Made by a program: the position numbers and the translations under genes. From Bacteroidota bacterium (GTDB lineage: Bacteria > Bacteroidota > Bacteroidia > Chitinophagales > Saprospiraceae): DNA of 64,000 nucleotides. The notes below the pieces were generated by a model. The model was not told the DNA's origin and did no database searches. It saw only the letters and a program-made list of their open reading frames with translations. Position 1 is the stretch's first letter. Each line of letters begins with the position of its first letter. The stretch covers positions 62,001-126,000 of the forward strand of contig WGNL01000007.1 in assembly GCA_016124585.1 (NCBI GenBank). The letters are read 5' to 3'. Below, piece by piece: positions 1-64,000 of this stretch.

Positions 1-222
1 CTGAAAGCTTACACCAAAATCCGTGATTCCTACCGCAATGGCCTAGCTGTTGTGACTATTGAAAGGGATGCTTGCGGCGGTTGCTTCAACCAAGTGCCAC
101 CACAGCTTCAACTGGAGATTGGCATGCGGAAGAAAATCATGGCCTGCGAGCATTGCGGTCGCATCTTGGTAGATTCCCAAATCCTGCAAGCTGCTGAAGA
201 CCTCGTCGAAGCAGAAGATTAA
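1..222 (+). CDS. C4-type zinc ribbon domain protein (C-terminal part)
   Basis: The frame is open from base 1 and ends at TAA 220-222, so only the last 73 residues of a gene that begins outside the window are present. They carry two CxxC pairs (CGGC and CEHC) separated by a short basic segment, followed by GRILV. This is the layout of the zf-RING_7 (DUF164/CdsZ-type) zinc ribbon, which in the full family follows a long coiled coil. The molecular role is not settled; nucleic-acid or ribosome-associated functions have been proposed. A strong terminator hairpin follows. The family call rests on the C-terminus alone. Confidence 0.75.
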   Translation: MKAYTKIRDSYRNGLAVVTIERDACGGCFNQVPPQLQLEIGMRKKIMACEHCGRILVDSQILQAAEDLVEAED

Positions 223-284
223 AAGCTGGATACTAGATATTTGATGGGGCAATGAGTTTTAGTAAAAAATTCGCTCCTAACATG

Positions 285-319
285 AAAAGCCCCTTGAAGT
301 AAACTTCGTGGGGCTTTTT
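285..319 (+). terminator. Rho-independent terminator of the zinc-ribbon gene
   Basis: AAAAGCCCC (285-293) pairs with GGGGCTTTTT (310-319), leaving a T-rich tail. The hairpin contains the ATG-like start at 308, which argues that the following kinase really starts at 344. Confidence 0.85.
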
Positions 320-343
320 CCATTCCATATCATCCTGCATCCA

Positions 344-1333
344 ATGTCCAACCTTCGCTTACGGCTTTTATCCTACGTCATCATGGTTTACATGCTGATG
401 GCCTTTGCATGGTGGTCTATGCTGCTTTTTACCAAAAACCAAGATGCGTTTAGTGCCAAAAGGGATTTAATGCGGATTGGCATGGTGGCTGAAGGAAGAG
501 TGAAAAATCAATCTGAGTTTGAGCAAATGCCTGAATATCAAACGCTTGCAAAAAAATACAAACGGCAGGAGCGGATGATTTTCGGTGAGGCGACGATGTT
601 TGTGCTGACTTTGCTCGCTGGGCTTTGGTTCATCAACCAAGGCTACCAGAAACAGGAAAGGGCCAACCAGCAACGCCGCAATTTCTTGCTTTCCATTACC
701 CATGAACTGAAATCTCCGATTGCCTCCATTCAACTGGTTTTGGAAACCTTTCTTCGTAGGGAATTACCGAAGGAAAAAGCTGACAAGTTGGCAACCAGCG
801 CCCTGCGGGAAAACGAAAGATTACATGAATTGGTGGAAAATTTATTGCTTTCAGCCAAATTGGAAACTGCCTACCAACCCATTTTTGAAGAACTCAACTT
901 AGCCGATTTATTGGAAGATTTGATGGCAAAATCGGCGGACAGGCATCCAGAAGCGGTTATTGCCCTTGAGAAACCTGACGATTTTCCTTTGGTGAAAATG
1001 GACAAGCAGGGCATCATTTCCATCACCACCAATCTTTTGGAAAACGCCATCAAATATGCTGATGGCAAGCCAGAAATTGAAGTCAGGCTCTTCCAAGAAA
1101 ATGATAAAGTGGTGCTGGAATTTGCCGACAACGGCCCCGGCATCCCTGAAAGAGAAAAAAAACGCATTTTTGAAAAATTTTACCGAATAGGCAGTGAGGA
1201 AACCCGCCAGACCAAAGGAACAGGTTTGGGTTTGTTCATTGTCCAGCAAATTGTGAAAGCACATAGCGGTACAATACAAGTGCTTGATAATCAACCAAAA
1301 GGAACTGTATTTAAAATTGTTATTGGGTATTAA
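344..1333 (+). CDS. Membrane sensor histidine kinase
   Basis: This is a 329-aa two-component sensor. Two hydrophobic segments (about residues 8-30 and 80-98) flank a short, probably periplasmic loop. The kinase core follows directly with no PAS or HAMP domain: H-box SITHELKSPIAS with phospho-acceptor His120, N-box TNLLENAIKYA (Asn230/234), G1 DNGPGIP (262-268) and G2 GTGLGL (292-297). I placed the start at ATG 344 because the upstream in-frame start at 308 lies inside the preceding terminator stem. The cognate response regulator begins 47 bp downstream, so the two are probably cotranscribed. The small sensor loop gives no clue to the stimulus. The function as a kinase is secure. Confidence 0.93.
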   Translation: MSNLRLRLLSYVIMVYMLMAFAWWSMLLFTKNQDAFSAKRDLMRIGMVAEGRVKNQSEFEQMPEYQTLAKKYKRQERMIFGEATMFVLTLLAGLWFINQGYQKQERANQQRRNFLLSITHELKSPIASIQLVLETFLRRELPKEKADKLATSALRENERLHELVENLLLSAKLETAYQPIFEELNLADLLEDLMAKSADRHPEAVIALEKPDDFPLVKMDKQGIISITTNLLENAIKYADGKPEIEVRLFQENDKVVLEFADNGPGIPEREKKRIFEKFYRIGSEETRQTKGTGLGLFIVQQIVKAHSGTIQVLDNQPKGTVFKIVIGY

Positions 1334-1374
1334 TTGCACGAAAATACCCAATTTCTAATGCCTAATACCCAATA
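1321..1374. repeat. Heptad-repeat inverted repeat between kinase and regulator
   Basis: TATTGGGTATTA (1321-1332) is perfectly inverted at 1363-1374. The right side reads as 7-nt units AATACCC/AATTTCT/AATGCCT/AATACCC/AATATCA (1343-1377), immediately before the regulator ATG at 1381. The left arm contains the end of the kinase gene and overlaps its stop codon. Confidence 0.7.
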
Positions 1375-1380
1375 TCAAAA

Positions 1381-2061
1381 ATGAGAATATTACTTGTCGA
1401 AGACGAAGAGAACATCCGGGATGTCGTGAAGCTGAACCTTGAACTGGAAGGCTTTGAGGTCGTGGCTACTGGCAAGGGCTGGGACGGTTTGAAGTTTTTT
1501 CGGGAACAACATTTTGACCTCATCATTTTGGATGTGATGCTGCCAGAAATCAACGGCTTCGAGATTTGCGAGCAAATCAGATTGTCCAACATGGAAGTAC
1601 CCATCATATTCCTAACGGCGAAGGACGGTCCAATTGACCGGATCACTGGCTTGAAGAAGGGCGCTGACGACTATTTGACCAAGCCATTTCACCTCGAAGA
1701 ACTGCTCCTGCGGGTCAACAACCTCATCCGCCGGACCAACAAAGCGCCTGAAAACACGCCTGAAGTCGTTCAATTCGGCAAGAACAAGGTCAATTTCAGA
1801 ACCTTCGAGGCAGAGGGGAACGATGGCCCCTTTGTTTTGACGAAGAAAGAAGCCATGCTACTCAAACTCCTCATCGACCGCAAAAACGAAGTCGTTTCAC
1901 GCAATCAAATCCTACAGTCCGTCTGGGGTTACGACGTCTATCCCTCCACCCGCACGATTGACAATTTTATCCTCTCGTTTCGGAAATATTTTGAAGAAGA
2001 CCAGCGGAACCCCGTTTTTTTCCACTCGGTGAGGGGGGTAGGTTACAAATTCAATGGATAA
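1381..2061 (+). CDS. OmpR/PhoB-family response regulator
   Basis: This 226-aa DNA-binding response regulator is the likely partner of the kinase just upstream. The N-terminal receiver domain has the acidic pair Asp8/Glu9, phospho-acceptor Asp51 in LIILDVMLP, Thr79 and Lys101 in DDYLTKPF, so it should be competent for phosphorylation. The C-terminal winged helix (about 130-226) shows the OmpR pattern LTKKEAMLLKLL, then SRNQILQSVWGYD and the closing VRGVGYKF hairpin. The stop lies within the left arm of a 15-bp inverted repeat, so transcription may end there. Target genes cannot be inferred. Confidence 0.95.
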   Translation: MRILLVEDEENIRDVVKLNLELEGFEVVATGKGWDGLKFFREQHFDLIILDVMLPEINGFEICEQIRLSNMEVPIIFLTAKDGPIDRITGLKKGADDYLTKPFHLEELLLRVNNLIRRTNKAPENTPEVVQFGKNKVNFRTFEAEGNDGPFVLTKKEAMLLKLLIDRKNEVVSRNQILQSVWGYDVYPSTRTIDNFILSFRKYFEEDQRNPVFFHSVRGVGYKFNG

Positions 2062-2113
2062 TTGAAAATTGTCAATGCCCAACATTTTTCAATTATCCAT
2101 TTTCAATTCTCAA
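2054..2113. repeat. Heptad-repeat palindrome between convergent genes
   Basis: A 15-bp arm, ATGGATAATTGAAAA (2054-2068), is perfectly inverted at 2086-2100 across a 17-nt loop. The right side continues in 7-nt units (ATTATCC, ATTTTCA, ATTCTCA). It overlaps the end of the regulator CDS and lies before the convergent paaD-like stop at 2119, so it may act as a bidirectional terminator. Confidence 0.7.
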
Positions 2114-2118
2114 TTAAC

Positions 2119-2604
2119 TCAGTGGCATTTAAAATAATCAAAAGGCTCCAAGCACTCCCGGCATTGGTACAATGATTTGCAAGCGGTGGAGCCAAATTGA
2201 CTTACCAACTTTGTGTCCTTTGAACCGCAGCGAGGACATTCTATCTCGATTTTTTCCCCCAACAAAGAAAGTTTGTCCGCTGAACCGACCGGCGGGGCGA
2301 TGCCGTAAGCTTTGAGCTTTGCTTTTCCTGATTCCGAGAGCCAGTCCGTTGTCCAGGCAGGGCTGAGCTCAGTGGTAATTTTTGCTTGCACAATGCCTGC
2401 TTCCTCCAATGCTGCTCGGATATTCACTTCGATAAAATCCATCGCCGGGCAGCCCGAATAGGTTGGTGTGATGACTACTTCCACTTCTCCCGAAACCTTG
2501 TCCAATCTGACTTTTCGCACGATGCCGAGGTCCATAATAGTCAGCACCGGAATCTCTGGGTCGCTGACCGTTTCTAATATTTCATAAATTTTTTCGTTGG
2601 ACAT
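2119..2604 (-). CDS. paaD: PaaD/PaaJ-like MIP18 family Fe-S assembly protein
   Basis: This 161-aa protein has an N-terminal MIP18 (DUF59) domain with DPEIPVLTIMDLGIV (15-29) and TPTYSGCPAM (47-56). A C-terminal zinc ribbon carries Cys123, 126, 142, 148, 151 and 160. The combination is diagnostic of PaaD (PaaJ), which is thought to help mature the metal centre of the phenylacetyl-CoA epoxidase. The start is ATG 2604; the longer frame to 2628 would overlap the upstream gene. It lies 20 nt behind the unknown gene ending at 2625 and probably shares its transcript. No paaA, paaB, paaC or paaE is in the window, so its true client is uncertain. Confidence 0.85.
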   Translation of the reverse strand: MSNEKIYEILETVSDPEIPVLTIMDLGIVRKVRLDKVSGEVEVVITPTYSGCPAMDFIEVNIRAALEEAGIVQAKITTELSPAWTTDWLSESGKAKLKAYGIAPPVGSADKLSLLGEKIEIECPRCGSKDTKLVSQFGSTACKSLYQCRECLEPFDYFKCH

Positions 2605-2624
2605 TTTCTTCAAAACACTGAAAA

Positions 2625-3941
2625 TCAAGCCTTTGCCAAATCCAATTCACGTACCATCAGCAAAAACGATTCTGCGAAATCTGGCATCGAACTAAAAACC
2701 AGTTTTTTCAGATCCGGTTTCAGGCGGGGAAAATCATTTTCATATTGCTCCACAATCTGGCGAATGGCTGATTTGATACTTTTTTCATCCAAAACACCAT
2801 TTTCAACCAAAGGCTTGAACCCAAGGCTGCGGAAATAGTCAGCCTCCATGATTTGCATCAGCAAGTGGAAAAATGCCTTATCCGGCAGTGGCAAGGCGAA
2901 ATTGAAAAGCGCCCGCCCGATGATGAATCCCGGCACCGCCATTGCGACCCGCTCATGACCATGGTCGGCGTACCAGCGCATATTGGGTAGTTCTTGGTCA
3001 ATTAGGATGACGACATTCTGGTGGTCAATGGGCGGTGTGATGCCGAACGTGGCACTCACTTCGTACATCTCTTGAAAGAACTTTTCACGTGGCCTGTCCA
3101 GCAGTTTTTGGAATTCCTTGCGAAGCACCAAATTCTTCTGCGCCGCATTTTTGCCGTCCTGCTCGAATGCGATCCGGTGGATGCACTCCAACACCTCCAT
3201 CATGTAACCCTCCGGTTTGGTGAGGTAGTCCAATTTGTAGCAGAGGTGCAACAACAAATAAGTGACGGCGACCGGATACTGGTCAGTGTTAAGTTTTCCG
3301 TGGTCAATTTCCGCAAAAACTGCCTTGATTTCCTGTTGGATGAAATCGTATTTCACCGTTTTTTCCCAATCGGGCAATCCCCGCCGCATATTCAGATCAA
3401 TGATTTCGAGCGTCTCAAATTCATCCACCAAAATATCGTCGTGCTTGTCGGCGTGGGTGGCCAGTTCCTTGAGTGCGGCGTAAAGTTTGTAAGGAGAACC
3501 ATCGGAGGTGTAGGTGTCAAAAACGATAGTGATTTCATTCTCGGCAGACAGTGCGAAACGGCTGTATTTCAGCTCATAATTCACTTCCAGCAGCCTCCGC
3601 ATGAAGCTGGACTGAAGGCTTTTGGCCTTCGCAATTTTGGCCTCGGCATACAGTTTCCGGTCGTTTGCGAAGCCGGTAATTTTTTTAGAGCCTTGAAAAA
3701 ACTCGAAATGCAGCTCGCCCCGCTCTTCCCGTACCCGTACATTTTGTTCCTCCACATCCAGCAAGTAATTGAAAAACGAAACATAGGCCGATAGGTAATT
3801 TTCCTTGTCAAAATCCCGAAGCGCCGCATCGAACGCCGCCTCCTGTTCGGCGGAGCGGTTGCTGTCCGTGAACCGCCCAAACCGGATGGCCGGCTGTGGG
3901 GGTGGGGTGGAGGTGCCGAAAAGTCGTCCGAATAAGTTCAT
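2625..3941 (-). CDS. Conserved-looking protein of unknown function
   Basis: This is a soluble 438-aa protein that I do not recognise. There is no signal peptide or membrane segment. Residues about 30-190 alternate strands and helices and end in a stretch (ALKELATHADKHDDIL) that weakly recalls YbjN or type III-chaperone folds; the C-terminal half is helical. I set the start at ATG 3941 (MNLFGRLFG); the longer frame only translates the AT-rich heptad palindrome upstream. It sits between rnhA and the paaD-like gene on the same strand, 20 nt from the latter. The position suggests cotranscription but does not establish a function. Confidence 0.75.
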   Translation of the reverse strand: MNLFGRLFGTSTPPPQPAIRFGRFTDSNRSAEQEAAFDAALRDFDKENYLSAYVSFFNYLLDVEEQNVRVREERGELHFEFFQGSKKITGFANDRKLYAEAKIAKAKSLQSSFMRRLLEVNYELKYSRFALSAENEITIVFDTYTSDGSPYKLYAALKELATHADKHDDILVDEFETLEIIDLNMRRGLPDWEKTVKYDFIQQEIKAVFAEIDHGKLNTDQYPVAVTYLLLHLCYKLDYLTKPEGYMMEVLECIHRIAFEQDGKNAAQKNLVLRKEFQKLLDRPREKFFQEMYEVSATFGITPPIDHQNVVILIDQELPNMRWYADHGHERVAMAVPGFIIGRALFNFALPLPDKAFFHLLMQIMEADYFRSLGFKPLVENGVLDEKSIKSAIRQIVEQYENDFPRLKPDLKKLVFSSMPDFAESFLLMVRELDLAKA

Positions 3942-3945
3942 CCTT

Positions 3946-4027
3946 AGAATTGAAAATTGAAAATTGAAAATGGAGAATTGGGGATACACATCGCATTTTC
4001 AATTCTCCATTTTCAATTTTCAATTCT
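3946..4027. repeat. Long heptad-repeat palindrome (AAAATTG units)
   Basis: The left arm 3953-3980 and right arm 4000-4027 are inverted copies matching at 27 of 28 positions, with a 19-nt loop. The arms are tandem 7-nt units (AAAATTG repeated, then AAAATGG and AGAATTG), and the left side carries one extra unit. The element fills the gap between the rnhA stop and the next minus-strand start. Confidence 0.8.
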
Positions 4028-4029
4028 AT

Positions 4030-4677
4030 TTATTTTCTTCCAAAATCCGCCGGAATCTCGCCCCAATCCTCAGTTTCCCATTTCAGGATGGGGTTCTTGT
4101 AAGTATGGGTCTTGAGCCAATTTTCTGCCCGTGCGATGATTTGGTGGAGGTTTTCTGTTTTGGCATTGCGCACCAATTTGGTCTTGCATTCCTTTTTTTT
4201 CACCCACAGCATGGCGTTGCGGGAGTCGGTGTAAATGGGGGTGTCCTTACCTTCTCGATGAAACATCGCCAAGGCATGGACGATAGCCAAAAACTCGCCG
4301 ATATTGTTGGTGCCAAGCGGGTGTTTTTGGTGAAAAATGGGCGTTTTGGTTTTGGTGTCCACCCCTTGGTATTCCAGCACGCCGGGGTTGCCGGAGCAAG
4401 CAGCGTCCACGCTGATGCTGTCCCAAATGATTGCGGATTGCGGAATGCGGGTTGCGGATTTGAGGCTGCTAGATTGTCCAGGTTTCAATGGGGATTTGAA
4501 TTGGATGTGTTGGGCAAAGTTTCCAGCGTAAGCCGCCTCTGCCTCCTCCTTGGTCCCGAAACTTTTGTACTTGGCAGCGGGATAGCCTTTGATTTGTGCT
4601 TGCGCCTTCAGCCAACTATCGTAAACGCCTGGATTCACGCCTTGCCACACCACATAATATTTTTTTTTATCAGCCAT
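4030..4677 (-). CDS. rnhA: Ribonuclease HI with N-terminal hybrid-binding domain
   Basis: This 215-aa enzyme hydrolyses the RNA strand of RNA-DNA hybrids. Residues 5-50 (YYVVWQGVNPGVYDSW and KSFGTKEEAEAAY) form the caulimovirus-viroplasmin type hybrid-binding domain seen in eukaryotic-like RNases H1. The catalytic domain retains the acidic residues Asp91 (SVDAAC), Glu128 (NNIGEFLAI), Asp151 (YTDSRNA) and Asp211 near the C-terminus. The linker (about 66-84, including KSATRIPQSAI) is encoded by a degenerate CAATCCG heptad repeat, also found in the E1 fusion at 46.45 kb. The hybrid-binding architecture is common in Bacteroidota. The function is secure; the linker is the unusual part. Confidence 0.93.
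   Translation of the reverse strand: MADKKKYYVVWQGVNPGVYDSWLKAQAQIKGYPAAKYKSFGTKEEAEAAYAGNFAQHIQFKSPLKPGQSSSLKSATRIPQSAIIWDSISVDAACSGNPGVLEYQGVDTKTKTPIFHQKHPLGTNNIGEFLAIVHALAMFHREGKDTPIYTDSRNAMLWVKKKECKTKLVRNAKTENLHQIIARAENWLKTHTYKNPILKWETEDWGEIPADFGRK
4430..4461 (-). repeat. CAATCCG heptad repeat inside the rnhA coding linker
   Basis: On the coding strand the run reads as about four degenerate 7-nt units (AAATCCG, CAACCCG, CATTCCG, CAATCCG). It is translated into the interdomain linker and keeps the reading frame open. Confidence 0.7.
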
Positions 4678-4775
4678 TTTTATTCGAAAGCCTCAATGAA
4701 GGCCAGTTTTTGGTGAAATAAACGAAGGCGAAAGGTAGAATTTTTTCTTGCTTCGGAATTTCAATAATTCGTTGC

Positions 4776-4783
4776 TATTTTTG
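4776..4783 (+). promoter_or_regulatory. Bacteroidota -7 box upstream of the EAD-TIR gene
   Basis: TATTTTTG matches the Bacteroidota TAnnTTTG consensus, 30 nt before ATG 4814. The nearest upstream TTG (4748-4750) is further away than the usual spacing, so this is tentative. Confidence 0.4.
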
Positions 4784-4813
4784 GCCGTCCACCTAATAAC
4801 ATAAAAAATCAAT

Positions 4814-5671
4814 ATGACTAAAGCAGAAATTATTGACCTCTTGCTTGAAGGAGATGCCGCCAGTATTGGCCAAGCTATTAAGGAAATGCGAGCCATTTCA
4901 CCCAACGACAATATCATCCTCAACCTTGCCGGGCAATGGAACCGTTTGCAAAAAGACATTGCTGCACGGGTGATTTCAAATGAATACGCCAACCTCACCC
5001 AGAACCAAATTATGAACAGCCTGCTGGAAGTGGCGAAGAAACTGCCTGATAGCAGTTTCTCCAATAGTGGCGGTTCAAGCAGTGGTAGCTCAAGTTCAAA
5101 TTTGAGTGCGTCTAGCAGCAAAGCACTCACGGTATTTCTTTCCTACAACCATAAGGATACAGCAGATGCCACCAAGGTCAAGGATTTTTTGCGGAGCAAA
5201 GGAATCAACGTAACGATTGACTCCGAGGCCATGAAGTCAGGCGAAGACATCGCCGAGTTCATCAACAAGTGCATCCGGGAGTCGGACGTGACACTTTCCC
5301 TAGTTTCTACGAACAGCCTGCTTTCAGCTTGGGTCGGCATTGAAACTATGAATACGTTGGTTGGTGAAAAAATCGCCGGGAAGAAATTCATTTCAGTCGT
5401 GATTGACGGAGCTTTCTATGACCGTGGTTTTGTGGACACAGCTTTTACGGAAGTCGAAAAACGCATGGCTGAACTCAAGGAACTGATGTTGGCAAGGCTT
5501 GACAAAGACCGGGGCATCGAGGATTTGCAAAGCGAGCGGACCCGCAACAAGAATCTGTTGAACGACCTACCTGAAATAGTTGCCAATTTACGGGCAAGGC
5601 TGAATGTGGATATTTCGGGCGATAATTTTGAGAAAGGGATGGAAAAAGTTGCGAGGGATATATTGGAATGA
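4814..5671 (+). CDS. EAD11-like effector-associated domain fused to a TIR domain
   Basis: This 285-aa protein has three parts. Residues 1-77 are helical and resemble effector-associated domain 11 (EIIDLLLEGD, then NEYANLTQNQIMNSLLEVA). Residues 78-102 are a Ser/Gly-rich linker. From about 103 there is a TIR domain with VFLSYNHKD (108-115), a BB-loop-like DSEAMKSGEDI (136-146) and SAWVGIE with candidate catalytic Glu177, the position used by NAD-cleaving TIRs. EADs are known as death-like adaptors that recruit effectors to NTP-dependent conflict or signalling systems. NAD hydrolysis and a defence role are inferences. No second EAD protein or NTPase is nearby. It converges on the membrane-protein gene with one base between the stops. 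Confidence 0.85.
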   Translation: MTKAEIIDLLLEGDAASIGQAIKEMRAISPNDNIILNLAGQWNRLQKDIAARVISNEYANLTQNQIMNSLLEVAKKLPDSSFSNSGGSSSGSSSSNLSASSSKALTVFLSYNHKDTADATKVKDFLRSKGINVTIDSEAMKSGEDIAEFINKCIRESDVTLSLVSTNSLLSAWVGIETMNTLVGEKIAGKKFISVVIDGAFYDRGFVDTAFTEVEKRMAELKELMLARLDKDRGIEDLQSERTRNKNLLNDLPEIVANLRARLNVDISGDNFEKGMEKVARDILE

Positions 5672-5672
5672 T

Positions 5673-6215
5673 TCAGCGTGTCATTTTTTTTGCTTGGGTT
5701 AATTTGTTCAGGTATTGCTGCCATTGCGCCGCTTCGACGCAAAAGATGTTTTTGGTTTCACAATATTTGTTTAATACTTTAACCAAGCCATCCGCTGCCT
5801 TGAAACTATTTGCATCAATTTTCAAGACATTTTCAAAATCCAATTTAGCATGCTTTAAATCTCCAGCATATAAATTATTAAAGCCCGATTTAATCAATAT
5901 GTCATTGCTCGGATTTGCTTGATTGCGTTGATTACGCTGAATAACTGCTTTTCTATTTGTCTCATACTGAGTGAATTTTAAATAAGCTCTCCATATAAAA
6001 AATGCACCCAATAGTACAAGGCATAATACCACTATCCCAACAAGCTTATTAATCCAGTTATGCTCATTGGCTTCTTTCCATGGGTTCCCTATCCGGTGCT
6101 CAATATCATATTCAAGTGCTTTTTTCTTGCGCAAATCATTGGCACTTTGGAAAGCTTGGAACGGCTTGCGCTCTCTGTGCTCTTTTGGCGTGACGCTTGA
6201 GTATCCGAAGGGCAT
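5673..6215 (-). CDS. Single-pass membrane protein with TPR-like C-terminus
   Basis: This 180-aa protein has an N-terminal cytoplasmic-type segment of about 75 charged residues and one membrane helix (LVGIVVLCLVLLGAFFIWRAYL, about 77-98). A C-terminal helical part (SGFNNLYAGDLKHAKLDFENVLKIDANSFKAADGL) looks like one TPR pair. No enzymatic motif is visible. The gene is 29 nt behind the lipoprotein gene on the same strand, so they may be cotranscribed, and its stop is one base from the stop of the EAD-TIR gene. A link to the TIR protein is possible but unsupported beyond proximity. Confidence 0.7.
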   Translation of the reverse strand: MPFGYSSVTPKEHRERKPFQAFQSANDLRKKKALEYDIEHRIGNPWKEANEHNWINKLVGIVVLCLVLLGAFFIWRAYLKFTQYETNRKAVIQRNQRNQANPSNDILIKSGFNNLYAGDLKHAKLDFENVLKIDANSFKAADGLVKVLNKYCETKNIFCVEAAQWQQYLNKLTQAKKMTR

Positions 6216-6244
6216 ATCAATAATTTCTAAGAAAATTTAGAATT

Positions 6245-6949
6245 TCAATCCATGAGAACCCAATAGCCATAATGTTCAGGTTTAAAAGCTACAAGACCCT
6301 TTTCCTTATTATAAAGAATATACATTTCGCTTCCATTTCTTTTTGCCAAAATCACATCCTTAAGCAATTTGCCGTTTATTGTTGTATCACTCAATATCCG
6401 ATAATTCAGTTGATTCTCATACTTTACATAATCAGGCAGTTGCCCCTGACTTTCATTTGTAATAATGTCGAAGGATAAAGTGCCCATTCCTAGCTTATTG
6501 GCTGACAAAGTAAATCGTTCGTAAATAGCAATGGAATCCAAATCAAAGGTGGCATCTCTGATATAATCGTTTTGGTCCTGAGATGAAATCATAATTTCAA
6601 AATCGAAAGCATTATCCCCTGTGGAGTCCTGAAAGGATATATGATTCCATTCCCCGTCATAATATTCGTATTGGGTTTCTAAGAGTCCACCTTCACACAA
6701 AAGATGTACATCCAAATGTATGTCCACTTCTTCCAAGCCTTTAGCAGAAGTTAATCTGTACGTTCTGCCCAAACTGTCTTCAAAAACCAAGGTCTCGTCT
6801 CCTTGGTACGGAAGGTAAGCTTGGGTCGTATCGCTGAGCTCAAACCCGCCAAGCTTTACATCTTCACCGCACTTCGGCTCAAAAATGTCCTTATCGAAAC
6901 AAGAGGCCAGCGTAATTACCAAAAAACATAAAAAGAAGAAATTTCTCAT
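6245..6949 (-). CDS. Secreted lipoprotein of unknown function
   Basis: This 234-aa protein starts at ATG 6949 with a lipoprotein signal, MRNFFFLCFLVITLASC, where Cys17 is the lipidation site; the longer frame to 7045 would bury this signal. The mature part is rich in beta-strand-forming residues and acidic patches, and I recognise no family. It probably resides on the periplasmic or outer face of the envelope. It heads a probable two-gene unit with the membrane protein downstream. Confidence 0.75.
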   Translation of the reverse strand: MRNFFFLCFLVITLASCFDKDIFEPKCGEDVKLGGFELSDTTQAYLPYQGDETLVFEDSLGRTYRLTSAKGLEEVDIHLDVHLLCEGGLLETQYEYYDGEWNHISFQDSTGDNAFDFEIMISSQDQNDYIRDATFDLDSIAIYERFTLSANKLGMGTLSFDIITNESQGQLPDYVKYENQLNYRILSDTTINGKLLKDVILAKRNGSEMYILYNKEKGLVAFKPEHYGYWVLMD

Positions 6950-7057
6950 TTGCGTGTAAATTAAATAACATAGCGAATTCAATATTCCGTTAAATTGGAC
7001 TGGGGAGGGGGCATTGAACCCTCTGAACCCTCTATCTTGAATCAAGACAGCAAATAT

Positions 7058-7153
7058 TCAAAATATCAAAGGCTTACGGAGCGAGAGGCTAAGTTCTTTA
7101 CTTCCCCAGACGAGGGCTGCTACTGCTGCAGTACAAATGAAAATGTATTTCAT
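7058..7153 (-). CDS. Possible 31-aa membrane peptide
   Basis: A short frame from ATG 7153 encodes MKYIFICTAAVAALVWGSKE followed by a short basic tail. It looks like one membrane helix. An in-frame start at 7258 would add 35 residues without a recognisable motif. It follows the formate dehydrogenase gene on the same strand. There is no homology argument, so this may not be expressed. Confidence 0.3.
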   Translation of the reverse strand: MKYIFICTAAVAALVWGSKELSLSLRKPLIF

Positions 7154-7266
7154 AATCGAAGTCAGATTTAATTTTTCCCAATTAACAAGTAGTGAGGAAA
7201 ACGCCATCGCCCCGATTGCCCTTGCATAAGCCTGAACAAATGTTGTCTCTACGTTCAAGCGATAAA

Positions 7267-10014
7267 TTATCCCTTTGCAATCCGCACACTCACCACCTTA
7301 TACTCCGGGCAATTGGCTATATCATCCAATACTCCGGAAGTCACGTTGTTCACCTCCAACTCGGGAAAGTGGAAGGTTGTGCTGAGGATGCCCGGCTTCA
7401 CGTCATCCGTCACCATTGCCCTGACTCGGCACTCGCCCCGTGGGCTTTCGATGCGTACAAGGTCGCCTTCGGCAATACCTTTTTGTTTGGCATCGGCCGG
7501 GTTAATCCAGAGCAGGTCCTCGGTGACAATCTTTGCATTGGGTGTGCGCCGGGTCATCGTACCGGAATTGTACTGCTCCAGTACCCGATTGGTGGTGAGG
7601 ATAAATGGATAATCGGCGTGGTGGTCAAGGATTTCTGCCGTTTCGATGAATTCCCGGAAGACAAAATTCCCCTTGCCCCGTTTGAAAGTGCCTTGGTGCA
7701 GGATTTTTGTGTCAGTACCGTCTGGCGCAACGGGCCATTGTTTGCCCTGTTCTCCCAGTTCATCCCAACGGACGCCAGCGAAGAAAGGCACGATTTGGCT
7801 GATTTCTTCCAGCATTCCCTTGGCTGTGTAGGGTTGTTGCGGATAGCCGAGACGGTTCATCATCTCCGAAAAAATGACACCGTCGGGCTTGCTTTCGCCA
7901 ATGGGCTCCACCACTTTTTGCACCCGCTGGATGCGGCGCTCGCCGTTGGTGAATGTGCCCTCTTTTTCCAAGAACGAAGCGCCTGGCAGCAGGACATCGG
8001 CAAACTTGGCGGTTTCGGTCATGAAGATTTCCTGGACCACCAGTAGTTCGAGGGAACCGAGCGCCTTCTTGACGTGGTGGGTGTTAGGGTCGCTCTGCGC
8101 AATATCCTCGCCCAAGACCCAGAGTACCTTTAGCTTGCCATCTATGGCAGCATCGAACATTTCGGGGATGGTGAGGCCAACTTTGTCGCTCATTTTAGCA
8201 CCATAAAACTCCTCGTATTTTGCGTGTACCTGTGGGTCGGTCACATCCAGATAGCCAGCACCTTGGTAAGGTTGTGTACCCATGTCGGCCATGCCCTGCA
8301 CGTTGTTTTGACCACGAAGCGGATTCACGCCGCAGCCGGGCTTGCCCACGTTGCCGGTTATCATCGCCAAGTCGGCCAACAACATGACGGCGTAAGTGCC
8401 TTGATAATGCTCTGTGACACCGAGGCCGTGGAACTCCATCGCTGTTTTTGCGGTAGCGTAAGTCGTTGCTGCCGCTCTGGCCTGTTCCCTCGGAACGCCG
8501 CTCACAGCTTCCAATTCGTCAATATTGAGGTTCAAAATGCCCTGTTTAAATTCCTCGAAGCCCTCCGTTCGGCTGGCCACAAAGTCCTTGTCCAAAAGGC
8601 TGTCTGTGATGATGTAGTACAACATCATGTTCAGCACAGCGACGTTGGTGCCGGGACGGAGTTGGAGGTGGTGGGTCGCTAGTTTTGCCAGCGGCGTGCG
8701 GCGTGGGTCAATGACGATGAGCGGCGTGCCCTTCATCACTTTCTGCTTGATTTTCGCACCAGTGACAGGGTGGCCCGCCATGGGGTTTGCTCCAACAACA
8801 AAGATGCACTCGGTCAATTTTAGATCTTCGATGCTGTTCGTAGCGGCGCCGGTGCCAAAGGTGCGTTGCATGCCAAGCGCCGTGGGCGAGTGGCAAACCC
8901 TCGCACATCCATCAATATTGTTCGTGGCGAAGCAGGCCCGAATCAATTTTTGCATCAAATAATTCTCCTCGTTGGTGCAGCGGCTGCTGCTGATGCCGGC
9001 CACGGCATCGCCGCCGTAGGTGTTTTTGATTTCGGTCAAACGGGTGGCGAGGTAGTCGTACACCTCGTCCCAAGTTACTCTTTCCAGTTCGCCGTTCTTG
9101 CGAATCATCGGGTATTTCAACCGCTCCGGATGGTTGTAAAACTTGAAGGCGTAGCGACCTTTCAGGCAAGTATGTCCGCTATTCACTTCAGCGTCGTAAG
9201 GCGCTTGGATGCTGAGGATATTGCCGCTTTTCACGCTCACTTCGAGGTTGCAGCCTACGCCGCAATAAGTGCAGACCGTCCGCACCTTGTCCTGCCCAAC
9301 CACCGCTTTTGATTGGTAAATATCGTGGATGGCATTGGTGGGACAAGCCTGCGAGCAAGCGCCACAAGAGACGCAATCGGACGAGAAAAAGTCCTGGTCG
9401 AGGCCCTTGATGATTTTATTGTCGAAGCCACGGCCTGCCACACTCAGGACCAGTTGCCCTTGCACCTCGTCGCAGGCCCGCACGCAACGGTAGCACATGA
9501 TGCATTTCGAGAGGTCGGAAGTCATGTAGGGGTGGCTGTAGTCGGCCTCCCGGTCGAGGTGGTTTTCCCCGGCTGGGTAGCGAACTTTGCGGATGCCGAC
9601 CCGGGCGGCCACGTCTTGTAATTCGCAGTTGCCATTCACCTCGCAGGTGAGGCAGTCGAGCGGGTGGTCGGTGAGCACCAGTTCGATGATGTTCTTGCGC
9701 AGCTTCTGGATGGCTTCGCTTTCAGTGAAAACCATCATGCCCTCCTCCACGGGGGTGTGGCAAGAAGCGACTGTTCTCAGATTTGTGCCATTTCCAACCC
9801 GGCCAACTTCTACCGAGCAAACTCGGCAAGAGCCGAAAGGCTCCAGGTTCGGCGCATCGCAGAGCGTGGGCACATAGTCCTTGCCCTTGTAGCGGCGGAC
9901 GAAGGAGAGGATGGTTTCTCCCGGTTGGATGGCGAAGGATTGGCCATTGATGAGGGCCGTTTTGGTAAGCGTTATGGCTGGATTGGGGGCGATGGTCGTG
10001 GCTTCTGATACCAT
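7267..10014 (-). CDS. fdhA: Formate dehydrogenase, catalytic alpha subunit (Cys type)
   Basis: This 915-aa molybdopterin enzyme should oxidise formate to CO2. The N-terminus resembles NuoG: a 2Fe-2S domain (Cys52, 63, 66, 85), a His-Cys3 cluster site (His117, Cys121, 124, 130), then two 4Fe-4S ferredoxin sites (Cys171/174/177/181 and 214/217/220/224). The molybdopterin domain begins with a further 4Fe-4S site (Cys248, 251, 255, 283). The active-site pair is Cys374-His375 in RVCHSPT, encoded by TGC rather than a selenocysteine TGA. The C-terminal MopB-binding domain follows. No fdhD, FdhB-type subunit or molybdenum-cofactor gene is in the window, so the electron acceptor is unknown. Cytoplasmic; no Tat signal is visible. 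Confidence 0.93.
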   Translation of the reverse strand: MVSEATTIAPNPAITLTKTALINGQSFAIQPGETILSFVRRYKGKDYVPTLCDAPNLEPFGSCRVCSVEVGRVGNGTNLRTVASCHTPVEEGMMVFTESEAIQKLRKNIIELVLTDHPLDCLTCEVNGNCELQDVAARVGIRKVRYPAGENHLDREADYSHPYMTSDLSKCIMCYRCVRACDEVQGQLVLSVAGRGFDNKIIKGLDQDFFSSDCVSCGACSQACPTNAIHDIYQSKAVVGQDKVRTVCTYCGVGCNLEVSVKSGNILSIQAPYDAEVNSGHTCLKGRYAFKFYNHPERLKYPMIRKNGELERVTWDEVYDYLATRLTEIKNTYGGDAVAGISSSRCTNEENYLMQKLIRACFATNNIDGCARVCHSPTALGMQRTFGTGAATNSIEDLKLTECIFVVGANPMAGHPVTGAKIKQKVMKGTPLIVIDPRRTPLAKLATHHLQLRPGTNVAVLNMMLYYIITDSLLDKDFVASRTEGFEEFKQGILNLNIDELEAVSGVPREQARAAATTYATAKTAMEFHGLGVTEHYQGTYAVMLLADLAMITGNVGKPGCGVNPLRGQNNVQGMADMGTQPYQGAGYLDVTDPQVHAKYEEFYGAKMSDKVGLTIPEMFDAAIDGKLKVLWVLGEDIAQSDPNTHHVKKALGSLELLVVQEIFMTETAKFADVLLPGASFLEKEGTFTNGERRIQRVQKVVEPIGESKPDGVIFSEMMNRLGYPQQPYTAKGMLEEISQIVPFFAGVRWDELGEQGKQWPVAPDGTDTKILHQGTFKRGKGNFVFREFIETAEILDHHADYPFILTTNRVLEQYNSGTMTRRTPNAKIVTEDLLWINPADAKQKGIAEGDLVRIESPRGECRVRAMVTDDVKPGILSTTFHFPELEVNNVTSGVLDDIANCPEYKVVSVRIAKG

Positions 10015-10297
10015 TGGTTAGGCTTTTTAAATAATTCGGTGGACTTTTCAAGGTAATGGACGGCGGAAAGATAGCAGATTTTAAGGAGGTGAACAAGGTT
10101 TTCCTTTTGCAAAATGAATGATTCAAGCTGTCAAATTATTTATCAAACTAGTATACTGAACACATTTTCATTTGGAAGCAATAGAATATTCTCAAGCCAG
10201 TTTTTAAAACAATCTCTCAACTTTCCGATTATAATATTACCCCTATCTTGCCATCCTAAATCCACTTTTACAATCACTACACCTTCACATTTTCACG

Positions 10298-11479
10298 ATG
10301 AAAAAATTCCTGTTCCCCTTGCTATTTCTTGGTGTTTTCGCCTTTTGCTGCACCAATTGTACTTACAATCCACCGGACAAAAGCACGGCCAAAGAGATTA
10401 AAAAAGACACCAGCCTGCTGGCCACTTATTTGACCAAAATAAAATTGCCGCAAGGTTTCAAAATTGAAGTTTATGCCGACCAAGTGGAAAATGCTCGATC
10501 CATGGCGTTGACGCCCGGTGGCACGCTCTTCGTGGGCACCCGTGACAAAGGCAGCGTCTATGCACTGCGGGATGAGGACGGTGATATGCGGGCTGAAAAG
10601 AAATATGTTCTGGCCGAAGGCTTGGACATGCCCAACGGTGTGGCCTTTCGGAATGGTGACCTCTATGTTGCGGAAATCAGCCGCATCCTCAAGTTCAAGG
10701 ATATTGAGAACAACTTGGCCAATCCGCCGAAACCTGAAGTGGTTTATGACAAATATCCAACGGAAAAGCACCATGGCTGGAAGTACATCGCTTTCGGACC
10801 GGACGGAAAATTATACGTGCCAGTGGGTGCGCCCTGCAATATTTGCAACAAGGAAAAGGAAAACCCAGTCTTCGCCAGCATGACCCGCATCAACGCTGAT
10901 GGTACAGGGATGGAAGTAGTACAGCACGGTATCCGCAATTCGGTCGGCTTCGCTTGGCAGCCGGGCACGGGCTATCTTTGGCTCACTGACAATGGCCGGG
11001 ACGAACTTGGCGACGACCTCCCTTCCGATGAGCTCAACTGCGCAACGAAGGATGGCATGCACTTCGGCTATCCGTACTGCCACCAAGGCGACACGCCTGA
11101 TCCGGAATTTGGGAAGGAACGGAATTGCAGCGAATTCACGCCCCCTGCGGAGAAGCTAGGTGCTCACGTGGCAGCGCTCGGCATGGAGTTTTATCAGGGG
11201 AAACAATTCCCATCGGAGTACCAAAATCAAATACTGATTGCGGAGCACGGCTCTTGGAACCGCTCCAAAAAAAGTGGATATCGAGTGGTGTTGGTAAATG
11301 TAGAAGGGGATAAAGCAACTTCCGAAAAGGTCTTCGCTGAAGGCTGGCTGGATGTAGAAAAGGATGAAGCCTGGGGCCGCCCCGTGGATTTGGAGCAATT
11401 GCCGGATGGCTCGATTTTGTTATCTGATGATTTTACGGGTGCGATTTACCGGATTTCTTATGAGGATAAGGTGCTTTAA
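10298..11479 (+). CDS. PQQ-dependent sugar (sorbosone) dehydrogenase-like protein
   Basis: This 393-aa exported protein has an N-terminal hydrophobic signal containing Cys residues (FCCTNC), so lipidation is likely. The mature part matches the glucose/sorbosone dehydrogenase beta-propeller: LPQGFKIEVYADQVENARSM, GTLFVGTRDKGSVYAL, HHGWKYIAFGPDGKLYV and GIRNSVGFAWQPG. In this family the fold binds pyrroloquinoline quinone and oxidises sugars or aldehydes, but many Bacteroidota members are untested. A strong terminator follows, so the gene is monocistronic. Substrate is unknown. Confidence 0.88.
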   Translation: MKKFLFPLLFLGVFAFCCTNCTYNPPDKSTAKEIKKDTSLLATYLTKIKLPQGFKIEVYADQVENARSMALTPGGTLFVGTRDKGSVYALRDEDGDMRAEKKYVLAEGLDMPNGVAFRNGDLYVAEISRILKFKDIENNLANPPKPEVVYDKYPTEKHHGWKYIAFGPDGKLYVPVGAPCNICNKEKENPVFASMTRINADGTGMEVVQHGIRNSVGFAWQPGTGYLWLTDNGRDELGDDLPSDELNCATKDGMHFGYPYCHQGDTPDPEFGKERNCSEFTPPAEKLGAHVAALGMEFYQGKQFPSEYQNQILIAEHGSWNRSKKSGYRVVLVNVEGDKATSEKVFAEGWLDVEKDEAWGRPVDLEQLPDGSILLSDDFTGAIYRISYEDKVL

Positions 11480-11489
11480 TTGGATGATA

Positions 11490-11537
11490 AAAACTGGTAA
11501 GAGCGTTGGAGTTTGTTGTGCCGCTCTTACCAGTTTT
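11490..11537 (+). terminator. Rho-independent terminator after the sorbosone dehydrogenase gene
   Basis: AAAACTGGTAAGAGCG (11490-11505) is perfectly inverted at 11522-11537, followed by CTTTTTATT. Confidence 0.9.
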
Positions 11538-11548
11538 CTTTTTATTCA

Positions 11549-11577
11549 TTGACGTATATAGTGCCTGCTTATTTTTG
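11549..11577 (+). promoter_or_regulatory. Bacteroidota-type promoter (TTG, 18 bp, TAnnTTTG)
   Basis: TTG at 11549-11551 and TATTTTTG at 11570-11577 are separated by 18 bp, close to the Bacteroidota sigma consensus. The start codon of the lipoprotein gene is at 11631. Confidence 0.65.
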
Positions 11578-11630
11578 CTTCTCTAACTCACTCACCTCAG
11601 CACTCAATTTTTAACCAATCAATTCAATAT

Positions 11631-12110
11631 ATGAAGACTGTAAAAACGCTTTTCTTGGCATTCGTTGCCACTTCCTTTCTATTTGTATCCTGTAATAACA
11701 ACGATGATGATCCCACCCCCTCTGGGAAATATCTTCGAGCTAAGGTAGATGGAGTTGCCTATGAGTCGAATACTAGTTTACTCAGTGGGCAGGCTGTATT
11801 TGGGCAAGTATTGCTCTCAGGTTTTGAAAATGCCTCGGGGAGGAGCTTTACCTTAGATTTTACCGAGAACCTAGCAGTTGGGAGTTACACTTTTAATGGA
11901 AGCGTGGGAAATGATGTAGCCGCAGCTTATTATCCCGGGGGAATAGCCGGGGCTAGTTATGGCGATATTTCTGGCAATTTCACTATTTTGGAATATGACA
12001 CCGTCGCAAATTCCGTGAAAGGCACCTTCAATTTCGTTGGTGTGAATGATGTCAATGTGGACACCATCAATGTAACGAATGGCGAATTTTTTATGGAATA
12101 TCAACAGTGA
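11631..12110 (+). CDS. Small lipoprotein, DUF6252-like
   Basis: This 159-aa protein has a clear lipobox (FLFVSCNNND, lipid Cys21) followed by an Asp-rich spacer typical of surface-exposed Bacteroidota lipoproteins. The mature part (KYLRAKVDGVAYES, SGFENASGRSFTLDF, VKGTFNFVGVNDVNVDTINVTNGEF) has the pattern of the DUF6252 beta-rich family. Function is unknown. It has its own promoter and terminator. Confidence 0.75.
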   Translation: MKTVKTLFLAFVATSFLFVSCNNNDDDPTPSGKYLRAKVDGVAYESNTSLLSGQAVFGQVLLSGFENASGRSFTLDFTENLAVGSYTFNGSVGNDVAAAYYPGGIAGASYGDISGNFTILEYDTVANSVKGTFNFVGVNDVNVDTINVTNGEFFMEYQQ

Positions 12111-12135
12111 TTTTCGCATTGGTATTTAAACAATG

Positions 12136-12171
12136 CGGTGCGATTGCCTTGGAGTGGTCGCACCGTTTTTT
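12136..12171 (+). terminator. Rho-independent terminator
   Basis: CGGTGCGA (12136-12143) pairs with TCGCACCG (12158-12165), followed by TTTTTT. Confidence 0.88.
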
Positions 12172-12351
12172 GTAAAATATACCTGAGATTGTTTGTATCA
12201 AGTTAATATAGATAGACAGTTTTTGGGGGATTGTGCCTCTTTAGATAGGGATACAGTATTTCTCAAGTATTTATGATTAGCATACTTTGGAAAAATAGTA
12301 GTTTTCTACCTTGTTCTACCTGGATTTTTTATCAATGTAAATCATCACCAA

Positions 12352-12867
12352 ATGACAAAAATGAAAATACTGATTCGAGGTTTACTCATGTTGTTAGCAA
12401 TCCTGTTTGTTTCATTGGGGGTATCATACATTTTATCGGGCAATCAAGCGGAAATAGTGAATACGGTGGAAATCAACAAATCGCCAAACGAGGTCATTGA
12501 TTTTATATCGGATATGAGGAACGAACTGAAGTGGAACCCAGACTTGCAGTTTATGGAAAAGAAAAGCCCAGGGCCAATAGATGTAGGAACTGTCTTTCGA
12601 GCAAAATGGCATATGAGCGATACGTTGGACGTCACCGTCACGCAGTTTTATCCACCTTATTCGGTCACCTTCGAAAACGGGGGGGCGATTGAAGTTGTCC
12701 ACAAATTGACCCTGACAAAAATGGGGGATAGTACTAGGTTGGAATCCCAATTCATGGCTACACCTCACGGTTTCGCAAGGGCTATATTCCCAACCATTAA
12801 ATCAAGAATTGAAGCGCAGGAAAAGAAAAACATGAAGAACCTTAAGAAAGCCTTGGAGGGAACTTGA
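12352..12867 (+). CDS. SRPBCC (START-like) family protein with N-terminal membrane anchor
   Basis: This 171-aa protein has one N-terminal hydrophobic segment (ILIRGLLMLLAILFVSLGVSYIL) followed by a polyketide-cyclase/SRPBCC domain: AEIVNTVEINKSPNEVIDFISDMRNELKWNPDL and a C-terminal helix after FMATPHGFARAIFPT. This fold binds hydrophobic ligands in a deep cavity; ligand and process are unknown. A second in-frame ATG (12361) is an equally good start. No operon partner is evident. Confidence 0.8.
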   Translation: MTKMKILIRGLLMLLAILFVSLGVSYILSGNQAEIVNTVEINKSPNEVIDFISDMRNELKWNPDLQFMEKKSPGPIDVGTVFRAKWHMSDTLDVTVTQFYPPYSVTFENGGAIEVVHKLTLTKMGDSTRLESQFMATPHGFARAIFPTIKSRIEAQEKKNMKNLKKALEGT

Positions 12868-12917
12868 TGGAATTTATAATTAAACTGGAAATAGTTTAAT
12901 GCTTAAAGTTAAAAATA

Positions 12918-13406
12918 ATGAAGTATGAAAAACTTAGCCCACCTCTTGCGACACCAATTGCGGAAATCTGCAAATGTCCCGGCAGGCCACCAATTGTCTT
13001 GCAATCACGCCTAAATTATAATCCACTCTCCTGCGCAGACTGTAATTTGGAAATTGACCTAGATAAAATTACACTTGATGAGAGACTTGTGGGAAAAATA
13101 GCTGACTGGCGAAATTTTCATGACTGTTTCTACAGGCTATGGCTGGACTCTGAAGAGTTTGAAAATTGGGCAAAGGAACAACTCATAACCCCCAATAGCC
13201 CATTGAACAAACGAGGATTAAGTGTTAAAGATGAAATCGGAAAAAGTTATAAATGGTACTATTGGTGGTTTTCCGATGAGGAGTCAAGAGATAATAGCTC
13301 AACGATGGATTGCCCAAAATGCCATAATAAATTGATAAAACGGGAGGATAATTACAGCGCAGATACCTTCTTGTGCGAGATTTGTGGAGTTATAATCGCC
13401 GTATAA
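12918..13406 (+). CDS. Zinc-ribbon protein of unknown function
   Basis: This 162-aa soluble protein has two Cys clusters. The first is near the N-terminus (CKC, then SCADC) and the second is a C-terminal ribbon (CPKCH and CEICG), probably binding one or two zinc ions. The middle is rich in Trp and Tyr (FYRLWLDSEEFENWA, YKWYYWWF). It recalls DUF2310-type Zn-ribbon proteins, but I cannot confirm that. It starts 50 nt after the SRPBCC gene on the same strand and may be cotranscribed. Confidence 0.7.
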   Translation: MKYEKLSPPLATPIAEICKCPGRPPIVLQSRLNYNPLSCADCNLEIDLDKITLDERLVGKIADWRNFHDCFYRLWLDSEEFENWAKEQLITPNSPLNKRGLSVKDEIGKSYKWYYWWFSDEESRDNSSTMDCPKCHNKLIKREDNYSADTFLCEICGVIIAV

Positions 13407-13440
13407 CCATCAAAACTTAATGGGTTTTAACCATGCCTCA

Positions 13441-14892
13441 TCACAAAAACTTATCTATTGTAAAGTTAAAAACACTGCCGACGCCCTCTTCTGATTCCAG
13501 CCAAATGCGCCCCCGGTGTAGTTCTACGATTTTGCGGCATTGCGCCAAGCCAACGCCCGTGCCGGGAATTTCCTCTTTCGAGTGAAGCCGTTGGAACATC
13601 TTAAATATCTTTTCGCTGTGCTCAGTGGCTATGCCAATGCCGTTGTCGCCTACTTTGAAATGCCAATATTGCTCCTCTTCCGTAGCAGAAATACGGATAA
13701 TGGGTGGTACACCTAGCCGTTGAAATTTGAGCGCATTGGTGAGTAGATTTTGAAAAAGCATGTTAATTTCCTGTGGATGTGCCCGAAATAGCGGAAGTGG
13801 TCCTGATTGAATATCGGCTTGTTTTTCACGGATAAGGTGCTTCAAATCAGATATTACTTCTGCCAATACCTGACTAAAATCCACAGAAGAAAACGAACCG
13901 TTTTTCCTGTTCCCAATGCGTGAATGATCTAGCAGATCTTTAATCAGCGCAGACATCCGTACCGCAGAATCTTTCATGAACACAAGATACTCCTGCATGG
14001 CAGGAGTGGCCTCCTCTTCCGTTTCAATAATTTCAATAAAGCTTTTGATAGTGTTGAGTGGCTCCTGTAGGTCGTGTGAAGCTACATAGGCAAACTGCTC
14101 CAGTTCATGGTTCTTGCTGCGCAATTCTTCTTCAGCCCTTACCCGTTGCGTTGCATCCCTGAAATAAATCGTGATACCATCATTGTGTGCAGGATAAACA
14201 TGCACCTCGTACCAGCGGTCGTGGTCAGGGTAAAATGCAGTGAGCGTGCCGCTTACTTTTTCCTTGGCAACTTGTAGGTATAGTTTTTCAAACTTGCTGC
14301 CATGCAAGCCAGGAAAAGCCTCCCAGATGGATACATTTATTAAGTTTCCAAGGCTTTTGTCCAACAGTTTTTCGGCTTGTGGATTTAGGTAGGTGAAACA
14401 CCAATCAGCATCAAGGGCAAAAAATGCATCAGAAATGCTTTCCAAAATGTTTCGACTCTTTTCTTCGCTGAGCTTCAGTTGCGCTTCTGCGAGTTTTTGT
14501 ACAGTAATGTCCCTGAACAGTACAGCAACCTTTCGGTTTTCCGGCTTACCAATGCGATAGGCAAAAACATCGTACCAGGTGCCATCCAGTACGTTTTCAG
14601 CAATGTTGACAAACCGGATGGATTCCCCTGTGAGCGCCACCTTTCCATAAATGTCAAACCAATGCTGTTCGTGACCCGGCACCATTTCTTTGACCGTTTT
14701 TCCGATGGCTTCATTCAAGCCCGTCTGCGCCTCAAACTGTGGGTTAATTTCCAAAAACCGGTAATCTTTGGGCTGCTCATTTTCATCAAAAATCATTTCG
14801 ATAATGCAAAACCCTTCATCCAATGAATTGATTAAGGTTTTGTAATACTGCTCCGTTTCCCGCAAAGCCAATAAGTCCTCGTGATGTTCCAT
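13441..14892 (-). CDS. PAS-PAS sensor histidine kinase (soluble)
   Basis: This 483-aa kinase has no membrane segment. Two PAS domains (about 15-135 and 145-250, the second ending in FRDATQRVRAEEELRSK) precede the HisKA domain with His273 in YVASHDLQEPLNTI. The HATPase shows LFQNLLTNALKF (N-box), DNGIGI (G1) and GTGVGLAQCRKIV (G2). This phytochrome-like kinase type (HDLQEPL) is common in Bacteroidota. There is no adjacent response regulator, so it is an orphan. The input signal is unknown. Confidence 0.93.
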   Translation of the reverse strand: MEHHEDLLALRETEQYYKTLINSLDEGFCIIEMIFDENEQPKDYRFLEINPQFEAQTGLNEAIGKTVKEMVPGHEQHWFDIYGKVALTGESIRFVNIAENVLDGTWYDVFAYRIGKPENRKVAVLFRDITVQKLAEAQLKLSEEKSRNILESISDAFFALDADWCFTYLNPQAEKLLDKSLGNLINVSIWEAFPGLHGSKFEKLYLQVAKEKVSGTLTAFYPDHDRWYEVHVYPAHNDGITIYFRDATQRVRAEEELRSKNHELEQFAYVASHDLQEPLNTIKSFIEIIETEEEATPAMQEYLVFMKDSAVRMSALIKDLLDHSRIGNRKNGSFSSVDFSQVLAEVISDLKHLIREKQADIQSGPLPLFRAHPQEINMLFQNLLTNALKFQRLGVPPIIRISATEEEQYWHFKVGDNGIGIATEHSEKIFKMFQRLHSKEEIPGTGVGLAQCRKIVELHRGRIWLESEEGVGSVFNFTIDKFL

Positions 14893-15025
14893 AAAGCTCG
14901 TTCATTTTCGTCTTCAAATGAATTCAGGGCAAAGTGCGGAAAAATAACAACAAACCAAGCATGTCGTTTTAATTCTTCGGCAATAACAATAATCAATCTT
15001 TTACCTTCACAGCAAAATTTCTTCT

Positions 15026-15415
15026 ATGTCTGAATCCATCCTAGCCTACAATGCCGAGCAAACTGGTGAGTATCAGGCAATCTGCAACCAACTTTCCGAG
15101 ACGATTTGCCAGCATTTGCCAGAAGCAGAAAGCAAAATCTGGCACCGCCACCCTGTCTGGTTTTTGGATGGGAACCCATTGGTGGGCTACAGTAAATTGA
15201 AAGACAGTGTTCGCCTGCTATTCTGGAGCGGGCAATCATTTGATGAAGAGAAATTGGAAAAGGAAGGCAGTTTCAAAGCCGCTGAAATGCGCTACACGGC
15301 GGCCGACCAAATCAACTTGGAGGATTTAAAGCGCTGGGTGGAAAAGTCTCGTCAAATACAGTGGGATTATAAAAATATCGTGAAAAGGAAGGGCGTATTG
15401 GAAAGATTGGTTTAA
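15026..15415 (+). CDS. DUF1801 (YdhG-like) family protein
   Basis: This 129-aa soluble protein matches DUF1801: PEAESKIWHRHPVWFLDGNPLVGY, a variable middle, then a helical C-terminus (LEDLKRWVEKSRQIQWDYKNI). The fold is a small alpha/beta domain with no established enzymatic role. It is monocistronic and convergent with the DUF2158-like gene. A second DUF1801 protein is encoded at 43955-44395 next to an AHSA1 gene. Confidence 0.85.
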   Translation: MSESILAYNAEQTGEYQAICNQLSETICQHLPEAESKIWHRHPVWFLDGNPLVGYSKLKDSVRLLFWSGQSFDEEKLEKEGSFKAAEMRYTAADQINLEDLKRWVEKSRQIQWDYKNIVKRKGVLERLV

Positions 15416-15449
15416 CGGTTTTGAAAAGTTTAAGGCTGATTTCACTGCT

Positions 15450-15719
15450 TCAATTAATCTCCCGGCATTCCACACCCTGCACTACTTCAAATCGTGTTTG
15501 ATTGGAAGCACCATTAGTACCTAATTTTATCAGTACATCTTGGTCAAAAACCTCTTTGCGGGTTTTGCAGCCCTCTTCCCAAGCGCACATCACTTTGCTG
15601 TCGCTTTGAAAAAGGCGGAGATATGGTCGCTTGTCAAGTTCGTAATACTGAACTTCCATAATTGGTCCTCCGATAAAATGGCGAACTCTGTCGCCGGGAT
15701 TGAATCTTTTCTTTGACAT
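15450..15719 (-). CDS. DUF2158 (YodC-like) small protein
   Basis: This 89-aa protein begins FNPGDRVRHFIGGPIMEVQYY and later has VMCAWEEGCKTRKEVFDQDVL, the pattern of DUF2158/YodC small SH3-like beta proteins (GD.V.L.SGGP.M.V, then CxW and a final L). The two Cys residues and the acidic loop are typical. The cellular role is not known. Confidence 0.8.
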   Translation of the reverse strand: MSKKRFNPGDRVRHFIGGPIMEVQYYELDKRPYLRLFQSDSKVMCAWEEGCKTRKEVFDQDVLIKLGTNGASNQTRFEVVQGVECREIN

Positions 15720-15846
15720 GCGCTGGGTGAAGTTTAATCGGTTCTTGAAACAATGATAGTAGCCCTAACATAACGTGTTGCCATTTCGTTGAGTGCCCAA
15801 CAGAAAATTTTGATTTTTTATTAGAAGACGGTGAAAGAGATAGGGG

Positions 15847-15866
15847 ATTAGGTTGGAGAACCTAAT
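15847..15866. other. Perfect short stem-loop
   Basis: ATTAGGTT (15847-15854) and AACCTAAT (15859-15866) flank a GGAG tetraloop, just before the terminator at 15879. It may be part of a two-hairpin 3' end of the OPT transporter transcript. Confidence 0.5.
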
Positions 15867-15878
15867 GTATTAAAAAAG

Positions 15879-15911
15879 AACGAGCAGAAGTAGTGCATAC
15901 TCCTGCTCGTT
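15879..15911. terminator. Bidirectional terminator
   Basis: AACGAGCAG and CTGCTCGTT arms (with inner AGTA/TACT pairs) are flanked by an A-run upstream and TTTTTATTT downstream, so both strands end in U-rich RNA. It follows the OPT transporter gene on the minus strand. Confidence 0.8.
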
Positions 15912-15936
15912 TTTATTTCAGATTTTCAATTTCAAA

Positions 15937-17967
15937 TCAATCCGCCTTCCTCCCAATGCGCCAAAGCACCCAGCCCATGAAGGCAAAGAATGCCACCCCC
16001 AGCAACATAAAGCTGGTCGGGCTCAAGAAACCGCTGAAGAAATGCTCCTCCAAATTGACTTTGTTCAGGCTCTCAGAAAGCCGCACGGAAAGTATCGCCA
16101 CGATAACGCCCGCCAACGCACCGCCAGCGACTAGCCCCGTGGCAAAGAGATTACCCTTACCCAGTTCGTCATCGCCTTCTGTTTTCTCGCCTTTGCGCTC
16201 CTTGACCCACTCCACGCCACCTTTGATGGCTCCACCGATGAAAATGGGCAATGTCGTGCTGAGTGGCAGGTAAAGCCCCACGGCGAAGGACAGGGATTTC
16301 ACCCCGCAAAGCTCCATTGTGATGGCGATAAATACACCGACCAGAACGAACTGCCAGTCTAAATTGAAGGAAAGCAAGCCTTTGATAAGCGTGGCCATCA
16401 ATGTCGCCTGCGGTGCAGCGAATTTCTCACCGATGGCGTGTTGGATGCCCTGTGCTGCCAATTCAGGTGTTGGCGTGTCGAGGTATTTCACCGTCAAACC
16501 AATCACCACACTACTCACTAGCGCCCCGATGAATAGCGCCAACTGCTGGTATTTCGGCGTCGCTCCGACGATGTAGCCCGTCTTCAAGTCTTGGCTGGTT
16601 GCACCTGCATTGGCGGCTGCCACGCAAATCATCCCACCAACCACCAGCACCATTGGCTCGTAAGCCTGACCAGTCCAGCCGATGCCGATAAATACCAGCG
16701 CTGTGGCCATGATGGTAGCAATCGTCATCCCGGAAATTGGGTTGTTCGAAGATCCAATAATCCCCACGATACGACTGGAAACGGTTACGAAGAAAAAGCC
16801 AAACAACACCACGAGAACACCCAGCATGAGCTTTGAGAAAATTCCGTCACCGGGAATGATGGGAAGTACAGCCATCATCAGTATCAGTGCAAGGCTGCCG
16901 AAGCCGACTACTTTCATCGAAAGGTCGTTCTCCGTACGGGCCACAGTACCGCTTTCACTCCGTTCTTTGAGCGCACCCACGCTTTCCTTGAAAGAGGAAA
17001 CAATGGTTGGGATTGTTTTCAGCAAAGTGATGAACCCACCTGCGGCCACTGCACCTGCGCCCACCTGCCGCACGTATGCCCGATAAACAGCGTCTGCTGC
17101 ATCGGCAAAATTATGTGACACAGGGTCCCAGCCGCCAGGCCCGCCAGCCGTCGCCAAATCCTTCAGGTATCCGAGTTTTATCAGTTGCTCCGCAATGATA
17201 TCCGGCGGCACGAGCGATGCCAGCAACGGAATCAAGCCGAGCCAAGCCAATACGCCGCCAGCCACCAGCACCCCGGCAATCCTTGGCCCGATGATATAAC
17301 CCACGCCCATGTACTCCGGCGTGATTTCAGCGCTGACCGTGGCGGCTGGGAAATATTTATTCGCTATCGTGGTGCCGAAAGTGGGCACTTCCGAAATGAC
17401 GTGGAAAATCTTTTGTAGCAGGGCATAGGCAAAGGCGAAGCCAAGACCCTGATAAGCTGTTTTGGCAAACGAGCCGCCTTTGTCGCCAGCGATGAGCACC
17501 TGGGCGCATGCCGTACCTTCGGGGTAGGGGAGGTTCTCGTGTTCCTTCACGATGAGAGAGCGCCGCAGCGGAATCATCATCAGCGTGCCGAGGATACCGC
17601 CGAGTACGGCGAGGGCAAAAATCGTCCAGTAGCGGAAATATTGGTCACCGATTCCCGCATCGCTGAGGAAGAGGAAAGCGGGCAGGGTGAACACGACCCC
17701 CGCAGCAATGCTCTCGCCCGCCGAACCGGTGGTCTGGATGATATTGTTTTCGAGAATGGTGGTGCCGAAGAATTTTTGCCCCAAGGAAATTGCCAGTACG
17801 GCAATGGGGATGGATGCACTGACCGTAAGGCCCGCCTTAAGTGCCAAGTAAACCGTGCTGGCCCCGAAGATGATACCGAAAATGCCTCCCAAAATGATGG
17901 CTTTCACAGTGAATTCCTTCACCCCCACATTCTCGGAAGCGATATAGGGTTTGAATTTTTCTTTCAT
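15937..17967 (-). CDS. OPT family oligopeptide transporter
   Basis: This 676-aa polytopic inner-membrane protein has about 14-16 hydrophobic helices. The N-terminus (ASTVYLALKAGLTVSASIPIAVLAISLG) and NNIIQTTGSAGESIAAGVVFTLPAF carry the OPT/YSL family signature; NPISGMTIATIMATAL and GATSQDLKTGYIVGATP also fit. Bacterial OPT proteins are thought to be proton-coupled importers of short peptides or metal chelates. The substrate cannot be read from the sequence. Monocistronic, ending in the 15.88-kb terminator. Confidence 0.93.
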   Translation of the reverse strand: MKEKFKPYIASENVGVKEFTVKAIILGGIFGIIFGASTVYLALKAGLTVSASIPIAVLAISLGQKFFGTTILENNIIQTTGSAGESIAAGVVFTLPAFLFLSDAGIGDQYFRYWTIFALAVLGGILGTLMMIPLRRSLIVKEHENLPYPEGTACAQVLIAGDKGGSFAKTAYQGLGFAFAYALLQKIFHVISEVPTFGTTIANKYFPAATVSAEITPEYMGVGYIIGPRIAGVLVAGGVLAWLGLIPLLASLVPPDIIAEQLIKLGYLKDLATAGGPGGWDPVSHNFADAADAVYRAYVRQVGAGAVAAGGFITLLKTIPTIVSSFKESVGALKERSESGTVARTENDLSMKVVGFGSLALILMMAVLPIIPGDGIFSKLMLGVLVVLFGFFFVTVSSRIVGIIGSSNNPISGMTIATIMATALVFIGIGWTGQAYEPMVLVVGGMICVAAANAGATSQDLKTGYIVGATPKYQQLALFIGALVSSVVIGLTVKYLDTPTPELAAQGIQHAIGEKFAAPQATLMATLIKGLLSFNLDWQFVLVGVFIAITMELCGVKSLSFAVGLYLPLSTTLPIFIGGAIKGGVEWVKERKGEKTEGDDELGKGNLFATGLVAGGALAGVIVAILSVRLSESLNKVNLEEHFFSGFLSPTSFMLLGVAFFAFMGWVLWRIGRKAD

Positions 17968-18085
17968 GCTTTTGCGATTTGATAGTAGTTGGTTTGAAAG
18001 TCCGGCTAATGTAGGTCAAATGATTTTTATCAAGAAGAAAAGTCTGTCGAGCATATCGCAAAGGCAGTTTTCATTGGGCACAAAA

Positions 18086-18116
18086 AAAATGGAGCAGCGG
18101 GGTGCTGCTCCATTTT
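18086..18116. terminator. Terminator hairpin of the YceI gene
   Basis: AAAATGGAGCAGC (18086-18098) pairs with GCTGCTCCATTTT (18104-18116) around a 5-nt loop. A- and T-runs on both sides allow it to work in either direction. Confidence 0.85.
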
Positions 18117-18151
18117 AATAACTTTTTTAGGATAGTAATTGTGAAACGAAA

Positions 18152-18844
18152 TCAATTGGCAGGTGCTTCAGCTACCAGTTTCAGCTTCAATTTCACAAAA
18201 TCGTCAATCATCTTTTCCTTCACAGTACCGATGATACCGGAATTGTACTTGATGTCCCAATCCGTTCTGTTGATGACAAATTCGGGTGTTTCTACCATGA
18301 CTTTGCCGTTTTCCATGCTCACATTGAACGGGATGCGGATGGGCTTTGAAATGCCTTTGAGGGTCAATGCACCAGCTACGATGTTTTTGGCGCCGGAAGG
18401 CTCATTTGTGGCGGGCATAGTGCTGCCGAACTCGAAAGTCCCCGTTGGGTATTTCTCTACCTCGAAGAAGTCACCAGTTTTCAAGTGGCCTTCCAGTTTG
18501 GCTTTGTCATCGCCACTCAGGTCAGAATCCGAGAGGGAGTTCATGTCAATGACCATTTTGCCTCCGGTGATATTGCCTTCGTAAAGGTCCAATTCGCCGC
18601 TTTGAAGCTTGATAGTCCCATTGTGCTGCGAACCGCTAGCCTTGGAGCCAATCCATTCGATAACGCTGGCTTCGGTATTGACGGCATATTTGCCACTGGC
18701 TGATTTGTCAATGGTTTCCGCTGGTAGCATGCCAGCGGATTCTTCCGTAGTAGTAGCATCCGTGTTTTCAGAAGAAGGCGCATCCGTGCAGGCTGCAAAA
18801 CTGATTGCCAGAAACGTGAGGAAATTAATTGCTTGCTTTTTCAT
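18152..18844 (-). CDS. YceI family lipoprotein
   Basis: This 230-aa lipoprotein has its signal ending at Cys19 (ISFAACTDA) and a Thr/Glu-rich spacer. The mature domain is YceI-like (GKYAVNTEASVIEWIGSKASGSQHNGTIKLQSGELDL, KTGDFFEVEKYPTGTFEF, LTLKGISKPIRIPF, VINRTDWDIKYNSG). YceI is a lipocalin-like barrel that binds isoprenoid or other lipids. The ligand and process here are unknown. Monocistronic. Confidence 0.92.
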   Translation of the reverse strand: MKKQAINFLTFLAISFAACTDAPSSENTDATTTEESAGMLPAETIDKSASGKYAVNTEASVIEWIGSKASGSQHNGTIKLQSGELDLYEGNITGGKMVIDMNSLSDSDLSGDDKAKLEGHLKTGDFFEVEKYPTGTFEFGSTMPATNEPSGAKNIVAGALTLKGISKPIRIPFNVSMENGKVMVETPEFVINRTDWDIKYNSGIIGTVKEKMIDDFVKLKLKLVAEAPAN

Positions 18845-19085
18845 TGATAAAATGATGTTTTTTTAAAATGGTGAATTGAATCCAGATTCCAAAACTTGGA
18901 ATGTATGGTTGTGTCTAAAGATTTCCTTAAAAAAAGCTTTCCAATAAGGGGCAACCGCTTTATATCCATCTTAAATAAAAGTAAAAACTGAAAGCCCCTG
19001 TTGAACTTGGTCATTATTTGGAGTAAGATTGGCAAATAAAACCAGCAATTCTGATTCAGGTTCGATTCGTGAAAAAATAGTGCCT

Positions 19086-19673
19086 ATGAAGACGACCATT
19101 TTAGTCCTGTTTCTTGTCTTCGCATTCACCGCACCTGCGCTTGCGCAGCGATTTTCCTTTGGTTTTCAAATCATCGGCCTGTCTATCCATTTGAAAAAGA
19201 GCAAAAACAAGAACTTGTTCAAAGGCAAGATTACCCACAATGGCAGGGTAGTGGTGAATGGTGGTATCTTGTTCACAGCCCGCTACCATGCCAATGATTA
19301 CTGGGGTTTTCAAGTATCTCAGGCACTGGTGGCGAGGGATTGCTCTGGCCGCTTCCTCGGTATGACGCACGTCGGAGTTTTTGGTTCAAAAAATAACCTT
19401 TTTGATACTCGAAACAGCTTTGACGTCAGCTTTGGCCCCATGTTTTTCTATCGTCAGAACTGGGCGCTGCTGCCCGGCTACGTGGATGAGGGCCTTTTCA
19501 AAATCAGTAATAACCAGCAGTGGATGACCAAGTTTGTCTGGCATGGTGGCATGGTCTCATGGCGCCACCAGATGGAGCCCAACCGCTTCTTCCAACTTGA
19601 CATATTGCCGGGGTTTCCAGAACTGATTTCATTGGGGCCGGGCATGTCGTTCATGCAGGCGGTGAAGCAATGA
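19086..19673 (+). CDS. Exported protein of unknown function
   Basis: This 195-aa protein begins at ATG 19086 with a signal peptide (MKTTILVLFLVFAFTAPALA). The mature chain is rich in aromatic residues and Gly, with alternating hydrophobic strands, as in small outer-membrane beta-barrels or cupin-like folds, but no family is recognised. It converges on the BNR gene with two bases between the stops. Confidence 0.65.
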   Translation: MKTTILVLFLVFAFTAPALAQRFSFGFQIIGLSIHLKKSKNKNLFKGKITHNGRVVVNGGILFTARYHANDYWGFQVSQALVARDCSGRFLGMTHVGVFGSKNNLFDTRNSFDVSFGPMFFYRQNWALLPGYVDEGLFKISNNQQWMTKFVWHGGMVSWRHQMEPNRFFQLDILPGFPELISLGPGMSFMQAVKQ

Positions 19674-19675
19674 AA

Positions 19676-21175
19676 TTATTTTACGACCACTTTCTCCGTC
19701 CAAATCACTCCGTCATTTTCCATTTTCAAAAAATAAAGGCCCGTTGGTATGCCCGTTGGTAGCGGTAATTTTAACAAATGCCCAATAGCTGCATCACCAA
19801 TTGGCCATGATTTTACTGCTTGCCCTGCACGGTTGTACAAAGTAAAATTTCCCTGATTTTGCCCCGCTGTTTTAAGCAAAATAAAATTTGAAACCGGATT
19901 TTCAACTAACCTGAAACTAGGTTTCACACGTTCAGTCTCCTCAATTGAATTAATGATGGCGAGCGGCCCTCGACGGTATTCCAAGCCCCCTCCAGTCTGA
20001 TAAATCAAGTGGAAAACACCATTTGCGAATTGTATGTTTGGGTATTTTTGGTTGCCGGGCATTTTGGTCAAATTGGTGAGTGGATAGGTCGTCAACCCCT
20101 CGGCACCATTTTGCGAAAAGCTGTATAAAATTTCTCCAGCATTTGCCCCAAAGCCTGACTCTTCCCAAACCACACAGATGGTGTCGCCGCTGCCGGCAAC
20201 GGAAGGGAAACTCTGCAAGCTGTTATTGGTGTTCAGAGCCGGAAAGTCAAACTGCCAACCTTTTTCCATCGTGCCGCCATGCAGTGTAGCGCCATAAATT
20301 CGCCCTTGCCCAGTCGCACCGCTCATCCAAAGCGCCAACAGGCTGTCGCCGCCGATTTGGTGCAAACGGGGGCCACTGATGGGACAGGCATTTACCACCC
20401 AATCGGTGGCATCCACATCGGTAGCTGTGGTAAAGCTGGTGGCTGCATCTGTACTCCGACTCACCCAAATGTCCCGTTGGTCATTGTTGTTGTTCCGAAA
20501 AACAAGCCAGACGGAATCGCCTGAAACAGCCATTTCGGAAGGGCAGCATTCACAAACATATTCACCATCTGCAGGGTCACTTGCCACTACGGGCGGTTGG
20601 AAACTTGCTCCGCCATCCAGCGAGCGAATGACGATGTAGCGGGCATTGATTTCCGTTGCCAGCTCCCGAATGACACTCACGATAGGGTTTCCTGCGTAAT
20701 CAACTGCTACCGATGCCAGTGTTGTCCAGTCGCTAGCAGGTGGGTCAAACACAGAAACGGGAGGCAGGAAAGTCTGCCCGCCGTCTTCAGAGCGCAGGAG
20801 GTGGACGCCCGAGTCGAAATTTTCAAAAACAATAAAGATTTTACTCCCATAAACAGCCATGCCCAACCCGCCAAAACCATAGATGTCGGGTATGATGCCG
20901 TTGGTGTTGATTTGGGTAGGCGCTTCAAAGTTGTCGCCTGTTTTTCTGGAAAAATAGATTTTTGGATTGGTGCCGGATTTGCCCCAAACTGCTACGACTT
21001 CACCGCTTGCCAAAATGCCCAATTTAGGGCTGGAGGCCCCAAAAGTTGTGGTGGAAACGGGAATTGGGGTTGACCAAGCGATGTCAGTTACTTGGGCTGA
21101 AAGATGTTGTAAAGTCAAGCTTAAGAACAATACAACAGTTGCCGTTTTGATAGTTGAAAGGGTGTTGTGCTCCAT
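19676..21175 (-). CDS. T9SS type A secreted protein with sialidase-like BNR repeats
   Basis: This 499-aa exported protein has an N-terminal signal (VVLFLSLTLQHLSAQ). The body is a six-bladed propeller-like region with repeated BNR/Asp-box patterns (KIYFSRKTGDNF, LLRSEDGGQTF, VIRSLDGGASF, WVSRSTDAATSF). The last about 75 residues form a T9SS type A sorting domain (FRLVENPVSNFILLKTAG, LYNRAGQAVKSWPIG, GLYFLKMENDGV, EKVVVK). T9SS cargo is exported across the outer membrane and usually anchored to the surface. Sialidase catalytic residues are not evident, so enzyme activity should not be assumed. Confidence 0.87.
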   Translation of the reverse strand: MEHNTLSTIKTATVVLFLSLTLQHLSAQVTDIAWSTPIPVSTTTFGASSPKLGILASGEVVAVWGKSGTNPKIYFSRKTGDNFEAPTQINTNGIIPDIYGFGGLGMAVYGSKIFIVFENFDSGVHLLRSEDGGQTFLPPVSVFDPPASDWTTLASVAVDYAGNPIVSVIRELATEINARYIVIRSLDGGASFQPPVVASDPADGEYVCECCPSEMAVSGDSVWLVFRNNNNDQRDIWVSRSTDAATSFTTATDVDATDWVVNACPISGPRLHQIGGDSLLALWMSGATGQGRIYGATLHGGTMEKGWQFDFPALNTNNSLQSFPSVAGSGDTICVVWEESGFGANAGEILYSFSQNGAEGLTTYPLTNLTKMPGNQKYPNIQFANGVFHLIYQTGGGLEYRRGPLAIINSIEETERVKPSFRLVENPVSNFILLKTAGQNQGNFTLYNRAGQAVKSWPIGDAAIGHLLKLPLPTGIPTGLYFLKMENDGVIWTEKVVVK

Positions 21176-21199
21176 TACGAATGAATTTTTTGGAAAAAA

Positions 21200-22708
21200 T
21201 TATTCGTAAATGTACTCAAAACAACCAATGTCGGGCATGGCAGGGTCGCGTTCTGTGCCAATTAAATCAAAGTTGATGCCTGTGACAGGTTTGGCTTTTT
21301 GTTCTGCAACCGAGAGGGTGTCCAAGTGGTAATCGTCCTCGTTGATACTGACAAAAAGTGCATCCTGCGAACTGGGGGTGAGGCATTCGTTGCAGTGGTC
21401 AAAGAAGTCGGGGAACCCCATGTTGGCATCCAACAACTGGTCAACTTTCACGATACAGTGATCCAGTTGGTAGTGCAGGTTCAAAATATCCTGGCCTTGG
21501 CTGAAGGTGTAGTCCGTCATCGTGATCTCATCCCGTTTGCTCCCGTAAATAATACAGTTGGTGAAGGCCGCATCGAGCGGATTGACTCGGATGCCGGCAA
21601 TGGAACATTCTTCGTCAGTACAAATACCATTGCCCATGCTTAGTGCAGCGGCATCCGTGCCGTAGTTGGCGAGGGTACAGTAGGTGAAATCGTAATTGCC
21701 ACCGAAGGCAAGTTGCACGGCGTTGGTGCCGTTGTTGTAAAACAGGCAATTCTCGGCTTGCACCGTCGAGTGGTATGCAAAAAGCCCGACACCGGAGGTG
21801 TTGAACACCTGCACGTTTTTCATCGAAAGCTCAGCCGATGAGTCTACGTAGATGCCAAATAGCGAGTTTTTGATGACGGCATTTTCGATGACGTGGCCCG
21901 TACTGCCTGCCCCGAAGATGATACCTGTCCACTGCCCATCTGCATCATTAAAATTCTCTTCCAATCGGTCGCCCTCAATGATGACGGGGTTTTCCACAGT
22001 GCCTTGCACGTTCAGCCGTCCGTTTTCCAGAAAGAAAAGCCTTCCGGAATTGTACACAATAGTTTCGTTGTTGGTGGGGTCAATGGTTCGGGAAAGGCCG
22101 CCGTGTACGTGGATTCTGGCTCCGGCTGGCAGGGTCAGCGTGCAATTGTCAAAGGCGACTATTCCGTAAAGTACGTAGGGCTTCGGGTCGTCCCAAATAA
22201 CCTCTCCGCCTCCGCAGGAGTAGAGCGTGATGCTGTCTCTTGACCAGCGGTTGGGGATGTAGTTGGCATTTTGACCGAAAGCTTCGAGGGTCACATGCTG
22301 AATGTTGCCGTTGGTCTCAAAACGTATGGAATCGTACACGAAAAACGGGCTGGAAGAAAGCGGCTCGTCGGGATTGATTTTCACTTCCACAAAAACATAA
22401 ATCGAATCGTGCGGATAAATCACTACTTCTTCGTGCTTGTCGCCGGGCACACCGTCCACATTGAGGTTGAACTTAGATTGCTGATTGCCAGTGAGCTGTA
22501 TCTTCGAAATGCGAATGCTTTCGTTGTGGCGGTTGTACACCCGGATAAAACGGGTATCGCTTCCAAGTTCCGTGAACACAGTGTCAAAGCGAAGAGTGTC
22601 CACTGAGAATTCCAATTTATCGCCCTTCGAAGTGGTGAATTTATCTTCCTTTCGACAGGCAGTGAGCAGGAACAGCAGGAGCGAGGCAGCAAGTAAGAAA
22701 TACTTCAT
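21200..22708 (-). CDS. Right-handed beta-helix lipoprotein
   Basis: This 502-aa protein starts at ATG 22708 with a lipobox (MKYFLLAASLLLFLLTACRK, Cys18). An Ig-like N-terminal domain (about 30-150, SVDTLRFDTVFTELGSDTRFIRVYNRH) resembles adhesin-type or DUF-like domains. From about 185 there is a parallel beta-helix (LTLPAGARIHVHGG, GRLNVQGTVENPVIIEGD, GSTGHVIENAVIKNSLFGIYVDSSAELSMKN). The architecture suggests a surface-exposed carbohydrate-binding or structural lipoprotein. Catalytic residues are not identifiable. It is separated from the T9SS gene upstream by a region with two inverted palindromes. Confidence 0.82.
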   Translation of the reverse strand: MKYFLLAASLLLFLLTACRKEDKFTTSKGDKLEFSVDTLRFDTVFTELGSDTRFIRVYNRHNESIRISKIQLTGNQQSKFNLNVDGVPGDKHEEVVIYPHDSIYVFVEVKINPDEPLSSSPFFVYDSIRFETNGNIQHVTLEAFGQNANYIPNRWSRDSITLYSCGGGEVIWDDPKPYVLYGIVAFDNCTLTLPAGARIHVHGGLSRTIDPTNNETIVYNSGRLFFLENGRLNVQGTVENPVIIEGDRLEENFNDADGQWTGIIFGAGSTGHVIENAVIKNSLFGIYVDSSAELSMKNVQVFNTSGVGLFAYHSTVQAENCLFYNNGTNAVQLAFGGNYDFTYCTLANYGTDAAALSMGNGICTDEECSIAGIRVNPLDAAFTNCIIYGSKRDEITMTDYTFSQGQDILNLHYQLDHCIVKVDQLLDANMGFPDFFDHCNECLTPSSQDALFVSINEDDYHLDTLSVAEQKAKPVTGINFDLIGTERDPAMPDIGCFEYIYE

Positions 22709-22809
22709 CTTAAAGACTGGTGATTTTTGAATGTCTTGGGCTTTAACGCAAGATTTCATTTTTTGATTTGCGAGCGCAAAAATAACAAAACGGGCGTCCC
22801 TTAAACTAA

Positions 22810-22828
22810 CACGGACTGCCAGTCCGTG
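22810..22828. repeat. Conserved palindrome CACGGACTGCCAGTCCGTG, copy 1
   Basis: A perfect 9+1+9 inverted repeat. With flanks it reads TAACACGGACTG on the left and CAGTCCGTGCTT on the right. The partner copy at 22928-22946 is in the opposite orientation, 100 bp away. Confidence 0.85.
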
Positions 22829-22854
22829 CTTCTGAATTTTCAAATTTCATTTCC

Positions 22855-22892
22855 AAAAAAAAACACAACCCAAAAATGAGTTGTGCTTTTTG
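22855..22892. terminator. Bidirectional terminator between the palindromes
   Basis: CACAAC (22864-22869) pairs with GTTGTG (22880-22885), flanked by an A-run and CTTTTTG. It is centred between the two palindrome copies. Confidence 0.7.
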
Positions 22893-22927
22893 TTAAAATT
22901 GATTTGTCGAAACACGAAGTGGGAAAG

Positions 22928-22946
22928 CACGGACTGGCAGTCCGTG
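22928..22946. repeat. Conserved palindrome, copy 2 (inverted relative to copy 1)
   Basis: CACGGACTGGCAGTCCGTG, again 9+1+9. It abuts the TAA stop (22947-22949) of the minus-strand T9SS gene; on that strand the palindrome begins right after the stop. Confidence 0.85.
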
Positions 22947-25900
22947 TTACTCTACCGCCAATTTCCCTTGCCCAACAGTTACACCGTTTGACCTGATTTC
23001 ATAAAAATACAAGCCAGCCGACATGTCGTTTCGCTTGATTTTACCCACCCCATTCCTGATTCTTTCGCTTCGCAAATAGCGCCCAGTCAAATCGTAGAGC
23101 CTCATTTCAACTTCTTGATTTTCAACACCTTGCAGTACCATCACCGCTTCGTCGGAGAAAGGATTGGGGTACACATTGCATTGGATTGCCTTCGGTAAAA
23201 CAGGCTTCTGCACCGCCGTTTCGATGAAATGTTCGCCCAGTTTATGCTGGGTTTTGTTCGTCAAAACCGGGGAGTTGAAATCAAAGAAAATATCCGCTTC
23301 ATTCTCGATGACCGTGCCCAGTGGCAGCCCCGTTTTTTGACCAATATTGAATTTCACAAAGCCATGCGAGCCGGGCTCGTTCACGTTGCTATCCGGCAGC
23401 AGGATGTTTTCGAAGATGAAAACCAGTGTATCCTGATGGATTTCGAGTTGGTATGAGTGGCTGGAAGTACCGGGCCGTAGTGTGGTGATGTCTAGCGATG
23501 GGTCAATTACGTCTTGAATTTTTACGAAGAAAGCAGTGTCCGTACCTGTATTCTGGAAGCGGATATGGTAGTCCAGCGATTGGCCTGGCTCGATAAGGTG
23601 CTGGTTGCCGTAGCCAAGCGGATAACCCGTTTTGTCGTTCGGGTCATAGCTGCCGATGACTTGGTGGCAGTCAATGGAAATGAACGGCCCATCGTCGTCC
23701 TCGGGGAATTGCGAAGCAAAACCGGTGCTGAAAACGCCTGATGAAGTCGTGCCACATCCTTCCACGAACACGGCAGGATTGGAGAAGCCCGGCACCCCCG
23801 GCACCTGTTCAGCAATAATATTGTAGGTCGAACCATTGGCGGAGAAGGAGACCGTGATGGATTCCCCAGCCGCCAGTTGCACGTCGTTGGTGAGGAGCAT
23901 CACGCCGTCTTCAACCACGATGAAGCCTTGCGGCTCAGTCATGTCGCCCGTGCCGATATTGGTGATGGTGAAAATAACGCTGTCCGTTGTACACTCGGTG
24001 CTAATTCCGATTTGGGCACCAGACCAGTTGGGCGCAATGGGCAGGCAGAGTGAATCTGGGTAAATATGTGCTTCGGCGCAAAGCGTTTGCCCCAGAACGG
24101 CATCGCAGGAGACATCAGCTAGAAAGTTGAAGCTGCCACATTGCCCGACAGCCACATCCCCCAAATCAAAAGTGTAAACGTCATTCACAGGGCCAGTAAA
24201 AGGCAGACTAGCACTGAGGATGGTGATGAATGGGTCGAGTGTAATTTCAATGCTTGCACCAATGGCAGGCTCAGAGCCGTTGTTGCAGTAATTGACGTAA
24301 TAATTGTTGCTCAAACAGCGCCTCAACAGCGGTGTGCTGATGTCCACTTCCATCAGCGGACAGCTTATCGTTTTTAACCAATGGAAATCGGCAGTGTCTA
24401 TGTCATTGGCATCTTCCAGTGTCAAGCTGATGGGACTCCCGCAGTCCGCCCAATAAGCAGCTGGGGGCATGGCTTCCACCGTGTAATCACCGGGAGGTGC
24501 CTGAATGGAGTAGTTGCCATTAGTGTCCGTAAAGTCGAAATACTCCTCGCCGCTGGTAGCTGTGGCTTTCACCATCCAGTTTGCAATGCCTGTTTCGCCA
24601 GCGTCGAGGCTGCAGTTACCATCTTCTTCGTAAGTCACAGTGCCAATGATGGAGCCACATTCCGTATTTCCACCAGTGACCGTAATGGTTTCTGTATAAG
24701 TGCAGCCGGTAGTGGCGCTCGTTGCTATCAGTGTGTAAGTACCTGGCTCGGTTATTACTTGATTAGCAGTGACTCCAATAGCATTTCCATTTGTAAGCCA
24801 TAGATAAGTGAATGGAAAACTGTTTCCTGTACAAGCGGCATTAAGCGTCGCTACTGGGTTTTGGCAGTTGATGGAACCCGAAACTGCAATTGAGCAAATG
24901 GGGCTTGTTTCTTCCACAATGGTAAAAGTGCTTTGGCTGGAACAGCCATTAACATCTGAGACTGTCACGAAATAACTGCCAGACGGAAGGTTGGTAAGGT
25001 CCTCAAGAGAGACACCATTAGACCAAATAAACGAGTAAGGCGGTACCCCCCCTGAACAGGTCAAATCAATTGCGCCGTCAGCGTTGCCACTACATGAAGT
25101 GTTGAGGACATTCGCAGTGCAGACCAGTGGTGGGGTCGGTGCAAAGGTGATGCATCCATTTGCAGGTGCTATGCAGCCCGTTGTCTGGTCAGTCACAGTA
25201 ATCAAGCAGACTACTGACTGGTCAGTCAAAATAATATCGAATACAAATGGATTTGTCGAAGAAGTAACAGGAGGCTGCTGCACTCCATTTATTTGGTAAG
25301 TAAATTGCCAAGGCCCTTGCCCAGAAAAATTCACTAAAAGTTCGACTGGTGTACCAAGGCAAAATAATCCACCGCCTTGCATTGTTGCTGTGGGCAACTC
25401 ATTCCAAGTCACTGGTGTGCCAGCAGCTACCGACAAGCACGGATCAGACAGGTCAACATTTCCGGAGCCGTCATCGTCACCAGCTACCGCAGAGATGAAG
25501 TACGTGTCACCAAAATTCATGGTGCTAGGATTGAAGCCGAACTCAGGGGTGGAATTGAATGCAATGGGATCGACAATATTATTGTTTGAGCCAGTATGCA
25601 GGACAAATTGAAGCACATCATTTGCATCCAGTAATTCATTTATGTCATCATAATTTGCCAGAATATTATCGGTGCCACAAACCTCAATTGGCGCGATGCC
25701 CATTTCACCTGCATTTGTTGCACAATTGCATACGACAATCGGGTCTTCGATGGTTTGGGGGGCGCAGTGGTTGGCATCATCTAATATAAATGAATATCCT
25801 TGCCCTGTTGGGATTGGATTGCTGGTAAATTGGTTGCCAGAGATTACGCCATCGGGCGGGGTGACCGTGTAGGTCATAGGGTCGCCTCCAACAATTTCAA

Positions 25901-26048
25901 AACTAAGTGTGTACTCCGTTAGGTTAATATTGCAGACTGTAGCCAAATTGATTGCCATTGGTGCATCTGGGCATTGGCCGCTTGCCTTATCAAGAGCAAC
26001 GCCTGACAAAATCATGAAAATCAAAAAGCGTAAATTAATCGAGTTCAT
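22947..26048 (-). CDS. Large T9SS type A cell-surface protein with SprB repeat
   Basis: This 1033-aa exported protein begins at ATG 26048 with a signal peptide (LIFMILSGVALDKASGQ). It has Ig-like domains in the first 300 residues, a SprB-type repeat (TSCSGNADGAIDLTCSGG through SGSYFVTVSDVNGCSS), another Ig-like unit, and an SdrD_B-like region (VTYEEDGNCSLDAGETGIANW through NGNYSIQAPPGDYTVEA). A DUF11-like conserved block follows (SYDPNDKTGYPLGYGN, DYHIRFQNTGTDTAFF, NEADIFFDFNSPVLTN). It ends in a type A sorting domain (QCNVYPNPFSDEAVM, LYDLTGRYLRSE, GLYFYEIRSNGV). Likely an adhesive or structural surface protein. Confidence 0.9.
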   Translation of the reverse strand: MNSINLRFLIFMILSGVALDKASGQCPDAPMAINLATVCNINLTEYTLSFEIVGGDPMTYTVTPPDGVISGNQFTSNPIPTGQGYSFILDDANHCAPQTIEDPIVVCNCATNAGEMGIAPIEVCGTDNILANYDDINELLDANDVLQFVLHTGSNNNIVDPIAFNSTPEFGFNPSTMNFGDTYFISAVAGDDDGSGNVDLSDPCLSVAAGTPVTWNELPTATMQGGGLFCLGTPVELLVNFSGQGPWQFTYQINGVQQPPVTSSTNPFVFDIILTDQSVVCLITVTDQTTGCIAPANGCITFAPTPPLVCTANVLNTSCSGNADGAIDLTCSGGVPPYSFIWSNGVSLEDLTNLPSGSYFVTVSDVNGCSSQSTFTIVEETSPICSIAVSGSINCQNPVATLNAACTGNSFPFTYLWLTNGNAIGVTANQVITEPGTYTLIATSATTGCTYTETITVTGGNTECGSIIGTVTYEEDGNCSLDAGETGIANWMVKATATSGEEYFDFTDTNGNYSIQAPPGDYTVEAMPPAAYWADCGSPISLTLEDANDIDTADFHWLKTISCPLMEVDISTPLLRRCLSNNYYVNYCNNGSEPAIGASIEITLDPFITILSASLPFTGPVNDVYTFDLGDVAVGQCGSFNFLADVSCDAVLGQTLCAEAHIYPDSLCLPIAPNWSGAQIGISTECTTDSVIFTITNIGTGDMTEPQGFIVVEDGVMLLTNDVQLAAGESITVSFSANGSTYNIIAEQVPGVPGFSNPAVFVEGCGTTSSGVFSTGFASQFPEDDDGPFISIDCHQVIGSYDPNDKTGYPLGYGNQHLIEPGQSLDYHIRFQNTGTDTAFFVKIQDVIDPSLDITTLRPGTSSHSYQLEIHQDTLVFIFENILLPDSNVNEPGSHGFVKFNIGQKTGLPLGTVIENEADIFFDFNSPVLTNKTQHKLGEHFIETAVQKPVLPKAIQCNVYPNPFSDEAVMVLQGVENQEVEMRLYDLTGRYLRSERIRNGVGKIKRNDMSAGLYFYEIRSNGVTVGQGKLAVE

Positions 26049-26244
26049 AGGTGGAACATTTAAAGTGATGGGGTATTTGCCCCAAATATTTTTCGATGGT
26101 ACAAACATGGGAGCAATTTGCAGTCATGACAACTACATTTTTTGCAATTTGTAGAAAATATTTTTACGTAGATTTTTTATTTTTCCCTTATTTTGTAGCA
26201 TATTAAAATTAAGAATTGTAGAAATTTATTTTGTTTTACTTTTC

Positions 26245-27636
26245 ATGCAAAATACCCTAGTTTTTGAAATTGTCGCCAATTTGTCAAAGCCGGAACAGCG
26301 GGAAGTGCGCAATTTCCTCGCTTCACCTTTTTTCAACCAGCGAAGTGATGTGCAGTTGCTTTTCTATTTTTTGGCAAAACAGGCCAGCCCGCCCAGCCGG
26401 GAAGCCACTTGGCAGGCTGTTTTCCCTGGCCAAAATTTCGATGACCAACAGCTCCGGCTGAGCCTCAGCTACCTGCTCAAATTGCTGGAACAATACCTGA
26501 TTTTGAAAGAAAAACAGCGAGACCCACTGCCCGAAACCCACCTATTGCTGGCCGCCTACCGCCGTCGAAAACTGTCCCGCCATTTTGAAAAAACACAACG
26601 GGCTACCACTAAATTACTTGACAGCCAACCGTTTAGGCATCCTACTTTTTATTTTGAGAATTACCTTGTGGAGCATCAGCAGTATCTCCACCTCCTCGAA
26701 TCAGGCCGGACGAAAGAGCTGAACCTGCAAGCGGTAGAAGACCAACTGACCACTGCCACACTGGCGATGAAATTGAGGCAAGCTTGCCTACTTCGCTCTC
26801 ACCAAGCCGTTTTCAAAACCCCTTACCGGATTACATTGCTGGATGAAATTCTGGCACTTTCGGAACAATGGCCTTATTCTGAAAAACCTGCTGTGCTGGT
26901 CTATAGGCTGTGCTACGTAGCCCTATTCGGGGAGGGTGGCGATGACAATTTTGGGGCATTCAAGGCTGTACTTTTTGAACACGGCGAGCGTTTCCCGAAG
27001 GAAGAAATTGGGTCGCTGTATCTACTGGCTATCAATTTTTGTATCAAAAAAATCAACGCCAATCAAACGGATTATCTGCGGGAGGCTCTCGACCTCTACA
27101 AACAGGGCCTCAAAACGGAGATGCTGCTGGAGGACGGCCAGCTTTCCCGATTTGCCTACAACAATATCACGGGCATCGCCATGCGCCTACCGGATGAATG
27201 GGCTTGGGCGGAACAGTTTGTAACCAACTACCGAACTTATCTAGAACCTGCTGCACAAGAAGCGGCTTACAGCTTAAATATGGCCCGGCTTGCCTTTGCC
27301 AAAAAAAGATATGACGATGCTTTGGCCTATCTTCAACTTGCTGATTATAAGGATTTTATAAATGGGATGGCAGCTCGTATCCTACAGTTGAAAATTTATT
27401 TTGAAAAACGGGAAATCGAATTGCTGGACGCACATCTGCGCACGTTGCGCATGTTCATCCGACGTAAAAAACGCATGGGTTATCATTACCAAAACTGGCT
27501 GAACATCGTACATTTTACCCAAAAGCTGATGGAGATGAATCCTTTTGATGAGGAGCAACGGCTGGCCTTGCGTGCAGCAGTGGCTGCGGAAACGATTCTC
27601 ACAGAAAAGGAATGGCTACTAGCTCAACTTACATGA
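26245..27636 (+). CDS. Helical-repeat protein of unknown function (Saprospiria-type)
   Basis: This 463-aa soluble protein starts at ATG 26245. It is almost entirely helical with TPR/SEL1-like spacing and begins VANLSKPEQREVRNFLASPFFNQRSDV, a pattern I associate with multi-copy proteins in Saprospiria genomes. There is no signal peptide, membrane helix or DNA-binding motif that I can see. It is divergent from the T9SS gene and 233 bp upstream of the four-paralog array on the same strand. Regulation of neighbouring surface genes is an attractive but unsupported idea. Confidence 0.72.
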   Translation: MQNTLVFEIVANLSKPEQREVRNFLASPFFNQRSDVQLLFYFLAKQASPPSREATWQAVFPGQNFDDQQLRLSLSYLLKLLEQYLILKEKQRDPLPETHLLLAAYRRRKLSRHFEKTQRATTKLLDSQPFRHPTFYFENYLVEHQQYLHLLESGRTKELNLQAVEDQLTTATLAMKLRQACLLRSHQAVFKTPYRITLLDEILALSEQWPYSEKPAVLVYRLCYVALFGEGGDDNFGAFKAVLFEHGERFPKEEIGSLYLLAINFCIKKINANQTDYLREALDLYKQGLKTEMLLEDGQLSRFAYNNITGIAMRLPDEWAWAEQFVTNYRTYLEPAAQEAAYSLNMARLAFAKKRYDDALAYLQLADYKDFINGMAARILQLKIYFEKREIELLDAHLRTLRMFIRRKKRMGYHYQNWLNIVHFTQKLMEMNPFDEEQRLALRAAVAAETILTEKEWLLAQLT

Positions 27637-27869
27637 GGTTCATCGCCATTGTGGTAAGCCTGTAAATCAATGAATTTGTAAAATCTCACATTAATTGCAC
27701 GGAATTGGGTACGGTCTTTGCAAAATGATTTTCTCAATCATTTCTCCGCTTTCATTTTCGCAAAAAACACTCGCAGGGCAAACACGCAGAAGAATCGCTA
27801 GCACCCCCCTTTGCAATTCCCCTCATTTGCAGATTTTAGTTGTAAATGCTTGATTATCAATATTTTCCC

Positions 27870-28760
27870 ATGAAATTGCGTACCCTGCTCACAGCAACAC
27901 TGGCTTATTTGTTCTTATTGCCTTGCGGCAATGCATACAATTCCCCCTCTCAATCGGGAGTAAACTTGAAAATTCGGATGTACCTACAGGGTGCGATGTT
28001 GGGGGTCAAACAACCTTCTCAGCTTATGCGTGACGACCTGCGTGCTGCTGGCTTGATTCCGTTGAAGGAGCCATATTCTAATCGCAGCAACTACAGCCAT
28101 TACGGCGAAATAGGCGGCACAGAGGCTATTGAAAACCCTGAAGTACTGAAAGTGACAGGCCAGGATGCTATTGTTGATTGGGTTTTCGTGGAGTTGCGTC
28201 ACCCAGAGTTTCAAAAAATTGTACTGTCCACCCGCTCAGCGCTGCTCCAAAGGGATGGCGATGTGGTGGACTTAGATGGTGTTTCACCTCTGCATTTTGA
28301 GGGTATCGATGCAGGTGACTACCTCGTAGCGATTCGGCACCGGAACCATTTGGGGGTAATGTCCACCCAGGTTTTTTCCCTTTCTGAAACGCCAATGGTA
28401 GTTGATTTCACCGACCCTAAAATGAAGATATATGGGAACCATCCCATGATTCAAATTTTGGACAAAATGGCCTTGTTCGCTGGTGATGCCAACCATGACG
28501 GCGAGGTGCGGGTCGAAGGCCCTGAAAACGATAAGGACAGGATTTATTTTCATGTTTTGATGTCGTCGGAAAATGTGGATGCCAACCACAATTTTATCCT
28601 CCACGGCTACGACGATTGCGATGTAAACCTTGACGGTATGGTGAAATACCAAGGCCCGACTTCCGATGGTTCGTACATAGCTTTTGATATCGTTTTCTTT
28701 TGGCAATACAACTGCCCACAAGTGGACAAAAATTGCCGTCTCGTGGAACAGATGCCCTGA
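27870..28760 (+). CDS. Secreted DxNxDG-repeat protein, array copy 1
   Basis: This 296-aa protein starts at ATG 27870 with a signal peptide (LRTLLTATLAYLFLLPCGNAY). It has a compact conserved domain: RMYLQGAM, LMRDDLRAAGLIPLKEPYS, GQDAIVDWVFVELR, STRSALLQRDGDVVDLDGVSPL, IRHRNHLGVMS and VDFTDP. This is followed by two calcium-loop-like motifs (GDANHDGEVRVEGPENDKDR and DVNLDGMVKYQGPTSDGS). The domain is known to me mainly as a C-terminal module of large Bacteroidota surface proteins; here it stands alone, with no T9SS sorting domain. It ends EQMP. Function unknown. Confidence 0.82.
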   Translation: MKLRTLLTATLAYLFLLPCGNAYNSPSQSGVNLKIRMYLQGAMLGVKQPSQLMRDDLRAAGLIPLKEPYSNRSNYSHYGEIGGTEAIENPEVLKVTGQDAIVDWVFVELRHPEFQKIVLSTRSALLQRDGDVVDLDGVSPLHFEGIDAGDYLVAIRHRNHLGVMSTQVFSLSETPMVVDFTDPKMKIYGNHPMIQILDKMALFAGDANHDGEVRVEGPENDKDRIYFHVLMSSENVDANHNFILHGYDDCDVNLDGMVKYQGPTSDGSYIAFDIVFFWQYNCPQVDKNCRLVEQMP

Positions 28761-28801
28761 TACCTAATCATGTGATTCTTAGTCGTATTTTATATAGAAA
28801 C

Positions 28802-29635
28802 ATGAAATTCAAACACCTTATCACCTATATTATTATCTGCATGACCTTGGCGGCCGCAAGCCTCCGTTTGAGTGGCCAGACAACTGGCGTAAATTTGAGA
28901 CCAAGAGTTTATTTACAAGGAGCGCTCTACAGTTTGCTCCCGGCAGCAACATTAATGCGGGACGACTTGCGGGCGAAAGGTTTGATTCCGATGACGGAAC
29001 CTTATTCGGTGCTGAACTACCAACTTGTTGGCGGAGGTGGCGAAAGCATTTCAAACCCAAGCGTCCTTCAGGTCACTGGCAAAAATGCCATTGTGGATTG
29101 GGTGATTGCTTCCAGGGCGGCATTGTTGCAGCGGGATGGCGATGTTGTGGATTTGGATGGTATTTCTCCAGTCAATTTCTCGAATATAAATCCGGGTAAA
29201 TATTATGTGTCAATCCGGCACCGAAACCATCTAGGGGTAATGAGCGGGGAGGCATTGGATTTGAACTGGAGTGCTGTCAGTTTTGATTTTACAGACCCAA
29301 GTTTTCCTGTAAATTGTACAAATAGTATGTCAACGATTGGCAATAAACGAGCACTTTGGGCAGGTGATGTTAATAATGATGGACGCATCATTTCCCAAGG
29401 GCCTAATAATGATGTGTTAAAATTATTTACCACAGTCTTATATGATGGAGACAATATAGAACAAAGTGCAAATTTTATTAGTATGGGTTATCTCCAAGCC
29501 GATGTAAACATGGATGGTATGGCAATTTATGAAGGAGAAAAAAATGATGGGAGTTTTATTTGGCAAACTGTTGTGCCTTTGCTTTTTGGCCCAAATATTC
29601 CAGAAATGTTCGTACTGCTAGAATGTATTCCTTAA
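28802..29635 (+). CDS. Secreted DxNxDG-repeat protein, array copy 2
   Basis: This 277-aa paralog of the preceding gene starts at ATG 28802 with a signal peptide (YIIICMTLAAASLRLSGQ). It shares LMRDDLRAKGLIPMTEPYS, GKNAIVDWV, ALLQRDGDVVDLDGISPV, IRHRNHLGVMSGE and the two loop motifs (GDVNNDGRIISQGPNNDV and DVNMDGMAIYEGEKNDGS). Compared with the other copies it lacks about 13 residues after IVDWV (the VELR to TRS segment), a clean in-frame deletion. It ends ECIP. The start is 41 bp after the stop of copy 1. Confidence 0.82.
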   Translation: MKFKHLITYIIICMTLAAASLRLSGQTTGVNLRPRVYLQGALYSLLPAATLMRDDLRAKGLIPMTEPYSVLNYQLVGGGGESISNPSVLQVTGKNAIVDWVIASRAALLQRDGDVVDLDGISPVNFSNINPGKYYVSIRHRNHLGVMSGEALDLNWSAVSFDFTDPSFPVNCTNSMSTIGNKRALWAGDVNNDGRIISQGPNNDVLKLFTTVLYDGDNIEQSANFISMGYLQADVNMDGMAIYEGEKNDGSFIWQTVVPLLFGPNIPEMFVLLECIP

Positions 29636-29673
29636 TTAAAAATTCTTTCACCCACCCCCTTTATATTAATATT

Positions 29674-30522
29674 ATGAAAATCAAATGTTCACTTAAAAAA
29701 AGCCTCCTCTTGGCATTATTTGCTGTTGCATTTTTTAACCTATATGCAGATAATGGCATTAAGGTGTCGCCCAAAATGTTCCTCAAAGGGGCATTAGGTT
29801 CAGATGGCCTCATGCGTGACGACCTTCGGTCAAAAGGCTTATTGCCAGCCACAGAACCATATTCTGCTCTTCCTAATTTCCAGCATTATGGCGGAGGTGG
29901 AGGAGAGACAGTAGCAAGTCCAAACGTTTTTAAAACTTTAGGCAATAATGCCATTGTTGATTGGGTAGTTGTTGAATTGCGCAGCGAGAATGCAATGTCC
30001 ACGCCGCTTGCGACTCGTTCCGCATTGCTTCAGCGGGATGGTGATGTTGTGGATATAGATGGCTTTTCACCGATAAAATTTCCACTGCTGCAAGGTAAAT
30101 ACTACGTAGTGGTGCGTCATCGGAACCACTTGGGAGTGATGACTGCAGCACCAAAAAACCTTTCTTATACTACGACTTTGGTGGACTTCACAGATCCGAC
30201 CATGCCTTTGTATGGAACGAACGCTTGTTATAGCACACCTTATTATAGGGCGCTTTGGCTTGGCGACACCAATCATGACAAAAAAGTAGTTAGTCAAGGC
30301 GCTTATAATGATGTAGATGGCTTATTCTTTCAGGTGATACAGACTCCTGCCAATACAAGTTATAGCCTCAACTATATCTTAACAGGTTATTTCGATACTG
30401 ATATAAATTTGGATGGAAATGTAATATTTAATGGCCCCAATAACGACCCCAGCGTCATATTTAACCAGCTTATTAATAGCTGTTCAGGAACGCCATGTTT
30501 GCCGACTGAGCAGATTCCATAA
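29674..30522 (+). CDS. Secreted DxNxDG-repeat protein, array copy 3
   Basis: This 282-aa paralog starts at ATG 29674 with a signal peptide (KKSLLLALFAVAFFNLYA). It shares GIKVSPKMFLKGAL, LMRDDLRSKGLLPATEPYS, GNNAIVDWVVVELR, TRSALLQRDGDVVDIDGFSPI, VRHRNHLGVMT, and loop motifs GDTNHDKKVVSQGAYNDV and DINLDGNVIFNGPNNDPS. It is closest to copy 4, suggesting a recent duplication. It ends TEQIP. Confidence 0.82.
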   Translation: MKIKCSLKKSLLLALFAVAFFNLYADNGIKVSPKMFLKGALGSDGLMRDDLRSKGLLPATEPYSALPNFQHYGGGGGETVASPNVFKTLGNNAIVDWVVVELRSENAMSTPLATRSALLQRDGDVVDIDGFSPIKFPLLQGKYYVVVRHRNHLGVMTAAPKNLSYTTTLVDFTDPTMPLYGTNACYSTPYYRALWLGDTNHDKKVVSQGAYNDVDGLFFQVIQTPANTSYSLNYILTGYFDTDINLDGNVIFNGPNNDPSVIFNQLINSCSGTPCLPTEQIP

Positions 30523-30561
30523 CAGGCACACTCATCACAAATACCCCCATAATTTTAACTC

Positions 30562-31404
30562 ATGAAAATTAAAGTCATTCTTTTGTTATAGCTGCTTTCA
30601 AGCCTTGTACTTAGCTTGAGTGCTCACAATGGCGTCATGGTTTCTCCAAAATTATTTTTGAAAGGAGCCATGCTATCCAACGGGCTAATGCGAGACGACC
30701 TTCGGGCAAAGGGTCTGTTGCCAAATACTGAACCTTATTCCAATTTGGCCAACTTCCAACATTTCGGCGATGGTGGTGGTGAAACGGTAGCTAACCCTGC
30801 CGTTTTTTTGGTCACTGGCAACGACGCAATTGTAGACTGGGTCATCGTGGAATTGCGAAGCGATAATTCGATTTCTACTCCGATATCCACACATGCTGCA
30901 CTATTGCAGCGGGACGGCGATGTGGTAGCGGTAGATGGAATATCACCTGTTCGATTTCTGGGTGTGGCTCCCGGTCAATATCATGTTTCAGTTCGGCACC
31001 GCAACCACCTTGGCGTGATGACACAGGAGGTTTTTAACCTATCAAACCAGACGGCCAGCATCGATTTTTCAAGTCCAGTGCTGCCGCTTTACGGGAACAA
31101 TCCATGCGGAATAGACGCAAGTGGTGTCAGAGTACTTTGGCTTGGCGATGCAAACCGGGATAAAAAATCTATTTTCCAAGGACCTGGCAATGATATTTTC
31201 AGCCTGTTTTCACTGGTAATGTACCAATCTGGCAACGTGAACCACAATTCAAATTATATAGTGGAAGGCTATAATTTGGCTGACTTCAATTTGGATGGGA
31301 ATGCGATATATAACGGCCCCAATAATGACCGGTCATTGACTTTTATACAAGCTGGCATGAATTGCAGTTTTGTGAATTGCGGTTTTTCAGAGCAAATTCC
31401 GTAA
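30562..31404 (+). pseudogene. Array copy 4 with in-frame stop in the signal peptide
   Basis: By alignment with copy 3, the ancestral start is ATG 30562 (MKIKVILLL). Codon 10 is TAG (30589-30591), and the frame then continues without a break as LLSSLVLSLSAHNGVMVSPK to the stop at 31404. The downstream 262 residues retain all conserved motifs (LMRDDLRAKGLLPNTEPYS, NDAIVDWVIVELR, ALLQRDGDVVAVDGISPV, VRHRNHLGVMT, GDANRDKKSIFQGPGNDI, DFNLDGNAIYNGPNND, terminal SEQIP). A TTG at 30616 could initiate translation but would drop the signal peptide. A recent nonsense mutation, a base-call error or phase-variable expression would each explain this. Confidence 0.75.
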
Positions 31405-31425
31405 CAATAAATAATTTTGGTGATA

Positions 31426-31462
31426 AAAGCCCTGACGACGAACTTGCCGTTGTCAGGGCTTT
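31426..31462 (+). terminator. Rho-independent terminator ending the paralog array
   Basis: AAAGCCCTGACGACG (31426-31440) pairs with CGTTGTCAGGGCTTT (31448-31462), with one G-T pair, followed by CTGTTTTT. Confidence 0.88.
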
Positions 31463-31567
31463 CTGTTTTTGGTAGTGGTTAGATTTTTTGCAGAAATCTA
31501 TTTTATGAAAAAAAATAGTGTAATTCGTGGCTTCAATTATTCATTCACAAAACTAAAAACATCAGCA

Positions 31568-32491
31568 ATGAATCATTCCCGTAGAAAATTTTTTCAGTTT
31601 GCTGGCGCAGCAGCTGCCAGTGCACTGATTTTGCCCAATTGGGCCTGTAACTCTGAAGGGTCGAAAACCGATGGAGAAGCTGAAAGTACCACCACGCCAG
31701 AAGCTCCTGTAGCCACACCAAGTCTTACAGAGTATGGCATTCAGCTTTGGAGTGTTCGGGACGATATGGCCAAAGACCCTAAAGCTGTCTTGAAACAACT
31801 GGCTACGGCAGGCTACAAATTCGTAGAAAGCTTTGAAGGCGAAAAAGGTATGTACTGGGGTATGAAAAACACTGAATTCAAATCTTATCTCGATGAAATT
31901 GGCTTGACCATGTTTTCCAGCCATTGCGATACGAATAAGGACTTGGAGAAAAAAGCTGCTGAAGCTGCTGCCATTGGTGTCAACTACTTGATAACGCCAC
32001 ATATTGGCGCACAAAAATCGATGGAAGATTGGAAGCCCATCGTGGAGGGATTCAACAAGAATGGCGAAATCTGCAAAAAAGCGGGCATCCGGTATGCTTA
32101 CCATAACCACGCCTATTCTTTCGAACCTGTGGATGGCCAATTGCCACAGGATTATATGCTAAACAATACCGACCCAGGCATCGTGGATTTTGAAATGGAT
32201 ATTTACTGGGTGGTGACAGCTGGGAAAGACCCCATCGAGTATTTGCAAAAATACCCAGATAGGTTCCGTCTCTGCCATGTGAAAGACCGTATCAAGGATT
32301 TGCCGCTTACTGAGCGTGAGGCTTCCTGCGATCTTGGCACAGGAAGCATCGATTTTGCAAAAATCTTGGGTGTGGCTCGGGAGAAGGGCATGAAATATTA
32401 CATCGTCGAGCAAGAACGCTGGGACAATTCCACGCCTATGAAATCGGCGGAGGCAGACGCAGCTTATATGAGCAAATTGGTTTTTGCATAA
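31568..32491 (+). CDS. Tat-exported sugar phosphate isomerase/epimerase-like TIM barrel
   Basis: This 307-aa protein starts at ATG 31568. The N-terminus (MNHSRRKFFQFAGAAAASAL) has a twin-arginine motif and a following Cys in NWACNSE, so it is likely a Tat-dependent lipoprotein. The catalytic-type domain is an AP-endonuclease-2/xylose-isomerase-like TIM barrel (EYGIQLWSVRDDMAKDP, SSHCD, YHNHAYSFEP, DFEMDIYWVVTAGKDP, CHVKDR, YIVEQERW), with His and Glu residues at the expected metal positions. Substrate is unknown. Confidence 0.85.
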   Translation: MNHSRRKFFQFAGAAAASALILPNWACNSEGSKTDGEAESTTTPEAPVATPSLTEYGIQLWSVRDDMAKDPKAVLKQLATAGYKFVESFEGEKGMYWGMKNTEFKSYLDEIGLTMFSSHCDTNKDLEKKAAEAAAIGVNYLITPHIGAQKSMEDWKPIVEGFNKNGEICKKAGIRYAYHNHAYSFEPVDGQLPQDYMLNNTDPGIVDFEMDIYWVVTAGKDPIEYLQKYPDRFRLCHVKDRIKDLPLTEREASCDLGTGSIDFAKILGVAREKGMKYYIVEQERWDNSTPMKSAEADAAYMSKLVFA

Positions 32492-32496
32492 TGTCT

Positions 32497-32559
32497 GGTT
32501 TTCGGTTTTTGGTTTCGGGCTCCTTCTTGGCGGACACCCGAAACCAAAAAACCGAAATC
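32497..32559. repeat. Heptad-repeat palindrome (GGTTTTT units)
   Basis: The left arm (32497-32519: GGTTTTC, GGTTTTT, GGTTTCG, GG) is inverted at 32537-32559 with a few differences and a 17-nt loop. It fills the gap between the TIM-barrel stop and the GTG of the exonuclease gene. Confidence 0.7.
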
Positions 32560-32575
32560 TGATACTAACCTTGCT

Positions 32576-33253
32576 GTGTTCGAATTTCTTCAACGAAAAA
32601 AATATCCGAATTTCTGGAAGGAATACCTCCATTGTTTTGACCAGACCTGGTCGAAGCATACACCCATTGAAGAAATCCGCTTCGTGGTGCTGGATACGGA
32701 AACTACGGGGCTCGACCCTCAGAAAGACAAGATGCTTTCCATCGCAGCGGCTGCTGTGACTGACCACCAATTGGTACTTCAAGATAGTTTCGAGTGTTAC
32801 CTTAATCAGCCTGTGAACACGGGTGTAAATGCTCCTGTACATGGTATTTTGAAAAAAGCCATGGCTCAGGGCATTTCCGAAATCGAAGCCACCCAACAGT
32901 TTTTGGAATTCTGCAAGGATGCTGTCCTCGTTGGGCACCATGTAAATTTCGACCTGGCGATGCTCAACCAAGCACTGAAAACAGCGGGTGCTGGCAAGCT
33001 GAAAAATAAGTCAATCGATACTGCTAAACTCGCCATCCGGGTGGAGCATCCTTTCCAACACTACAGCATGGAGTACCAACCTGGTGAGTTCGGCCTCGAT
33101 GCCCTCAGCAAGCGTTTCAACATCCCTGACGAAGAACGACATACGGCCGCTGGTGACGTGTACATCACTGCCATCTTGTTCCTAAAACTGCTGGCCCGTG
33201 TGCAAAAACGTGGCAATGGTACGCTGGGGGAATTGTTGGCGTATGAGGGGTGA
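32576..33253 (+). CDS. DEDDh exonuclease, DNA polymerase III epsilon-like
   Basis: This 225-aa 3'-5' exonuclease contains the DEDDh motifs: VVLDTETTG (Exo I), HHVNFDLAM (Exo II) and HTAAGDVY (Exo III). No in-frame ATG precedes the first motif, so I take GTG 32576 as start. Enzymes of this size and layout in Bacteroidota are often paired with a CBS-domain nucleotidyltransferase-like protein or act in DNA repair; no partner is in the window. The specific role is not clear. Confidence 0.88.
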   Translation: MFEFLQRKKYPNFWKEYLHCFDQTWSKHTPIEEIRFVVLDTETTGLDPQKDKMLSIAAAAVTDHQLVLQDSFECYLNQPVNTGVNAPVHGILKKAMAQGISEIEATQQFLEFCKDAVLVGHHVNFDLAMLNQALKTAGAGKLKNKSIDTAKLAIRVEHPFQHYSMEYQPGEFGLDALSKRFNIPDEERHTAAGDVYITAILFLKLLARVQKRGNGTLGELLAYEG

Positions 33254-33406
33254 AGCAATTTACAGTTCTTAATTTTCAAATTAAAAAAATCTCCAACCCA
33301 ACCCTCCTCCGGCATAAAACTTGCTATCGTTTTCCCGAAATAATCTCTTGGGAAGTAGTATCCAATCTTACCGCTTTCAGCACAAAATCAATTTCTTAAA
33401 AATTTA

Positions 33407-33437
33407 AAAAAGGCTAAAACGATTCGTTTTGCCTTTT
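33407..33437 (+). terminator. Possible terminator in the 272-bp gap before the large T9SS gene
   Basis: AAAAGGC(T)AAAACG and CGTTTTG(C)CTTTT are inverted around a 3-nt loop. The rest of the 33254-33526 gap shows no gene. Confidence 0.55.
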
Positions 33438-33526
33438 GGGAAGAGGCTTTCAAAAATAAGAATTAGGCATATCACACACTTTGATGCCCAGCTATGATGC
33501 TGGCTGCTGTTAATTTTTTTAGTTTG

Positions 33527-36500
33527 ATGAAAAACCTCCTTTTCTTACTGACACTATGCTTTGCTGGCGCAATGGCCTTGCCTGCCGCTGCCCAAATCCA
33601 ATTGAAAATCGAACTACTCCCTGATGGCGAAACCTATACCCTGTTCGCTCGCTCAGAGTCCGAACTTCTGCCGCCCAGTAATAACATTTTGCATGCTGCC
33701 AAAATAGCTGTCACTGTTCCAACGGGCAGCTTCGAACTCGCCTCTCTGCAAAACCTCAACGGCCAATGGCAACTCAATAGCATCGTTCAGCACCCGATTG
33801 AAAATCCAAGCCTGGACTATCTGTTGTTCAGCCTAGAAGCTGCTACCGATGCACTAGAATTCCATTACGGGCAGGAACTGCCGCTTTTTTCCTTCCAAAA
33901 CAAAAATGGCTGCACGGGTGCTTTCGAAATCATGCACCCAGCGACGGATCCCTTTTTGCCACCCAATTCCCTGAACCTACCTGTCCTGACCGAGTTCATC
34001 GTCGAAGGGGTTGGCAACAGCAACGCCGTAAACGGGCTTTATGACATGGGTGCTGCGGATTGTTTTCGAGCTGCCAATTGCTCGATTAACAGTGAACTGG
34101 AATTGATGCCAGATAATTTTTACCAAATATCTATCGTCACTGACGCCAGCTTCGTAGCTACTGCCAACCTTGAAATGGTGCAAGTGGCTGTGAAAGTACC
34201 GACCAATTTTTTCCAAATTCACAACCTCACCAACTTACTTCCCGGCCAGTTTTCCTTCGGAAACACAACCCGCTTCGATGGGCCATTGGAGGACCAAAAC
34301 CACGATTATATCCAGTTTAGGCTAAATGCCGCCAGTACCGGATTGAATCTCCAACCAGGTGTGAAAATCCCCCTGCTCAAGTTTGCCAACGGTGGAAGCT
34401 GCCAAGGCGATTCCATTTTCTTGGTCAAAAATGATGATGCGTTCTTACCTCCTAATTCTCAGTCAGCCAATATCGGCTCGTACGTTAAGTTTTACGGGAG
34501 CGCCTCGCACCTGCCAATTTGCGCCAGCCCTCAAATGGCTGCAGCCCCCTGCACTGGCTGCCTTTTTACTGACGGGCTTCTGAAACTGGACAGTGTGCAA
34601 TCTGCCAACCCAGTTGTTTGCCTCGGTGGGCATAATGGTATGATAATGCTCTTCGCCCATGGCAGTTCTAACCTCGAATTCAGCATAGACGGTGGGCAAA
34701 ACTGGAAGCCCAGTGGGTATTTTGGCGGGTTGCCCGTTGGTAATTACCAGCCCATGGTCCGGGGTACCAAATTCGGGTGTCAGGTCAGCGTACTAGGTCA
34801 ACCCGTGGAATTACAAGCAAGTACGAGCATAGATTTGAGAATTGAACTACCCAGTTCGGTTTGCGAAGGCAGCGATGTGGCGTTTAACATTACCTCGCCC
34901 AATCCGTTGCCAACAAGTGCTAGCTTCGCTTGGTCGGGCCCACAGGGTTTTCATCCAGACTTCTCCGATCCTGTCATTTTCAATGCAAACAATTATCAAT
35001 CAGGTACTTATACGTTATTGCTCACAGCTCCCGGTTGTGACCCTGCTTCGGCATCCTCCAATTTACAAGTGAACCCATTGCCCAGTTTACCCGATATTTT
35101 GAGCAATGGCCCGATTTGTTTTGGAGAGAAATTGCATGTCAGCAGCAGCGCTGATGCCTCCAAATTTGAGTGGTACAGCCCTCTCGGTGCCAGCACGCTA
35201 ACGCTCCCTGGCCTCACCACCGATGCCAATGAAACCTATATTGAACCCGGTAGCCCGGCTTACCTCAGTGGAAATTGGCAGGTGAAGGTTACGAACCAGC
35301 AAGGCTGTACAGCGATGAGCCAACCGCTCAGCATTCAGATTAAACCGAGACCGCAAGCCTTTGCCGAAACCAGCGGCCCTGTTTGCCCCGGAAGTCAGGT
35401 ACAGTTACTGTCGAATCCCTTGCCGGGCGCTACCTACGAATGGAAAAAACAAGGAGATAGTGCTGTTTTTTCTGTCCAACCCAATCCATTGATTAGCAAT
35501 GTTTTAGTTCCGCAGACATACCAACTGGCTGTTTGGCTGGATGGTTGTGTTTCCCTTATTCCAGCCCTCACCACGGTATCGCTGAACGAACTACCTATCC
35601 TTAGTCCTGTACAGCAATACACCCCTTCGGCTGATTGTTCACCCAAGCCCCTCAACCTTGCTGCCAATGCTGATGGAGTTGGACTGAACTACCTGTGGAA
35701 TGGTCCAAATGGGTTTCTTTCACAAGCGGCGAACCCGGTTATTGCGCAAGCAAACTCGATGGCCAATGGTAATTACACGGTGCAGGCTACCAATATTTTT
35801 GGCTGCTCCGTAACGGAGACCCTACTCGTTACGGGCATCCCCGATCCAGTTGCCATGCCGCAAATCCAAGGTGCTGCACCCACTTGTCCAGGCAACGATG
35901 TCCAGCTTTCTGTGCAAGCCTACACAGGGCAACAAGTCAGCTATCAATGGTACAAAGGCACGGCGCCGTTGTTTGGGCAGACCGCTAATTCATTGGCAAT
36001 CAATTCAATACAACCAGGTGCCGAGGGTAGTTACAAACTTCGTGCAACGGTGAACGGTTGCACGGTAGAGTCAGCTAGTCAGTTCCTCGATGTGCTTGAC
36101 CCTCCCCAGCCTAATCCGGATTTTTACCTTAGCCAGCCCTGCGAGGGAGGCACCTTGCAGTTTTTTTCCAATCAAAATGGAATTGCCAATTGGCATTGGA
36201 CAGGTCCGGCTGGCTTTGCTTCCGATTCTCCAACTCCCGTCATTTACCAAACTGAATTGAGTAGCGTTGGGGCGTATCAACTCGCAGTTGTTGGCACAAA
36301 TGGCTGTACGGCCAATGCCTCGCTGCTGATTGACGGGATTTTAGCCGTACCACCTACGCCGCTTGTGGCTTCAAATAGTCCAGTTTGCCCCGGTTCTGAA
36401 ATTCAGCTCACGGTGCAAAACCCGATGGGGGTTGGCACGGTAGATTTTGAGTGGGAAAATGCCAACGGGGAACCAGTTGGTACGGGTGGGCCAGTGCTCA

Positions 36501-38722
36501 CCATGCCTGCCAATGACCCGCTGGCAGTACCGCCTTTTTTGGTGAAAACTATCGTGAATACTTGCCCTTCGGCACTTTCTGACCCAGTGGCAGTGCAGGT
36601 TTTATCCAACCCAGTAGCTATCGCATGGAATGGCGGCGCTATTTGTCCTGGTGAAACGGCAGAACTTTTCGCAAGTACACAGCCCAGTGTAAGTTATGCA
36701 TGGAAAGTGGCAGGTCAGGTGGTTTCTGTGGAACAAAATCCGGTGTTAGCAATTACCGATTCTACTGATTTTCAATTAGTTGTAAAAACTAATGGCTGCA
36801 ATGCCGAAGCTACGGCAACGACCAGTGTGCCCGTAAACCCTGTGCCAGCCATCAGTAATTTGACCGCCAATCTGACTGCTTGCGAAGGTAGTTCAGTCAA
36901 CCTAAGCGCCTCCAATTCGGTAGCGATGAACGGCACTGTTCATTATAATTGGACAGGCCCGAACGGCTTTTCATTTACCAGTTCGGCAGGGTCAGTGGGC
37001 CCTTTCCCTTTGGGTTTTTCCTCCATTGCGCAGCAAAATGAAGGCAGTTACACGCTCCAACTCACAAGTTCAGAAGGCTGTGTCTCTGCTCCGCAAAGTG
37101 TGTCCGTAGAAGTAGGTTCGATGCCCCCAACCCCGGTAATAACTGTGGCTGATGCGCAGCTTTGCGAAGGCGAAACACTCCAACTTGATGCCACGCCCGC
37201 CACTGGCAGCACTGTGACCTACGATTGGTTTTTCCACGATGGCTCTTCCAGCAGCCTACTTGCCACGACGAGCTTCCCAACGTATTTTTTACCTTCTGTT
37301 TCAGCCTCAAATTCTGGTAGCTACTACGTAAAAACTACTACTGACGGCTGCCAAACCCAAGCCTCTAACCAAGCTCCTTTATCCGTGATTTTACTCCCGA
37401 CGGGAGCCTTGGCTACCAATCCAACTACGTCGCTCACACCAGCTTGCGAAGGCACGGATGTTCAGCTTTCGGCCACATTGTTGCCGGGCGCAAACTACCA
37501 CTGGTACGGCCCGTCAGGGTATTATTCAGACTTGCCAAACCCAGTTTTGGCGTCGGTTGAAACGGTGCAGTCTGGTGATTTTCTGGTGGTCATTGGTTAT
37601 CCGCAATGTTCCACGACCTTGGCTTTCGAGACAGAGGTTTTTGTTGCGGATACCCCTGAGGTTCCTGTGTTAACTGGAGCAGCTACTGCTTGTGAAGGCT
37701 CCCAAACGCAGCTTTCGGTGGCAAATGCGGAGGCTGGGGTAGTGTACGAGTTTTATTTTGGACAAAATGGACAATCGCTTCAAACGGGTAGCGATAGTTT
37801 GGTTTTGTCAAATTTGAACCCGTCCCAGTCAGGAATTTATTTTTCATCTGCTTCGCTAAACGGCTGTGAATCAGTTGTTTCTGCTCCGTTTAGTTTGCAA
37901 GTTGTACCTGCTCAAACTGGAACTGCTTTCGCTGGTGACGACCAAACCATTTGCGAAGCGACCGAACTTACCTATCTCCAAGCCACTCCACCAGTGGTTG
38001 GTGAGGGACACTGGACAGCACTCGACGGGGCCACAGTGGTTCAGCCTGCTGCCGCTGCTACCACGGTGCAGGGCCTGTTGCCAGGCGAGAACCGATTCGT
38101 GTGGACCTTGACAAATGGAACTTGTCCCGGTGTGGGCAGCGATACGACAGTGGTTTTTCTTGAAAACGGAAAGGCGATGGCGGATTTTTTCACACTACCA
38201 GTGAACGATAGTTTGGTAAACATCAACTTGCTGGAGAACGATTTTATCCAAAATCTGCCAGATTTTGAGTTCACGATTTTGACAAAACCAACTAAGGGTC
38301 AACTGCTGGAAGACGGAACCGGGCGAATAACCTATATCCCATACCCAAACGCTTTCGGTGAGGATGGCTTCCGCTACCGGATTTGTTCCATGACCTGCTC
38401 CGAGATTTGCGATGAAGCCTATGTCCGGATTTCACTTGACGGGTCAGTAGCTGCCAATGATTGTTTTCGTCCGAACCTCATCACTCCTGACGGCGATGGG
38501 TTGGATGATGTGTTCGTCATACCATGTGCGGCAGGTTGGCCGGGTAGTTCCATATTGATTTTCAACCGCTGGGGCTCGACTGTTTTCGAATCATCGGATT
38601 ACCAGAACGATTGGGGTGGTACTTACGAAGGACAATTGCTGCCGCATGGCACATATTTCTATCAGCTACGGCTGAATGATGGGAAGGGAACAATGTTGCA
38701 GGGATTTGTGGAAGTCCAGTAA
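33527..38722 (+). CDS. 1731-aa T9SS type B secreted multi-Ig protein
   Basis: The protein starts at ATG 33527 with a signal peptide (MKNLLFLLTLCFAGAMALPA). Two similar N-terminal domains (about 20-340) have ILHAAKIAVTVPTGSF and LEMVQVAVKVPTNFF. From about residue 440, around 13 Ig/PKD-like modules each begin with a Cys-containing strand (VCEGSDVAF, ICFGEKLHV, VCPGSQVQL, TCPGNDVQL, ACEGSSVNL, LCEGETLQL, ACEGTDVQL, ACEGSQTQL). After a cadherin-like linker (DSLVNINLLENDF) it ends with the type B gliding-motility-associated sorting domain (NLITPDGDGLDDVFVIPC, ILIFNRWGSTVFESS). The PorP/SprF gene directly downstream is its likely secretion partner. Confidence 0.92.
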   Translation: MKNLLFLLTLCFAGAMALPAAAQIQLKIELLPDGETYTLFARSESELLPPSNNILHAAKIAVTVPTGSFELASLQNLNGQWQLNSIVQHPIENPSLDYLLFSLEAATDALEFHYGQELPLFSFQNKNGCTGAFEIMHPATDPFLPPNSLNLPVLTEFIVEGVGNSNAVNGLYDMGAADCFRAANCSINSELELMPDNFYQISIVTDASFVATANLEMVQVAVKVPTNFFQIHNLTNLLPGQFSFGNTTRFDGPLEDQNHDYIQFRLNAASTGLNLQPGVKIPLLKFANGGSCQGDSIFLVKNDDAFLPPNSQSANIGSYVKFYGSASHLPICASPQMAAAPCTGCLFTDGLLKLDSVQSANPVVCLGGHNGMIMLFAHGSSNLEFSIDGGQNWKPSGYFGGLPVGNYQPMVRGTKFGCQVSVLGQPVELQASTSIDLRIELPSSVCEGSDVAFNITSPNPLPTSASFAWSGPQGFHPDFSDPVIFNANNYQSGTYTLLLTAPGCDPASASSNLQVNPLPSLPDILSNGPICFGEKLHVSSSADASKFEWYSPLGASTLTLPGLTTDANETYIEPGSPAYLSGNWQVKVTNQQGCTAMSQPLSIQIKPRPQAFAETSGPVCPGSQVQLLSNPLPGATYEWKKQGDSAVFSVQPNPLISNVLVPQTYQLAVWLDGCVSLIPALTTVSLNELPILSPVQQYTPSADCSPKPLNLAANADGVGLNYLWNGPNGFLSQAANPVIAQANSMANGNYTVQATNIFGCSVTETLLVTGIPDPVAMPQIQGAAPTCPGNDVQLSVQAYTGQQVSYQWYKGTAPLFGQTANSLAINSIQPGAEGSYKLRATVNGCTVESASQFLDVLDPPQPNPDFYLSQPCEGGTLQFFSNQNGIANWHWTGPAGFASDSPTPVIYQTELSSVGAYQLAVVGTNGCTANASLLIDGILAVPPTPLVASNSPVCPGSEIQLTVQNPMGVGTVDFEWENANGEPVGTGGPVLTMPANDPLAVPPFLVKTIVNTCPSALSDPVAVQVLSNPVAIAWNGGAICPGETAELFASTQPSVSYAWKVAGQVVSVEQNPVLAITDSTDFQLVVKTNGCNAEATATTSVPVNPVPAISNLTANLTACEGSSVNLSASNSVAMNGTVHYNWTGPNGFSFTSSAGSVGPFPLGFSSIAQQNEGSYTLQLTSSEGCVSAPQSVSVEVGSMPPTPVITVADAQLCEGETLQLDATPATGSTVTYDWFFHDGSSSSLLATTSFPTYFLPSVSASNSGSYYVKTTTDGCQTQASNQAPLSVILLPTGALATNPTTSLTPACEGTDVQLSATLLPGANYHWYGPSGYYSDLPNPVLASVETVQSGDFLVVIGYPQCSTTLAFETEVFVADTPEVPVLTGAATACEGSQTQLSVANAEAGVVYEFYFGQNGQSLQTGSDSLVLSNLNPSQSGIYFSSASLNGCESVVSAPFSLQVVPAQTGTAFAGDDQTICEATELTYLQATPPVVGEGHWTALDGATVVQPAAAATTVQGLLPGENRFVWTLTNGTCPGVGSDTTVVFLENGKAMADFFTLPVNDSLVNINLLENDFIQNLPDFEFTILTKPTKGQLLEDGTGRITYIPYPNAFGEDGFRYRICSMTCSEICDEAYVRISLDGSVAANDCFRPNLITPDGDGLDDVFVIPCAAGWPGSSILIFNRWGSTVFESSDYQNDWGGTYEGQLLPHGTYFYQLRLNDGKGTMLQGFVEVQ

Positions 38723-38740
38723 CACAGACTGCCAGTCCTA
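38720..38740 (+). repeat. Degenerate copy of the CACGGACTG palindrome (copy 3)
   Basis: TAACACAGACTGCCAGTCCT begins with the TAA stop of the 1731-aa protein and continues into the palindrome with a few substitutions. It is in the same orientation relative to the stop as copy 2. Confidence 0.75.
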
Positions 38741-38785
38741 GCTTCTACATGAACCAGAACTTGTTTTTAATTTAAAACACAAAAT

Positions 38786-38804
38786 CACGGACTGCCAGTC
38801 CGTG
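38786..38804. repeat. Conserved palindrome, copy 4
   Basis: CACGGACTGCCAGTCCGTG, perfect 9+1+9, inverted relative to copy 3 and ending 9 bp before the PorP ATG at 38814. A GTG inside it is in frame with PorP but is unlikely to be the start. Confidence 0.85.
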
Positions 38805-38813
38805 TCACATCAG

Positions 38814-39734
38814 ATGAGATACCTACACCTACTTTTCCTTTTTTGTTGTTCCTCGCTTTTTGCACAGCAGGTACCAATTTTTTCACAGCTTTTTTACAAT
38901 AAAATGCTGTCGAATCCTGGTGCAGCGGGTAGCAATGGGCTTCCTAGCATCACTGCTTTTCACCGCCAACAATGGGTCGGGTTCGAGGGGGCTCCATTGA
39001 CGGATGCGCTGAGTTTCAATTCCCCTTTGTTGGCGGGGCGGGTAGGGGTTGGCCTAACAGTGGCCAATGAGCAAATCGGTTTTTTCAATTTGTTCAGTGC
39101 GCAGTTGGCGTATGCCTATCGGGTGACAATGGCCGGAGGAAGCTTGGGGATTGGGCTGCATGCAAGCATGAATCGTTTGGAGGCTAAGTTGTCAGAAGTG
39201 CGAACGATTTCAGGCACCGTAAACGGCAGCGAGACAATTCTAAACCCAAGTTTTGCCTATAATTTAGGCATGGGGATACATTTTGAAAATGAGCATTTTT
39301 TCATTGGCATGTCTGTGCCGCAAGTACTGGACCGGGGTCAGGCAAATGGTCAGGTCAGGCATTTTTTTGGCAATATTGGAGGTGTCTTGGAGTTGTCAGA
39401 AAAGCTGAGGATGCGTTCGGCTGCGGCAGTCAGGGTGGTGAAGAATGCTCCGCCTAGCTTTGATACTTATCTCGGTTTTGGCTTTACTGAAGATGCCCGA
39501 CTTTGGTTGGGAGGTATGTTGCGGTCAAGTAAAACACAGGACGGTGTGGGTGGCGATGCTTTGGTAGCACTGGGTCAGTATCAGGTTTCGGAGCGGCTGC
39601 GGGCTGGGTTGGCTTATGATTTTGGCTTAGGGGCCGTGCGCCACCAAAATGTAGGCACTTTCGAGTTGATGTTGGAGTATTGCTTTGTCAAAGCTGCTCA
39701 GCCAGAACGAATTTTAAAACCCCGGTATTTTTAA
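38814..39734 (+). CDS. PorP/SprF family T9SS outer-membrane protein
   Basis: This 306-aa protein starts at ATG 38814 with a signal peptide (LHLLFLFCCSSLFAQ). It is followed by the family hallmark VPIFSQLFYNKMLSNPGAAGS and an outer-membrane beta-barrel to the C-terminus (YDFGLGAVRHQNVGTFELMLEYCF). PorP/SprF proteins assist secretion or surface anchoring of type B cargo, and SprF is required for SprB secretion in Flavobacterium johnsoniae. Its place 91 bp after a type B cargo gene fits a dedicated pair. Confidence 0.93.
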   Translation: MRYLHLLFLFCCSSLFAQQVPIFSQLFYNKMLSNPGAAGSNGLPSITAFHRQQWVGFEGAPLTDALSFNSPLLAGRVGVGLTVANEQIGFFNLFSAQLAYAYRVTMAGGSLGIGLHASMNRLEAKLSEVRTISGTVNGSETILNPSFAYNLGMGIHFENEHFFIGMSVPQVLDRGQANGQVRHFFGNIGGVLELSEKLRMRSAAAVRVVKNAPPSFDTYLGFGFTEDARLWLGGMLRSSKTQDGVGGDALVALGQYQVSERLRAGLAYDFGLGAVRHQNVGTFELMLEYCFVKAAQPERILKPRYF

Positions 39735-39751
39735 GCTCAAAATTTCAAGCT

Positions 39752-41563
39752 TCAGGTTTTGATAAACCTTGCTACCCTGACTTCTTTTTTCATGATCAAT
39801 CTTGCGAAATAACTGCCCGGTGGGTGGTTTGGAAATGGGATTTCCAAATAATTTATGCCGCTTGTCAACTGAACCGGCTCAGATTTCAACAATTCTCCTT
39901 GTTGATTGAAAAGCTGGATTTCTCCAGTTGTTTCAACACTGTTTTCCAAAATCAGATGCAACTGATCCGTTACCACAGGGTTTGACATTACCTTGAAACG
40001 CACAGCAATGTTGGAAGATAGCACGGCGATGACTTTTCCGTAGGTGTATTGTCCGTCAAAATCCGTTTGCCGAAGGCGATAATAATTTAACCCACTGAAA
40101 GGGGCATGGTCAACAAACTGATAGTGCTGAATTTCTTTACTGTTACCTGCGCCAGCCGTATTGCCAATGGCATCAAATATTTCACCATCTCTTGAGCGTT
40201 CCACTTCAAAGGACTGACTGTTCTGTTCAGAGGCGGTGGTCCAATTAAGCTCAATGGAGGTGCTGATGGCGGTGCCATAAAAATCGGTCAATTCAACTGG
40301 TAAGGAAACTGGATACAGGTAATCAACACATTGTCGGTCGAGGTTGGTGATATTGGTGCAGCAGTTTGGGTTCATGTTGGCAGTACCATTGCCGGCGATG
40401 TGGTCAAGGCCCAAACTATGCGTCATTTCATGGGTCAACATGATGGCGTATTGCGAAGCATTTAAACAACCACAAACACCATTGTTGACTACGACAAAGC
40501 CGAACCCTCCTTCATAATAAGGATTTCCATCGAAAGTGTTAATCGGTGTAAAACCATTCAAACCTCCAAAAGCCAAAATACCTGCGCAGGAACTGAGGTC
40601 TGTGATTTCATCGCATGGATCGTTGTATTGGACGACAATATTTCTTTGTCCTCCCAAGTTGTTGTCCACCCAATTTATGAAATCATTGCCAATAGCACCA
40701 TCATCCATGCAGTCAGGCATAAATCCTGAGTAAGTCCCTCCGTTCACCAAATTTGTTCCCATGTAACTTGAAATTGCTCCAACTGCTGCAACGACATAGT
40801 CATTAGCACTTGTAGGAATTGGGCAATCGGTATCGCCTTCCAGTTCATACCAGGCGCTGACTGCAGTACCAGGAAAGTCCAACCACCTAAATCCTGTTCC
40901 TCCTGAATTCAAAAAAGTGCAGTGTGCAGGTGCCGTGCGCTCTCCGATAGATGGGTAAAAAGCTTGTACATCTGTTGTCACCAGTGCAATATGTTTATCC
41001 CAGTGGATGCCCGAAGCGGCAATCTGCTGCAATTGGAACAGCAAGTCATTTTTACGATAAACCGCCAAAGGTTCAACGGCTTTTCCGTCATTAGGGTTGA
41101 TTAAGTTTAAATCCGCCCATTCGGGCAAAGGCACAAGGTAGCTTTCGTCGTTATTGGGTTGGAACTGTTCAAAAATGCCGTAAGACATCAATATTGGCCG
41201 CCAAAACCCTGTATTGGTCTGGATTAGGAAGAGTAGGTAGGATTTGCCAGGCTTCAAATTTACGTCATCTGGAATGGCTTTTATCCAGCCATTGCCTTTG
41301 GTAGTAAGATGCTCCAATTCGATGGTGGAACCAAGCGCAACATCGCCTTTGACTACAAATTCTATTTGCAAATCGGTATGCCAAAAAGTCAGCGAGGAGG
41401 TTCCGACTTCGTGCGTTTCCCCCACTGTTGCCTGCACCACGAGGGTACTTGCAGCGGTCATTTCACCCAAATCGTGAAAGGGGATTATTGTGGTGGCGCA
41501 TAATTTGTTGATGGCCAGAAAAAACAGTAGTACTAGCAGTTTTTGTGTTGAAGACACATTCAT
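39752..41563 (-). CDS. T9SS type A secreted metzincin metalloprotease
   Basis: This 603-aa exported protein has a signal peptide (LLVLLFFLAINKLCA). An N-terminal domain is followed by a matrixin-like catalytic region with the extended zinc motif HEMTHSLGLDH (378-388), matching HExxHxxGxxH, and a downstream Met region (ANMNPNCC) that may form the Met-turn. After DCxP-rich loops the C-terminus has a fibronectin-like stretch (VELTDFYGTAISTSIELNWTTASEQNSQSFEVERS) and a type A sorting domain (GEIQLFNQQGELLKSEPV, SYFARLIMKKEVRVARFIKT). Likely a surface or secreted protease. It converges on the PorP gene. Confidence 0.88.
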   Translation of the reverse strand: MNVSSTQKLLVLLFFLAINKLCATTIIPFHDLGEMTAASTLVVQATVGETHEVGTSSLTFWHTDLQIEFVVKGDVALGSTIELEHLTTKGNGWIKAIPDDVNLKPGKSYLLFLIQTNTGFWRPILMSYGIFEQFQPNNDESYLVPLPEWADLNLINPNDGKAVEPLAVYRKNDLLFQLQQIAASGIHWDKHIALVTTDVQAFYPSIGERTAPAHCTFLNSGGTGFRWLDFPGTAVSAWYELEGDTDCPIPTSANDYVVAAVGAISSYMGTNLVNGGTYSGFMPDCMDDGAIGNDFINWVDNNLGGQRNIVVQYNDPCDEITDLSSCAGILAFGGLNGFTPINTFDGNPYYEGGFGFVVVNNGVCGCLNASQYAIMLTHEMTHSLGLDHIAGNGTANMNPNCCTNITNLDRQCVDYLYPVSLPVELTDFYGTAISTSIELNWTTASEQNSQSFEVERSRDGEIFDAIGNTAGAGNSKEIQHYQFVDHAPFSGLNYYRLRQTDFDGQYTYGKVIAVLSSNIAVRFKVMSNPVVTDQLHLILENSVETTGEIQLFNQQGELLKSEPVQLTSGINYLEIPFPNHPPGSYFARLIMKKEVRVARFIKT

Positions 41564-41679
41564 CTTGCTGTCGATTTCGTGAGTAAAACTTATCGTAGCA
41601 GGAAATTGAGGTGCCTATTATAAGGCAATTATCGATAAATTGTTCAGCATTTACCCATGAAATCGATTTAAAAATGTTC

Positions 41680-42132
41680 TTAATGCAAGCTCATAAATTT
41701 TGGTACTATCCAAAACATTATCATGTTGAGCAGTGTCACGCCTGTGCTAATGGCCATCCAAATAAACAGGGAATTCAAGGTTGCAAACGTTTGTTCTCCA
41801 GCTAAAGGGAAGTTGGTAGTCGTCAATTTTCTGCTTTTCCCAATGAAGTTTAGAAGTTTTACAAAAACAACGGCCTGAAATGCCAAGACAATGAAATAGA
41901 AAAATGGCATCAATTTGTAGAATGCTGGGACGCTCCTTGCGGAACCGATTATCCAATATGTAAAAATTTGAGAGAGGGTACTAATCAAACTATAAACTAG
42001 ACTCAACCCCATTACTACGGCTAAACCTATCGCAGTTCCAACGGCTTTTGAAAGCTGTCGTTTTGCAGCGGCAGTGATTAATATGCCCTCTTCATTTTCG
42101 GTTTGTTGATCAAGAATTTGATCGTTGTCCAT
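41680..42132 (-). CDS. Membrane protein of unknown function (about 3-4 helices)
   Basis: This 150-aa protein starts at ATG 42132 with about 30 polar residues, then hydrophobic helices (AVGTAIGLAVVMGLSLVYSLIST, FYFIVLAFQAVVFVKLL, SLFIWMAISTGVTLLNMIMFWIV). No known motif is visible. It resembles small Bacteroidota membrane proteins of the DUF5362 type, but I cannot confirm this. It follows the GH51 gene on the same strand with a 58-nt gap. Confidence 0.7.
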   Translation of the reverse strand: MDNDQILDQQTENEEGILITAAAKRQLSKAVGTAIGLAVVMGLSLVYSLISTLSQIFTYWIIGSARSVPAFYKLMPFFYFIVLAFQAVVFVKLLNFIGKSRKLTTTNFPLAGEQTFATLNSLFIWMAISTGVTLLNMIMFWIVPKFMSLH

Positions 42133-42190
42133 CTTTGTGAAGTTTGCAAAGATTATTGATATTAGAAAAGACAAATTCAATCAAATCAAC

Positions 42191-43723
42191 TCATTTCAAC
42201 TCCAAAACGACCACTGATGCTGCTGGCATTTTCACCGTTAAAACGCCATTTTTCAAAGTCGCCCCAGTGAATTTTGCTGGTTTGATTTTCTCGGGTTGGT
42301 CGAAACTGTTGTAATCCTGCACTTTGCCTGAAGCTAGTACTCTCCCGGTCACTGAAGAGGCAGATATTCCCCGCACATTGATGGTCACTTCCTGCGATTT
42401 GTTGGCATCGATATTCGTCAAACTGACGTGAATGAGGCCATTTTTATCCTTTGAAGCTGATGCTGAAACAGCTGGCAATTTTTCAGTACCAACTTGGTAA
42501 TCAGCCGTTTGTATAGTTATTGGAATCAAAGTGGCATCTTGGTGCACGCTGTACATTTCCATCACGTGATAGGTCGGTGTCAAAATCATTTTCGGCCCAT
42601 CGGTGAGTATGACGGATTGAAGGACGTTAACGATTTGAGCGATGTTCGCCATGCGCACACGGTCAGCGTGGTTGTTGAAAATATTGAGTGTGGCGCCTGC
42701 CAGCACGGCATCCCGCATAGTATTTTGTTGGAACAAAAAAGCACCGTTTGTGCCAGGTTCAACTTCGTACCAGCCACCCCATTCGTCCACCACGAGGGCT
42801 ACTTTTTTCTGTGGGTCGTATTTATCCATGATGGTAGAATGGCGATTTACGAGATCTTCCATTTTAAGCGCCTGTTTCATGGTAGCGAAGTATTGTTCCT
42901 CCGTGAATCCAGTGGCAGGGCCTTTGGCTTTCCAGTCAATGACTGAGTAATGGTGCAGTGCCACGCCTTCGAGCATATTGTGCGGAATGTCCCGCATGAG
43001 CACTTCTGTCCAATGGTAGTCGCCCGAGTTTGCACCGGAGGCGATGCGAAAAAGGCCGCCTGTGTTTGACCAGTCGGTCATGAAAGTGGCGTATTGCCTG
43101 TAGATATTGGCGTAATATTCAGCAGTCATGTTGCCACCACAGCCCCAGGCCTCATTGCCGATACCCCAGTATTTTACATGCCATGGTTTTTCCCTGCCAT
43201 TTTGCTTACGCAAATCAGCCATCGGGTCACCACCTGGATGGGTGGTGTAGCGGGTCCATTCAACCACTTCTTGCACCGTTCCGCTACCGACATTGGCAGA
43301 GAGGTAAGGCTCGGCACCTATTTCTTCGCAAAGGTTCAAGAAATCGTGGGTACCAAAGCTATTGTCTTCCGTCACGCCGCCCCACCAGACGTTGACCATT
43401 TTTGGGCGTTTGTCTTTTGGGCCAATCCCGTCTTTCCAGTGGTAAGTATCGGCGAAGCAGCCACCTGGCCAGCGCAGGTTAGGGATTTTCATTTTTTTCA
43501 GTGCCTCAATGACATCATTGCGCACACCAGCCGTATTGGGGATGCTACTGTTCTCCCCGACAAACATGCCATCATAGATACATCGGCCAAGGTGCTCGGA
43601 GAAGTTGCCGTAAATCTGACGACTAATGGTTGTGGTGCCGAGGTCGGCGTTAAGGGTAATAGTGGCTTGAGAGAAGGCAGCTGTTGCGAGGCACAGCAGT
43701 AGGATGGGCAGGATGTTTTTCAT
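42191..43723 (-). CDS. GH51 alpha-L-arabinofuranosidase
   Basis: This 510-aa exported enzyme has a signal peptide ([16 protein letters not shown]). It matches GH51: [43 protein letters not shown], the acid/base Glu191 in [12 protein letters not shown], and the nucleophile Glu314 in [10 protein letters not shown]. The C-terminal beta domain completes the usual length. It should release arabinose from arabinan or arabinoxylan oligomers in the periplasm or outside. No SusC/SusD or other CAZyme is adjacent, so there is no local polysaccharide-utilisation locus. Confidence 0.93.
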
Positions 43724-43954
43724 GTATTACGGTATTTGTTCAAAGTTTGCAATTGTACGGAAAAATCACTGTTCCCCATACGTGATGCATCATTATCGCA
43801 AATGTAAAAAATACACTTAAAATTGAAGCAAAAAATATCACCCGCCAGATCATTTGATTTTGGGATGGCAATCCCAAATCAACCTGCTCTTACCCGTTAA
43901 TTTGATATATTCTATTGTGCCAAAACCTACACCGCAGCCCAGTCAGTCACTTTT
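43724..43954. other. Intergenic gap with a small inverted repeat
   Basis: The gap lies upstream of the GH51 gene and downstream of the DUF1801 stop, on the same strand. The only structure I see is a short inverted repeat with one bulged T (TTGATTTTGGGAT, ggca, ATCCCAAATCAA, about 43854-43882). No gene is apparent. Confidence 0.5.
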
Positions 43955-44395
43955 TTATCTATCTTTCGTAGTTGTTACATCGACACCATCTCGTACTGCC
44001 GCTTCCAGCACCTCCATATTTATATATTTTAGCTTTTTAAATTTAATGCAATACCCGGTTACACTGGCTTTCCCCAGTTTGTCTCCATATGTTTTGGCCA
44101 AGTATGTTTTGTCTTCTAAGCCAATAATATACACGGATATTCCTGAAGTATTTGCACTCAACCCGATCTGATAAAAGTCTTTTGTTGAACCATCCGCATA
44201 TTTCATGGATTGATTTCCATATCCGATATTTGGATTGGAAATGACTTTACCTTCACTATTTTTACCGTCTAAAAACCACAATTTACAGTTGGGCATTATT
44301 TTCAAAATAGCATCGTTCAGCGCCTGTAATTCCAAACGTTTGGGCTCAGGTTGGCTGTTGATATATGTATTGATTTGTTCTTGTATGTCCATCAT
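43955..44395 (-). CDS. DUF1801 family protein, ArsR-AHSA1 operon
   Basis: This 146-aa soluble protein matches DUF1801 (LNDAILKIMPNCKLWFLDGKNSE, VISNPNIGYGNQSMKYADGST). It starts three nucleotides after the AHSA1 gene stop. It may start at either of two adjacent ATGs. The function is unknown; association with ArsR and AHSA1 genes is recurrent in my knowledge of bacterial genomes. Confidence 0.85.
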   Translation of the reverse strand: MMDIQEQINTYINSQPEPKRLELQALNDAILKIMPNCKLWFLDGKNSEGKVISNPNIGYGNQSMKYADGSTKDFYQIGLSANTSGISVYIIGLEDKTYLAKTYGDKLGKASVTGYCIKFKKLKYINMEVLEAAVRDGVDVTTTKDR

Positions 44396-44398
44396 GGT

Positions 44399-44899
44399 TT
44401 ATTGATTGGATAAAATTTCCAAAAGGGTTTCCAAATTATTGATGGAGGCTTTGTAACCTTCCGTAAAGCCCATTTCGAGCATCTTGTCCATACGTTCTAA
44501 CGATTCATTATGAATAACGATACGAACCTTCGTTAATCCATTATTTTCACTAAAAGTATAATCCCAATCAGACCCCGGCAATTGGGGGTTTTCGTTTTCG
44601 TCGGCAAAGGCGTTGAACATTTTGAAATTCGTTTTTGGGGTAATGGAAGTGTATTCCTGAATTAACCAACGCTCTTGCCCATCTGGGCTTACCATGGCAT
44701 AAAACCTGCGGCCACCGACCTGAAAATCCATGTGCTTCGTCCTTGCTGAGAAAGGTTTGGGTGCCACCCATTGGTCGAGCATTTCTGCTTTTGTGAAAGC
44801 ATCCCAAACCATCGATTGGTCGGCATTGAATTCACGGGTAATCGTCACCGTTTGGGCCGCTCTGTCAACGGTAAAATCGAATCGCAATTCTGTCGTCAT
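44399..44899 (-). CDS. AHSA1/START-domain (SRPBCC) protein
   Basis: This 166-aa protein shows the AHSA1 pattern: [50 protein letters not shown], and a C-terminal [18 protein letters not shown] helix. This family is regularly cotranscribed with ArsR regulators and binds unknown hydrophobic ligands. Its ATG (44899) overlaps the TGA of the ArsR gene by four bases (ATGA), implying translational coupling. Longer starts would run into the ArsR reading frame. Confidence 0.9.
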
Positions 44900-45216
44900 T
44901 TTTCCGTGTTTTTTAAATTGTTTAATAATGTATCGAGTTGGCTGAAACGCTGTTCCCATGTCTTGCGGACCTGCTCCAGCCATAGGTCTATTTCCTTGAT
45001 TTTATCCATCTCAAGTTGATAATAAATCTCCCGTCCCTGTTGCTGTTGGCTCACCACTTCGCATTCAGCAAGAATTTGCAGATGCTTGGAAATCGCCTGC
45101 CGGGTCTGGTGGAAATGCTCTGCGAGGGCGTTGGGCGTCATCGCTTGTACCGCTATCATCGCAATGATGGCACGGCGGGTCGGGTCGGCGATGGCTTGGA
45201 AAATGTCTCTTCTCAT
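44896..45216 (-). CDS. ArsR/SmtB-family transcriptional regulator
   Basis: This 106-aa winged-helix protein starts at ATG 45216. The recognition region reads [48 protein letters not shown], a classic ArsR fold. The metal-binding ELCVCDL motif is absent (the site reads NALAEHFH), so a metal sensor is unlikely. Such ArsR-AHSA1 pairs are known autoregulators. The upstream 45236-45277 palindrome is a strong candidate operator. Confidence 0.92.
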
Positions 45217-45235
45217 ATGTTTTGGAATTGCTAGT

Positions 45236-45277
45236 GCAATCAATTGGTTGCAAATATATGCGCAACCAATTGATTGC
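45236..45277. promoter_or_regulatory. Candidate ArsR operator (perfect 16-bp inverted repeat)
   Basis: GCAATCAATTGGTTGC (45236-45251) and GCAACCAATTGATTGC (45262-45277) are perfect inverted copies with a 10-bp spacer, 20 bp upstream of the ArsR ATG. This fits dimer binding that blocks its own promoter. Confidence 0.75.
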
Positions 45278-45395
45278 GCAAAACTTTTTAGCAGATTTTT
45301 TTCTAAGAAGTGACTTTATCGTCACCAGCTTTTCACCTTAGTTTGGATATTGAAAAATGTAGCTAAAAAGGCCATTCGCCGCATTAAGATTAGCC

Positions 45396-45403
45396 TATCT
45401 TTG
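45396..45403 (+). promoter_or_regulatory. Bacteroidota -7 box upstream of the E1 gene
   Basis: TATCTTTG matches TAnnTTTG, 29 nt before ATG 45432. No clear -33 TTG element is seen at the usual distance. Confidence 0.5.
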
Positions 45404-45431
45404 CGCCCAATTTTTTTAAATACGTCCTGCA

Positions 45432-47444
45432 ATGCCCACAGCAACAGCCCAACCTATCCAATTTAAAAAAGGAAAACTGAGCAAGGAAACCCTGCTCAAA
45501 CTCTACCGACGCCTGCTTAAACCCCGAATGATTGAAGAAAAAATGCTCATTCTACTTCGGCAGGGGCAGGTCTCCAAATGGTTCAGCGGCATCGGCCAGG
45601 AGGCCATCGCCGTAGGTGTCACAAGTGCGTTGTTATCGGATGAATTGGTCTTCACACTGCACCGTAACCTTGGCGTTTTCACGGTGCGGGATGTGCCGTT
45701 GGCTACCTTGTTTTCACAGTGGCAAGGCAAGAAAAATGGCTTCTCGAAAGGCCGGGAGCGCAGTTTCCATTTTGGTACTTTGGACTATGGCATCGTTGGA
45801 ATGATCAGCCACCTTGGCCCACAATTGGCGCTAGCTGATGGCGTGGCCTTGGCACATAAACTGAAAGGGGAAGGACGGGTAGCATTGGCTTTCAGCGGCG
45901 AAGGCGGCACTAGTGAGGGCGACTTCCACGAGGCGCTGAACGTTGCTGCCGTCTGGGATTTGCCCGTGATTTTTATTGTAGAAAACAATGGCTACGGGCT
46001 TTCGACGACCACCAAGGAACAGTACCGTTGTGAAAACATCGCCGACAAAGGCGTGGGCTACGGCATAAAATCGGTCATCGTGGATGGCAACAATATCCTT
46101 GAAGTTTACCACATGATTGACAAACTGGCGGTGGAAATGCGCAAGAACCCGCACCCCGTGCTGGTCGAGTGCAAGACCTTCCGGATGCGGGGCCATGAGG
46201 AGGCAAGTGGGGTCAAATATGTTCCGAAGGAACTACTAGAAACCTGGGCGTTGAAAGACCCGCTCGAAAACTACGAGCGTTTCCTGGTGGAAGAAGGCAT
46301 TCTGGACGATGAAACCGTAAAGCAATTCCGCAAGGAAATCAAGGATGAGATTGACACCGCATGGAAAACCACTGTCTCTGAGCCTGAAATTGAACCAGAT
46401 ACGGAGGAAGAACTGGCGGATATCTACGCTCCAGTATCAGTTTCCAACGCCCCCAATCTGCAATCCGCAATCCGCAATCCGCAATCGGAGAAGCGGTTCA
46501 TAGACGCCATTTCCGATGGCCTTCGGCTGGCGATGGAAAAGCACGAAAACCTTGTGTTGATGGGGCAGGACATTGCCGATTACGGCGGTGTTTTCAAAAT
46601 CACGCAGGGGTTCATGGAAGCCTTTGGCAAGGAGCGGGTGCGCAACACGCCGATTTGCGAAAGTGCCATCGTGGGCACGGCGCTGGGCTTGAGTCTAAAG
46701 GGTTTCAAGAGCATGGTAGAGATGCAGTTCGCCGATTTCGTGACCTGCGCCTTCAACCAAATCGTGAACAACCTCGCTAAAATTCACTACCGCTGGGGCG
46801 TAAACGCTGATGTAGTGGTGCGGATGCCGAGCGGCGGTGGGGTAGGAGCGGGGCCGTTTCACTCCCAGAGCAACGAGGCGTGGTTCGTGCACACGCCTGG
46901 TTTGAAAGTGGTTTGCCCTTCCACGGTTTACGATGCAAAGGGGCTGCTGCTGGCGGCTTTTGAGGATCCAAATCCCGTCATGTTTTTTGAGCACAAAGCT
47001 TTGTACCGGGCCATTTCGGAAGAAATTCCAGATGGCTACTACACTGTCGAAATCGGTAAAGCGAGGGTGGCACGGGAAGGTTCGGCAGTAAGCGTCATCA
47101 CCTATGGCATGGGCGTTCACTGGGCGCTGAAAGTTTGCGAAGAAGAGGGTATTGATGCCGACATCATTGACTTGCGAACACTATTGCCCATTGATTATCA
47201 GGCAATTGTGAACAGTGTTGAGAAAACGAACCGGGCCATCATCCTTCACGAGGACACCCTCACAGGGGGCGTTGGTGGCGAATTGGCGGCTTGGATTTCA
47301 GAGCATTTGTTCGAGCAACTCGATGCGCCAGTAATGCGGGCTGCGGGCTTGGATACACCCGTGCCGTTTGCTATCCCATTAGAACAAAATTACATGCCAG
47401 TGGAGCGGTTTAGGAAGCAATTGCGTAAACTTGCCACATATTAA
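45432..47444 (+). CDS. 2-oxoacid dehydrogenase E1, alpha-beta fusion
   Basis: This 670-aa thiamine-diphosphate enzyme joins E1 alpha and beta in one chain. The alpha part (about 15-320) has RGQVSKWFSGIGQEA and the TPP motif GEGGTSEGDFHEALNVAAVW with ENN (184-186). The beta part (about 354-670) has LVLMGQDIADYGGVFKITQG, NTPICESAIVGTALGLSLKG, PSGGGVGAGPFHSQSNEAWF and HEDTLTGGVGGELAA. It most resembles branched-chain 2-oxoacid (2-oxoisovalerate) dehydrogenases, which form acyl-CoA with E2 and E3, neither of which is in the window. The linker (about 335-353) is encoded by CAATCCG heptads. Confidence 0.9.
   Translation: MPTATAQPIQFKKGKLSKETLLKLYRRLLKPRMIEEKMLILLRQGQVSKWFSGIGQEAIAVGVTSALLSDELVFTLHRNLGVFTVRDVPLATLFSQWQGKKNGFSKGRERSFHFGTLDYGIVGMISHLGPQLALADGVALAHKLKGEGRVALAFSGEGGTSEGDFHEALNVAAVWDLPVIFIVENNGYGLSTTTKEQYRCENIADKGVGYGIKSVIVDGNNILEVYHMIDKLAVEMRKNPHPVLVECKTFRMRGHEEASGVKYVPKELLETWALKDPLENYERFLVEEGILDDETVKQFRKEIKDEIDTAWKTTVSEPEIEPDTEEELADIYAPVSVSNAPNLQSAIRNPQSEKRFIDAISDGLRLAMEKHENLVLMGQDIADYGGVFKITQGFMEAFGKERVRNTPICESAIVGTALGLSLKGFKSMVEMQFADFVTCAFNQIVNNLAKIHYRWGVNADVVVRMPSGGGVGAGPFHSQSNEAWFVHTPGLKVVCPSTVYDAKGLLLAAFEDPNPVMFFEHKALYRAISEEIPDGYYTVEIGKARVAREGSAVSVITYGMGVHWALKVCEEEGIDADIIDLRTLLPIDYQAIVNSVEKTNRAIILHEDTLTGGVGGELAAWISEHLFEQLDAPVMRAAGLDTPVPFAIPLEQNYMPVERFRKQLRKLATY
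46454..46488 (+). repeat. CAATCCG heptad repeat inside the E1 fusion linker
   Basis: Five tandem 7-nt units fill exactly 35 bp (CAATCTG, then three CAATCCG, then CAATCGG). They translate to QSAIRNPQS between the alpha and beta parts, as in the rnhA linker. Confidence 0.85.
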
Positions 47445-47485
47445 ATTTTGCATCAAAACAAACACGAATCAAACACCAACCGAGA

Positions 47486-47875
47486 ATGAACATCCTGTTG
47501 TGCACCACCGAAGAACTCATGCTCACCACTTTTGAATTTCGCTTCCGCAAAAACGGCTGGAAACTGACAGTGGCGGAAAGCGCCAAAACTGCCCTTGAGA
47601 AAACCAAGAACCTGCTTCCCGATATGGTTGTGGTGGACTTGAGTTTGCCAAATTTTGAAGCCTTGGATATTGTGCAGTTCATCAAAAAAGAGCCGAACCA
47701 TGATGAAACACCTATCCTCATTTACGGAACAGTGGAAAATGAGCAACTAATATTGGAATCGCTTCGGCTTGGTGCCAATGATTTCATCATCGCCCCCATC
47801 AAGCCGGATGAACTGACGATTCGGATTCGAAGGCAATTGATGAAGAAAAAAGGTGCTGAAAAATCCCTTGTTTGA
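47486..47875 (+). CDS. Atypical stand-alone receiver protein
   Basis: This 129-aa protein consists of a receiver domain only. The phospho-acceptor position Asp51 is kept (VVVDLSLPN), but compared with canonical receivers the acidic pair is Thr8/Glu9 rather than two acidic residues, and the conserved Lys of the D-Y-L-x-K-P motif is Ala (DFIIAPIKPDEL). It may be phosphorylation-independent or poorly phosphorylated. It lies 41 nt after the E1 gene and may share its transcript. Confidence 0.8.
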   Translation: MNILLCTTEELMLTTFEFRFRKNGWKLTVAESAKTALEKTKNLLPDMVVVDLSLPNFEALDIVQFIKKEPNHDETPILIYGTVENEQLILESLRLGANDFIIAPIKPDELTIRIRRQLMKKKGAEKSLV

Positions 47876-47894
47876 AAAGCCAACAGTTGATTTT

Positions 47895-47917
47895 GTTCCT
47901 AACATGAATTAAGGAAC
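47895..47917 (+). terminator. Weak terminator-like hairpin
   Basis: GTTCCT and AGGAAC flank a short loop and are followed by TGTTTTTG, just after the receiver gene. Confidence 0.5.
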
Positions 47918-47982
47918 TGTTTTTGATGGAAGCCGTCAGTTTCAATTAAGGTAGCTTCTAACTGTCTAAATGCCAACTCAAC

Positions 47983-48843
47983 ATGAAAGGAATCATACTC
48001 GCCGGAGGACTCGGCACTCGATTGTACCCGTTGACGCTCGTCGTGAGCAAGCAGATGATGCCCGTTTACGACAAGCCGATGATTTATTATCCGCTCAGTA
48101 CACTGATGCAGGCGGGAATCAAGGATATTCTCATCATATCCACGCCTTACGACTTGCCCAATTTTGAAAAACTGTTGGGCAACGGCCATGACATTGGATG
48201 CAATTTTGAGTATGTGCCACAGTACGAACCCAACGGCTTGGCACAGGCTTTTGTTTTGGGGGAGAAATTCATCAACGGAGAGCCAGCGGCCCTGATTTTG
48301 GGAGACAATATCTTCTATGGTGCGGGCATGGCCGAACTGATGCAGGCCAGTGCCAATCCAGACGGTGGTGTCATTTTCGCCTACCAAGTGGCTGACCCAG
48401 AGCGCTACGGTGTGGTAGAATTTGACGACAACTTCAAAGCGATTTCCATTGAGGAAAAACCGAAGCAGCCGAAGTCAAATTACGCAGTTCCTGGCTTGTA
48501 TTTCTATGATAATCAGATAGTTGAGATTGCGAAAAACCTGAAGCCAAGCCCTCGTGGCGAATACGAAATCACGGACGTTAACCGAATTTATCTCGAAATG
48601 GGCAAGCTCAGCGTCGGCGTTTTGGGGCGTGGTGTGGCATGGTTGGATACAGGTACGCACGATTCGCTGCTCCAAGCAGGGCAGTTCATCCAAGTCATCG
48701 AAGAGCGGCAGGGCTTGAAAATTGGCTGTATTGAGGAAGTAGCTTGGGAAATGGGTTTCATTGATGATGCGCAACTTGAAAAGCTCGGACACAAGTTTAT
48801 CAAAAGTGGTTATGGTGAATATTTATTGCGGCTATTGAAGTAA
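47983..48843 (+). CDS. rmlA: Glucose-1-phosphate thymidylyltransferase
   Basis: This 286-aa enzyme makes dTDP-glucose, the first step to dTDP-L-rhamnose and related sugars for cell-surface polysaccharides. Landmarks are the nucleotide-binding [11 protein letters not shown] (8-18), [67 protein letters not shown] and [19 protein letters not shown]. Length and all motifs match RmlA/RfbA. The usual rmlB, rmlC and rmlD genes are not adjacent. Confidence 0.95.
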
Positions 48844-48856
48844 GTGCGGCGTGATT

Positions 48857-48914
48857 TTTGTTTTCTGTTGAAGTTTAGTCTCACGGCATTCTTTTATACT
48901 AAACAGAAAACAAA
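48857..48914. repeat. Inverted repeat with heptad-like arms after rmlA
   Basis: The left arm TTTGTTTTCTG plus TTTAGT (48857-48879, with a 6-nt insertion) is inverted at 48898-48914, with an 18-nt loop. GTTTTCT/GTTTAGT heptad units are visible in the right arm. It ends three bases before the next ATG (48918). Confidence 0.6.
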
Positions 48915-48917
48915 TCA

Positions 48918-49766
48918 ATGAACAAAGAAAAACACAGACCTCACTGCCGTGTGAGGTCGTTAGCATTGCTAATTATCACTTCATTTTTATTCACGACCTG
49001 CCAAAACGATTTAGAAAATTTACCCACTGAGCAGGCTTTTACCAAAGAAAAATTAGAGCGACTTGGGGATATGCTGCGCAATGAATTGCTGAAGCAGTAT
49101 GAAGTTTTACCACAATTGTCTCCCTACGACACTTCCATTTATTGGTACTTACAAACGATGTACGAACAGGCGACTAGTTCTATGCACCTCGATCGCCAAT
49201 CTCCTGTCTACAACAAGTGGGACCAAGACCGTAAGTGGAAGGTTTATATCCTTAAAAGTGATGACCAACAGCTTGCCTTTACATTGCCTGGTGGCGATTT
49301 TTTCATATCTACAGGCATGTTAAAGTGCCTTCAAAAGGATTACGAATTGTACGCTCTACTTTCGTTTGAGGCTGCATTGATGAATGAGGGCTATTTGCTG
49401 GCGCAATGGACTATGGAGTACAATTCATTGACCATCAATAACTTAATTGAAGGAAATGACCAGCCAAACCCACTCACAGCAGAGGTTTTGGCTGAAAAAA
49501 TGACCTCATTTGTCTTTGAAACAAAAACCATAGAGGCAGTAGACAAGGCTGCCATTGAAAATACTTGTTCAACTTCAATACTCGATCCAGTTGGACTCGT
49601 GCCCTTTCTTGGCAATGCAAATTTTGAAAATTCAAAATGGTTGCAAACTCGGCCTTCTTATGATGGAAGGGTTGAAATGCTTCCAGAAATGGCCGATCAT
49701 TTTTGTCAAAATGACCAACTAGGTGTCGGCAATTATCAACGTTTTGTACTCAATGTTTTGGAATAA
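48918..49766 (+). CDS. M48-like lipoprotein lacking the zinc motif (pseudopeptidase)
   Basis: This 282-aa lipoprotein has a signal ending in the lipobox FLFTTCQN (Cys28). Residues 108-135 (WKVYILKSDDQQLAFTLPGGDFFISTGML) match the M48 peptidase pattern seen before the catalytic helix (v.ll.......a...PGG.i.v.tG.l). The expected HExxH is replaced by FEAAL (150-154), so zinc binding should be lost. It probably has a structural or chaperone-like role. I am fairly confident of the resemblance, less so of the family. Confidence 0.65.
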   Translation: MNKEKHRPHCRVRSLALLIITSFLFTTCQNDLENLPTEQAFTKEKLERLGDMLRNELLKQYEVLPQLSPYDTSIYWYLQTMYEQATSSMHLDRQSPVYNKWDQDRKWKVYILKSDDQQLAFTLPGGDFFISTGMLKCLQKDYELYALLSFEAALMNEGYLLAQWTMEYNSLTINNLIEGNDQPNPLTAEVLAEKMTSFVFETKTIEAVDKAAIENTCSTSILDPVGLVPFLGNANFENSKWLQTRPSYDGRVEMLPEMADHFCQNDQLGVGNYQRFVLNVLE

Positions 49767-49780
49767 GTTTGGTGAAATGC

Positions 49781-50554
49781 TCAGTTTAGGCTCAAAGCCC
49801 CTAACCCGAACAGCGCAAAATCATATTTCACAGGGTCTTCAGGGTCAAATTCCCGAAGCCTTCCTGTTAATTCAAGCACTGCTAGCCAGTCAGTCTGCGG
49901 GCGCTCAAGCAGCCCAAATCTCCGAGCGTATCGTTCCACATGTACATCCAGCGGCACGAGCAATTGTGAAGGCTTGATGTTTTTCCAAATACCAAAATCC
50001 ACGCCCCGGTCGTCGCTCCGCACCATCCAGCGGAGGAACATGTTGAGCCGCTTGCATGTGGATTTTGTGAGCGGGGATGGGATATGTTTTCGAGTGCGCT
50101 CCGGCGAATCGGGTAGGGAGAAAAACAGCTCTCGGAACCCGGCCAAGCCATTGCTTGTATCAGCATCACCTTGGCCCATTTTTTTCAAAAAGGCCTCTTC
50201 GAGCGAATGGTTGTTTTGGTAAAACCATTGAAAAAACGCCAAAAAATAAAGCGTATCCGTTGCTTGAAAAGTCCGGTGAACGAAACTTAGGAACGTCTTT
50301 CGGTCTGTTTCTTGGTGGTTCAAAATGAAATCATGTGGCGCTCCGTCCATCAGTCCGAAAAGTTCATTGGCCTTGTTGATGATGGTTTTTCGCTGCCCCC
50401 AGGCGAGCATTGCCGTCCAAAAAGCGCTGATTTCGATATCCTGTTTTTTTGAAAAACGGTGTGGCACGGAAATCGGATCGGTTTCCAGAAAATTTGGGCG
50501 ATTGTATTTGTCCACACAGTCGTCCAAGAATTTTTTCAGTTCCTTGTTGCTCAT
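49781..50554 (-). CDS. TIGR02757 family protein (DUF2400)
   Basis: This 257-aa soluble protein starts at ATG 50554 and matches TIGR02757: YNRPNFLETDPISVPHRFSKKQDIEISAFWTAMLAWGQRKTIINKANELFGLMDGAPHDF, then LNMFLRWMVRSDDRGVDFGIWKNI and LDVHVERYARRFGLL. The family is widespread in Bacteroidota and of unknown function. Convergent with the M48-like gene. Confidence 0.9.
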   Translation of the reverse strand: MSNKELKKFLDDCVDKYNRPNFLETDPISVPHRFSKKQDIEISAFWTAMLAWGQRKTIINKANELFGLMDGAPHDFILNHQETDRKTFLSFVHRTFQATDTLYFLAFFQWFYQNNHSLEEAFLKKMGQGDADTSNGLAGFRELFFSLPDSPERTRKHIPSPLTKSTCKRLNMFLRWMVRSDDRGVDFGIWKNIKPSQLLVPLDVHVERYARRFGLLERPQTDWLAVLELTGRLREFDPEDPVKYDFALFGLGALSLN

Positions 50555-50684
50555 TTTGAAAATCAAATAGTCAGAAGGGCGTCGAAAGAAAAAAATGAGA
50601 AATACAGTTTTTCAAAAAAAATAAAGACCTTTGCTCCGTCTGGAAGGCATCTTAAACAAACTGCCGTTGTTCACGAGCACTAAA

Positions 50685-50774
50685 ATGACCGCAACACTCA
50701 CATACACCCTCGTTTTAGCCGCCATTTATTTTGGTATAAAAGCCATCGAATACGTGGAGCATCGTGAACAGTAA
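50685..50774 (+). CDS. Possible 29-aa membrane peptide
   Basis: A short frame encodes MTATLTYTLVLAAIYFGIKA followed by a charged EYVEHREQ tail, that is, one membrane helix with a polar end. It lies between the TIGR02757 gene and the glycosyltransferase gene (opposite strand). An AAAGACCTTTG stretch upstream (about 50623-50633) only weakly resembles the TAnnTTTG box. Too short for a family assignment. Confidence 0.4.
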   Translation: MTATLTYTLVLAAIYFGIKAIEYVEHREQ

Positions 50775-50779
50775 TTGAT

Positions 50780-51535
50780 TTATTTTTTCTCAGTAGATTG
50801 GTACATTTTGAATTTTGCCAACCCGATGCGCTGGAGAAAATGGCAGAAAGACACCCGCATCACCCCCATCCCGTACTTCATACTCCGTCTGAAATTAATG
50901 GAAGAAGCCTCCTCGAAATACTTCGTGGGGCAGGTCACTTCGGCGATATCGAAGCCTGCGAAAACGATTTGCGACAACATTTCATTGTCAAAAACAAAAT
51001 CGTCCGAGTTCGCCTCGAAATTGATGCCAAGCAGTACCTCCCGGCTAAAAGCCCGGTAGCCCGTGTGGTATTCCGAAAGTTTGTAACTGATGAGCAGGTT
51101 TTGCGAAAGCGTCAAAAACCTATTGAAAATGTACTTGTAAAGCGGCATTCCACCCCGCAGCGCTCCTTTTCCGAGGATGCGGCTGCCTAAAACGACCGGG
51201 TAAAGCCCCTCGCCGATGATGTTCACGAAGGACGGAATCAGCAACGGCGTGTACTGGTAGTCAGGGTGCAACATGATGACTATGTCGCCGCCGAGTTCGA
51301 GCGCCTTACGATAAAGCGACTTTTGGTTGCCGCCGTAGCCCTTGTTTTGCTGGTGTTCGATCACGTGGTGGACGCCCAGTTTTTTTGCCAAGGCCACGGT
51401 ATCATCCTTGCTGGCATCATCACAGAGGATGACTTCGTCAACGAGCGGGAACGGGATTTCGGCGTAGGTTTTTTCGAGCGTCAGCGCTGCGTTGTAAGCT
51501 GGCAACACGACAATGACCTTTTTTCCTTTGTACAT
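50780..51535 (-). CDS. Family 2 glycosyltransferase (DPM1-like)
   Basis: This 251-aa GT2 enzyme begins KVIVVLPAYNAALTLEKTY and has the nucleotide-binding CDDASKDDTVALAKKLG, then GGDIVIMLHPDYQYTP with the metal-binding Asp region, and YKLSEYHTGYRAFSREVL. The compact size and absence of a transmembrane C-terminus suggest a cytoplasmic enzyme like dolichol-phosphate mannosyltransferase, transferring a sugar to a lipid carrier. Donor and acceptor are unknown. Confidence 0.92.
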   Translation of the reverse strand: MYKGKKVIVVLPAYNAALTLEKTYAEIPFPLVDEVILCDDASKDDTVALAKKLGVHHVIEHQQNKGYGGNQKSLYRKALELGGDIVIMLHPDYQYTPLLIPSFVNIIGEGLYPVVLGSRILGKGALRGGMPLYKYIFNRFLTLSQNLLISYKLSEYHTGYRAFSREVLLGINFEANSDDFVFDNEMLSQIVFAGFDIAEVTCPTKYFEEASSINFRRSMKYGMGVMRVSFCHFLQRIGLAKFKMYQSTEKK

Positions 51536-51568
51536 TTGCGGTGGTTTCGTTTGCTAAAAAATGCTCGC

Positions 51569-51576
51569 AAAGATAG
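51569..51576 (-). promoter_or_regulatory. Minus-strand -7 box for the glycosyltransferase gene
   Basis: TATCTTTG (minus strand) matches TAnnTTTG, 34 nt before the ATG at 51535. A TTTTG on the same strand (51593-51597) is 16 bp upstream and lies inside the heptad palindrome. Confidence 0.5.
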
Positions 51577-51667
51577 ACTTTAGACTTTAGACAAAAGACA
51601 TTAGAGAAGGCAACTCCAGCTTGATAAGTCTTGGTTCTTTAGTCTAAAGTCTGTAGTCTAAAGTCTT
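51577..51667. repeat. Heptad-repeat imperfect palindrome (AGACTTT units)
   Basis: The left arm reads as 7-nt units AGACTTT, AGACTTT, AGACAAA, AGACATT (from 51577), and the right arm (51636-51667) is its approximate inverse, with AGACTTTAGACT exactly shared. The loop is about 25 nt. It lies between divergent genes. Confidence 0.7.
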
Positions 51668-51678
51668 TTTTAATACCC

Positions 51679-54600
51679 ATGAAAAAAATTACACCCATCT
51701 TTTCTGCCCTCTTTTTTATTTTTTCTGCTGCGCAAATGCAGGCGCAAACCGTCTATGTTGCCCAGAATGGTACTGGTAACGGTACCTCTTGGGCCGATGC
51801 AGCGGGGAACTTGAAAGCCGTCCTCGACAACGCTTCTGCCAATACGCAGGTTTGGGTAAAAGAAGGCACCTATTATCCAACCACTTGCTCCAACTGTGTT
51901 TTCAACGATAGAAATCAATATTTTCACTTAAAAAATGGGGTGAAACTCTTTGGCGGCTTTGGCGGCTTTGAGACAAATATTTCTCAACGAAATATTCCCG
52001 CTCATCCGACTTTTCTTAGTGGGGACATCAACCAAGATGGGGTTTTGAATGATAATTCTTTCACGGTTATCTTTTCTCAAAACGTCAGTAATTTAACAGT
52101 AGTGGATGGTTTTACCATTTCAGGAGGCAACGCCGACCAAGGCGGGGCTGGGCTTGGTACACCACAAACCAGTGGTGGTGGATGGTTCAACCTGGGTTCA
52201 ACTGCGGGAGCAAGTTCTAATCCAATTGTCCGCAATTGTATTTTCACAAATAATTATGCTTGGGGTTATGGCGGTGGCATGTTCAACGACGGCAGCTTCA
52301 GTGGGATGGCTAGTCCAAGCTATACCAATGTGCAATTCATAGGGAATGTTGCCCGTGACGGCGGTGGCGGGTTATACAATACTGGCAGTTTCAATGGAAA
52401 TAGCAATCCAAGCCTCACAGATTGCCAATTCATAGCCAATAAATCTGAGCTTTCTGATGGTGGTGGTATGTTCAATATGGGGCAACTTGGCACCAGCAAC
52501 CCATCACTGGTAGGCTGTCTTTTTGAACGGGATACTGCCTTCAATGAAGGTGGAGCATTGGTGAATTTTGGAAAAGATGGCAATGCTAGCCCCATTTTGA
52601 CCAGTTGTGTCTTTAATGGCAACGTGGCTGAATTTGGAGGCGGAGTTTACAGTGATGGAACTACGAACGGATACAGTGGGCCAGCGTTTTACAATTGCCA
52701 TTTTTCGGAAAACCACTCGCATAATGACGGGGCAGCCATTTATAATTCAGGTTATCAAGGCACTTGTAGCCCTACCATCATGAGTTGTTATTTTGAAAAT
52801 AATCATTCAGGGTTTGCGGGCGGTGCGATGTTCAGCAACGGCAATGAAGGAGTCAGTAATCCAATCGTTCGAAATTGTCGGTTCATTGGAAATCATGCAG
52901 ATACCTATGGTGGAGCATTGTACAATTTTGGGAAGGGCAATATTGCCGATCAGGTGCCCGGCAATTCCAGCCCAGAACTTACCAACTGTCTGTTTGTCAA
53001 TAATATGGCCCTTTCCGCAGGGGCAGTTTATAACCTTGGTGCCGAGCTTGGCAATGCTAATGCTATGGTCACCAACTGCACATTTTACGGCAATCATGCC
53101 AATATTGGCGGAGCTATGTACTGTAATGCTGGTGAAGGAGGAACTGGTGTGGCCAGCCCAACAATAAGGAACTGCATTTTTTGGGCAAATACTGCCGGGG
53201 AGGGAAATGTTTTCCGAATTATTTGGGGAACTCCAACTATCAGTAACTCTCTTGCAGACGTAACTGATTGCACAGGACTTTACAATGGAATGGGAGGAGC
53301 TGTAAACTGTAATGGTGGCATGCTTTTCAATCAAAATCCGCAATTCGCTAGTCCGGTATCCGGCAATTTTCACCTCAACAATAGCTCTCCCGCTATTGAT
53401 AAAGGTAACAATCCCGCCATTACTCAAACGGGTGTTGGCATTGACTTGGATAGCTTGCCTAGGATTTTTAACAGTACTGTAGATATGGGTGTTTTTGAGT
53501 TTGGGTCTTCAGCGGGAAGTGCTCCAATTGTGACCCAAAACCCACAATCTCAATCAGTTTGCCAAGGAGATGGGGTTACGTTTAGCATCAGTGCCACCGG
53601 GGCGCAACCACTTACTTTTCAATGGTATAAAAACGGAAATCCTATCACAGGTGCATCCCAAAATGTGTATAACATTGCAGCAGCTTCTCAAGCCAATGCT
53701 GGCAACTATACTTGCAAAGTGACCAACGCTACGGGTAATGCTACAAGTCAAGTAGCTGTTTTGAGCGTCAATGTGCCAGTGGTAGTTGGGTTGGATATTT
53801 CAGCTTCGCAAATGCAAATTTGTGCAGGGGAAACAATTACCCTTACTGCCAATCCTATCAACGGAGGGGCAGCTCCCATTTTTCAATGGTACTTAAATGG
53901 CAACGCATTTGGTGGAAGTGTCCAATCTTTTGCAACAGACCAGGTACAGGATGGCGACCAATTCACTTGTACATTAACAAGTTCAGAAGCCTGTGTCCAA
54001 AACTCTATGGCATCATCAAATTCTTTGACCATTAGTGTGGAAACTTTGCTCTCCGCATCTCTTTCCATCGCTGCTGATGCAGGCACGGTTTGCGAAGGCA
54101 ATCCAATTACTTTGACTGCAACCCCCATCAACGGCGGCATTTCCCCCTCGTATCTATGGACGCTGAACGGTGTGGTGGTTGGTGCAAATGCGCCAACCCT
54201 GCTCGTTGGTTCCCCCATTGACGGGAGCACCGTTCAGTGTACCATGACGTCTTCAAAAATTTGCCTTATACAAAACCCGGTGAACAGTAATACCGTGACA
54301 CTGAATGTTTTGGACAATGTAGTTGCTGGAGTAGTAATTGAACCGTCGATTGATTCAACTATTTGTGTTGGTCAAAATCTTGATTTTACTGCTACTGTCA
54401 CAAATGGTGGAAGTATGCCAAGTTTTGAATGGTTTGTAAATGGCCAATTAATTGGAAATAGCTCTGCTGTATTTTCAACCGATTCTTTGGCAGACCAAGA
54501 TGAGGTGACTTGCTATTTAACTTCTTCCGAAACCTGTGTAGCTGAAAACCCTGTGTTGTCCAACATTGTCACAGTTTCAGTTGAAATTTGTGAAGCAAGC

Positions 54601-54870
54601 GGAGAAGTTTTAGTAGGTAACCTGCCAAATGTAAAGGTTAGCCCAAACCCAAGCGATGGAAAAATTTTACTTGAATTTTCAAATTCTTCGATTAACTTTG
54701 TTGTCAAGATTCTGAACATCCAAGGTCAAACTGCGTTCGAATCACTTGAGAATCATACCAATGTCCCTTTCCAGCAATCGCTGGATTTATCAAGCTTATC
54801 AAAGGGAATTTATTTTTTGCAAATTATATCCGGCACACAAATTAGTGTGCAAAAACTGGTACTTCACTAA
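51679..54870 (+). CDS. T9SS type A surface protein: beta-helix plus Ig-like modules
   Basis: This 1063-aa exported protein has a signal peptide (IFSALFFIFSAAQMQAQ). Residues about 23-600 are a right-handed beta-helix of the choice-of-anchor-Q / polymorphic-outer-membrane-like type with repeated GGGMFN, SNPIVRNCIF, GGALYN and NCTFYGNHA coils. Four Ig-like modules follow (VCQGDGVTF, ICAGETITL, VCEGNPITL, ICVGQNLDF). It ends with a type A sorting domain (VKVSPNPSDGKILLEFS, ILNIQGQTAFES, GIYFLQIISGTQ). Likely surface-anchored; ligand unknown. Confidence 0.9.
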   Translation: MKKITPIFSALFFIFSAAQMQAQTVYVAQNGTGNGTSWADAAGNLKAVLDNASANTQVWVKEGTYYPTTCSNCVFNDRNQYFHLKNGVKLFGGFGGFETNISQRNIPAHPTFLSGDINQDGVLNDNSFTVIFSQNVSNLTVVDGFTISGGNADQGGAGLGTPQTSGGGWFNLGSTAGASSNPIVRNCIFTNNYAWGYGGGMFNDGSFSGMASPSYTNVQFIGNVARDGGGGLYNTGSFNGNSNPSLTDCQFIANKSELSDGGGMFNMGQLGTSNPSLVGCLFERDTAFNEGGALVNFGKDGNASPILTSCVFNGNVAEFGGGVYSDGTTNGYSGPAFYNCHFSENHSHNDGAAIYNSGYQGTCSPTIMSCYFENNHSGFAGGAMFSNGNEGVSNPIVRNCRFIGNHADTYGGALYNFGKGNIADQVPGNSSPELTNCLFVNNMALSAGAVYNLGAELGNANAMVTNCTFYGNHANIGGAMYCNAGEGGTGVASPTIRNCIFWANTAGEGNVFRIIWGTPTISNSLADVTDCTGLYNGMGGAVNCNGGMLFNQNPQFASPVSGNFHLNNSSPAIDKGNNPAITQTGVGIDLDSLPRIFNSTVDMGVFEFGSSAGSAPIVTQNPQSQSVCQGDGVTFSISATGAQPLTFQWYKNGNPITGASQNVYNIAAASQANAGNYTCKVTNATGNATSQVAVLSVNVPVVVGLDISASQMQICAGETITLTANPINGGAAPIFQWYLNGNAFGGSVQSFATDQVQDGDQFTCTLTSSEACVQNSMASSNSLTISVETLLSASLSIAADAGTVCEGNPITLTATPINGGISPSYLWTLNGVVVGANAPTLLVGSPIDGSTVQCTMTSSKICLIQNPVNSNTVTLNVLDNVVAGVVIEPSIDSTICVGQNLDFTATVTNGGSMPSFEWFVNGQLIGNSSAVFSTDSLADQDEVTCYLTSSETCVAENPVLSNIVTVSVEICEASGEVLVGNLPNVKVSPNPSDGKILLEFSNSSINFVVKILNIQGQTAFESLENHTNVPFQQSLDLSSLSKGIYFLQIISGTQISVQKLVLH

Positions 54871-55178
54871 CAACATCTGATGTTTTTAAAGTCAGTTGTT
54901 TGGGTTGAAATCGAATTTGATGGTATTTACTGCCATCCCCTTGCCAGTTTGCAAATGAAGCTTCAGGCAGTGTCAGGGCATTATTTTTTGCTTTGTGCTT
55001 GCTTTTATGCTGATTATCAGTACATTGTGTGAACAAGCGTAACGTTTTTGAGTTCAATATCCATAGACGAGACACTTTGAACGTTGACCGATTTATTAAA
55101 GTATCCCCCCTTGAGCAAGGTTGCCGGTTTCGTGACCCGGAGCCGGAATTTATTGCTCAGGGTAAAAATGAACATGTC
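54871..55178. other. 308-bp leader region upstream of PorP
   Basis: No gene is supported here. Near its 3' end GAGCAA (55113-55118) and TTGCTC (55153-55158) enclose inner CCGG pairs, giving a possible structured leader just before the TTG start at 55179. Confidence 0.4.
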
Positions 55179-56201
55179 TTGAAAACAAAATTACTTCTTC
55201 TGATTCCCGTACTTGTGTTGGGGAGTACTTCCCTATTTTCACAAGACATCCACTTCAGCCAATTTTACAATGCACCGCTGACATTGAACCCCGCTCTGAC
55301 GGGTATTTCCAAAGGTGACATCCGCTTGAGCAGCCTATATCGAAGCCAGTGGAATGCAGCCAATTCTCCTTACAGAACATTTGATGTGTCGGCAGAAAAA
55401 AAATTCTACGACATCACACATGACCGATGGTGGTTCAGTGGTGGCATTGAGTTGTTCTCTGACCGTGCTGGAGATGGGCATTTATCAAATAATCATGTAG
55501 CCCTTACAGGCTCCTACACCCGCATGATTGAAAGGTATAGTTTTCTTTCGATTGGAGTTGCAGTGGGCCTAGGTCAGCGTGGTTTTGATTATGGGAATTT
55601 GACTTTTGATAATTTTTGGAACGGAACAACCATTGACCCAACAAGACCCACCAACGAAAATTTTGATGATACGAACATCTGGTATCCCGACTTAGGTGCT
55701 GGAGTGAATTTGCGTAAGCAATGGGCTAGAAAAAGGACAAAGCTGGACTTTGGTGTAGGGCTTTTCCATGTAAACCAACCTGACCAAAGTTTCTATAAAA
55801 AAGACAAAAGCAACCTTCCAATGCGGGCCAGTTTTTATGCCATCCCCGTGATACAGTTGAATGATAAAGGCGACCTTGTTGGTGCATTTACAGGGCAAAG
55901 CCAATCTCAGTATTTTGAAGCATTGGCAAATATTGGCTACCGCTACTACCTGAGCACCCAACGTGCTAAAGAAATTGCTGTGCAATTTGGTGTTGGCTAT
56001 CGGTTCAACTCGATAGGAGATGCTCTCATGCCTGTATTGGAGGTACAATACCATGACCTAATGGTCGGCTTGAGTTGGGATATGAACGTCTCCAAGTTTT
56101 CGACAGCAACTAAGCATAACGGTGGACCAGAAATCGCTGTGCGATATATATTCCACAAGGTTTACCCTATCAAGCTATTTAAAGCTTGTCCTTTGATTTA
56201 A
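55179..56201 (+). CDS. PorP/SprF family T9SS outer-membrane protein (TTG start)
   Basis: This 340-aa protein has a signal peptide (KTKLLLLIPVLVLGSTSLFSQ) that begins right at TTG 55179. The only other in-frame start is a GTG 50 codons upstream, which would add an implausible charged extension. The family hallmark DIHFSQFYNAPLTLNPALTGIS follows, then a beta-barrel with periodic YRSQW, FSGGIELF and GYRFNSIGDALMPVLEVQYHDLMVGLSWD. It starts a probable operon with the PorE-like protein and the giant PKD protein, and fits a role in export or anchoring of the latter. Confidence 0.9.
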   Translation: MKTKLLLLIPVLVLGSTSLFSQDIHFSQFYNAPLTLNPALTGISKGDIRLSSLYRSQWNAANSPYRTFDVSAEKKFYDITHDRWWFSGGIELFSDRAGDGHLSNNHVALTGSYTRMIERYSFLSIGVAVGLGQRGFDYGNLTFDNFWNGTTIDPTRPTNENFDDTNIWYPDLGAGVNLRKQWARKRTKLDFGVGLFHVNQPDQSFYKKDKSNLPMRASFYAIPVIQLNDKGDLVGAFTGQSQSQYFEALANIGYRYYLSTQRAKEIAVQFGVGYRFNSIGDALMPVLEVQYHDLMVGLSWDMNVSKFSTATKHNGGPEIAVRYIFHKVYPIKLFKACPLI

Positions 56202-56240
56202 TTCAAATTTATTTCCTAATCCCTTGACCGCTAATTCCGT

Positions 56241-58709
56241 ATGAACATTTATCCAACAACAAACAGCAGGCAAATGAGGCAGATTTTCCCCTTGTTTTTG
56301 CTCATTGCATTTTTTGCGAATATAGCCCATGGGCAGACCTTTAAGCAATATATGAAGGCAGCTGATGAGGAGGTACAGAACCTCAATTATTATGCAGCCA
56401 TGAAACATTATCAAGAGGCTATTCTCATTGATGGTGAAAAGCCAGAGGTTTTGTACAAGTATGCTGAAGCAGCACGACTTTTCGAGTCATACACGTTTGC
56501 AGACACAGCATATACCAAAGTCATTGCAAGTGAGGCTGCAGCTTCCTATCCATTAGCCAAATATTGGTTGGCTACCGTCAAGAAAAAGCAAGGCAAATAT
56601 GAAGAGTCTCAAGCCTTGTTCCAGCAATTTGTGGATGAGCGTGGGGCGGCATACCCACAATATACAGAAGTTGCGAAGCAGGAAATTGAGCAGCTAAATT
56701 GGGCTATTGAGGCCATTAAATCCTTTGATGAAAATGTAACCGTAGAGCGGCTCGGAAACGATATTAACACGCCTTGGTCAGAGTTTGCCCCGCAAATACA
56801 CGGTACTGACTTGTATTATTCATCACTTAGCGAACAGCGGGAATTCAAGAAGGGCGAGGCAAAACGGCAGTACGCTATTGAAATGGAAGCCAAAAATGCC
56901 AAAGGCAAAGGAAAAAAACTGTCGTTTAACGATGAAAAACGCCATACTGCTCATGCTGATTTCACAAAGGATAACCAAAAAATCTACTATTGTCTCTGTG
57001 ATTATGTTGGTGAAAAAACCGAAGTCCGATGTGAAATTTGGTCACGGACGGTGCTAGGTGAGGACAAGTTCGGTGACCCGGTGAAGCTCCCTGCCACTAT
57101 CAACAAACCTGGCTATACAGCGACTGACCCAATGGTCAGTTATGATGAAACAACTGGAAAAGACTGGCTCTTTTTTGTATCCGATCGCCCTGGTGGGCTG
57201 GGGAAACTGGATATTTGGTCTGTCCAAATTGAGGGCGATAGCACCTTCTCCACCCCAGTAAATGAAACTTTGCTCAACACTCCAGGCAATGATGCTACAC
57301 CATTTTACCATCACCAAAGCAAGACGATGTATTTCGCCAGTGATGGCCGACAAGGATTTGGTGGTTTTGATATTTACCAAGCTAATCTCAGCGATGGTGT
57401 TTGGCATGACTTCGAACACTTGCCTGCACCATACAATAGCAGTTACAACGACACACATTTTTGGCTGAATGACTCCAGAACAAAAGGCTATTTTTCTTCT
57501 AGCAGGTTAGGGAGCTTGGTATTAGAGCCTGAATTTGAGGCTTGCTGCAATGACCTTTATTCTTTCACTATTCAAATCGTTGACCTCAACGTTTTGACTT
57601 TCAATAAGAAAAATAGCGAGCCATTGGAAGGCGTGACCGTTCAACTAATGGAATTGGGTAAGGAAGGCGAAATCCCCTTGACGACCTTGACAAACCCAAC
57701 TTCGAATGATTTTAATTTTCCATTGAAAAAAGGCACTAAATACGCTCTGCTAGCCACCAGGCCAGGCTTTCTGCCAATTCGTGAAGAGGTGGATATGACT
57801 TTGCCAGCCAATACCAGCGAGCGAACATTGGAACGAAAACTCTACCTAGTACCAGAGAAAGTGGACCTTCATGTTGAATCCTTCAACAAAAAGAATGGCA
57901 ATCCACTTAAAGGGGTAGAGGTACGACTTGTTGTGGACGGCCAAGAGGTCGATTTCAAGAAAAATGAAACTGGCAACAACGTTGAATTTGTCTTGGACAG
58001 GGGTAAGAATTATGAATTGATTGGCTCCAAGGTTGCCTACTTCTCCGATACCGTCAAAATCGACCTTAAAACAGATGTGACTACGACGGATATTTTGAAA
58101 AAACTTTATCTCAAACCAAAAGAGATTGAGGATTTCCCGCCATTGGTTATCTATTTTGATAACGATCAACCCAATCCAAAAACCCGTAAAAAAACGACTG
58201 AACTCAGTTACGAAGAGACTTGGAAGAAATATATGCAGCGAAAGGACACCTTCGTAAACGAGTATATTACTTCTCTAACAGGCTTTGACAGCATAACTTC
58301 TGCCCGAAGGATGGATGCTTTTTTTGAGCGGGAGGTGAATAATGGCTATTTAAGCCTTGAAGTTTTTAGCCAGAATATTTTGGACATTATGAACGATGGT
58401 GGGTTCAAAGTGGAGCTTGTTATTCAAGGCTTTACTAGCCCAAGGGCCAGTGCCGATTATAATTTTGACCTATCGGAGCGCCGCTCTGATTGCTTGAAAA
58501 ACCATTTTGAAACCTGGAATGGTGGCGTTCTGAAGCCCTATGTGGATAATGGCATGTTAACCATGAAGGTGGTAGGGTATGGCGAGAAACTATCACCTCA
58601 ATTCATCAGTGACAAATTGGATGATGAGCGGGGTAGTATCTATTCCGTGGTGGCATCTTTTGAGCGGAAAGTGGCCATCATTGGTGCACGGCGAGTAGCC
58701 GAAAACTGA
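56241..58709 (+). CDS. PorE-like TPR, beta-propeller and OmpA protein
   Basis: This 822-aa protein starts at ATG 56241 (56274 is an alternative that gives a tidier signal peptide, LFLLIAFFANIAHG). Order: TPR-like region (about 30-130), WD40/PD40 beta-propeller (about 165-440: LYYSSLSEQREF, TMYFASDGRQGFGGFDIYQANLSDG, KGYFSSSRLGSL), carboxypeptidase-regulatory-like Ig folds (about 450-640, in two similar copies), and an OmpA-like peptidoglycan-binding domain (about 690-800: LVIQGFTSPRASADYNFDLSERRSDCLKNHF). This matches PorE, which is proposed to anchor the T9SS to peptidoglycan. Lies 39 nt after PorP. Confidence 0.9.
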   Translation: MNIYPTTNSRQMRQIFPLFLLIAFFANIAHGQTFKQYMKAADEEVQNLNYYAAMKHYQEAILIDGEKPEVLYKYAEAARLFESYTFADTAYTKVIASEAAASYPLAKYWLATVKKKQGKYEESQALFQQFVDERGAAYPQYTEVAKQEIEQLNWAIEAIKSFDENVTVERLGNDINTPWSEFAPQIHGTDLYYSSLSEQREFKKGEAKRQYAIEMEAKNAKGKGKKLSFNDEKRHTAHADFTKDNQKIYYCLCDYVGEKTEVRCEIWSRTVLGEDKFGDPVKLPATINKPGYTATDPMVSYDETTGKDWLFFVSDRPGGLGKLDIWSVQIEGDSTFSTPVNETLLNTPGNDATPFYHHQSKTMYFASDGRQGFGGFDIYQANLSDGVWHDFEHLPAPYNSSYNDTHFWLNDSRTKGYFSSSRLGSLVLEPEFEACCNDLYSFTIQIVDLNVLTFNKKNSEPLEGVTVQLMELGKEGEIPLTTLTNPTSNDFNFPLKKGTKYALLATRPGFLPIREEVDMTLPANTSERTLERKLYLVPEKVDLHVESFNKKNGNPLKGVEVRLVVDGQEVDFKKNETGNNVEFVLDRGKNYELIGSKVAYFSDTVKIDLKTDVTTTDILKKLYLKPKEIEDFPPLVIYFDNDQPNPKTRKKTTELSYEETWKKYMQRKDTFVNEYITSLTGFDSITSARRMDAFFEREVNNGYLSLEVFSQNILDIMNDGGFKVELVIQGFTSPRASADYNFDLSERRSDCLKNHFETWNGGVLKPYVDNGMLTMKVVGYGEKLSPQFISDKLDDERGSIYSVVASFERKVAIIGARRVAEN

Positions 58710-58749
58710 CTTTGTCAAAACCAAAACGAATTGAAAGGACGTATTTTCC

Positions 58750-61700
58750 ATGAATAAACCATTACGAATTATGCGCAAGTTATTACATACAACCCTAGTG
58801 GCATTGGGTATCTTTTTTGCCTTGCCTCTGCATGCCACTCATATTATCGGCGGTGAGTTGAGCTATAAATATTTAGGCAACAACAAATACCTCATCCGCT
58901 TGGATTTGTACAGGAACTGCCAAGAGTTCAACAGCAATGGTGAAATGGTGGCTGCCTTAGATCCAGTATCCTACATTGATATATTTAATGAATCAGGTAA
59001 TCAATGGCCTGGAATTTCGCAAAATGACAAAACACTGCCGCTAATTGGTACGTCAGATACCATTCCCAACAACATTGCTGGGGATCCATGCCTATTTGTA
59101 CCTGGAAACGTTTGCGTCGAGCATGCTTATTATGAAAAAGAATTTACGATTATAGGTTCGGGTGGTTTTTATGTTGTCTATCAGCGGTGCTGCCGCAATG
59201 CAGATATTGTAAATATTGAAGACCCCACCAACTCGGGGGCAACCTATTGGCTTTATGTCTCCCCACTAGCAAGGTCTCTGGGTAACAGCAGCCCAACTTT
59301 TGGTTTTTACCCACCAGTTTTTGTTTGTGTAAACTACCCAATTGCGCACCCTCACGCAGGCATAGATATCAATGGAGACAGTTTGGCTTATGAATTTTAT
59401 ACGCCGTATTTGGGCGCTGATTATACACACTCACAACCGCACCCACAGCCAGTCGATCCTAGCATTGGCGCTATTTTACCTCCACCATTTGATAATGTGG
59501 TTTGGAAAGATCCACCTTATAATTTAACCCATTTGTTAGGCCCAACCGACCCATTGGTCATTGACCCAGTTACTGGATTAATCACTGGAGAGCCCCATAT
59601 TCAAGGACGTTTCGTGGTCGGGGTTTTGGTAAAAGAATATCGAAACGGTCAATTGTTGTCGATTGTCCGGCGTGATTTTCAATACGAAGTTGGCGTTTGT
59701 GCAGAACTGGACGTAAACATTATTGCACCGGACGCACAATGTGACGACCTCACAGTGCACTTTGGCAACAACACAGCAGTAGCACAGAACTTTATCTGGT
59801 ATTTTGATTGGCCCAATCCAACACCAACTTCAACGGTAAAAGAACCTACCTTTACCTACCCAGATACTGGCACCTATGTAGTTGCTTTGGTTGCAGAGCC
59901 AGTTGGTCAGTGTGTTGACACAGCTTTTCACACCATATTCCTCCAGAACAATTCATTAACTCCTGATTTTTCAATTCAGAATTATGACTGTACAAATCAG
60001 TCCGTGCTGGTTTTGCAAGATTTGTCAACAGACAATGTTTCGCCTGTGGTTGGCTGGTCATGGACTGTTGATATTACGGGGGGAGGTACGCTTAGCTCAA
60101 CCTTACAAAACCCAGTTTTTCAGGTGCCTAATCCCTCATCGGGCACTGTCACCCTCACGGCTAATTCCGTCAATGGTTGTGAACAAACCATCACAAAATC
60201 TTTTACCACCGGAGGCAATAACCCAACTGACCATTTGCCAAGTGTGGTACAGATTTGTTTAGGTGAAACAGCGGAACTCAATCCTTTTGGGCCCACCCCT
60301 GGCTTCACTTTCCATTGGGCTTCGCCTGTACCTGTAGCACAGCAGAATTTGGCCAACCCCAGTGTTTCCCCAACCCAAACCACCAATTACGCTGTAACGA
60401 TAACTGGCTACAGCGGGCTATGCCAAACCACAGCTACTGTCAAGGTGGAAGTGTTTACACCTGTTCAATTGGCGTTCACACCAGATGCAGACTGTGACGG
60501 ACACGTGATCAATTTTGTCAACCAAAGCCAATTCGCACCATTTGGCTATTTCTGGAACTTCGGGGATCCAACCACGACCAGTGATACTTCAAGTTTGGCA
60601 ACTCCAACTTGGACTTATCCAAGCTATGGCGACTTCAATGTGACGTTGATGACTGCTCCAAATGCCGTTTGCAAGGATACCATCGAGCAAATGATTTCGG
60701 TAACTGAGAAAACTTTGACACCAGATTTTACCTACCAATACAATGGGTGCAATGAAAATGCCGTGTCCATCAAGTTTTTCGATCAAACCTTCAATAGCGA
60801 GGGTGATACTCAGGGTTGGCATTGGACGTTTACCGGAGTGGCTACTGGCACATCTACCCAGAAGAATCCAACGATTACTGTGCAGCAGGAGGGCTGGTTG
60901 TATGTCACATTGGAAGTAACCACCGGTGAGAATTGTGTTGCAACCACGGCACTCGATTCCCTCATGATTGACCTGACTGAATTGCCGTATCTCGTTGACG
61001 GTATAGAGGTCATCGGCTGTATCAACGGAGGTGTAACCCTCAATGTGGGAGGTGACACGACGTATATTTACCATTGGTCACCAGCCATTCCAGGTTGCAA
61101 CGATTGTGCGAGCCCACATGTAAACCCTTCACAGACTACGATTTATACTGTTGAAGTGATGAACCCAAATGGGGCCGATACCTGCTCCATCGTACGGCAA
61201 GTAACGGTCATCGTGCCGCCCGATGTACACCTCGTAGGCAGCCCAGACATCCAGACTTGCGAAGCAACTGCAACGCTTAACGCTTCGGTTGGTATGCTAC
61301 CAGTTACCTATGCTTGGTTTGATGACACCGGAACACAAATAGCTGGCAACGTCACGAGTGTGACGGTCGATGTTTCTGGCTACAATTACTACGTAGTACA
61401 AGCTACCGATCCGACTGGCTGCAACTGGTACGACACGATTCAAGTGGCTGGAGGCCCCGTAAATATTGAGGCTGTTGGTGACCAAATCAAATGCAACAAC
61501 CAACCGCTGGATATTTACGCAACTAACCTCGATTTGAACGACACCCTGATTTGGCAGTGGTCCCCAGCCAATATTTTCAGTGGCCCAACGGATGTTGCTA
61601 ATCCAACAGTGATGATTATTCCCGGAGACCGTTGGTTGCAAGTTTCTGCCACCAACCAGTTTGGCTGCTCCGCAATGGACAGCGTTTACATGGCAGTTGT

Positions 61701-64000
61701 GGATACTGCCAATGTGCTGGACTTTGACTATATCGCTGAGTGCAACGGGAGCACTGTTCATTTCGTGAACACCAGTACCAATGCATTTAATTATTCTTGG
61801 GATTTTGGTGACCCAACTGTGACGAGTGATACTTCACACCTTGACAATCCAGTTTACGATTATCCAGGTGTGGGCACCTACACGGTTCGATTGACCATGG
61901 ATTTTGACCTTGCATGTGTGGATACATTGGTGAAGGATGTAACCCTGGTCTCCACCCAATTTATTCCAGATTTTACCTACGAATACCTATCCTGCGATGT
62001 AGATAGTGTGGATGTCCAGTTCCACGATGCCACTACGATTTTACAAAATGGCATCTCCATCGACAGCTTCTTTTGGGTGTCAAGCAATGGTGATACTTCA
62101 AGCTTGGCTAGCCCAGTTTTTACGGTCTATGCAGGCCAAACTTTCCAAGTGACGATGAATATTTTCACTTCGAATGGCTGCGATGGCTCAAAATTGAAAG
62201 AGCTGAAATTGGAGTTTATTGAAATAAATTTTGCAGATTCTGTAGTGCTTTGCCAAGGTGATTCAACTGCTTTGAATCCCTTTGGAAATACGGGTTACGA
62301 GTACCATTGGACTCCTAACATCGCCATCAGCAATCCAGATGTAGCGAACCCAACCGTTTGGCCAACCCAAACCACGGTTTATTCCGTCGAAATCACAAAT
62401 TTTTCCCCCGACACATGTTCCGTAACAAGGACTGTGACGGTCTTTGTACCTGAAAAAATTAACGTAGCTGCACCTTCTGACACGCTGACCTGTGGGGCAC
62501 CTGTCATGCTTTGCGCAGCAGCCAACCTGACCAATCTGGATTATGATTGGACGGCGATACCCGGTGGTTTTATCGGCAGTGGTTCCTGTCTGACGGTGCT
62601 TCCTTCCACAGATACGGAATATGAAGTCATTGCTACCGATCAGTATGGTTGCCATAATGAAGACACCGTATTTGTAGCTGATGAATCAGTCAAAATCAAT
62701 TGGCAACAAGCTGGATTTGAGTGTCCGGAAACTCAAATTCCTTTGACGGTAAATAACCTCGTTTCCGACCACAACCTCAGTTATATTTGGAGCGCCACGC
62801 CTCCCGGGCAAATTTTGCCACCTGCTGTTGGTGCAACGGTGAACGTGTTGACGCCACCTGCCAATGGCTCAGCCAACTACAGCGTCACCGTGACCAACCA
62901 ATACGGATGTACGAAATCACTTTCGCAGGCTATTTCGAGCTTCAATTTTGTACCTACCGTTGTTCAATCTGTGGATGTGTGCCCCGGAGTAGGGGAAGAA
63001 TTGAATGTCGGAGCCAATCCTAACCTAAATTACCTGTGGTCTCCGGGTGCAGGCCTTAGTTGTACAACATGCCCAAATCCAACTGTAACCGTTTCACAAT
63101 CAATAGTGTACACGGTAACAATTTCTGATGAATTTGGGGTTGATCATTGCGAAGAGACCTTTCAAGTGGATGTAAATTCAGCGCCTGTCATTGAAATAAC
63201 AGAGACGGTGGACACCTTTACTTGTGGCCAACCGATTGTGATTGCTGGCCAACCGAACGTTCCTGTGGTGACTACTATTTGGAAAGATGCTCAGGGTAAC
63301 CAGCTTGGCAATTCAACTACGCTGGCGGTTGACCCTGATAGTTTGGCTACTTATACCATCTGTGTTACGGATGCTTTTGGCTGCTCCGCAACGGATGAGG
63401 TAGTGGTCGCCAACAACCAGTTAGACATCCTGCTGGATGGCAACGGTGTGATAGACACTTGTCCCATGCCAAATTACAATATCTGCGTCACGAACTTAGA
63501 CTTCAATGATATTCTGACCTACAATTGGACGACTTCCAACGGTGGCACTATCCTGAGCGGTGGCAATACGGCTTGCCCAGATGTGACGACGCAACAAGGT
63601 GTCACTTCAACTTTCCAAGTTGTGGTAACCAACCAGTTTGGTTGCAGTGAAACCAAGGACTTCGATGTTACAACTTACAGTTTCAACCCGATAGCTAGAG
63701 AGATTGCAGACATCTGTCCAAATATTTGGACGCCAATTAATCCTGAGGCTGCAGCATCCGATTTGATTTACCACTGGTCGCCACAAGTCGGTCTGGATTG
63801 TTACAATTGCCCGAACCCAAGTGCTTTCTTGGAAAACAATCAGACCTATCAAGTTACGATTCAAGGATTCCACGGGGCAGATACCTGTTCATTCTCACAA
63901 ACTGTACAGGTGCGGGTAATGCCAAAGCATAACCTCACGACCAGTCCGGTCGATACCATGCTTTGCGATAGTATCGATTTGACCTTATCCGCATTTTACA
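58750..64000 (+). CDS. Giant T9SS-associated PKD-repeat protein (partial at 3' end)
   Basis: The frame stays open from ATG 58750 (an AAAGGA box ends 10 nt upstream; ATG 58771 is an alternative) to the last base of the window, giving more than 1740 residues. A signal peptide (HTTLVALGIFFALPLHA) precedes the N-terminal domain ATHIIGGELSYKYLGNNKYLIRLDLYRNC, typical of very large Bacteroidota gliding-motility-associated proteins. PKD-like modules follow (WYFDWPNP, YFWNFGDP, YSWDFGDP), interspersed with C-rich Ig-like units. The missing C-terminus probably carries a type B sorting domain. It starts 40 nt after the PorE-like gene. A role as a surface adhesin or filament is likely. Confidence 0.88.
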   Translation, partial: MNKPLRIMRKLLHTTLVALGIFFALPLHATHIIGGELSYKYLGNNKYLIRLDLYRNCQEFNSNGEMVAALDPVSYIDIFNESGNQWPGISQNDKTLPLIGTSDTIPNNIAGDPCLFVPGNVCVEHAYYEKEFTIIGSGGFYVVYQRCCRNADIVNIEDPTNSGATYWLYVSPLARSLGNSSPTFGFYPPVFVCVNYPIAHPHAGIDINGDSLAYEFYTPYLGADYTHSQPHPQPVDPSIGAILPPPFDNVVWKDPPYNLTHLLGPTDPLVIDPVTGLITGEPHIQGRFVVGVLVKEYRNGQLLSIVRRDFQYEVGVCAELDVNIIAPDAQCDDLTVHFGNNTAVAQNFIWYFDWPNPTPTSTVKEPTFTYPDTGTYVVALVAEPVGQCVDTAFHTIFLQNNSLTPDFSIQNYDCTNQSVLVLQDLSTDNVSPVVGWSWTVDITGGGTLSSTLQNPVFQVPNPSSGTVTLTANSVNGCEQTITKSFTTGGNNPTDHLPSVVQICLGETAELNPFGPTPGFTFHWASPVPVAQQNLANPSVSPTQTTNYAVTITGYSGLCQTTATVKVEVFTPVQLAFTPDADCDGHVINFVNQSQFAPFGYFWNFGDPTTTSDTSSLATPTWTYPSYGDFNVTLMTAPNAVCKDTIEQMISVTEKTLTPDFTYQYNGCNENAVSIKFFDQTFNSEGDTQGWHWTFTGVATGTSTQKNPTITVQQEGWLYVTLEVTTGENCVATTALDSLMIDLTELPYLVDGIEVIGCINGGVTLNVGGDTTYIYHWSPAIPGCNDCASPHVNPSQTTIYTVEVMNPNGADTCSIVRQVTVIVPPDVHLVGSPDIQTCEATATLNASVGMLPVTYAWFDDTGTQIAGNVTSVTVDVSGYNYYVVQATDPTGCNWYDTIQVAGGPVNIEAVGDQIKCNNQPLDIYATNLDLNDTLIWQWSPANIFSGPTDVANPTVMIIPGDRWLQVSATNQFGCSAMDSVYMAVVDTANVLDFDYIAECNGSTVHFVNTSTNAFNYSWDFGDPTVTSDTSHLDNPVYDYPGVGTYTVRLTMDFDLACVDTLVKDVTLVSTQFIPDFTYEYLSCDVDSVDVQFHDATTILQNGISIDSFFWVSSNGDTSSLASPVFTVYAGQTFQVTMNIFTSNGCDGSKLKELKLEFIEINFADSVVLCQGDSTALNPFGNTGYEYHWTPNIAISNPDVANPTVWPTQTTVYSVEITNFSPDTCSVTRTVTVFVPEKINVAAPSDTLTCGAPVMLCAAANLTNLDYDWTAIPGGFIGSGSCLTVLPSTDTEYEVIATDQYGCHNEDTVFVADESVKINWQQAGFECPETQIPLTVNNLVSDHNLSYIWSATPPGQILPPAVGATVNVLTPPANGSANYSVTVTNQYGCTKSLSQAISSFNFVPTVVQSVDVCPGVGEELNVGANPNLNYLWSPGAGLSCTTCPNPTVTVSQSIVYTVTISDEFGVDHCEETFQVDVNSAPVIEITETVDTFTCGQPIVIAGQPNVPVVTTIWKDAQGNQLGNSTTLAVDPDSLATYTICVTDAFGCSATDEVVVANNQLDILLDGNGVIDTCPMPNYNICVTNLDFNDILTYNWTTSNGGTILSGGNTACPDVTTQQGVTSTFQVVVTNQFGCSETKDFDVTTYSFNPIAREIADICPNIWTPINPEAAASDLIYHWSPQVGLDCYNCPNPSAFLENNQTYQVTIQGFHGADTCSFSQTVQVRVMPKHNLTTSPVDTMLCDSIDLTLSAFY

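Follow-up and report, generated by a model that had tools for sequence, protein, structure and literature searches.

Heptamer repeats between genes are an old puzzle, known from cyanobacteria, Xanthomonas and Beggiatoaceae, and two of the papers that describe them list no known function (PMC2670836, PMC4692102). A 64-kb stretch of the genome of a Saprospiraceae bacterium (64,000 nucleotides, the window) had been predicted to contain six runs of 7-nt units at gene boundaries, each inverted across a loop. Such runs raise several separable questions: where the period of 7 nt originates, what maintains pairing between the two arms, by what route a word reaches other gaps and whether the adjoining genes are affected by the stem. 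For these questions the genus provides many unit families and sister genomes.

Stem-loops of the 64-kb window

The first stem-loop (1317..1378) has arms at 1317-1332 and 1363-1378, a loop of 30 nt and a unit of approximately GGTATTA/TAATACC, and lies between a histidine kinase gene, which ends at 1333, and a response regulator gene, which starts at 1381, both on the + strand; the stop codon of the histidine kinase gene falls within the left arm. The second (2053..2115) is located in the convergent gap between this response regulator gene (+) and a PaaD-like gene (-), pairs 2053-2072 with 2082-2101 across a loop of 9 nt and is built of AATTGAA with AATGGAT, extra heptads on its right side reaching 2115. 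The strongest of the window elements is the third (3945..4028), in which AATTGAA occurs with AATGGAG and 26 perfect pairs connect the arms 3955-3980 and 4000-4025 around a loop of 19 nt, with one additional heptamer on the left arm; it separates two genes of the - strand, one at 2625-3941 that matches no Pfam family and an RNase H-like one at 4030-4677. Between two + strand genes (TIM-barrel and exonuclease RNase_T), the fourth (32489..32567) consists of GGTTTTC, GGTTTTT and GGTTTCG units, whose best arms (32500-32519 and 32537-32557) enclose a loop of 17 nt. The fifth (48857..48914), flanked on the + strand by a nucleotidyl transferase gene and a gene with a weak M48-like match, has arms at 48857-48869 and 48902-48914, a loop of 32 nt and an unconvincing 7-nt period. 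The last site comprises inverted arrays of TAGACTT (51574..51666; arms 51574-51598 and 51636-51660, loop of 37 nt) that lie between two divergent genes, a glycosyl transferase gene on the - strand and a 1063-aa frame on the + strand, a setting on which the original prediction was silent.

At all six sites the best hairpin exceeds those of 300 out of 300 dinucleotide shuffles, so that the predicted inversion holds throughout, and their DNA folding values fall below those of 200 shuffles by 3.1 to 10.0 s.d., with 2/200 shuffles folding equally well at the last (51577). The predicted 7-nt units are clear at four sites, where lag-7 periodicity exceeds 300/300 shuffles (2054, 3946, 32497 and 51577), and probable at 1321 (297/300); the 48857 site (289/300) is treated as a plain hairpin without heptad build. 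Loops of 17-19 nt had been claimed for four sites and are found at two only, the best-stem loops being 30, 9, 19, 17, 32 and 37 nt in order. The window holds 5 lag-7 segments scoring at least 12, whereas 10 order-3 Markov sequences each contain none. It has no match to known RNA families at gathering scores, and a terminator scan of positions 1-5000 gives 5 hits, none on the first three sites, which is uninformative here since the scan admits loops of 3-8 nt only. Two further lag-7 runs, absent from the original prediction, lie within long reading frames: GATTGCG repeated 4.6 times at 4429..4460 in the frame 4030-4677 (-), and CAATCCG repeated 4.7 times at 46454..46486 in the frame 45432-47444 (+).

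Frequency, setting and polarity of periodic hairpins

Across 964 kb of the genome, 50 lag-7 runs are intergenic and 13 coding, although 88% of this sequence is coding. Comparison lags of 5, 6, 9, 11, 12 and 13 give 0, 0, 4, 3, 2 and 2 intergenic runs; lag 8 yields 16 and lag 10 yields 12, and these period-8 and period-10 versions, missing from the original prediction, occur elsewhere in the genome. Period 7 is enriched in hairpin arms (z +17.7). Periodic arrays are present in 76/443 gaps, 44 of which contain a hairpin of score at least 11, and about one in ten intergenic gaps of this genome contains a hairpin of 7-nt (sometimes 8- or 10-nt) repeats. A period-7 frequency no higher than in shuffled sequence, or runs that are absent from close relatives and random in position, would have spoken against the prediction; the enrichment lies far above shuffled sequence, and congeners do carry the runs, at non-random places. 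In a sample of 240 kb from four genomes of other genera periodic arrays occupy 4/30, 0/30, 2/15 and 3/14 gaps, with 2, 0, 1 and 1 periodic hairpins. Gene calls are those of a home-made codon-usage caller, which places some gap ends wrongly (for example in this genome's own C24 gap 85). The genomes of the genus are sampled in parts, the orthologue, family and periodic-gap counts cover gaps of 25 to 300 nt, and 'periodic' denotes a threshold of 8.5 in the tests of orthologous gaps, loop sharing and unit retention and of 9 in those of families, polarity, mismatches, skew and window sites.

The 115 periodic hairpins collected from six genomes are AT-rich, with a median arm of 25 and a median loop of 18 nt, and lie at a median distance of 11 nt from either flanking gene. 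This proximity would fit a function at the RNA level, in which intercistronic and 3'-end hairpins are selected for termination, processing, stability or coupling, so that pairing alone matters, the letters turn over and the heptads are a by-product of slippage. Hairpins of every kind (score at least 12) occur in 41/75 convergent, 80/283 co-directional and only 4/62 divergent gaps, and periodic hairpins of this genome in 7/76, 35/297 and 2/70, respectively. Also in keeping with such a function, position tends to persist between congeners, a stem-loop at the Anabaena nifH1 processing site is described as tied to transcript stability (PMC4284476), and transcript stabilisation or translation coupling has been proposed for the hairpins of cyanobacterial short tandem repeats (STRRs; PMC2670836). 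However, periodic arrays as such show no avoidance of divergent gaps (13/70, compared with 12/76 convergent and 51/297 co-directional), and divergent gaps of congeners do contain periodic hairpins (3/19, 4/36, 2/8 and 0/19). The 117 informative mismatches of co-directional periodic hairpins have no transcript-strand bias, with 59 G.U against 58 A.C, whereas ordinary hairpins have 49 against 27 (p 0.015). Rho-independent terminators are hairpins at 3' gene ends, from which the present elements differ in arm and loop length (medians of 25 and 18 nt), AT-richness and little sequence retention; a U-tract at the 3' foot (at least 6 T in 8) accompanies a minority of them, 19% of 124 periodic strands compared with 36% of 240 ordinary-hairpin strands. 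The terminator and RNA-stability roles considered in the original prediction are unsupported by these comparisons, and an RNA function, which would predict neither species-specific families nor their sharing by neighbours, is a doubtful if real possibility.

The periodic hairpins are polar: in 101 of the 115 the 5' arm contains more G than C, in 12 more C than G and in 2 equal numbers, and the same G-first polarity is found in 17/17 groups from convergent gaps. A general G-richness after stops is rejected as the cause, as element-free co-directional gaps show none (skew -0.02) and the hairpin-less arrays on the left side of co-directional gaps, sides being taken on the + strand, stand at 9 G against 8 C; gaps without elements are G-poor ahead of starts and unskewed past stops. 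A comb of stop codons, in which TGA units with a period prime to 3 place stops in all frames, is too weak an explanation, the 5' arms of 109 periodic hairpins having stops in a mean of 1.60 frames, where dinucleotide shuffles give 1.25-1.29 and mononucleotide shuffles 1.47-1.49. Arm complementarity is above the mean of unit-order permutations in 42 (p 4e-7) of the 48/115 hairpins that are testable (those of period 7 whose arms measure 20 or more and contain two or more distinct units) and exceeds what family sharing gives.

Orthologous gaps and unit families

Among 164 gap pairs between congeners, which are not independent of one another, 49 are periodic in both members, 16+32 in one and 67 in neither; for the 90 pairs in which both gaps measure 55-200 nt the numbers are 33, 7+16 and 34. 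For single species pairs, period alone gives p values of 0.024, 0.005 and 0.1 with gaps of 25-300 nt and of 0.039, 0.074 and 0.24 at 55-200 nt. A unit family is common to 5/34 orthologous pairs against 3.9 at random, whereas the ordinary short-loop hairpins of the same genomes have kept their sequence in 8/8. Some sequence memory remains at orthologous periodic hairpins, 23% of 35 pairs lying above the 95th percentile of random similarity. Position and architecture thus tend to persist between congeners while unit identity is lost, in clear contrast to ordinary hairpins in the same gaps, which keep their words, and with this combination of kept place and replaced letters the origin of a long-known, unexplained class of bacterial repeats becomes open to test. 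In some relatives the gap is short and the element absent. No rewriting event is seen among the congeners compared, and since the aligned DNA of these has for the most part 66-84% identity, replacement is not separable from fast drift.

The prediction that the unit differs by locus is correct only in part: the 130 lag-7 runs can be grouped into 27-28 families, compared with 51-59 when units are shuffled, and these families recur at unlinked loci. Neighbouring arrays at most 6 kb apart share a family in 10/30 pairs against 3.3 expected (p 0.0005). Gaps between divergent paralogues contain closely similar AATTGA elements in 8/10 cases, and the G001 cluster carries other units. Family counts are strongly unequal between species of the genus (chi-square 1425, 26 d.f., inflated by overlapping matches). 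The GGRATGA pattern has 555 exact matches in one congener, in which the other two families have 0, and other congeners show the opposite; these counts include overlapping matches within an array. The backward GGRATGA control matches in G003 (502) and G004 (71), and as its matches in the examined G003 stretch are a real AGTAGGG array it is no neutral control there; backward AATTGAN matches in G009 (4) and in G063 (7) and G066 (1), both of the same order.

These distributions bear on whether every locus acts on its own, unconstrained gaps drifting by slippage to heptad arrays and then by template switching to palindromes, with neither exchange between loci nor function. An earlier survey is reported to have found heptanucleotides to be the commonest kind of long repeat in most of its repeat-rich genomes, with slippage as the proposed cause (PMC4679880, PMC4692102). 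Moreover, (AATTGAA)4-type arrays are found in many phyla, mostly without an inverted partner, which is present at 15/119 loci and missing at 104/119. Such autonomy already fits poorly with the neighbour effect, and it does not accommodate families common to separate loci, unequal species counts or uniform polarity in convergent gaps. A general preference for the unit fails to explain the family bias, as AATTGAA is only about twofold commoner in viral contigs (60 stretches against 34, 30, 34 and 23 for four composition-matched units), and slippage confined to single loci is a very unlikely source of these elements.

Families at unlinked loci and unequal species counts could also result from mobile palindromic mini-elements (REPIN- or MITE-like) that insert whole, are mobilised in trans and turn over through successive insertions. 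The polarity shared by all convergent groups (17/17), free of start-codon constraint, would agree with this, as would the short, element-free gaps of some relatives and a loop sharing slightly over chance (12 pairs with a common 10-mer compared with 1-3 in shuffles). Loops are nevertheless mostly unshared, heptamer number and order are variable, and periods of 7, 8 and 10 and the refilling of the same slots across species are left unexplained. No mobilising enzyme for the hairpins is found with the RVT_1 and Y1_Tnp profiles. RVT_1 (PF00078), which matches in 3/14 control genomes, has no match at E <= 0.001 in the draft genome, and an origin by retro-copying or from a retron is rejected on this ground. 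Y1_Tnp (PF01797) gives three weak matches (E 1e-4 to 6e-4), of which two overlap, are at or over the cut-off and have stops inside, while the third is under the cut-off in an open frame; no intact RAYT gene is found in the genome with this profile. The earlier claim that the repeats are not a dispersed element is partly right: the mostly unshared loops and the outcome of the two profile searches agree with it, but not the families, which recur at unlinked loci, differ in number by species and cluster in neighbouring gaps. Whole-element mobility appears unlikely. Loss of palindrome surveillance is likewise rejected, SbcD scoring over the cut-off in 11/14 genomes of the genus including this one.

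Possible origin and comparison with known repeats

The best explanation, which is favoured tentatively, is that the elements are STRR-like heptad hairpins at inherited slots and that three processes acting on DNA rewrite them, namely slippage, copying from one hairpin arm to the other and the passing of units from gap to gap. The slots between genes would be inherited and the letters within each slot rewritten. Slippage by 7 (sometimes 8 or 10) would create and homogenise the units of an arm, quasi-palindrome template switching (cross-hairpin copying) would keep the arms complementary, and copying from gap to gap, mostly between nearby gaps, would disperse unit families; because families spread in this way, each species would have its own favoured units. 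The elements would be tolerated by genes in intercistronic and convergent gaps; ahead of start codons only the G-poor 3' arm would be, a filter that would leave a library biased to 5' arms rich in G. Alternatively, a function could underlie the uniform polarity in convergent gaps. We infer the three copying steps, the start-codon filter and DNA as the level of action; gap-to-gap copying between unlinked loci would require a further, hypothetical mechanism, and the mostly unshared loops weigh against it. A different, quite unlikely explanation is a trans-acting writer, or a species-specific reader selecting its own sites, that would stamp a single 7-nt word, or a small set of them, on gene-end hairpins, in which case the genome would bear a heptamer signature that is overwritten now and then at fixed slots; the one-sided GGRATGA count of one congener would agree with this.

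Cyanobacterial STRRs, present in the hupS-hupL and other gaps of Nostoc/Anabaena, are described as usually 7-bp units which are intergenic, hairpin-capable and also found within operons (PMC2670836). The likeness to them that had been suggested is borne out in unit length, mainly intergenic place (50 intergenic and 13 coding runs), hairpin formation (44/76 array-bearing gaps, and the window sites fold) and variability between close relatives (unit family kept in 5/34 pairs, 3.9 at random). The present elements differ in their non-cyanobacterial host, quantified inverted architecture, unit loss at retained positions, species-specific unit libraries, period-8 and period-10 versions and G-first polarity.

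Intergenic heptads of the type GGGAATC in Xanthomonas and GGGGA(C/T)T in Nostoc also resemble them, the inverted Xanthomonas heptads being, with the STRR hairpins of Nostoc, their nearest known counterparts. Inverted GGGAATC pairs are reported to number 70 (Xcc) and 75 (Xac), with few in divergent gaps, and the heptads to occupy mostly the same gene gaps in two species while varying in length and sequence (PMC4692102). Inverted pairs with a G-rich 5' arm are common to both systems (101, 12 and 2 hairpins here, as above). Unlike the one quadruplex-forming unit type per genome described there (PMC4692102), many and mostly AT-rich units occur here, and the unit itself changes between species at one place. 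Judged from unit letters alone, the commonest units (AAAATTG, AATGATG, ATTGGTG and AGTTGGC) lack GGG, while AGGGATG and AATTGGG hold one. The TAACTGA repeats of Beggiatoaceae, intergenic direct heptamer arrays also reported from some cyanobacteria and five Bacteroidetes, differ in having a single unit in direct orientation and, in the main genome, a location mostly just upstream of start codons (PMC4679880).

REP and REPIN sequences with their RAYT transposases are similarly short, dispersed intergenic palindromes (PMC3116915). They differ from the present elements, for which no intact RAYT gene was found and whose letters are unconserved both among elements (27-28 unit families, loops mostly unshared) and at orthologous places. 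To our knowledge, REP and REPIN elements have no internal 7-nt period. What the genus adds to the known heptad repeats is many AT-rich families, a unit that differs at kept slots and species-specific libraries; such elements may also mislead terminator prediction and repeat masking. Records of Trichormus, Anabaena and Hormoscilla contain the AATTGAA unit as well, a likeness in letters that need not reflect common descent.

Heptad stem-loops at gene boundaries

The draft genome holding the window comprises 6.63 Mb in 45 contigs. At five window sites degenerate 7-nt repeats form the arms of stem-loops which fill much of the intergenic gap: 1317-1378 (also given as 1321; a co-directional gap with kinase and regulator genes), 2053-2115 (convergent), 3945-4028 and 32489-32567 (both co-directional) and 51574-51666 (divergent). 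The stem-loop at 48857-48914, in a co-directional gap, is without a convincing period. All six hairpins outscore each of their 300 dinucleotide shuffles, while lag-7 scores exceed 300 of 300 shuffles at 2053, 3945, 32489 and 51574, 297 at 1317 and 289 at 48857. The strongest site, 3945-4028, has 26 perfect pairs, a left arm that exceeds its partner by one heptamer and, folded as DNA, lies 10 s.d. below shuffles. The original prediction placed 17-19-nt loops in four sites, which is true of two, the loops measuring 30, 9, 19, 17, 32 and 37 nt in order. Lag-7 runs also occur inside two long open reading frames of the window (GATTGCG x4.6 at 4429-4460 and CAATCCG x4.7 at 46454-46486), and the repeat process therefore also reaches coding sequence. 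Two other window features are not periodic: a mismatch-free inverted repeat of 16 bp around a 16-nt loop (11490-11537) and a loopless 21-nt palindrome, 90% complementary, in a gap called divergent (45236-45277).

In 964 kb of this genome including the window, intergenic runs scoring at least 10 number 50 at lag 7, 34 at 14, 29 at 21, 16 at 8 and 12 at 10, and 0, 0, 4, 3, 2 and 2 at lags 5, 6, 9, 11, 12 and 13; 13 lag-7 runs lie within coding sequence. Hairpins scoring at least 12 are present in 125 of 420 gaps of 25-260 nt (3 after shuffling), namely 41/75 convergent, 80/283 co-directional and 4/62 divergent gaps. The best period of the 85 hairpins scoring at least 14 is 7 in 30, 8 in 10, 10 in 2, another in 7 and none in 36, many of which look like ordinary terminators; pooling the arms of all 85 shows periodicity at 7 (z +17.7), 14 (+10.9) and 8 (+5.7). 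Periodic arrays occupy 76 of 443 gaps of 25-300 nt (12/76 convergent, 51/297 co-directional, 13/70 divergent) and periodic hairpins 44 (7/76, 35/297 and 2/70, respectively); by extrapolation, the whole genome holds about 300 periodic hairpins.

Among the matches listed from the open-licence literature, no description of inverted heptad arrays in Saprospirales or other Bacteroidota was found. The closest known systems among these matches include, from excerpts of the papers, the STRR hairpins of Nostoc (PMC2670836) and the GGGAATC heptads of Xanthomonas (PMC4692102), and an excerpt on Nostoc hyp-operon gaps has short repeats such as ATTGCGAATTGCGAATTG that resemble the heptads here (PMC2408588). 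The heptad hairpins are thus a variation on an already known kind of repeat and not a new kind.

Slots that tend to persist and units that change

Sites 1317-1378, 2053-2115 and 3945-4028 were aligned with five genomes of the same genus, and eight of the 15 comparisons have periodic hairpins, with two more periodic by later thresholds alone; the window's own unit is retained in one (2053-2115, congener G012). A systematic comparison covered 164 pairs of non-divergent gaps whose flanking genes are reciprocal best hits, and found both gaps periodic in 49, one in 16 + 32 and neither in 67 (odds ratio 6.4). Where both gaps are 55-200 nt, periodic hairpins occur in both in 33, in one in 7 + 12 and in neither in 38 (odds ratio 14.9). 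For period alone, p is 0.024, 0.005 and 0.1 against congeners G001, G008 and G012, and 0.039, 0.074 and 0.24 in 55-200-nt gaps, the gap pairs not being independent. Where both members of a pair have period 7 (34 pairs), a unit family is common to 5 (3.9 expected); similarity exceeds the 95th percentile of random in 8/8 ordinary hairpin pairs and 23% of 35 periodic pairs. Between congeners, slot position tends to be kept and the unit word is lost; some slots are short and element-free in certain species. Among the few cases of unit retention is the gap at 5152-5229 of stretch L009, in which two differing families, GGAAATT and CATTTACC, face each other and are matched at the orthologous place in G008.

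The 130 lag-7 runs of six genomes fall into 27-28 unit families, including AAAATTG, AGGGATG, AATGATG, ATTGGTG, AGTTGGC and AATTGGG, compared with 51-59 when unit letters are shuffled or randomly drawn. Exact matches to AATTGAN/GGRATGA/AATGRTR, of which several fall in one array so that they do not count loci, vary widely over 14 genomes of the genus (55/5/52 in the window's genome, 8/5/32 in G001, 0/555/0 in G003, 59/0/98 in G009, 1/57/178 in G011 and 23/58/2 in G012). AATTGAN is found in 10 of these 14 and, among 66 other genomes, in 12, including G035 with 27 matches. Backward-pattern controls give 0 in the genus save for AATTGAN in G009 (4) and GGRATGA in G003 (502) and G004 (71); at the one place read in G003, the backward matches are themselves a long AGTAGGG array. 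A convergent gap of G003 (L495:9341-9569) carries a long AGTAGGG array opposite CATCCCT arrays, non-complementary families which keep the G-first polarity.

Among 30 pairs of neighbouring arrays (at most 6 kb apart), 10 have a family in common, compared with 3.3 expected when family labels are permuted within species (p 0.0005), or 18 of 39 (5.7 expected) if a cluster at 123-151 kb of contig C33 (L344, L345) of the window's genome is included. This cluster is a row of eleven large paralogous genes (794-820 codons), which from their N-termini we take to be probably FtsX/MacB-like permeases, alignable as DNA over 77-520 nt only; closely similar AATTGA stem-loops occupy 8 of its 10 gaps. In the G001 counterpart, the units of three gaps are 8 nt long and that of a fourth is AAAATGG.

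Arm polarity and pairing

The 5' arm is G-richer in 101 of 115 periodic hairpins and C-richer in 12; by orthology group it is G-rich in 17/17 convergent, 54/65 co-directional (9 reversed, 2 mixed) and 5/8 divergent cases. In element-free gaps G is scarce ahead of start codons (skew -0.26, co-directional) and there is no skew after stops, and convergent gaps with periodic hairpins have skews of +0.39 left and -0.43 right. We read the polarity as that of a unit library that passed a filter ahead of start codons and afterwards spread by copying to all gaps; alternatively, the G-rich arm may have a function.

The main rival to rewriting at the DNA level is a role of the stem-loops in RNA. Selection on RNA pairing would be expected to leave more G.U than A.C among transcribed-strand mismatches, an excess that is present in ordinary co-directional hairpins (49 to 27, p 0.015) and absent in periodic co-directional ones (59 to 58). 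U-tracts are rarer at periodic hairpins (19%) than at ordinary ones (36%). The true heptamer order scores above the permuted-order mean in 42 of 48 testable hairpins; arm complementarity exceeds what family sharing requires, as is expected if one arm were copied from the other.

Proposed rewriting at the DNA level and possible dispersed elements

Rewriting at the DNA level is a tentative model which we place just short of probable. Slippage by steps of 7, the explanation given for heptamer repeats in excerpts of published work (PMC4679880, PMC4692102), would produce the period, copying across the hairpin would match the arms and copying between gaps would give neighbours common families. Since the arrays outlast replacement of their letters, this suggests that periodicity is regenerated and not just inherited. 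Recent transposition of whole elements is disfavoured because loops are mostly unshared (among 137 elements, 12 pairs have a 10-mer in common, compared with 1-3 in shuffles). The window's draft genome yielded no mobilising enzyme: the reverse transcriptase profile PF00078 has zero matches in it and PF01797 weak matches only.

Stem-loops with 10-nt, GGTTGATAAC-like units lie in this genome at C41:909-962, C5:185.0 kb and C24:168.1 kb (contig pieces as joined for gene calling) and, unlike most heptad elements, have a common loop motif near CCTACTAAT or its complement; they are possibly a true dispersed element. A separate dispersed palindrome with TGTCATTGCCG..AGGCAA, REPIN-like to the eye, is found at L009:16291-16374, at C5:196.7 kb of the window's genome and in G008 at C78:32.3 kb, a contig with four matches about 57 nt apart.
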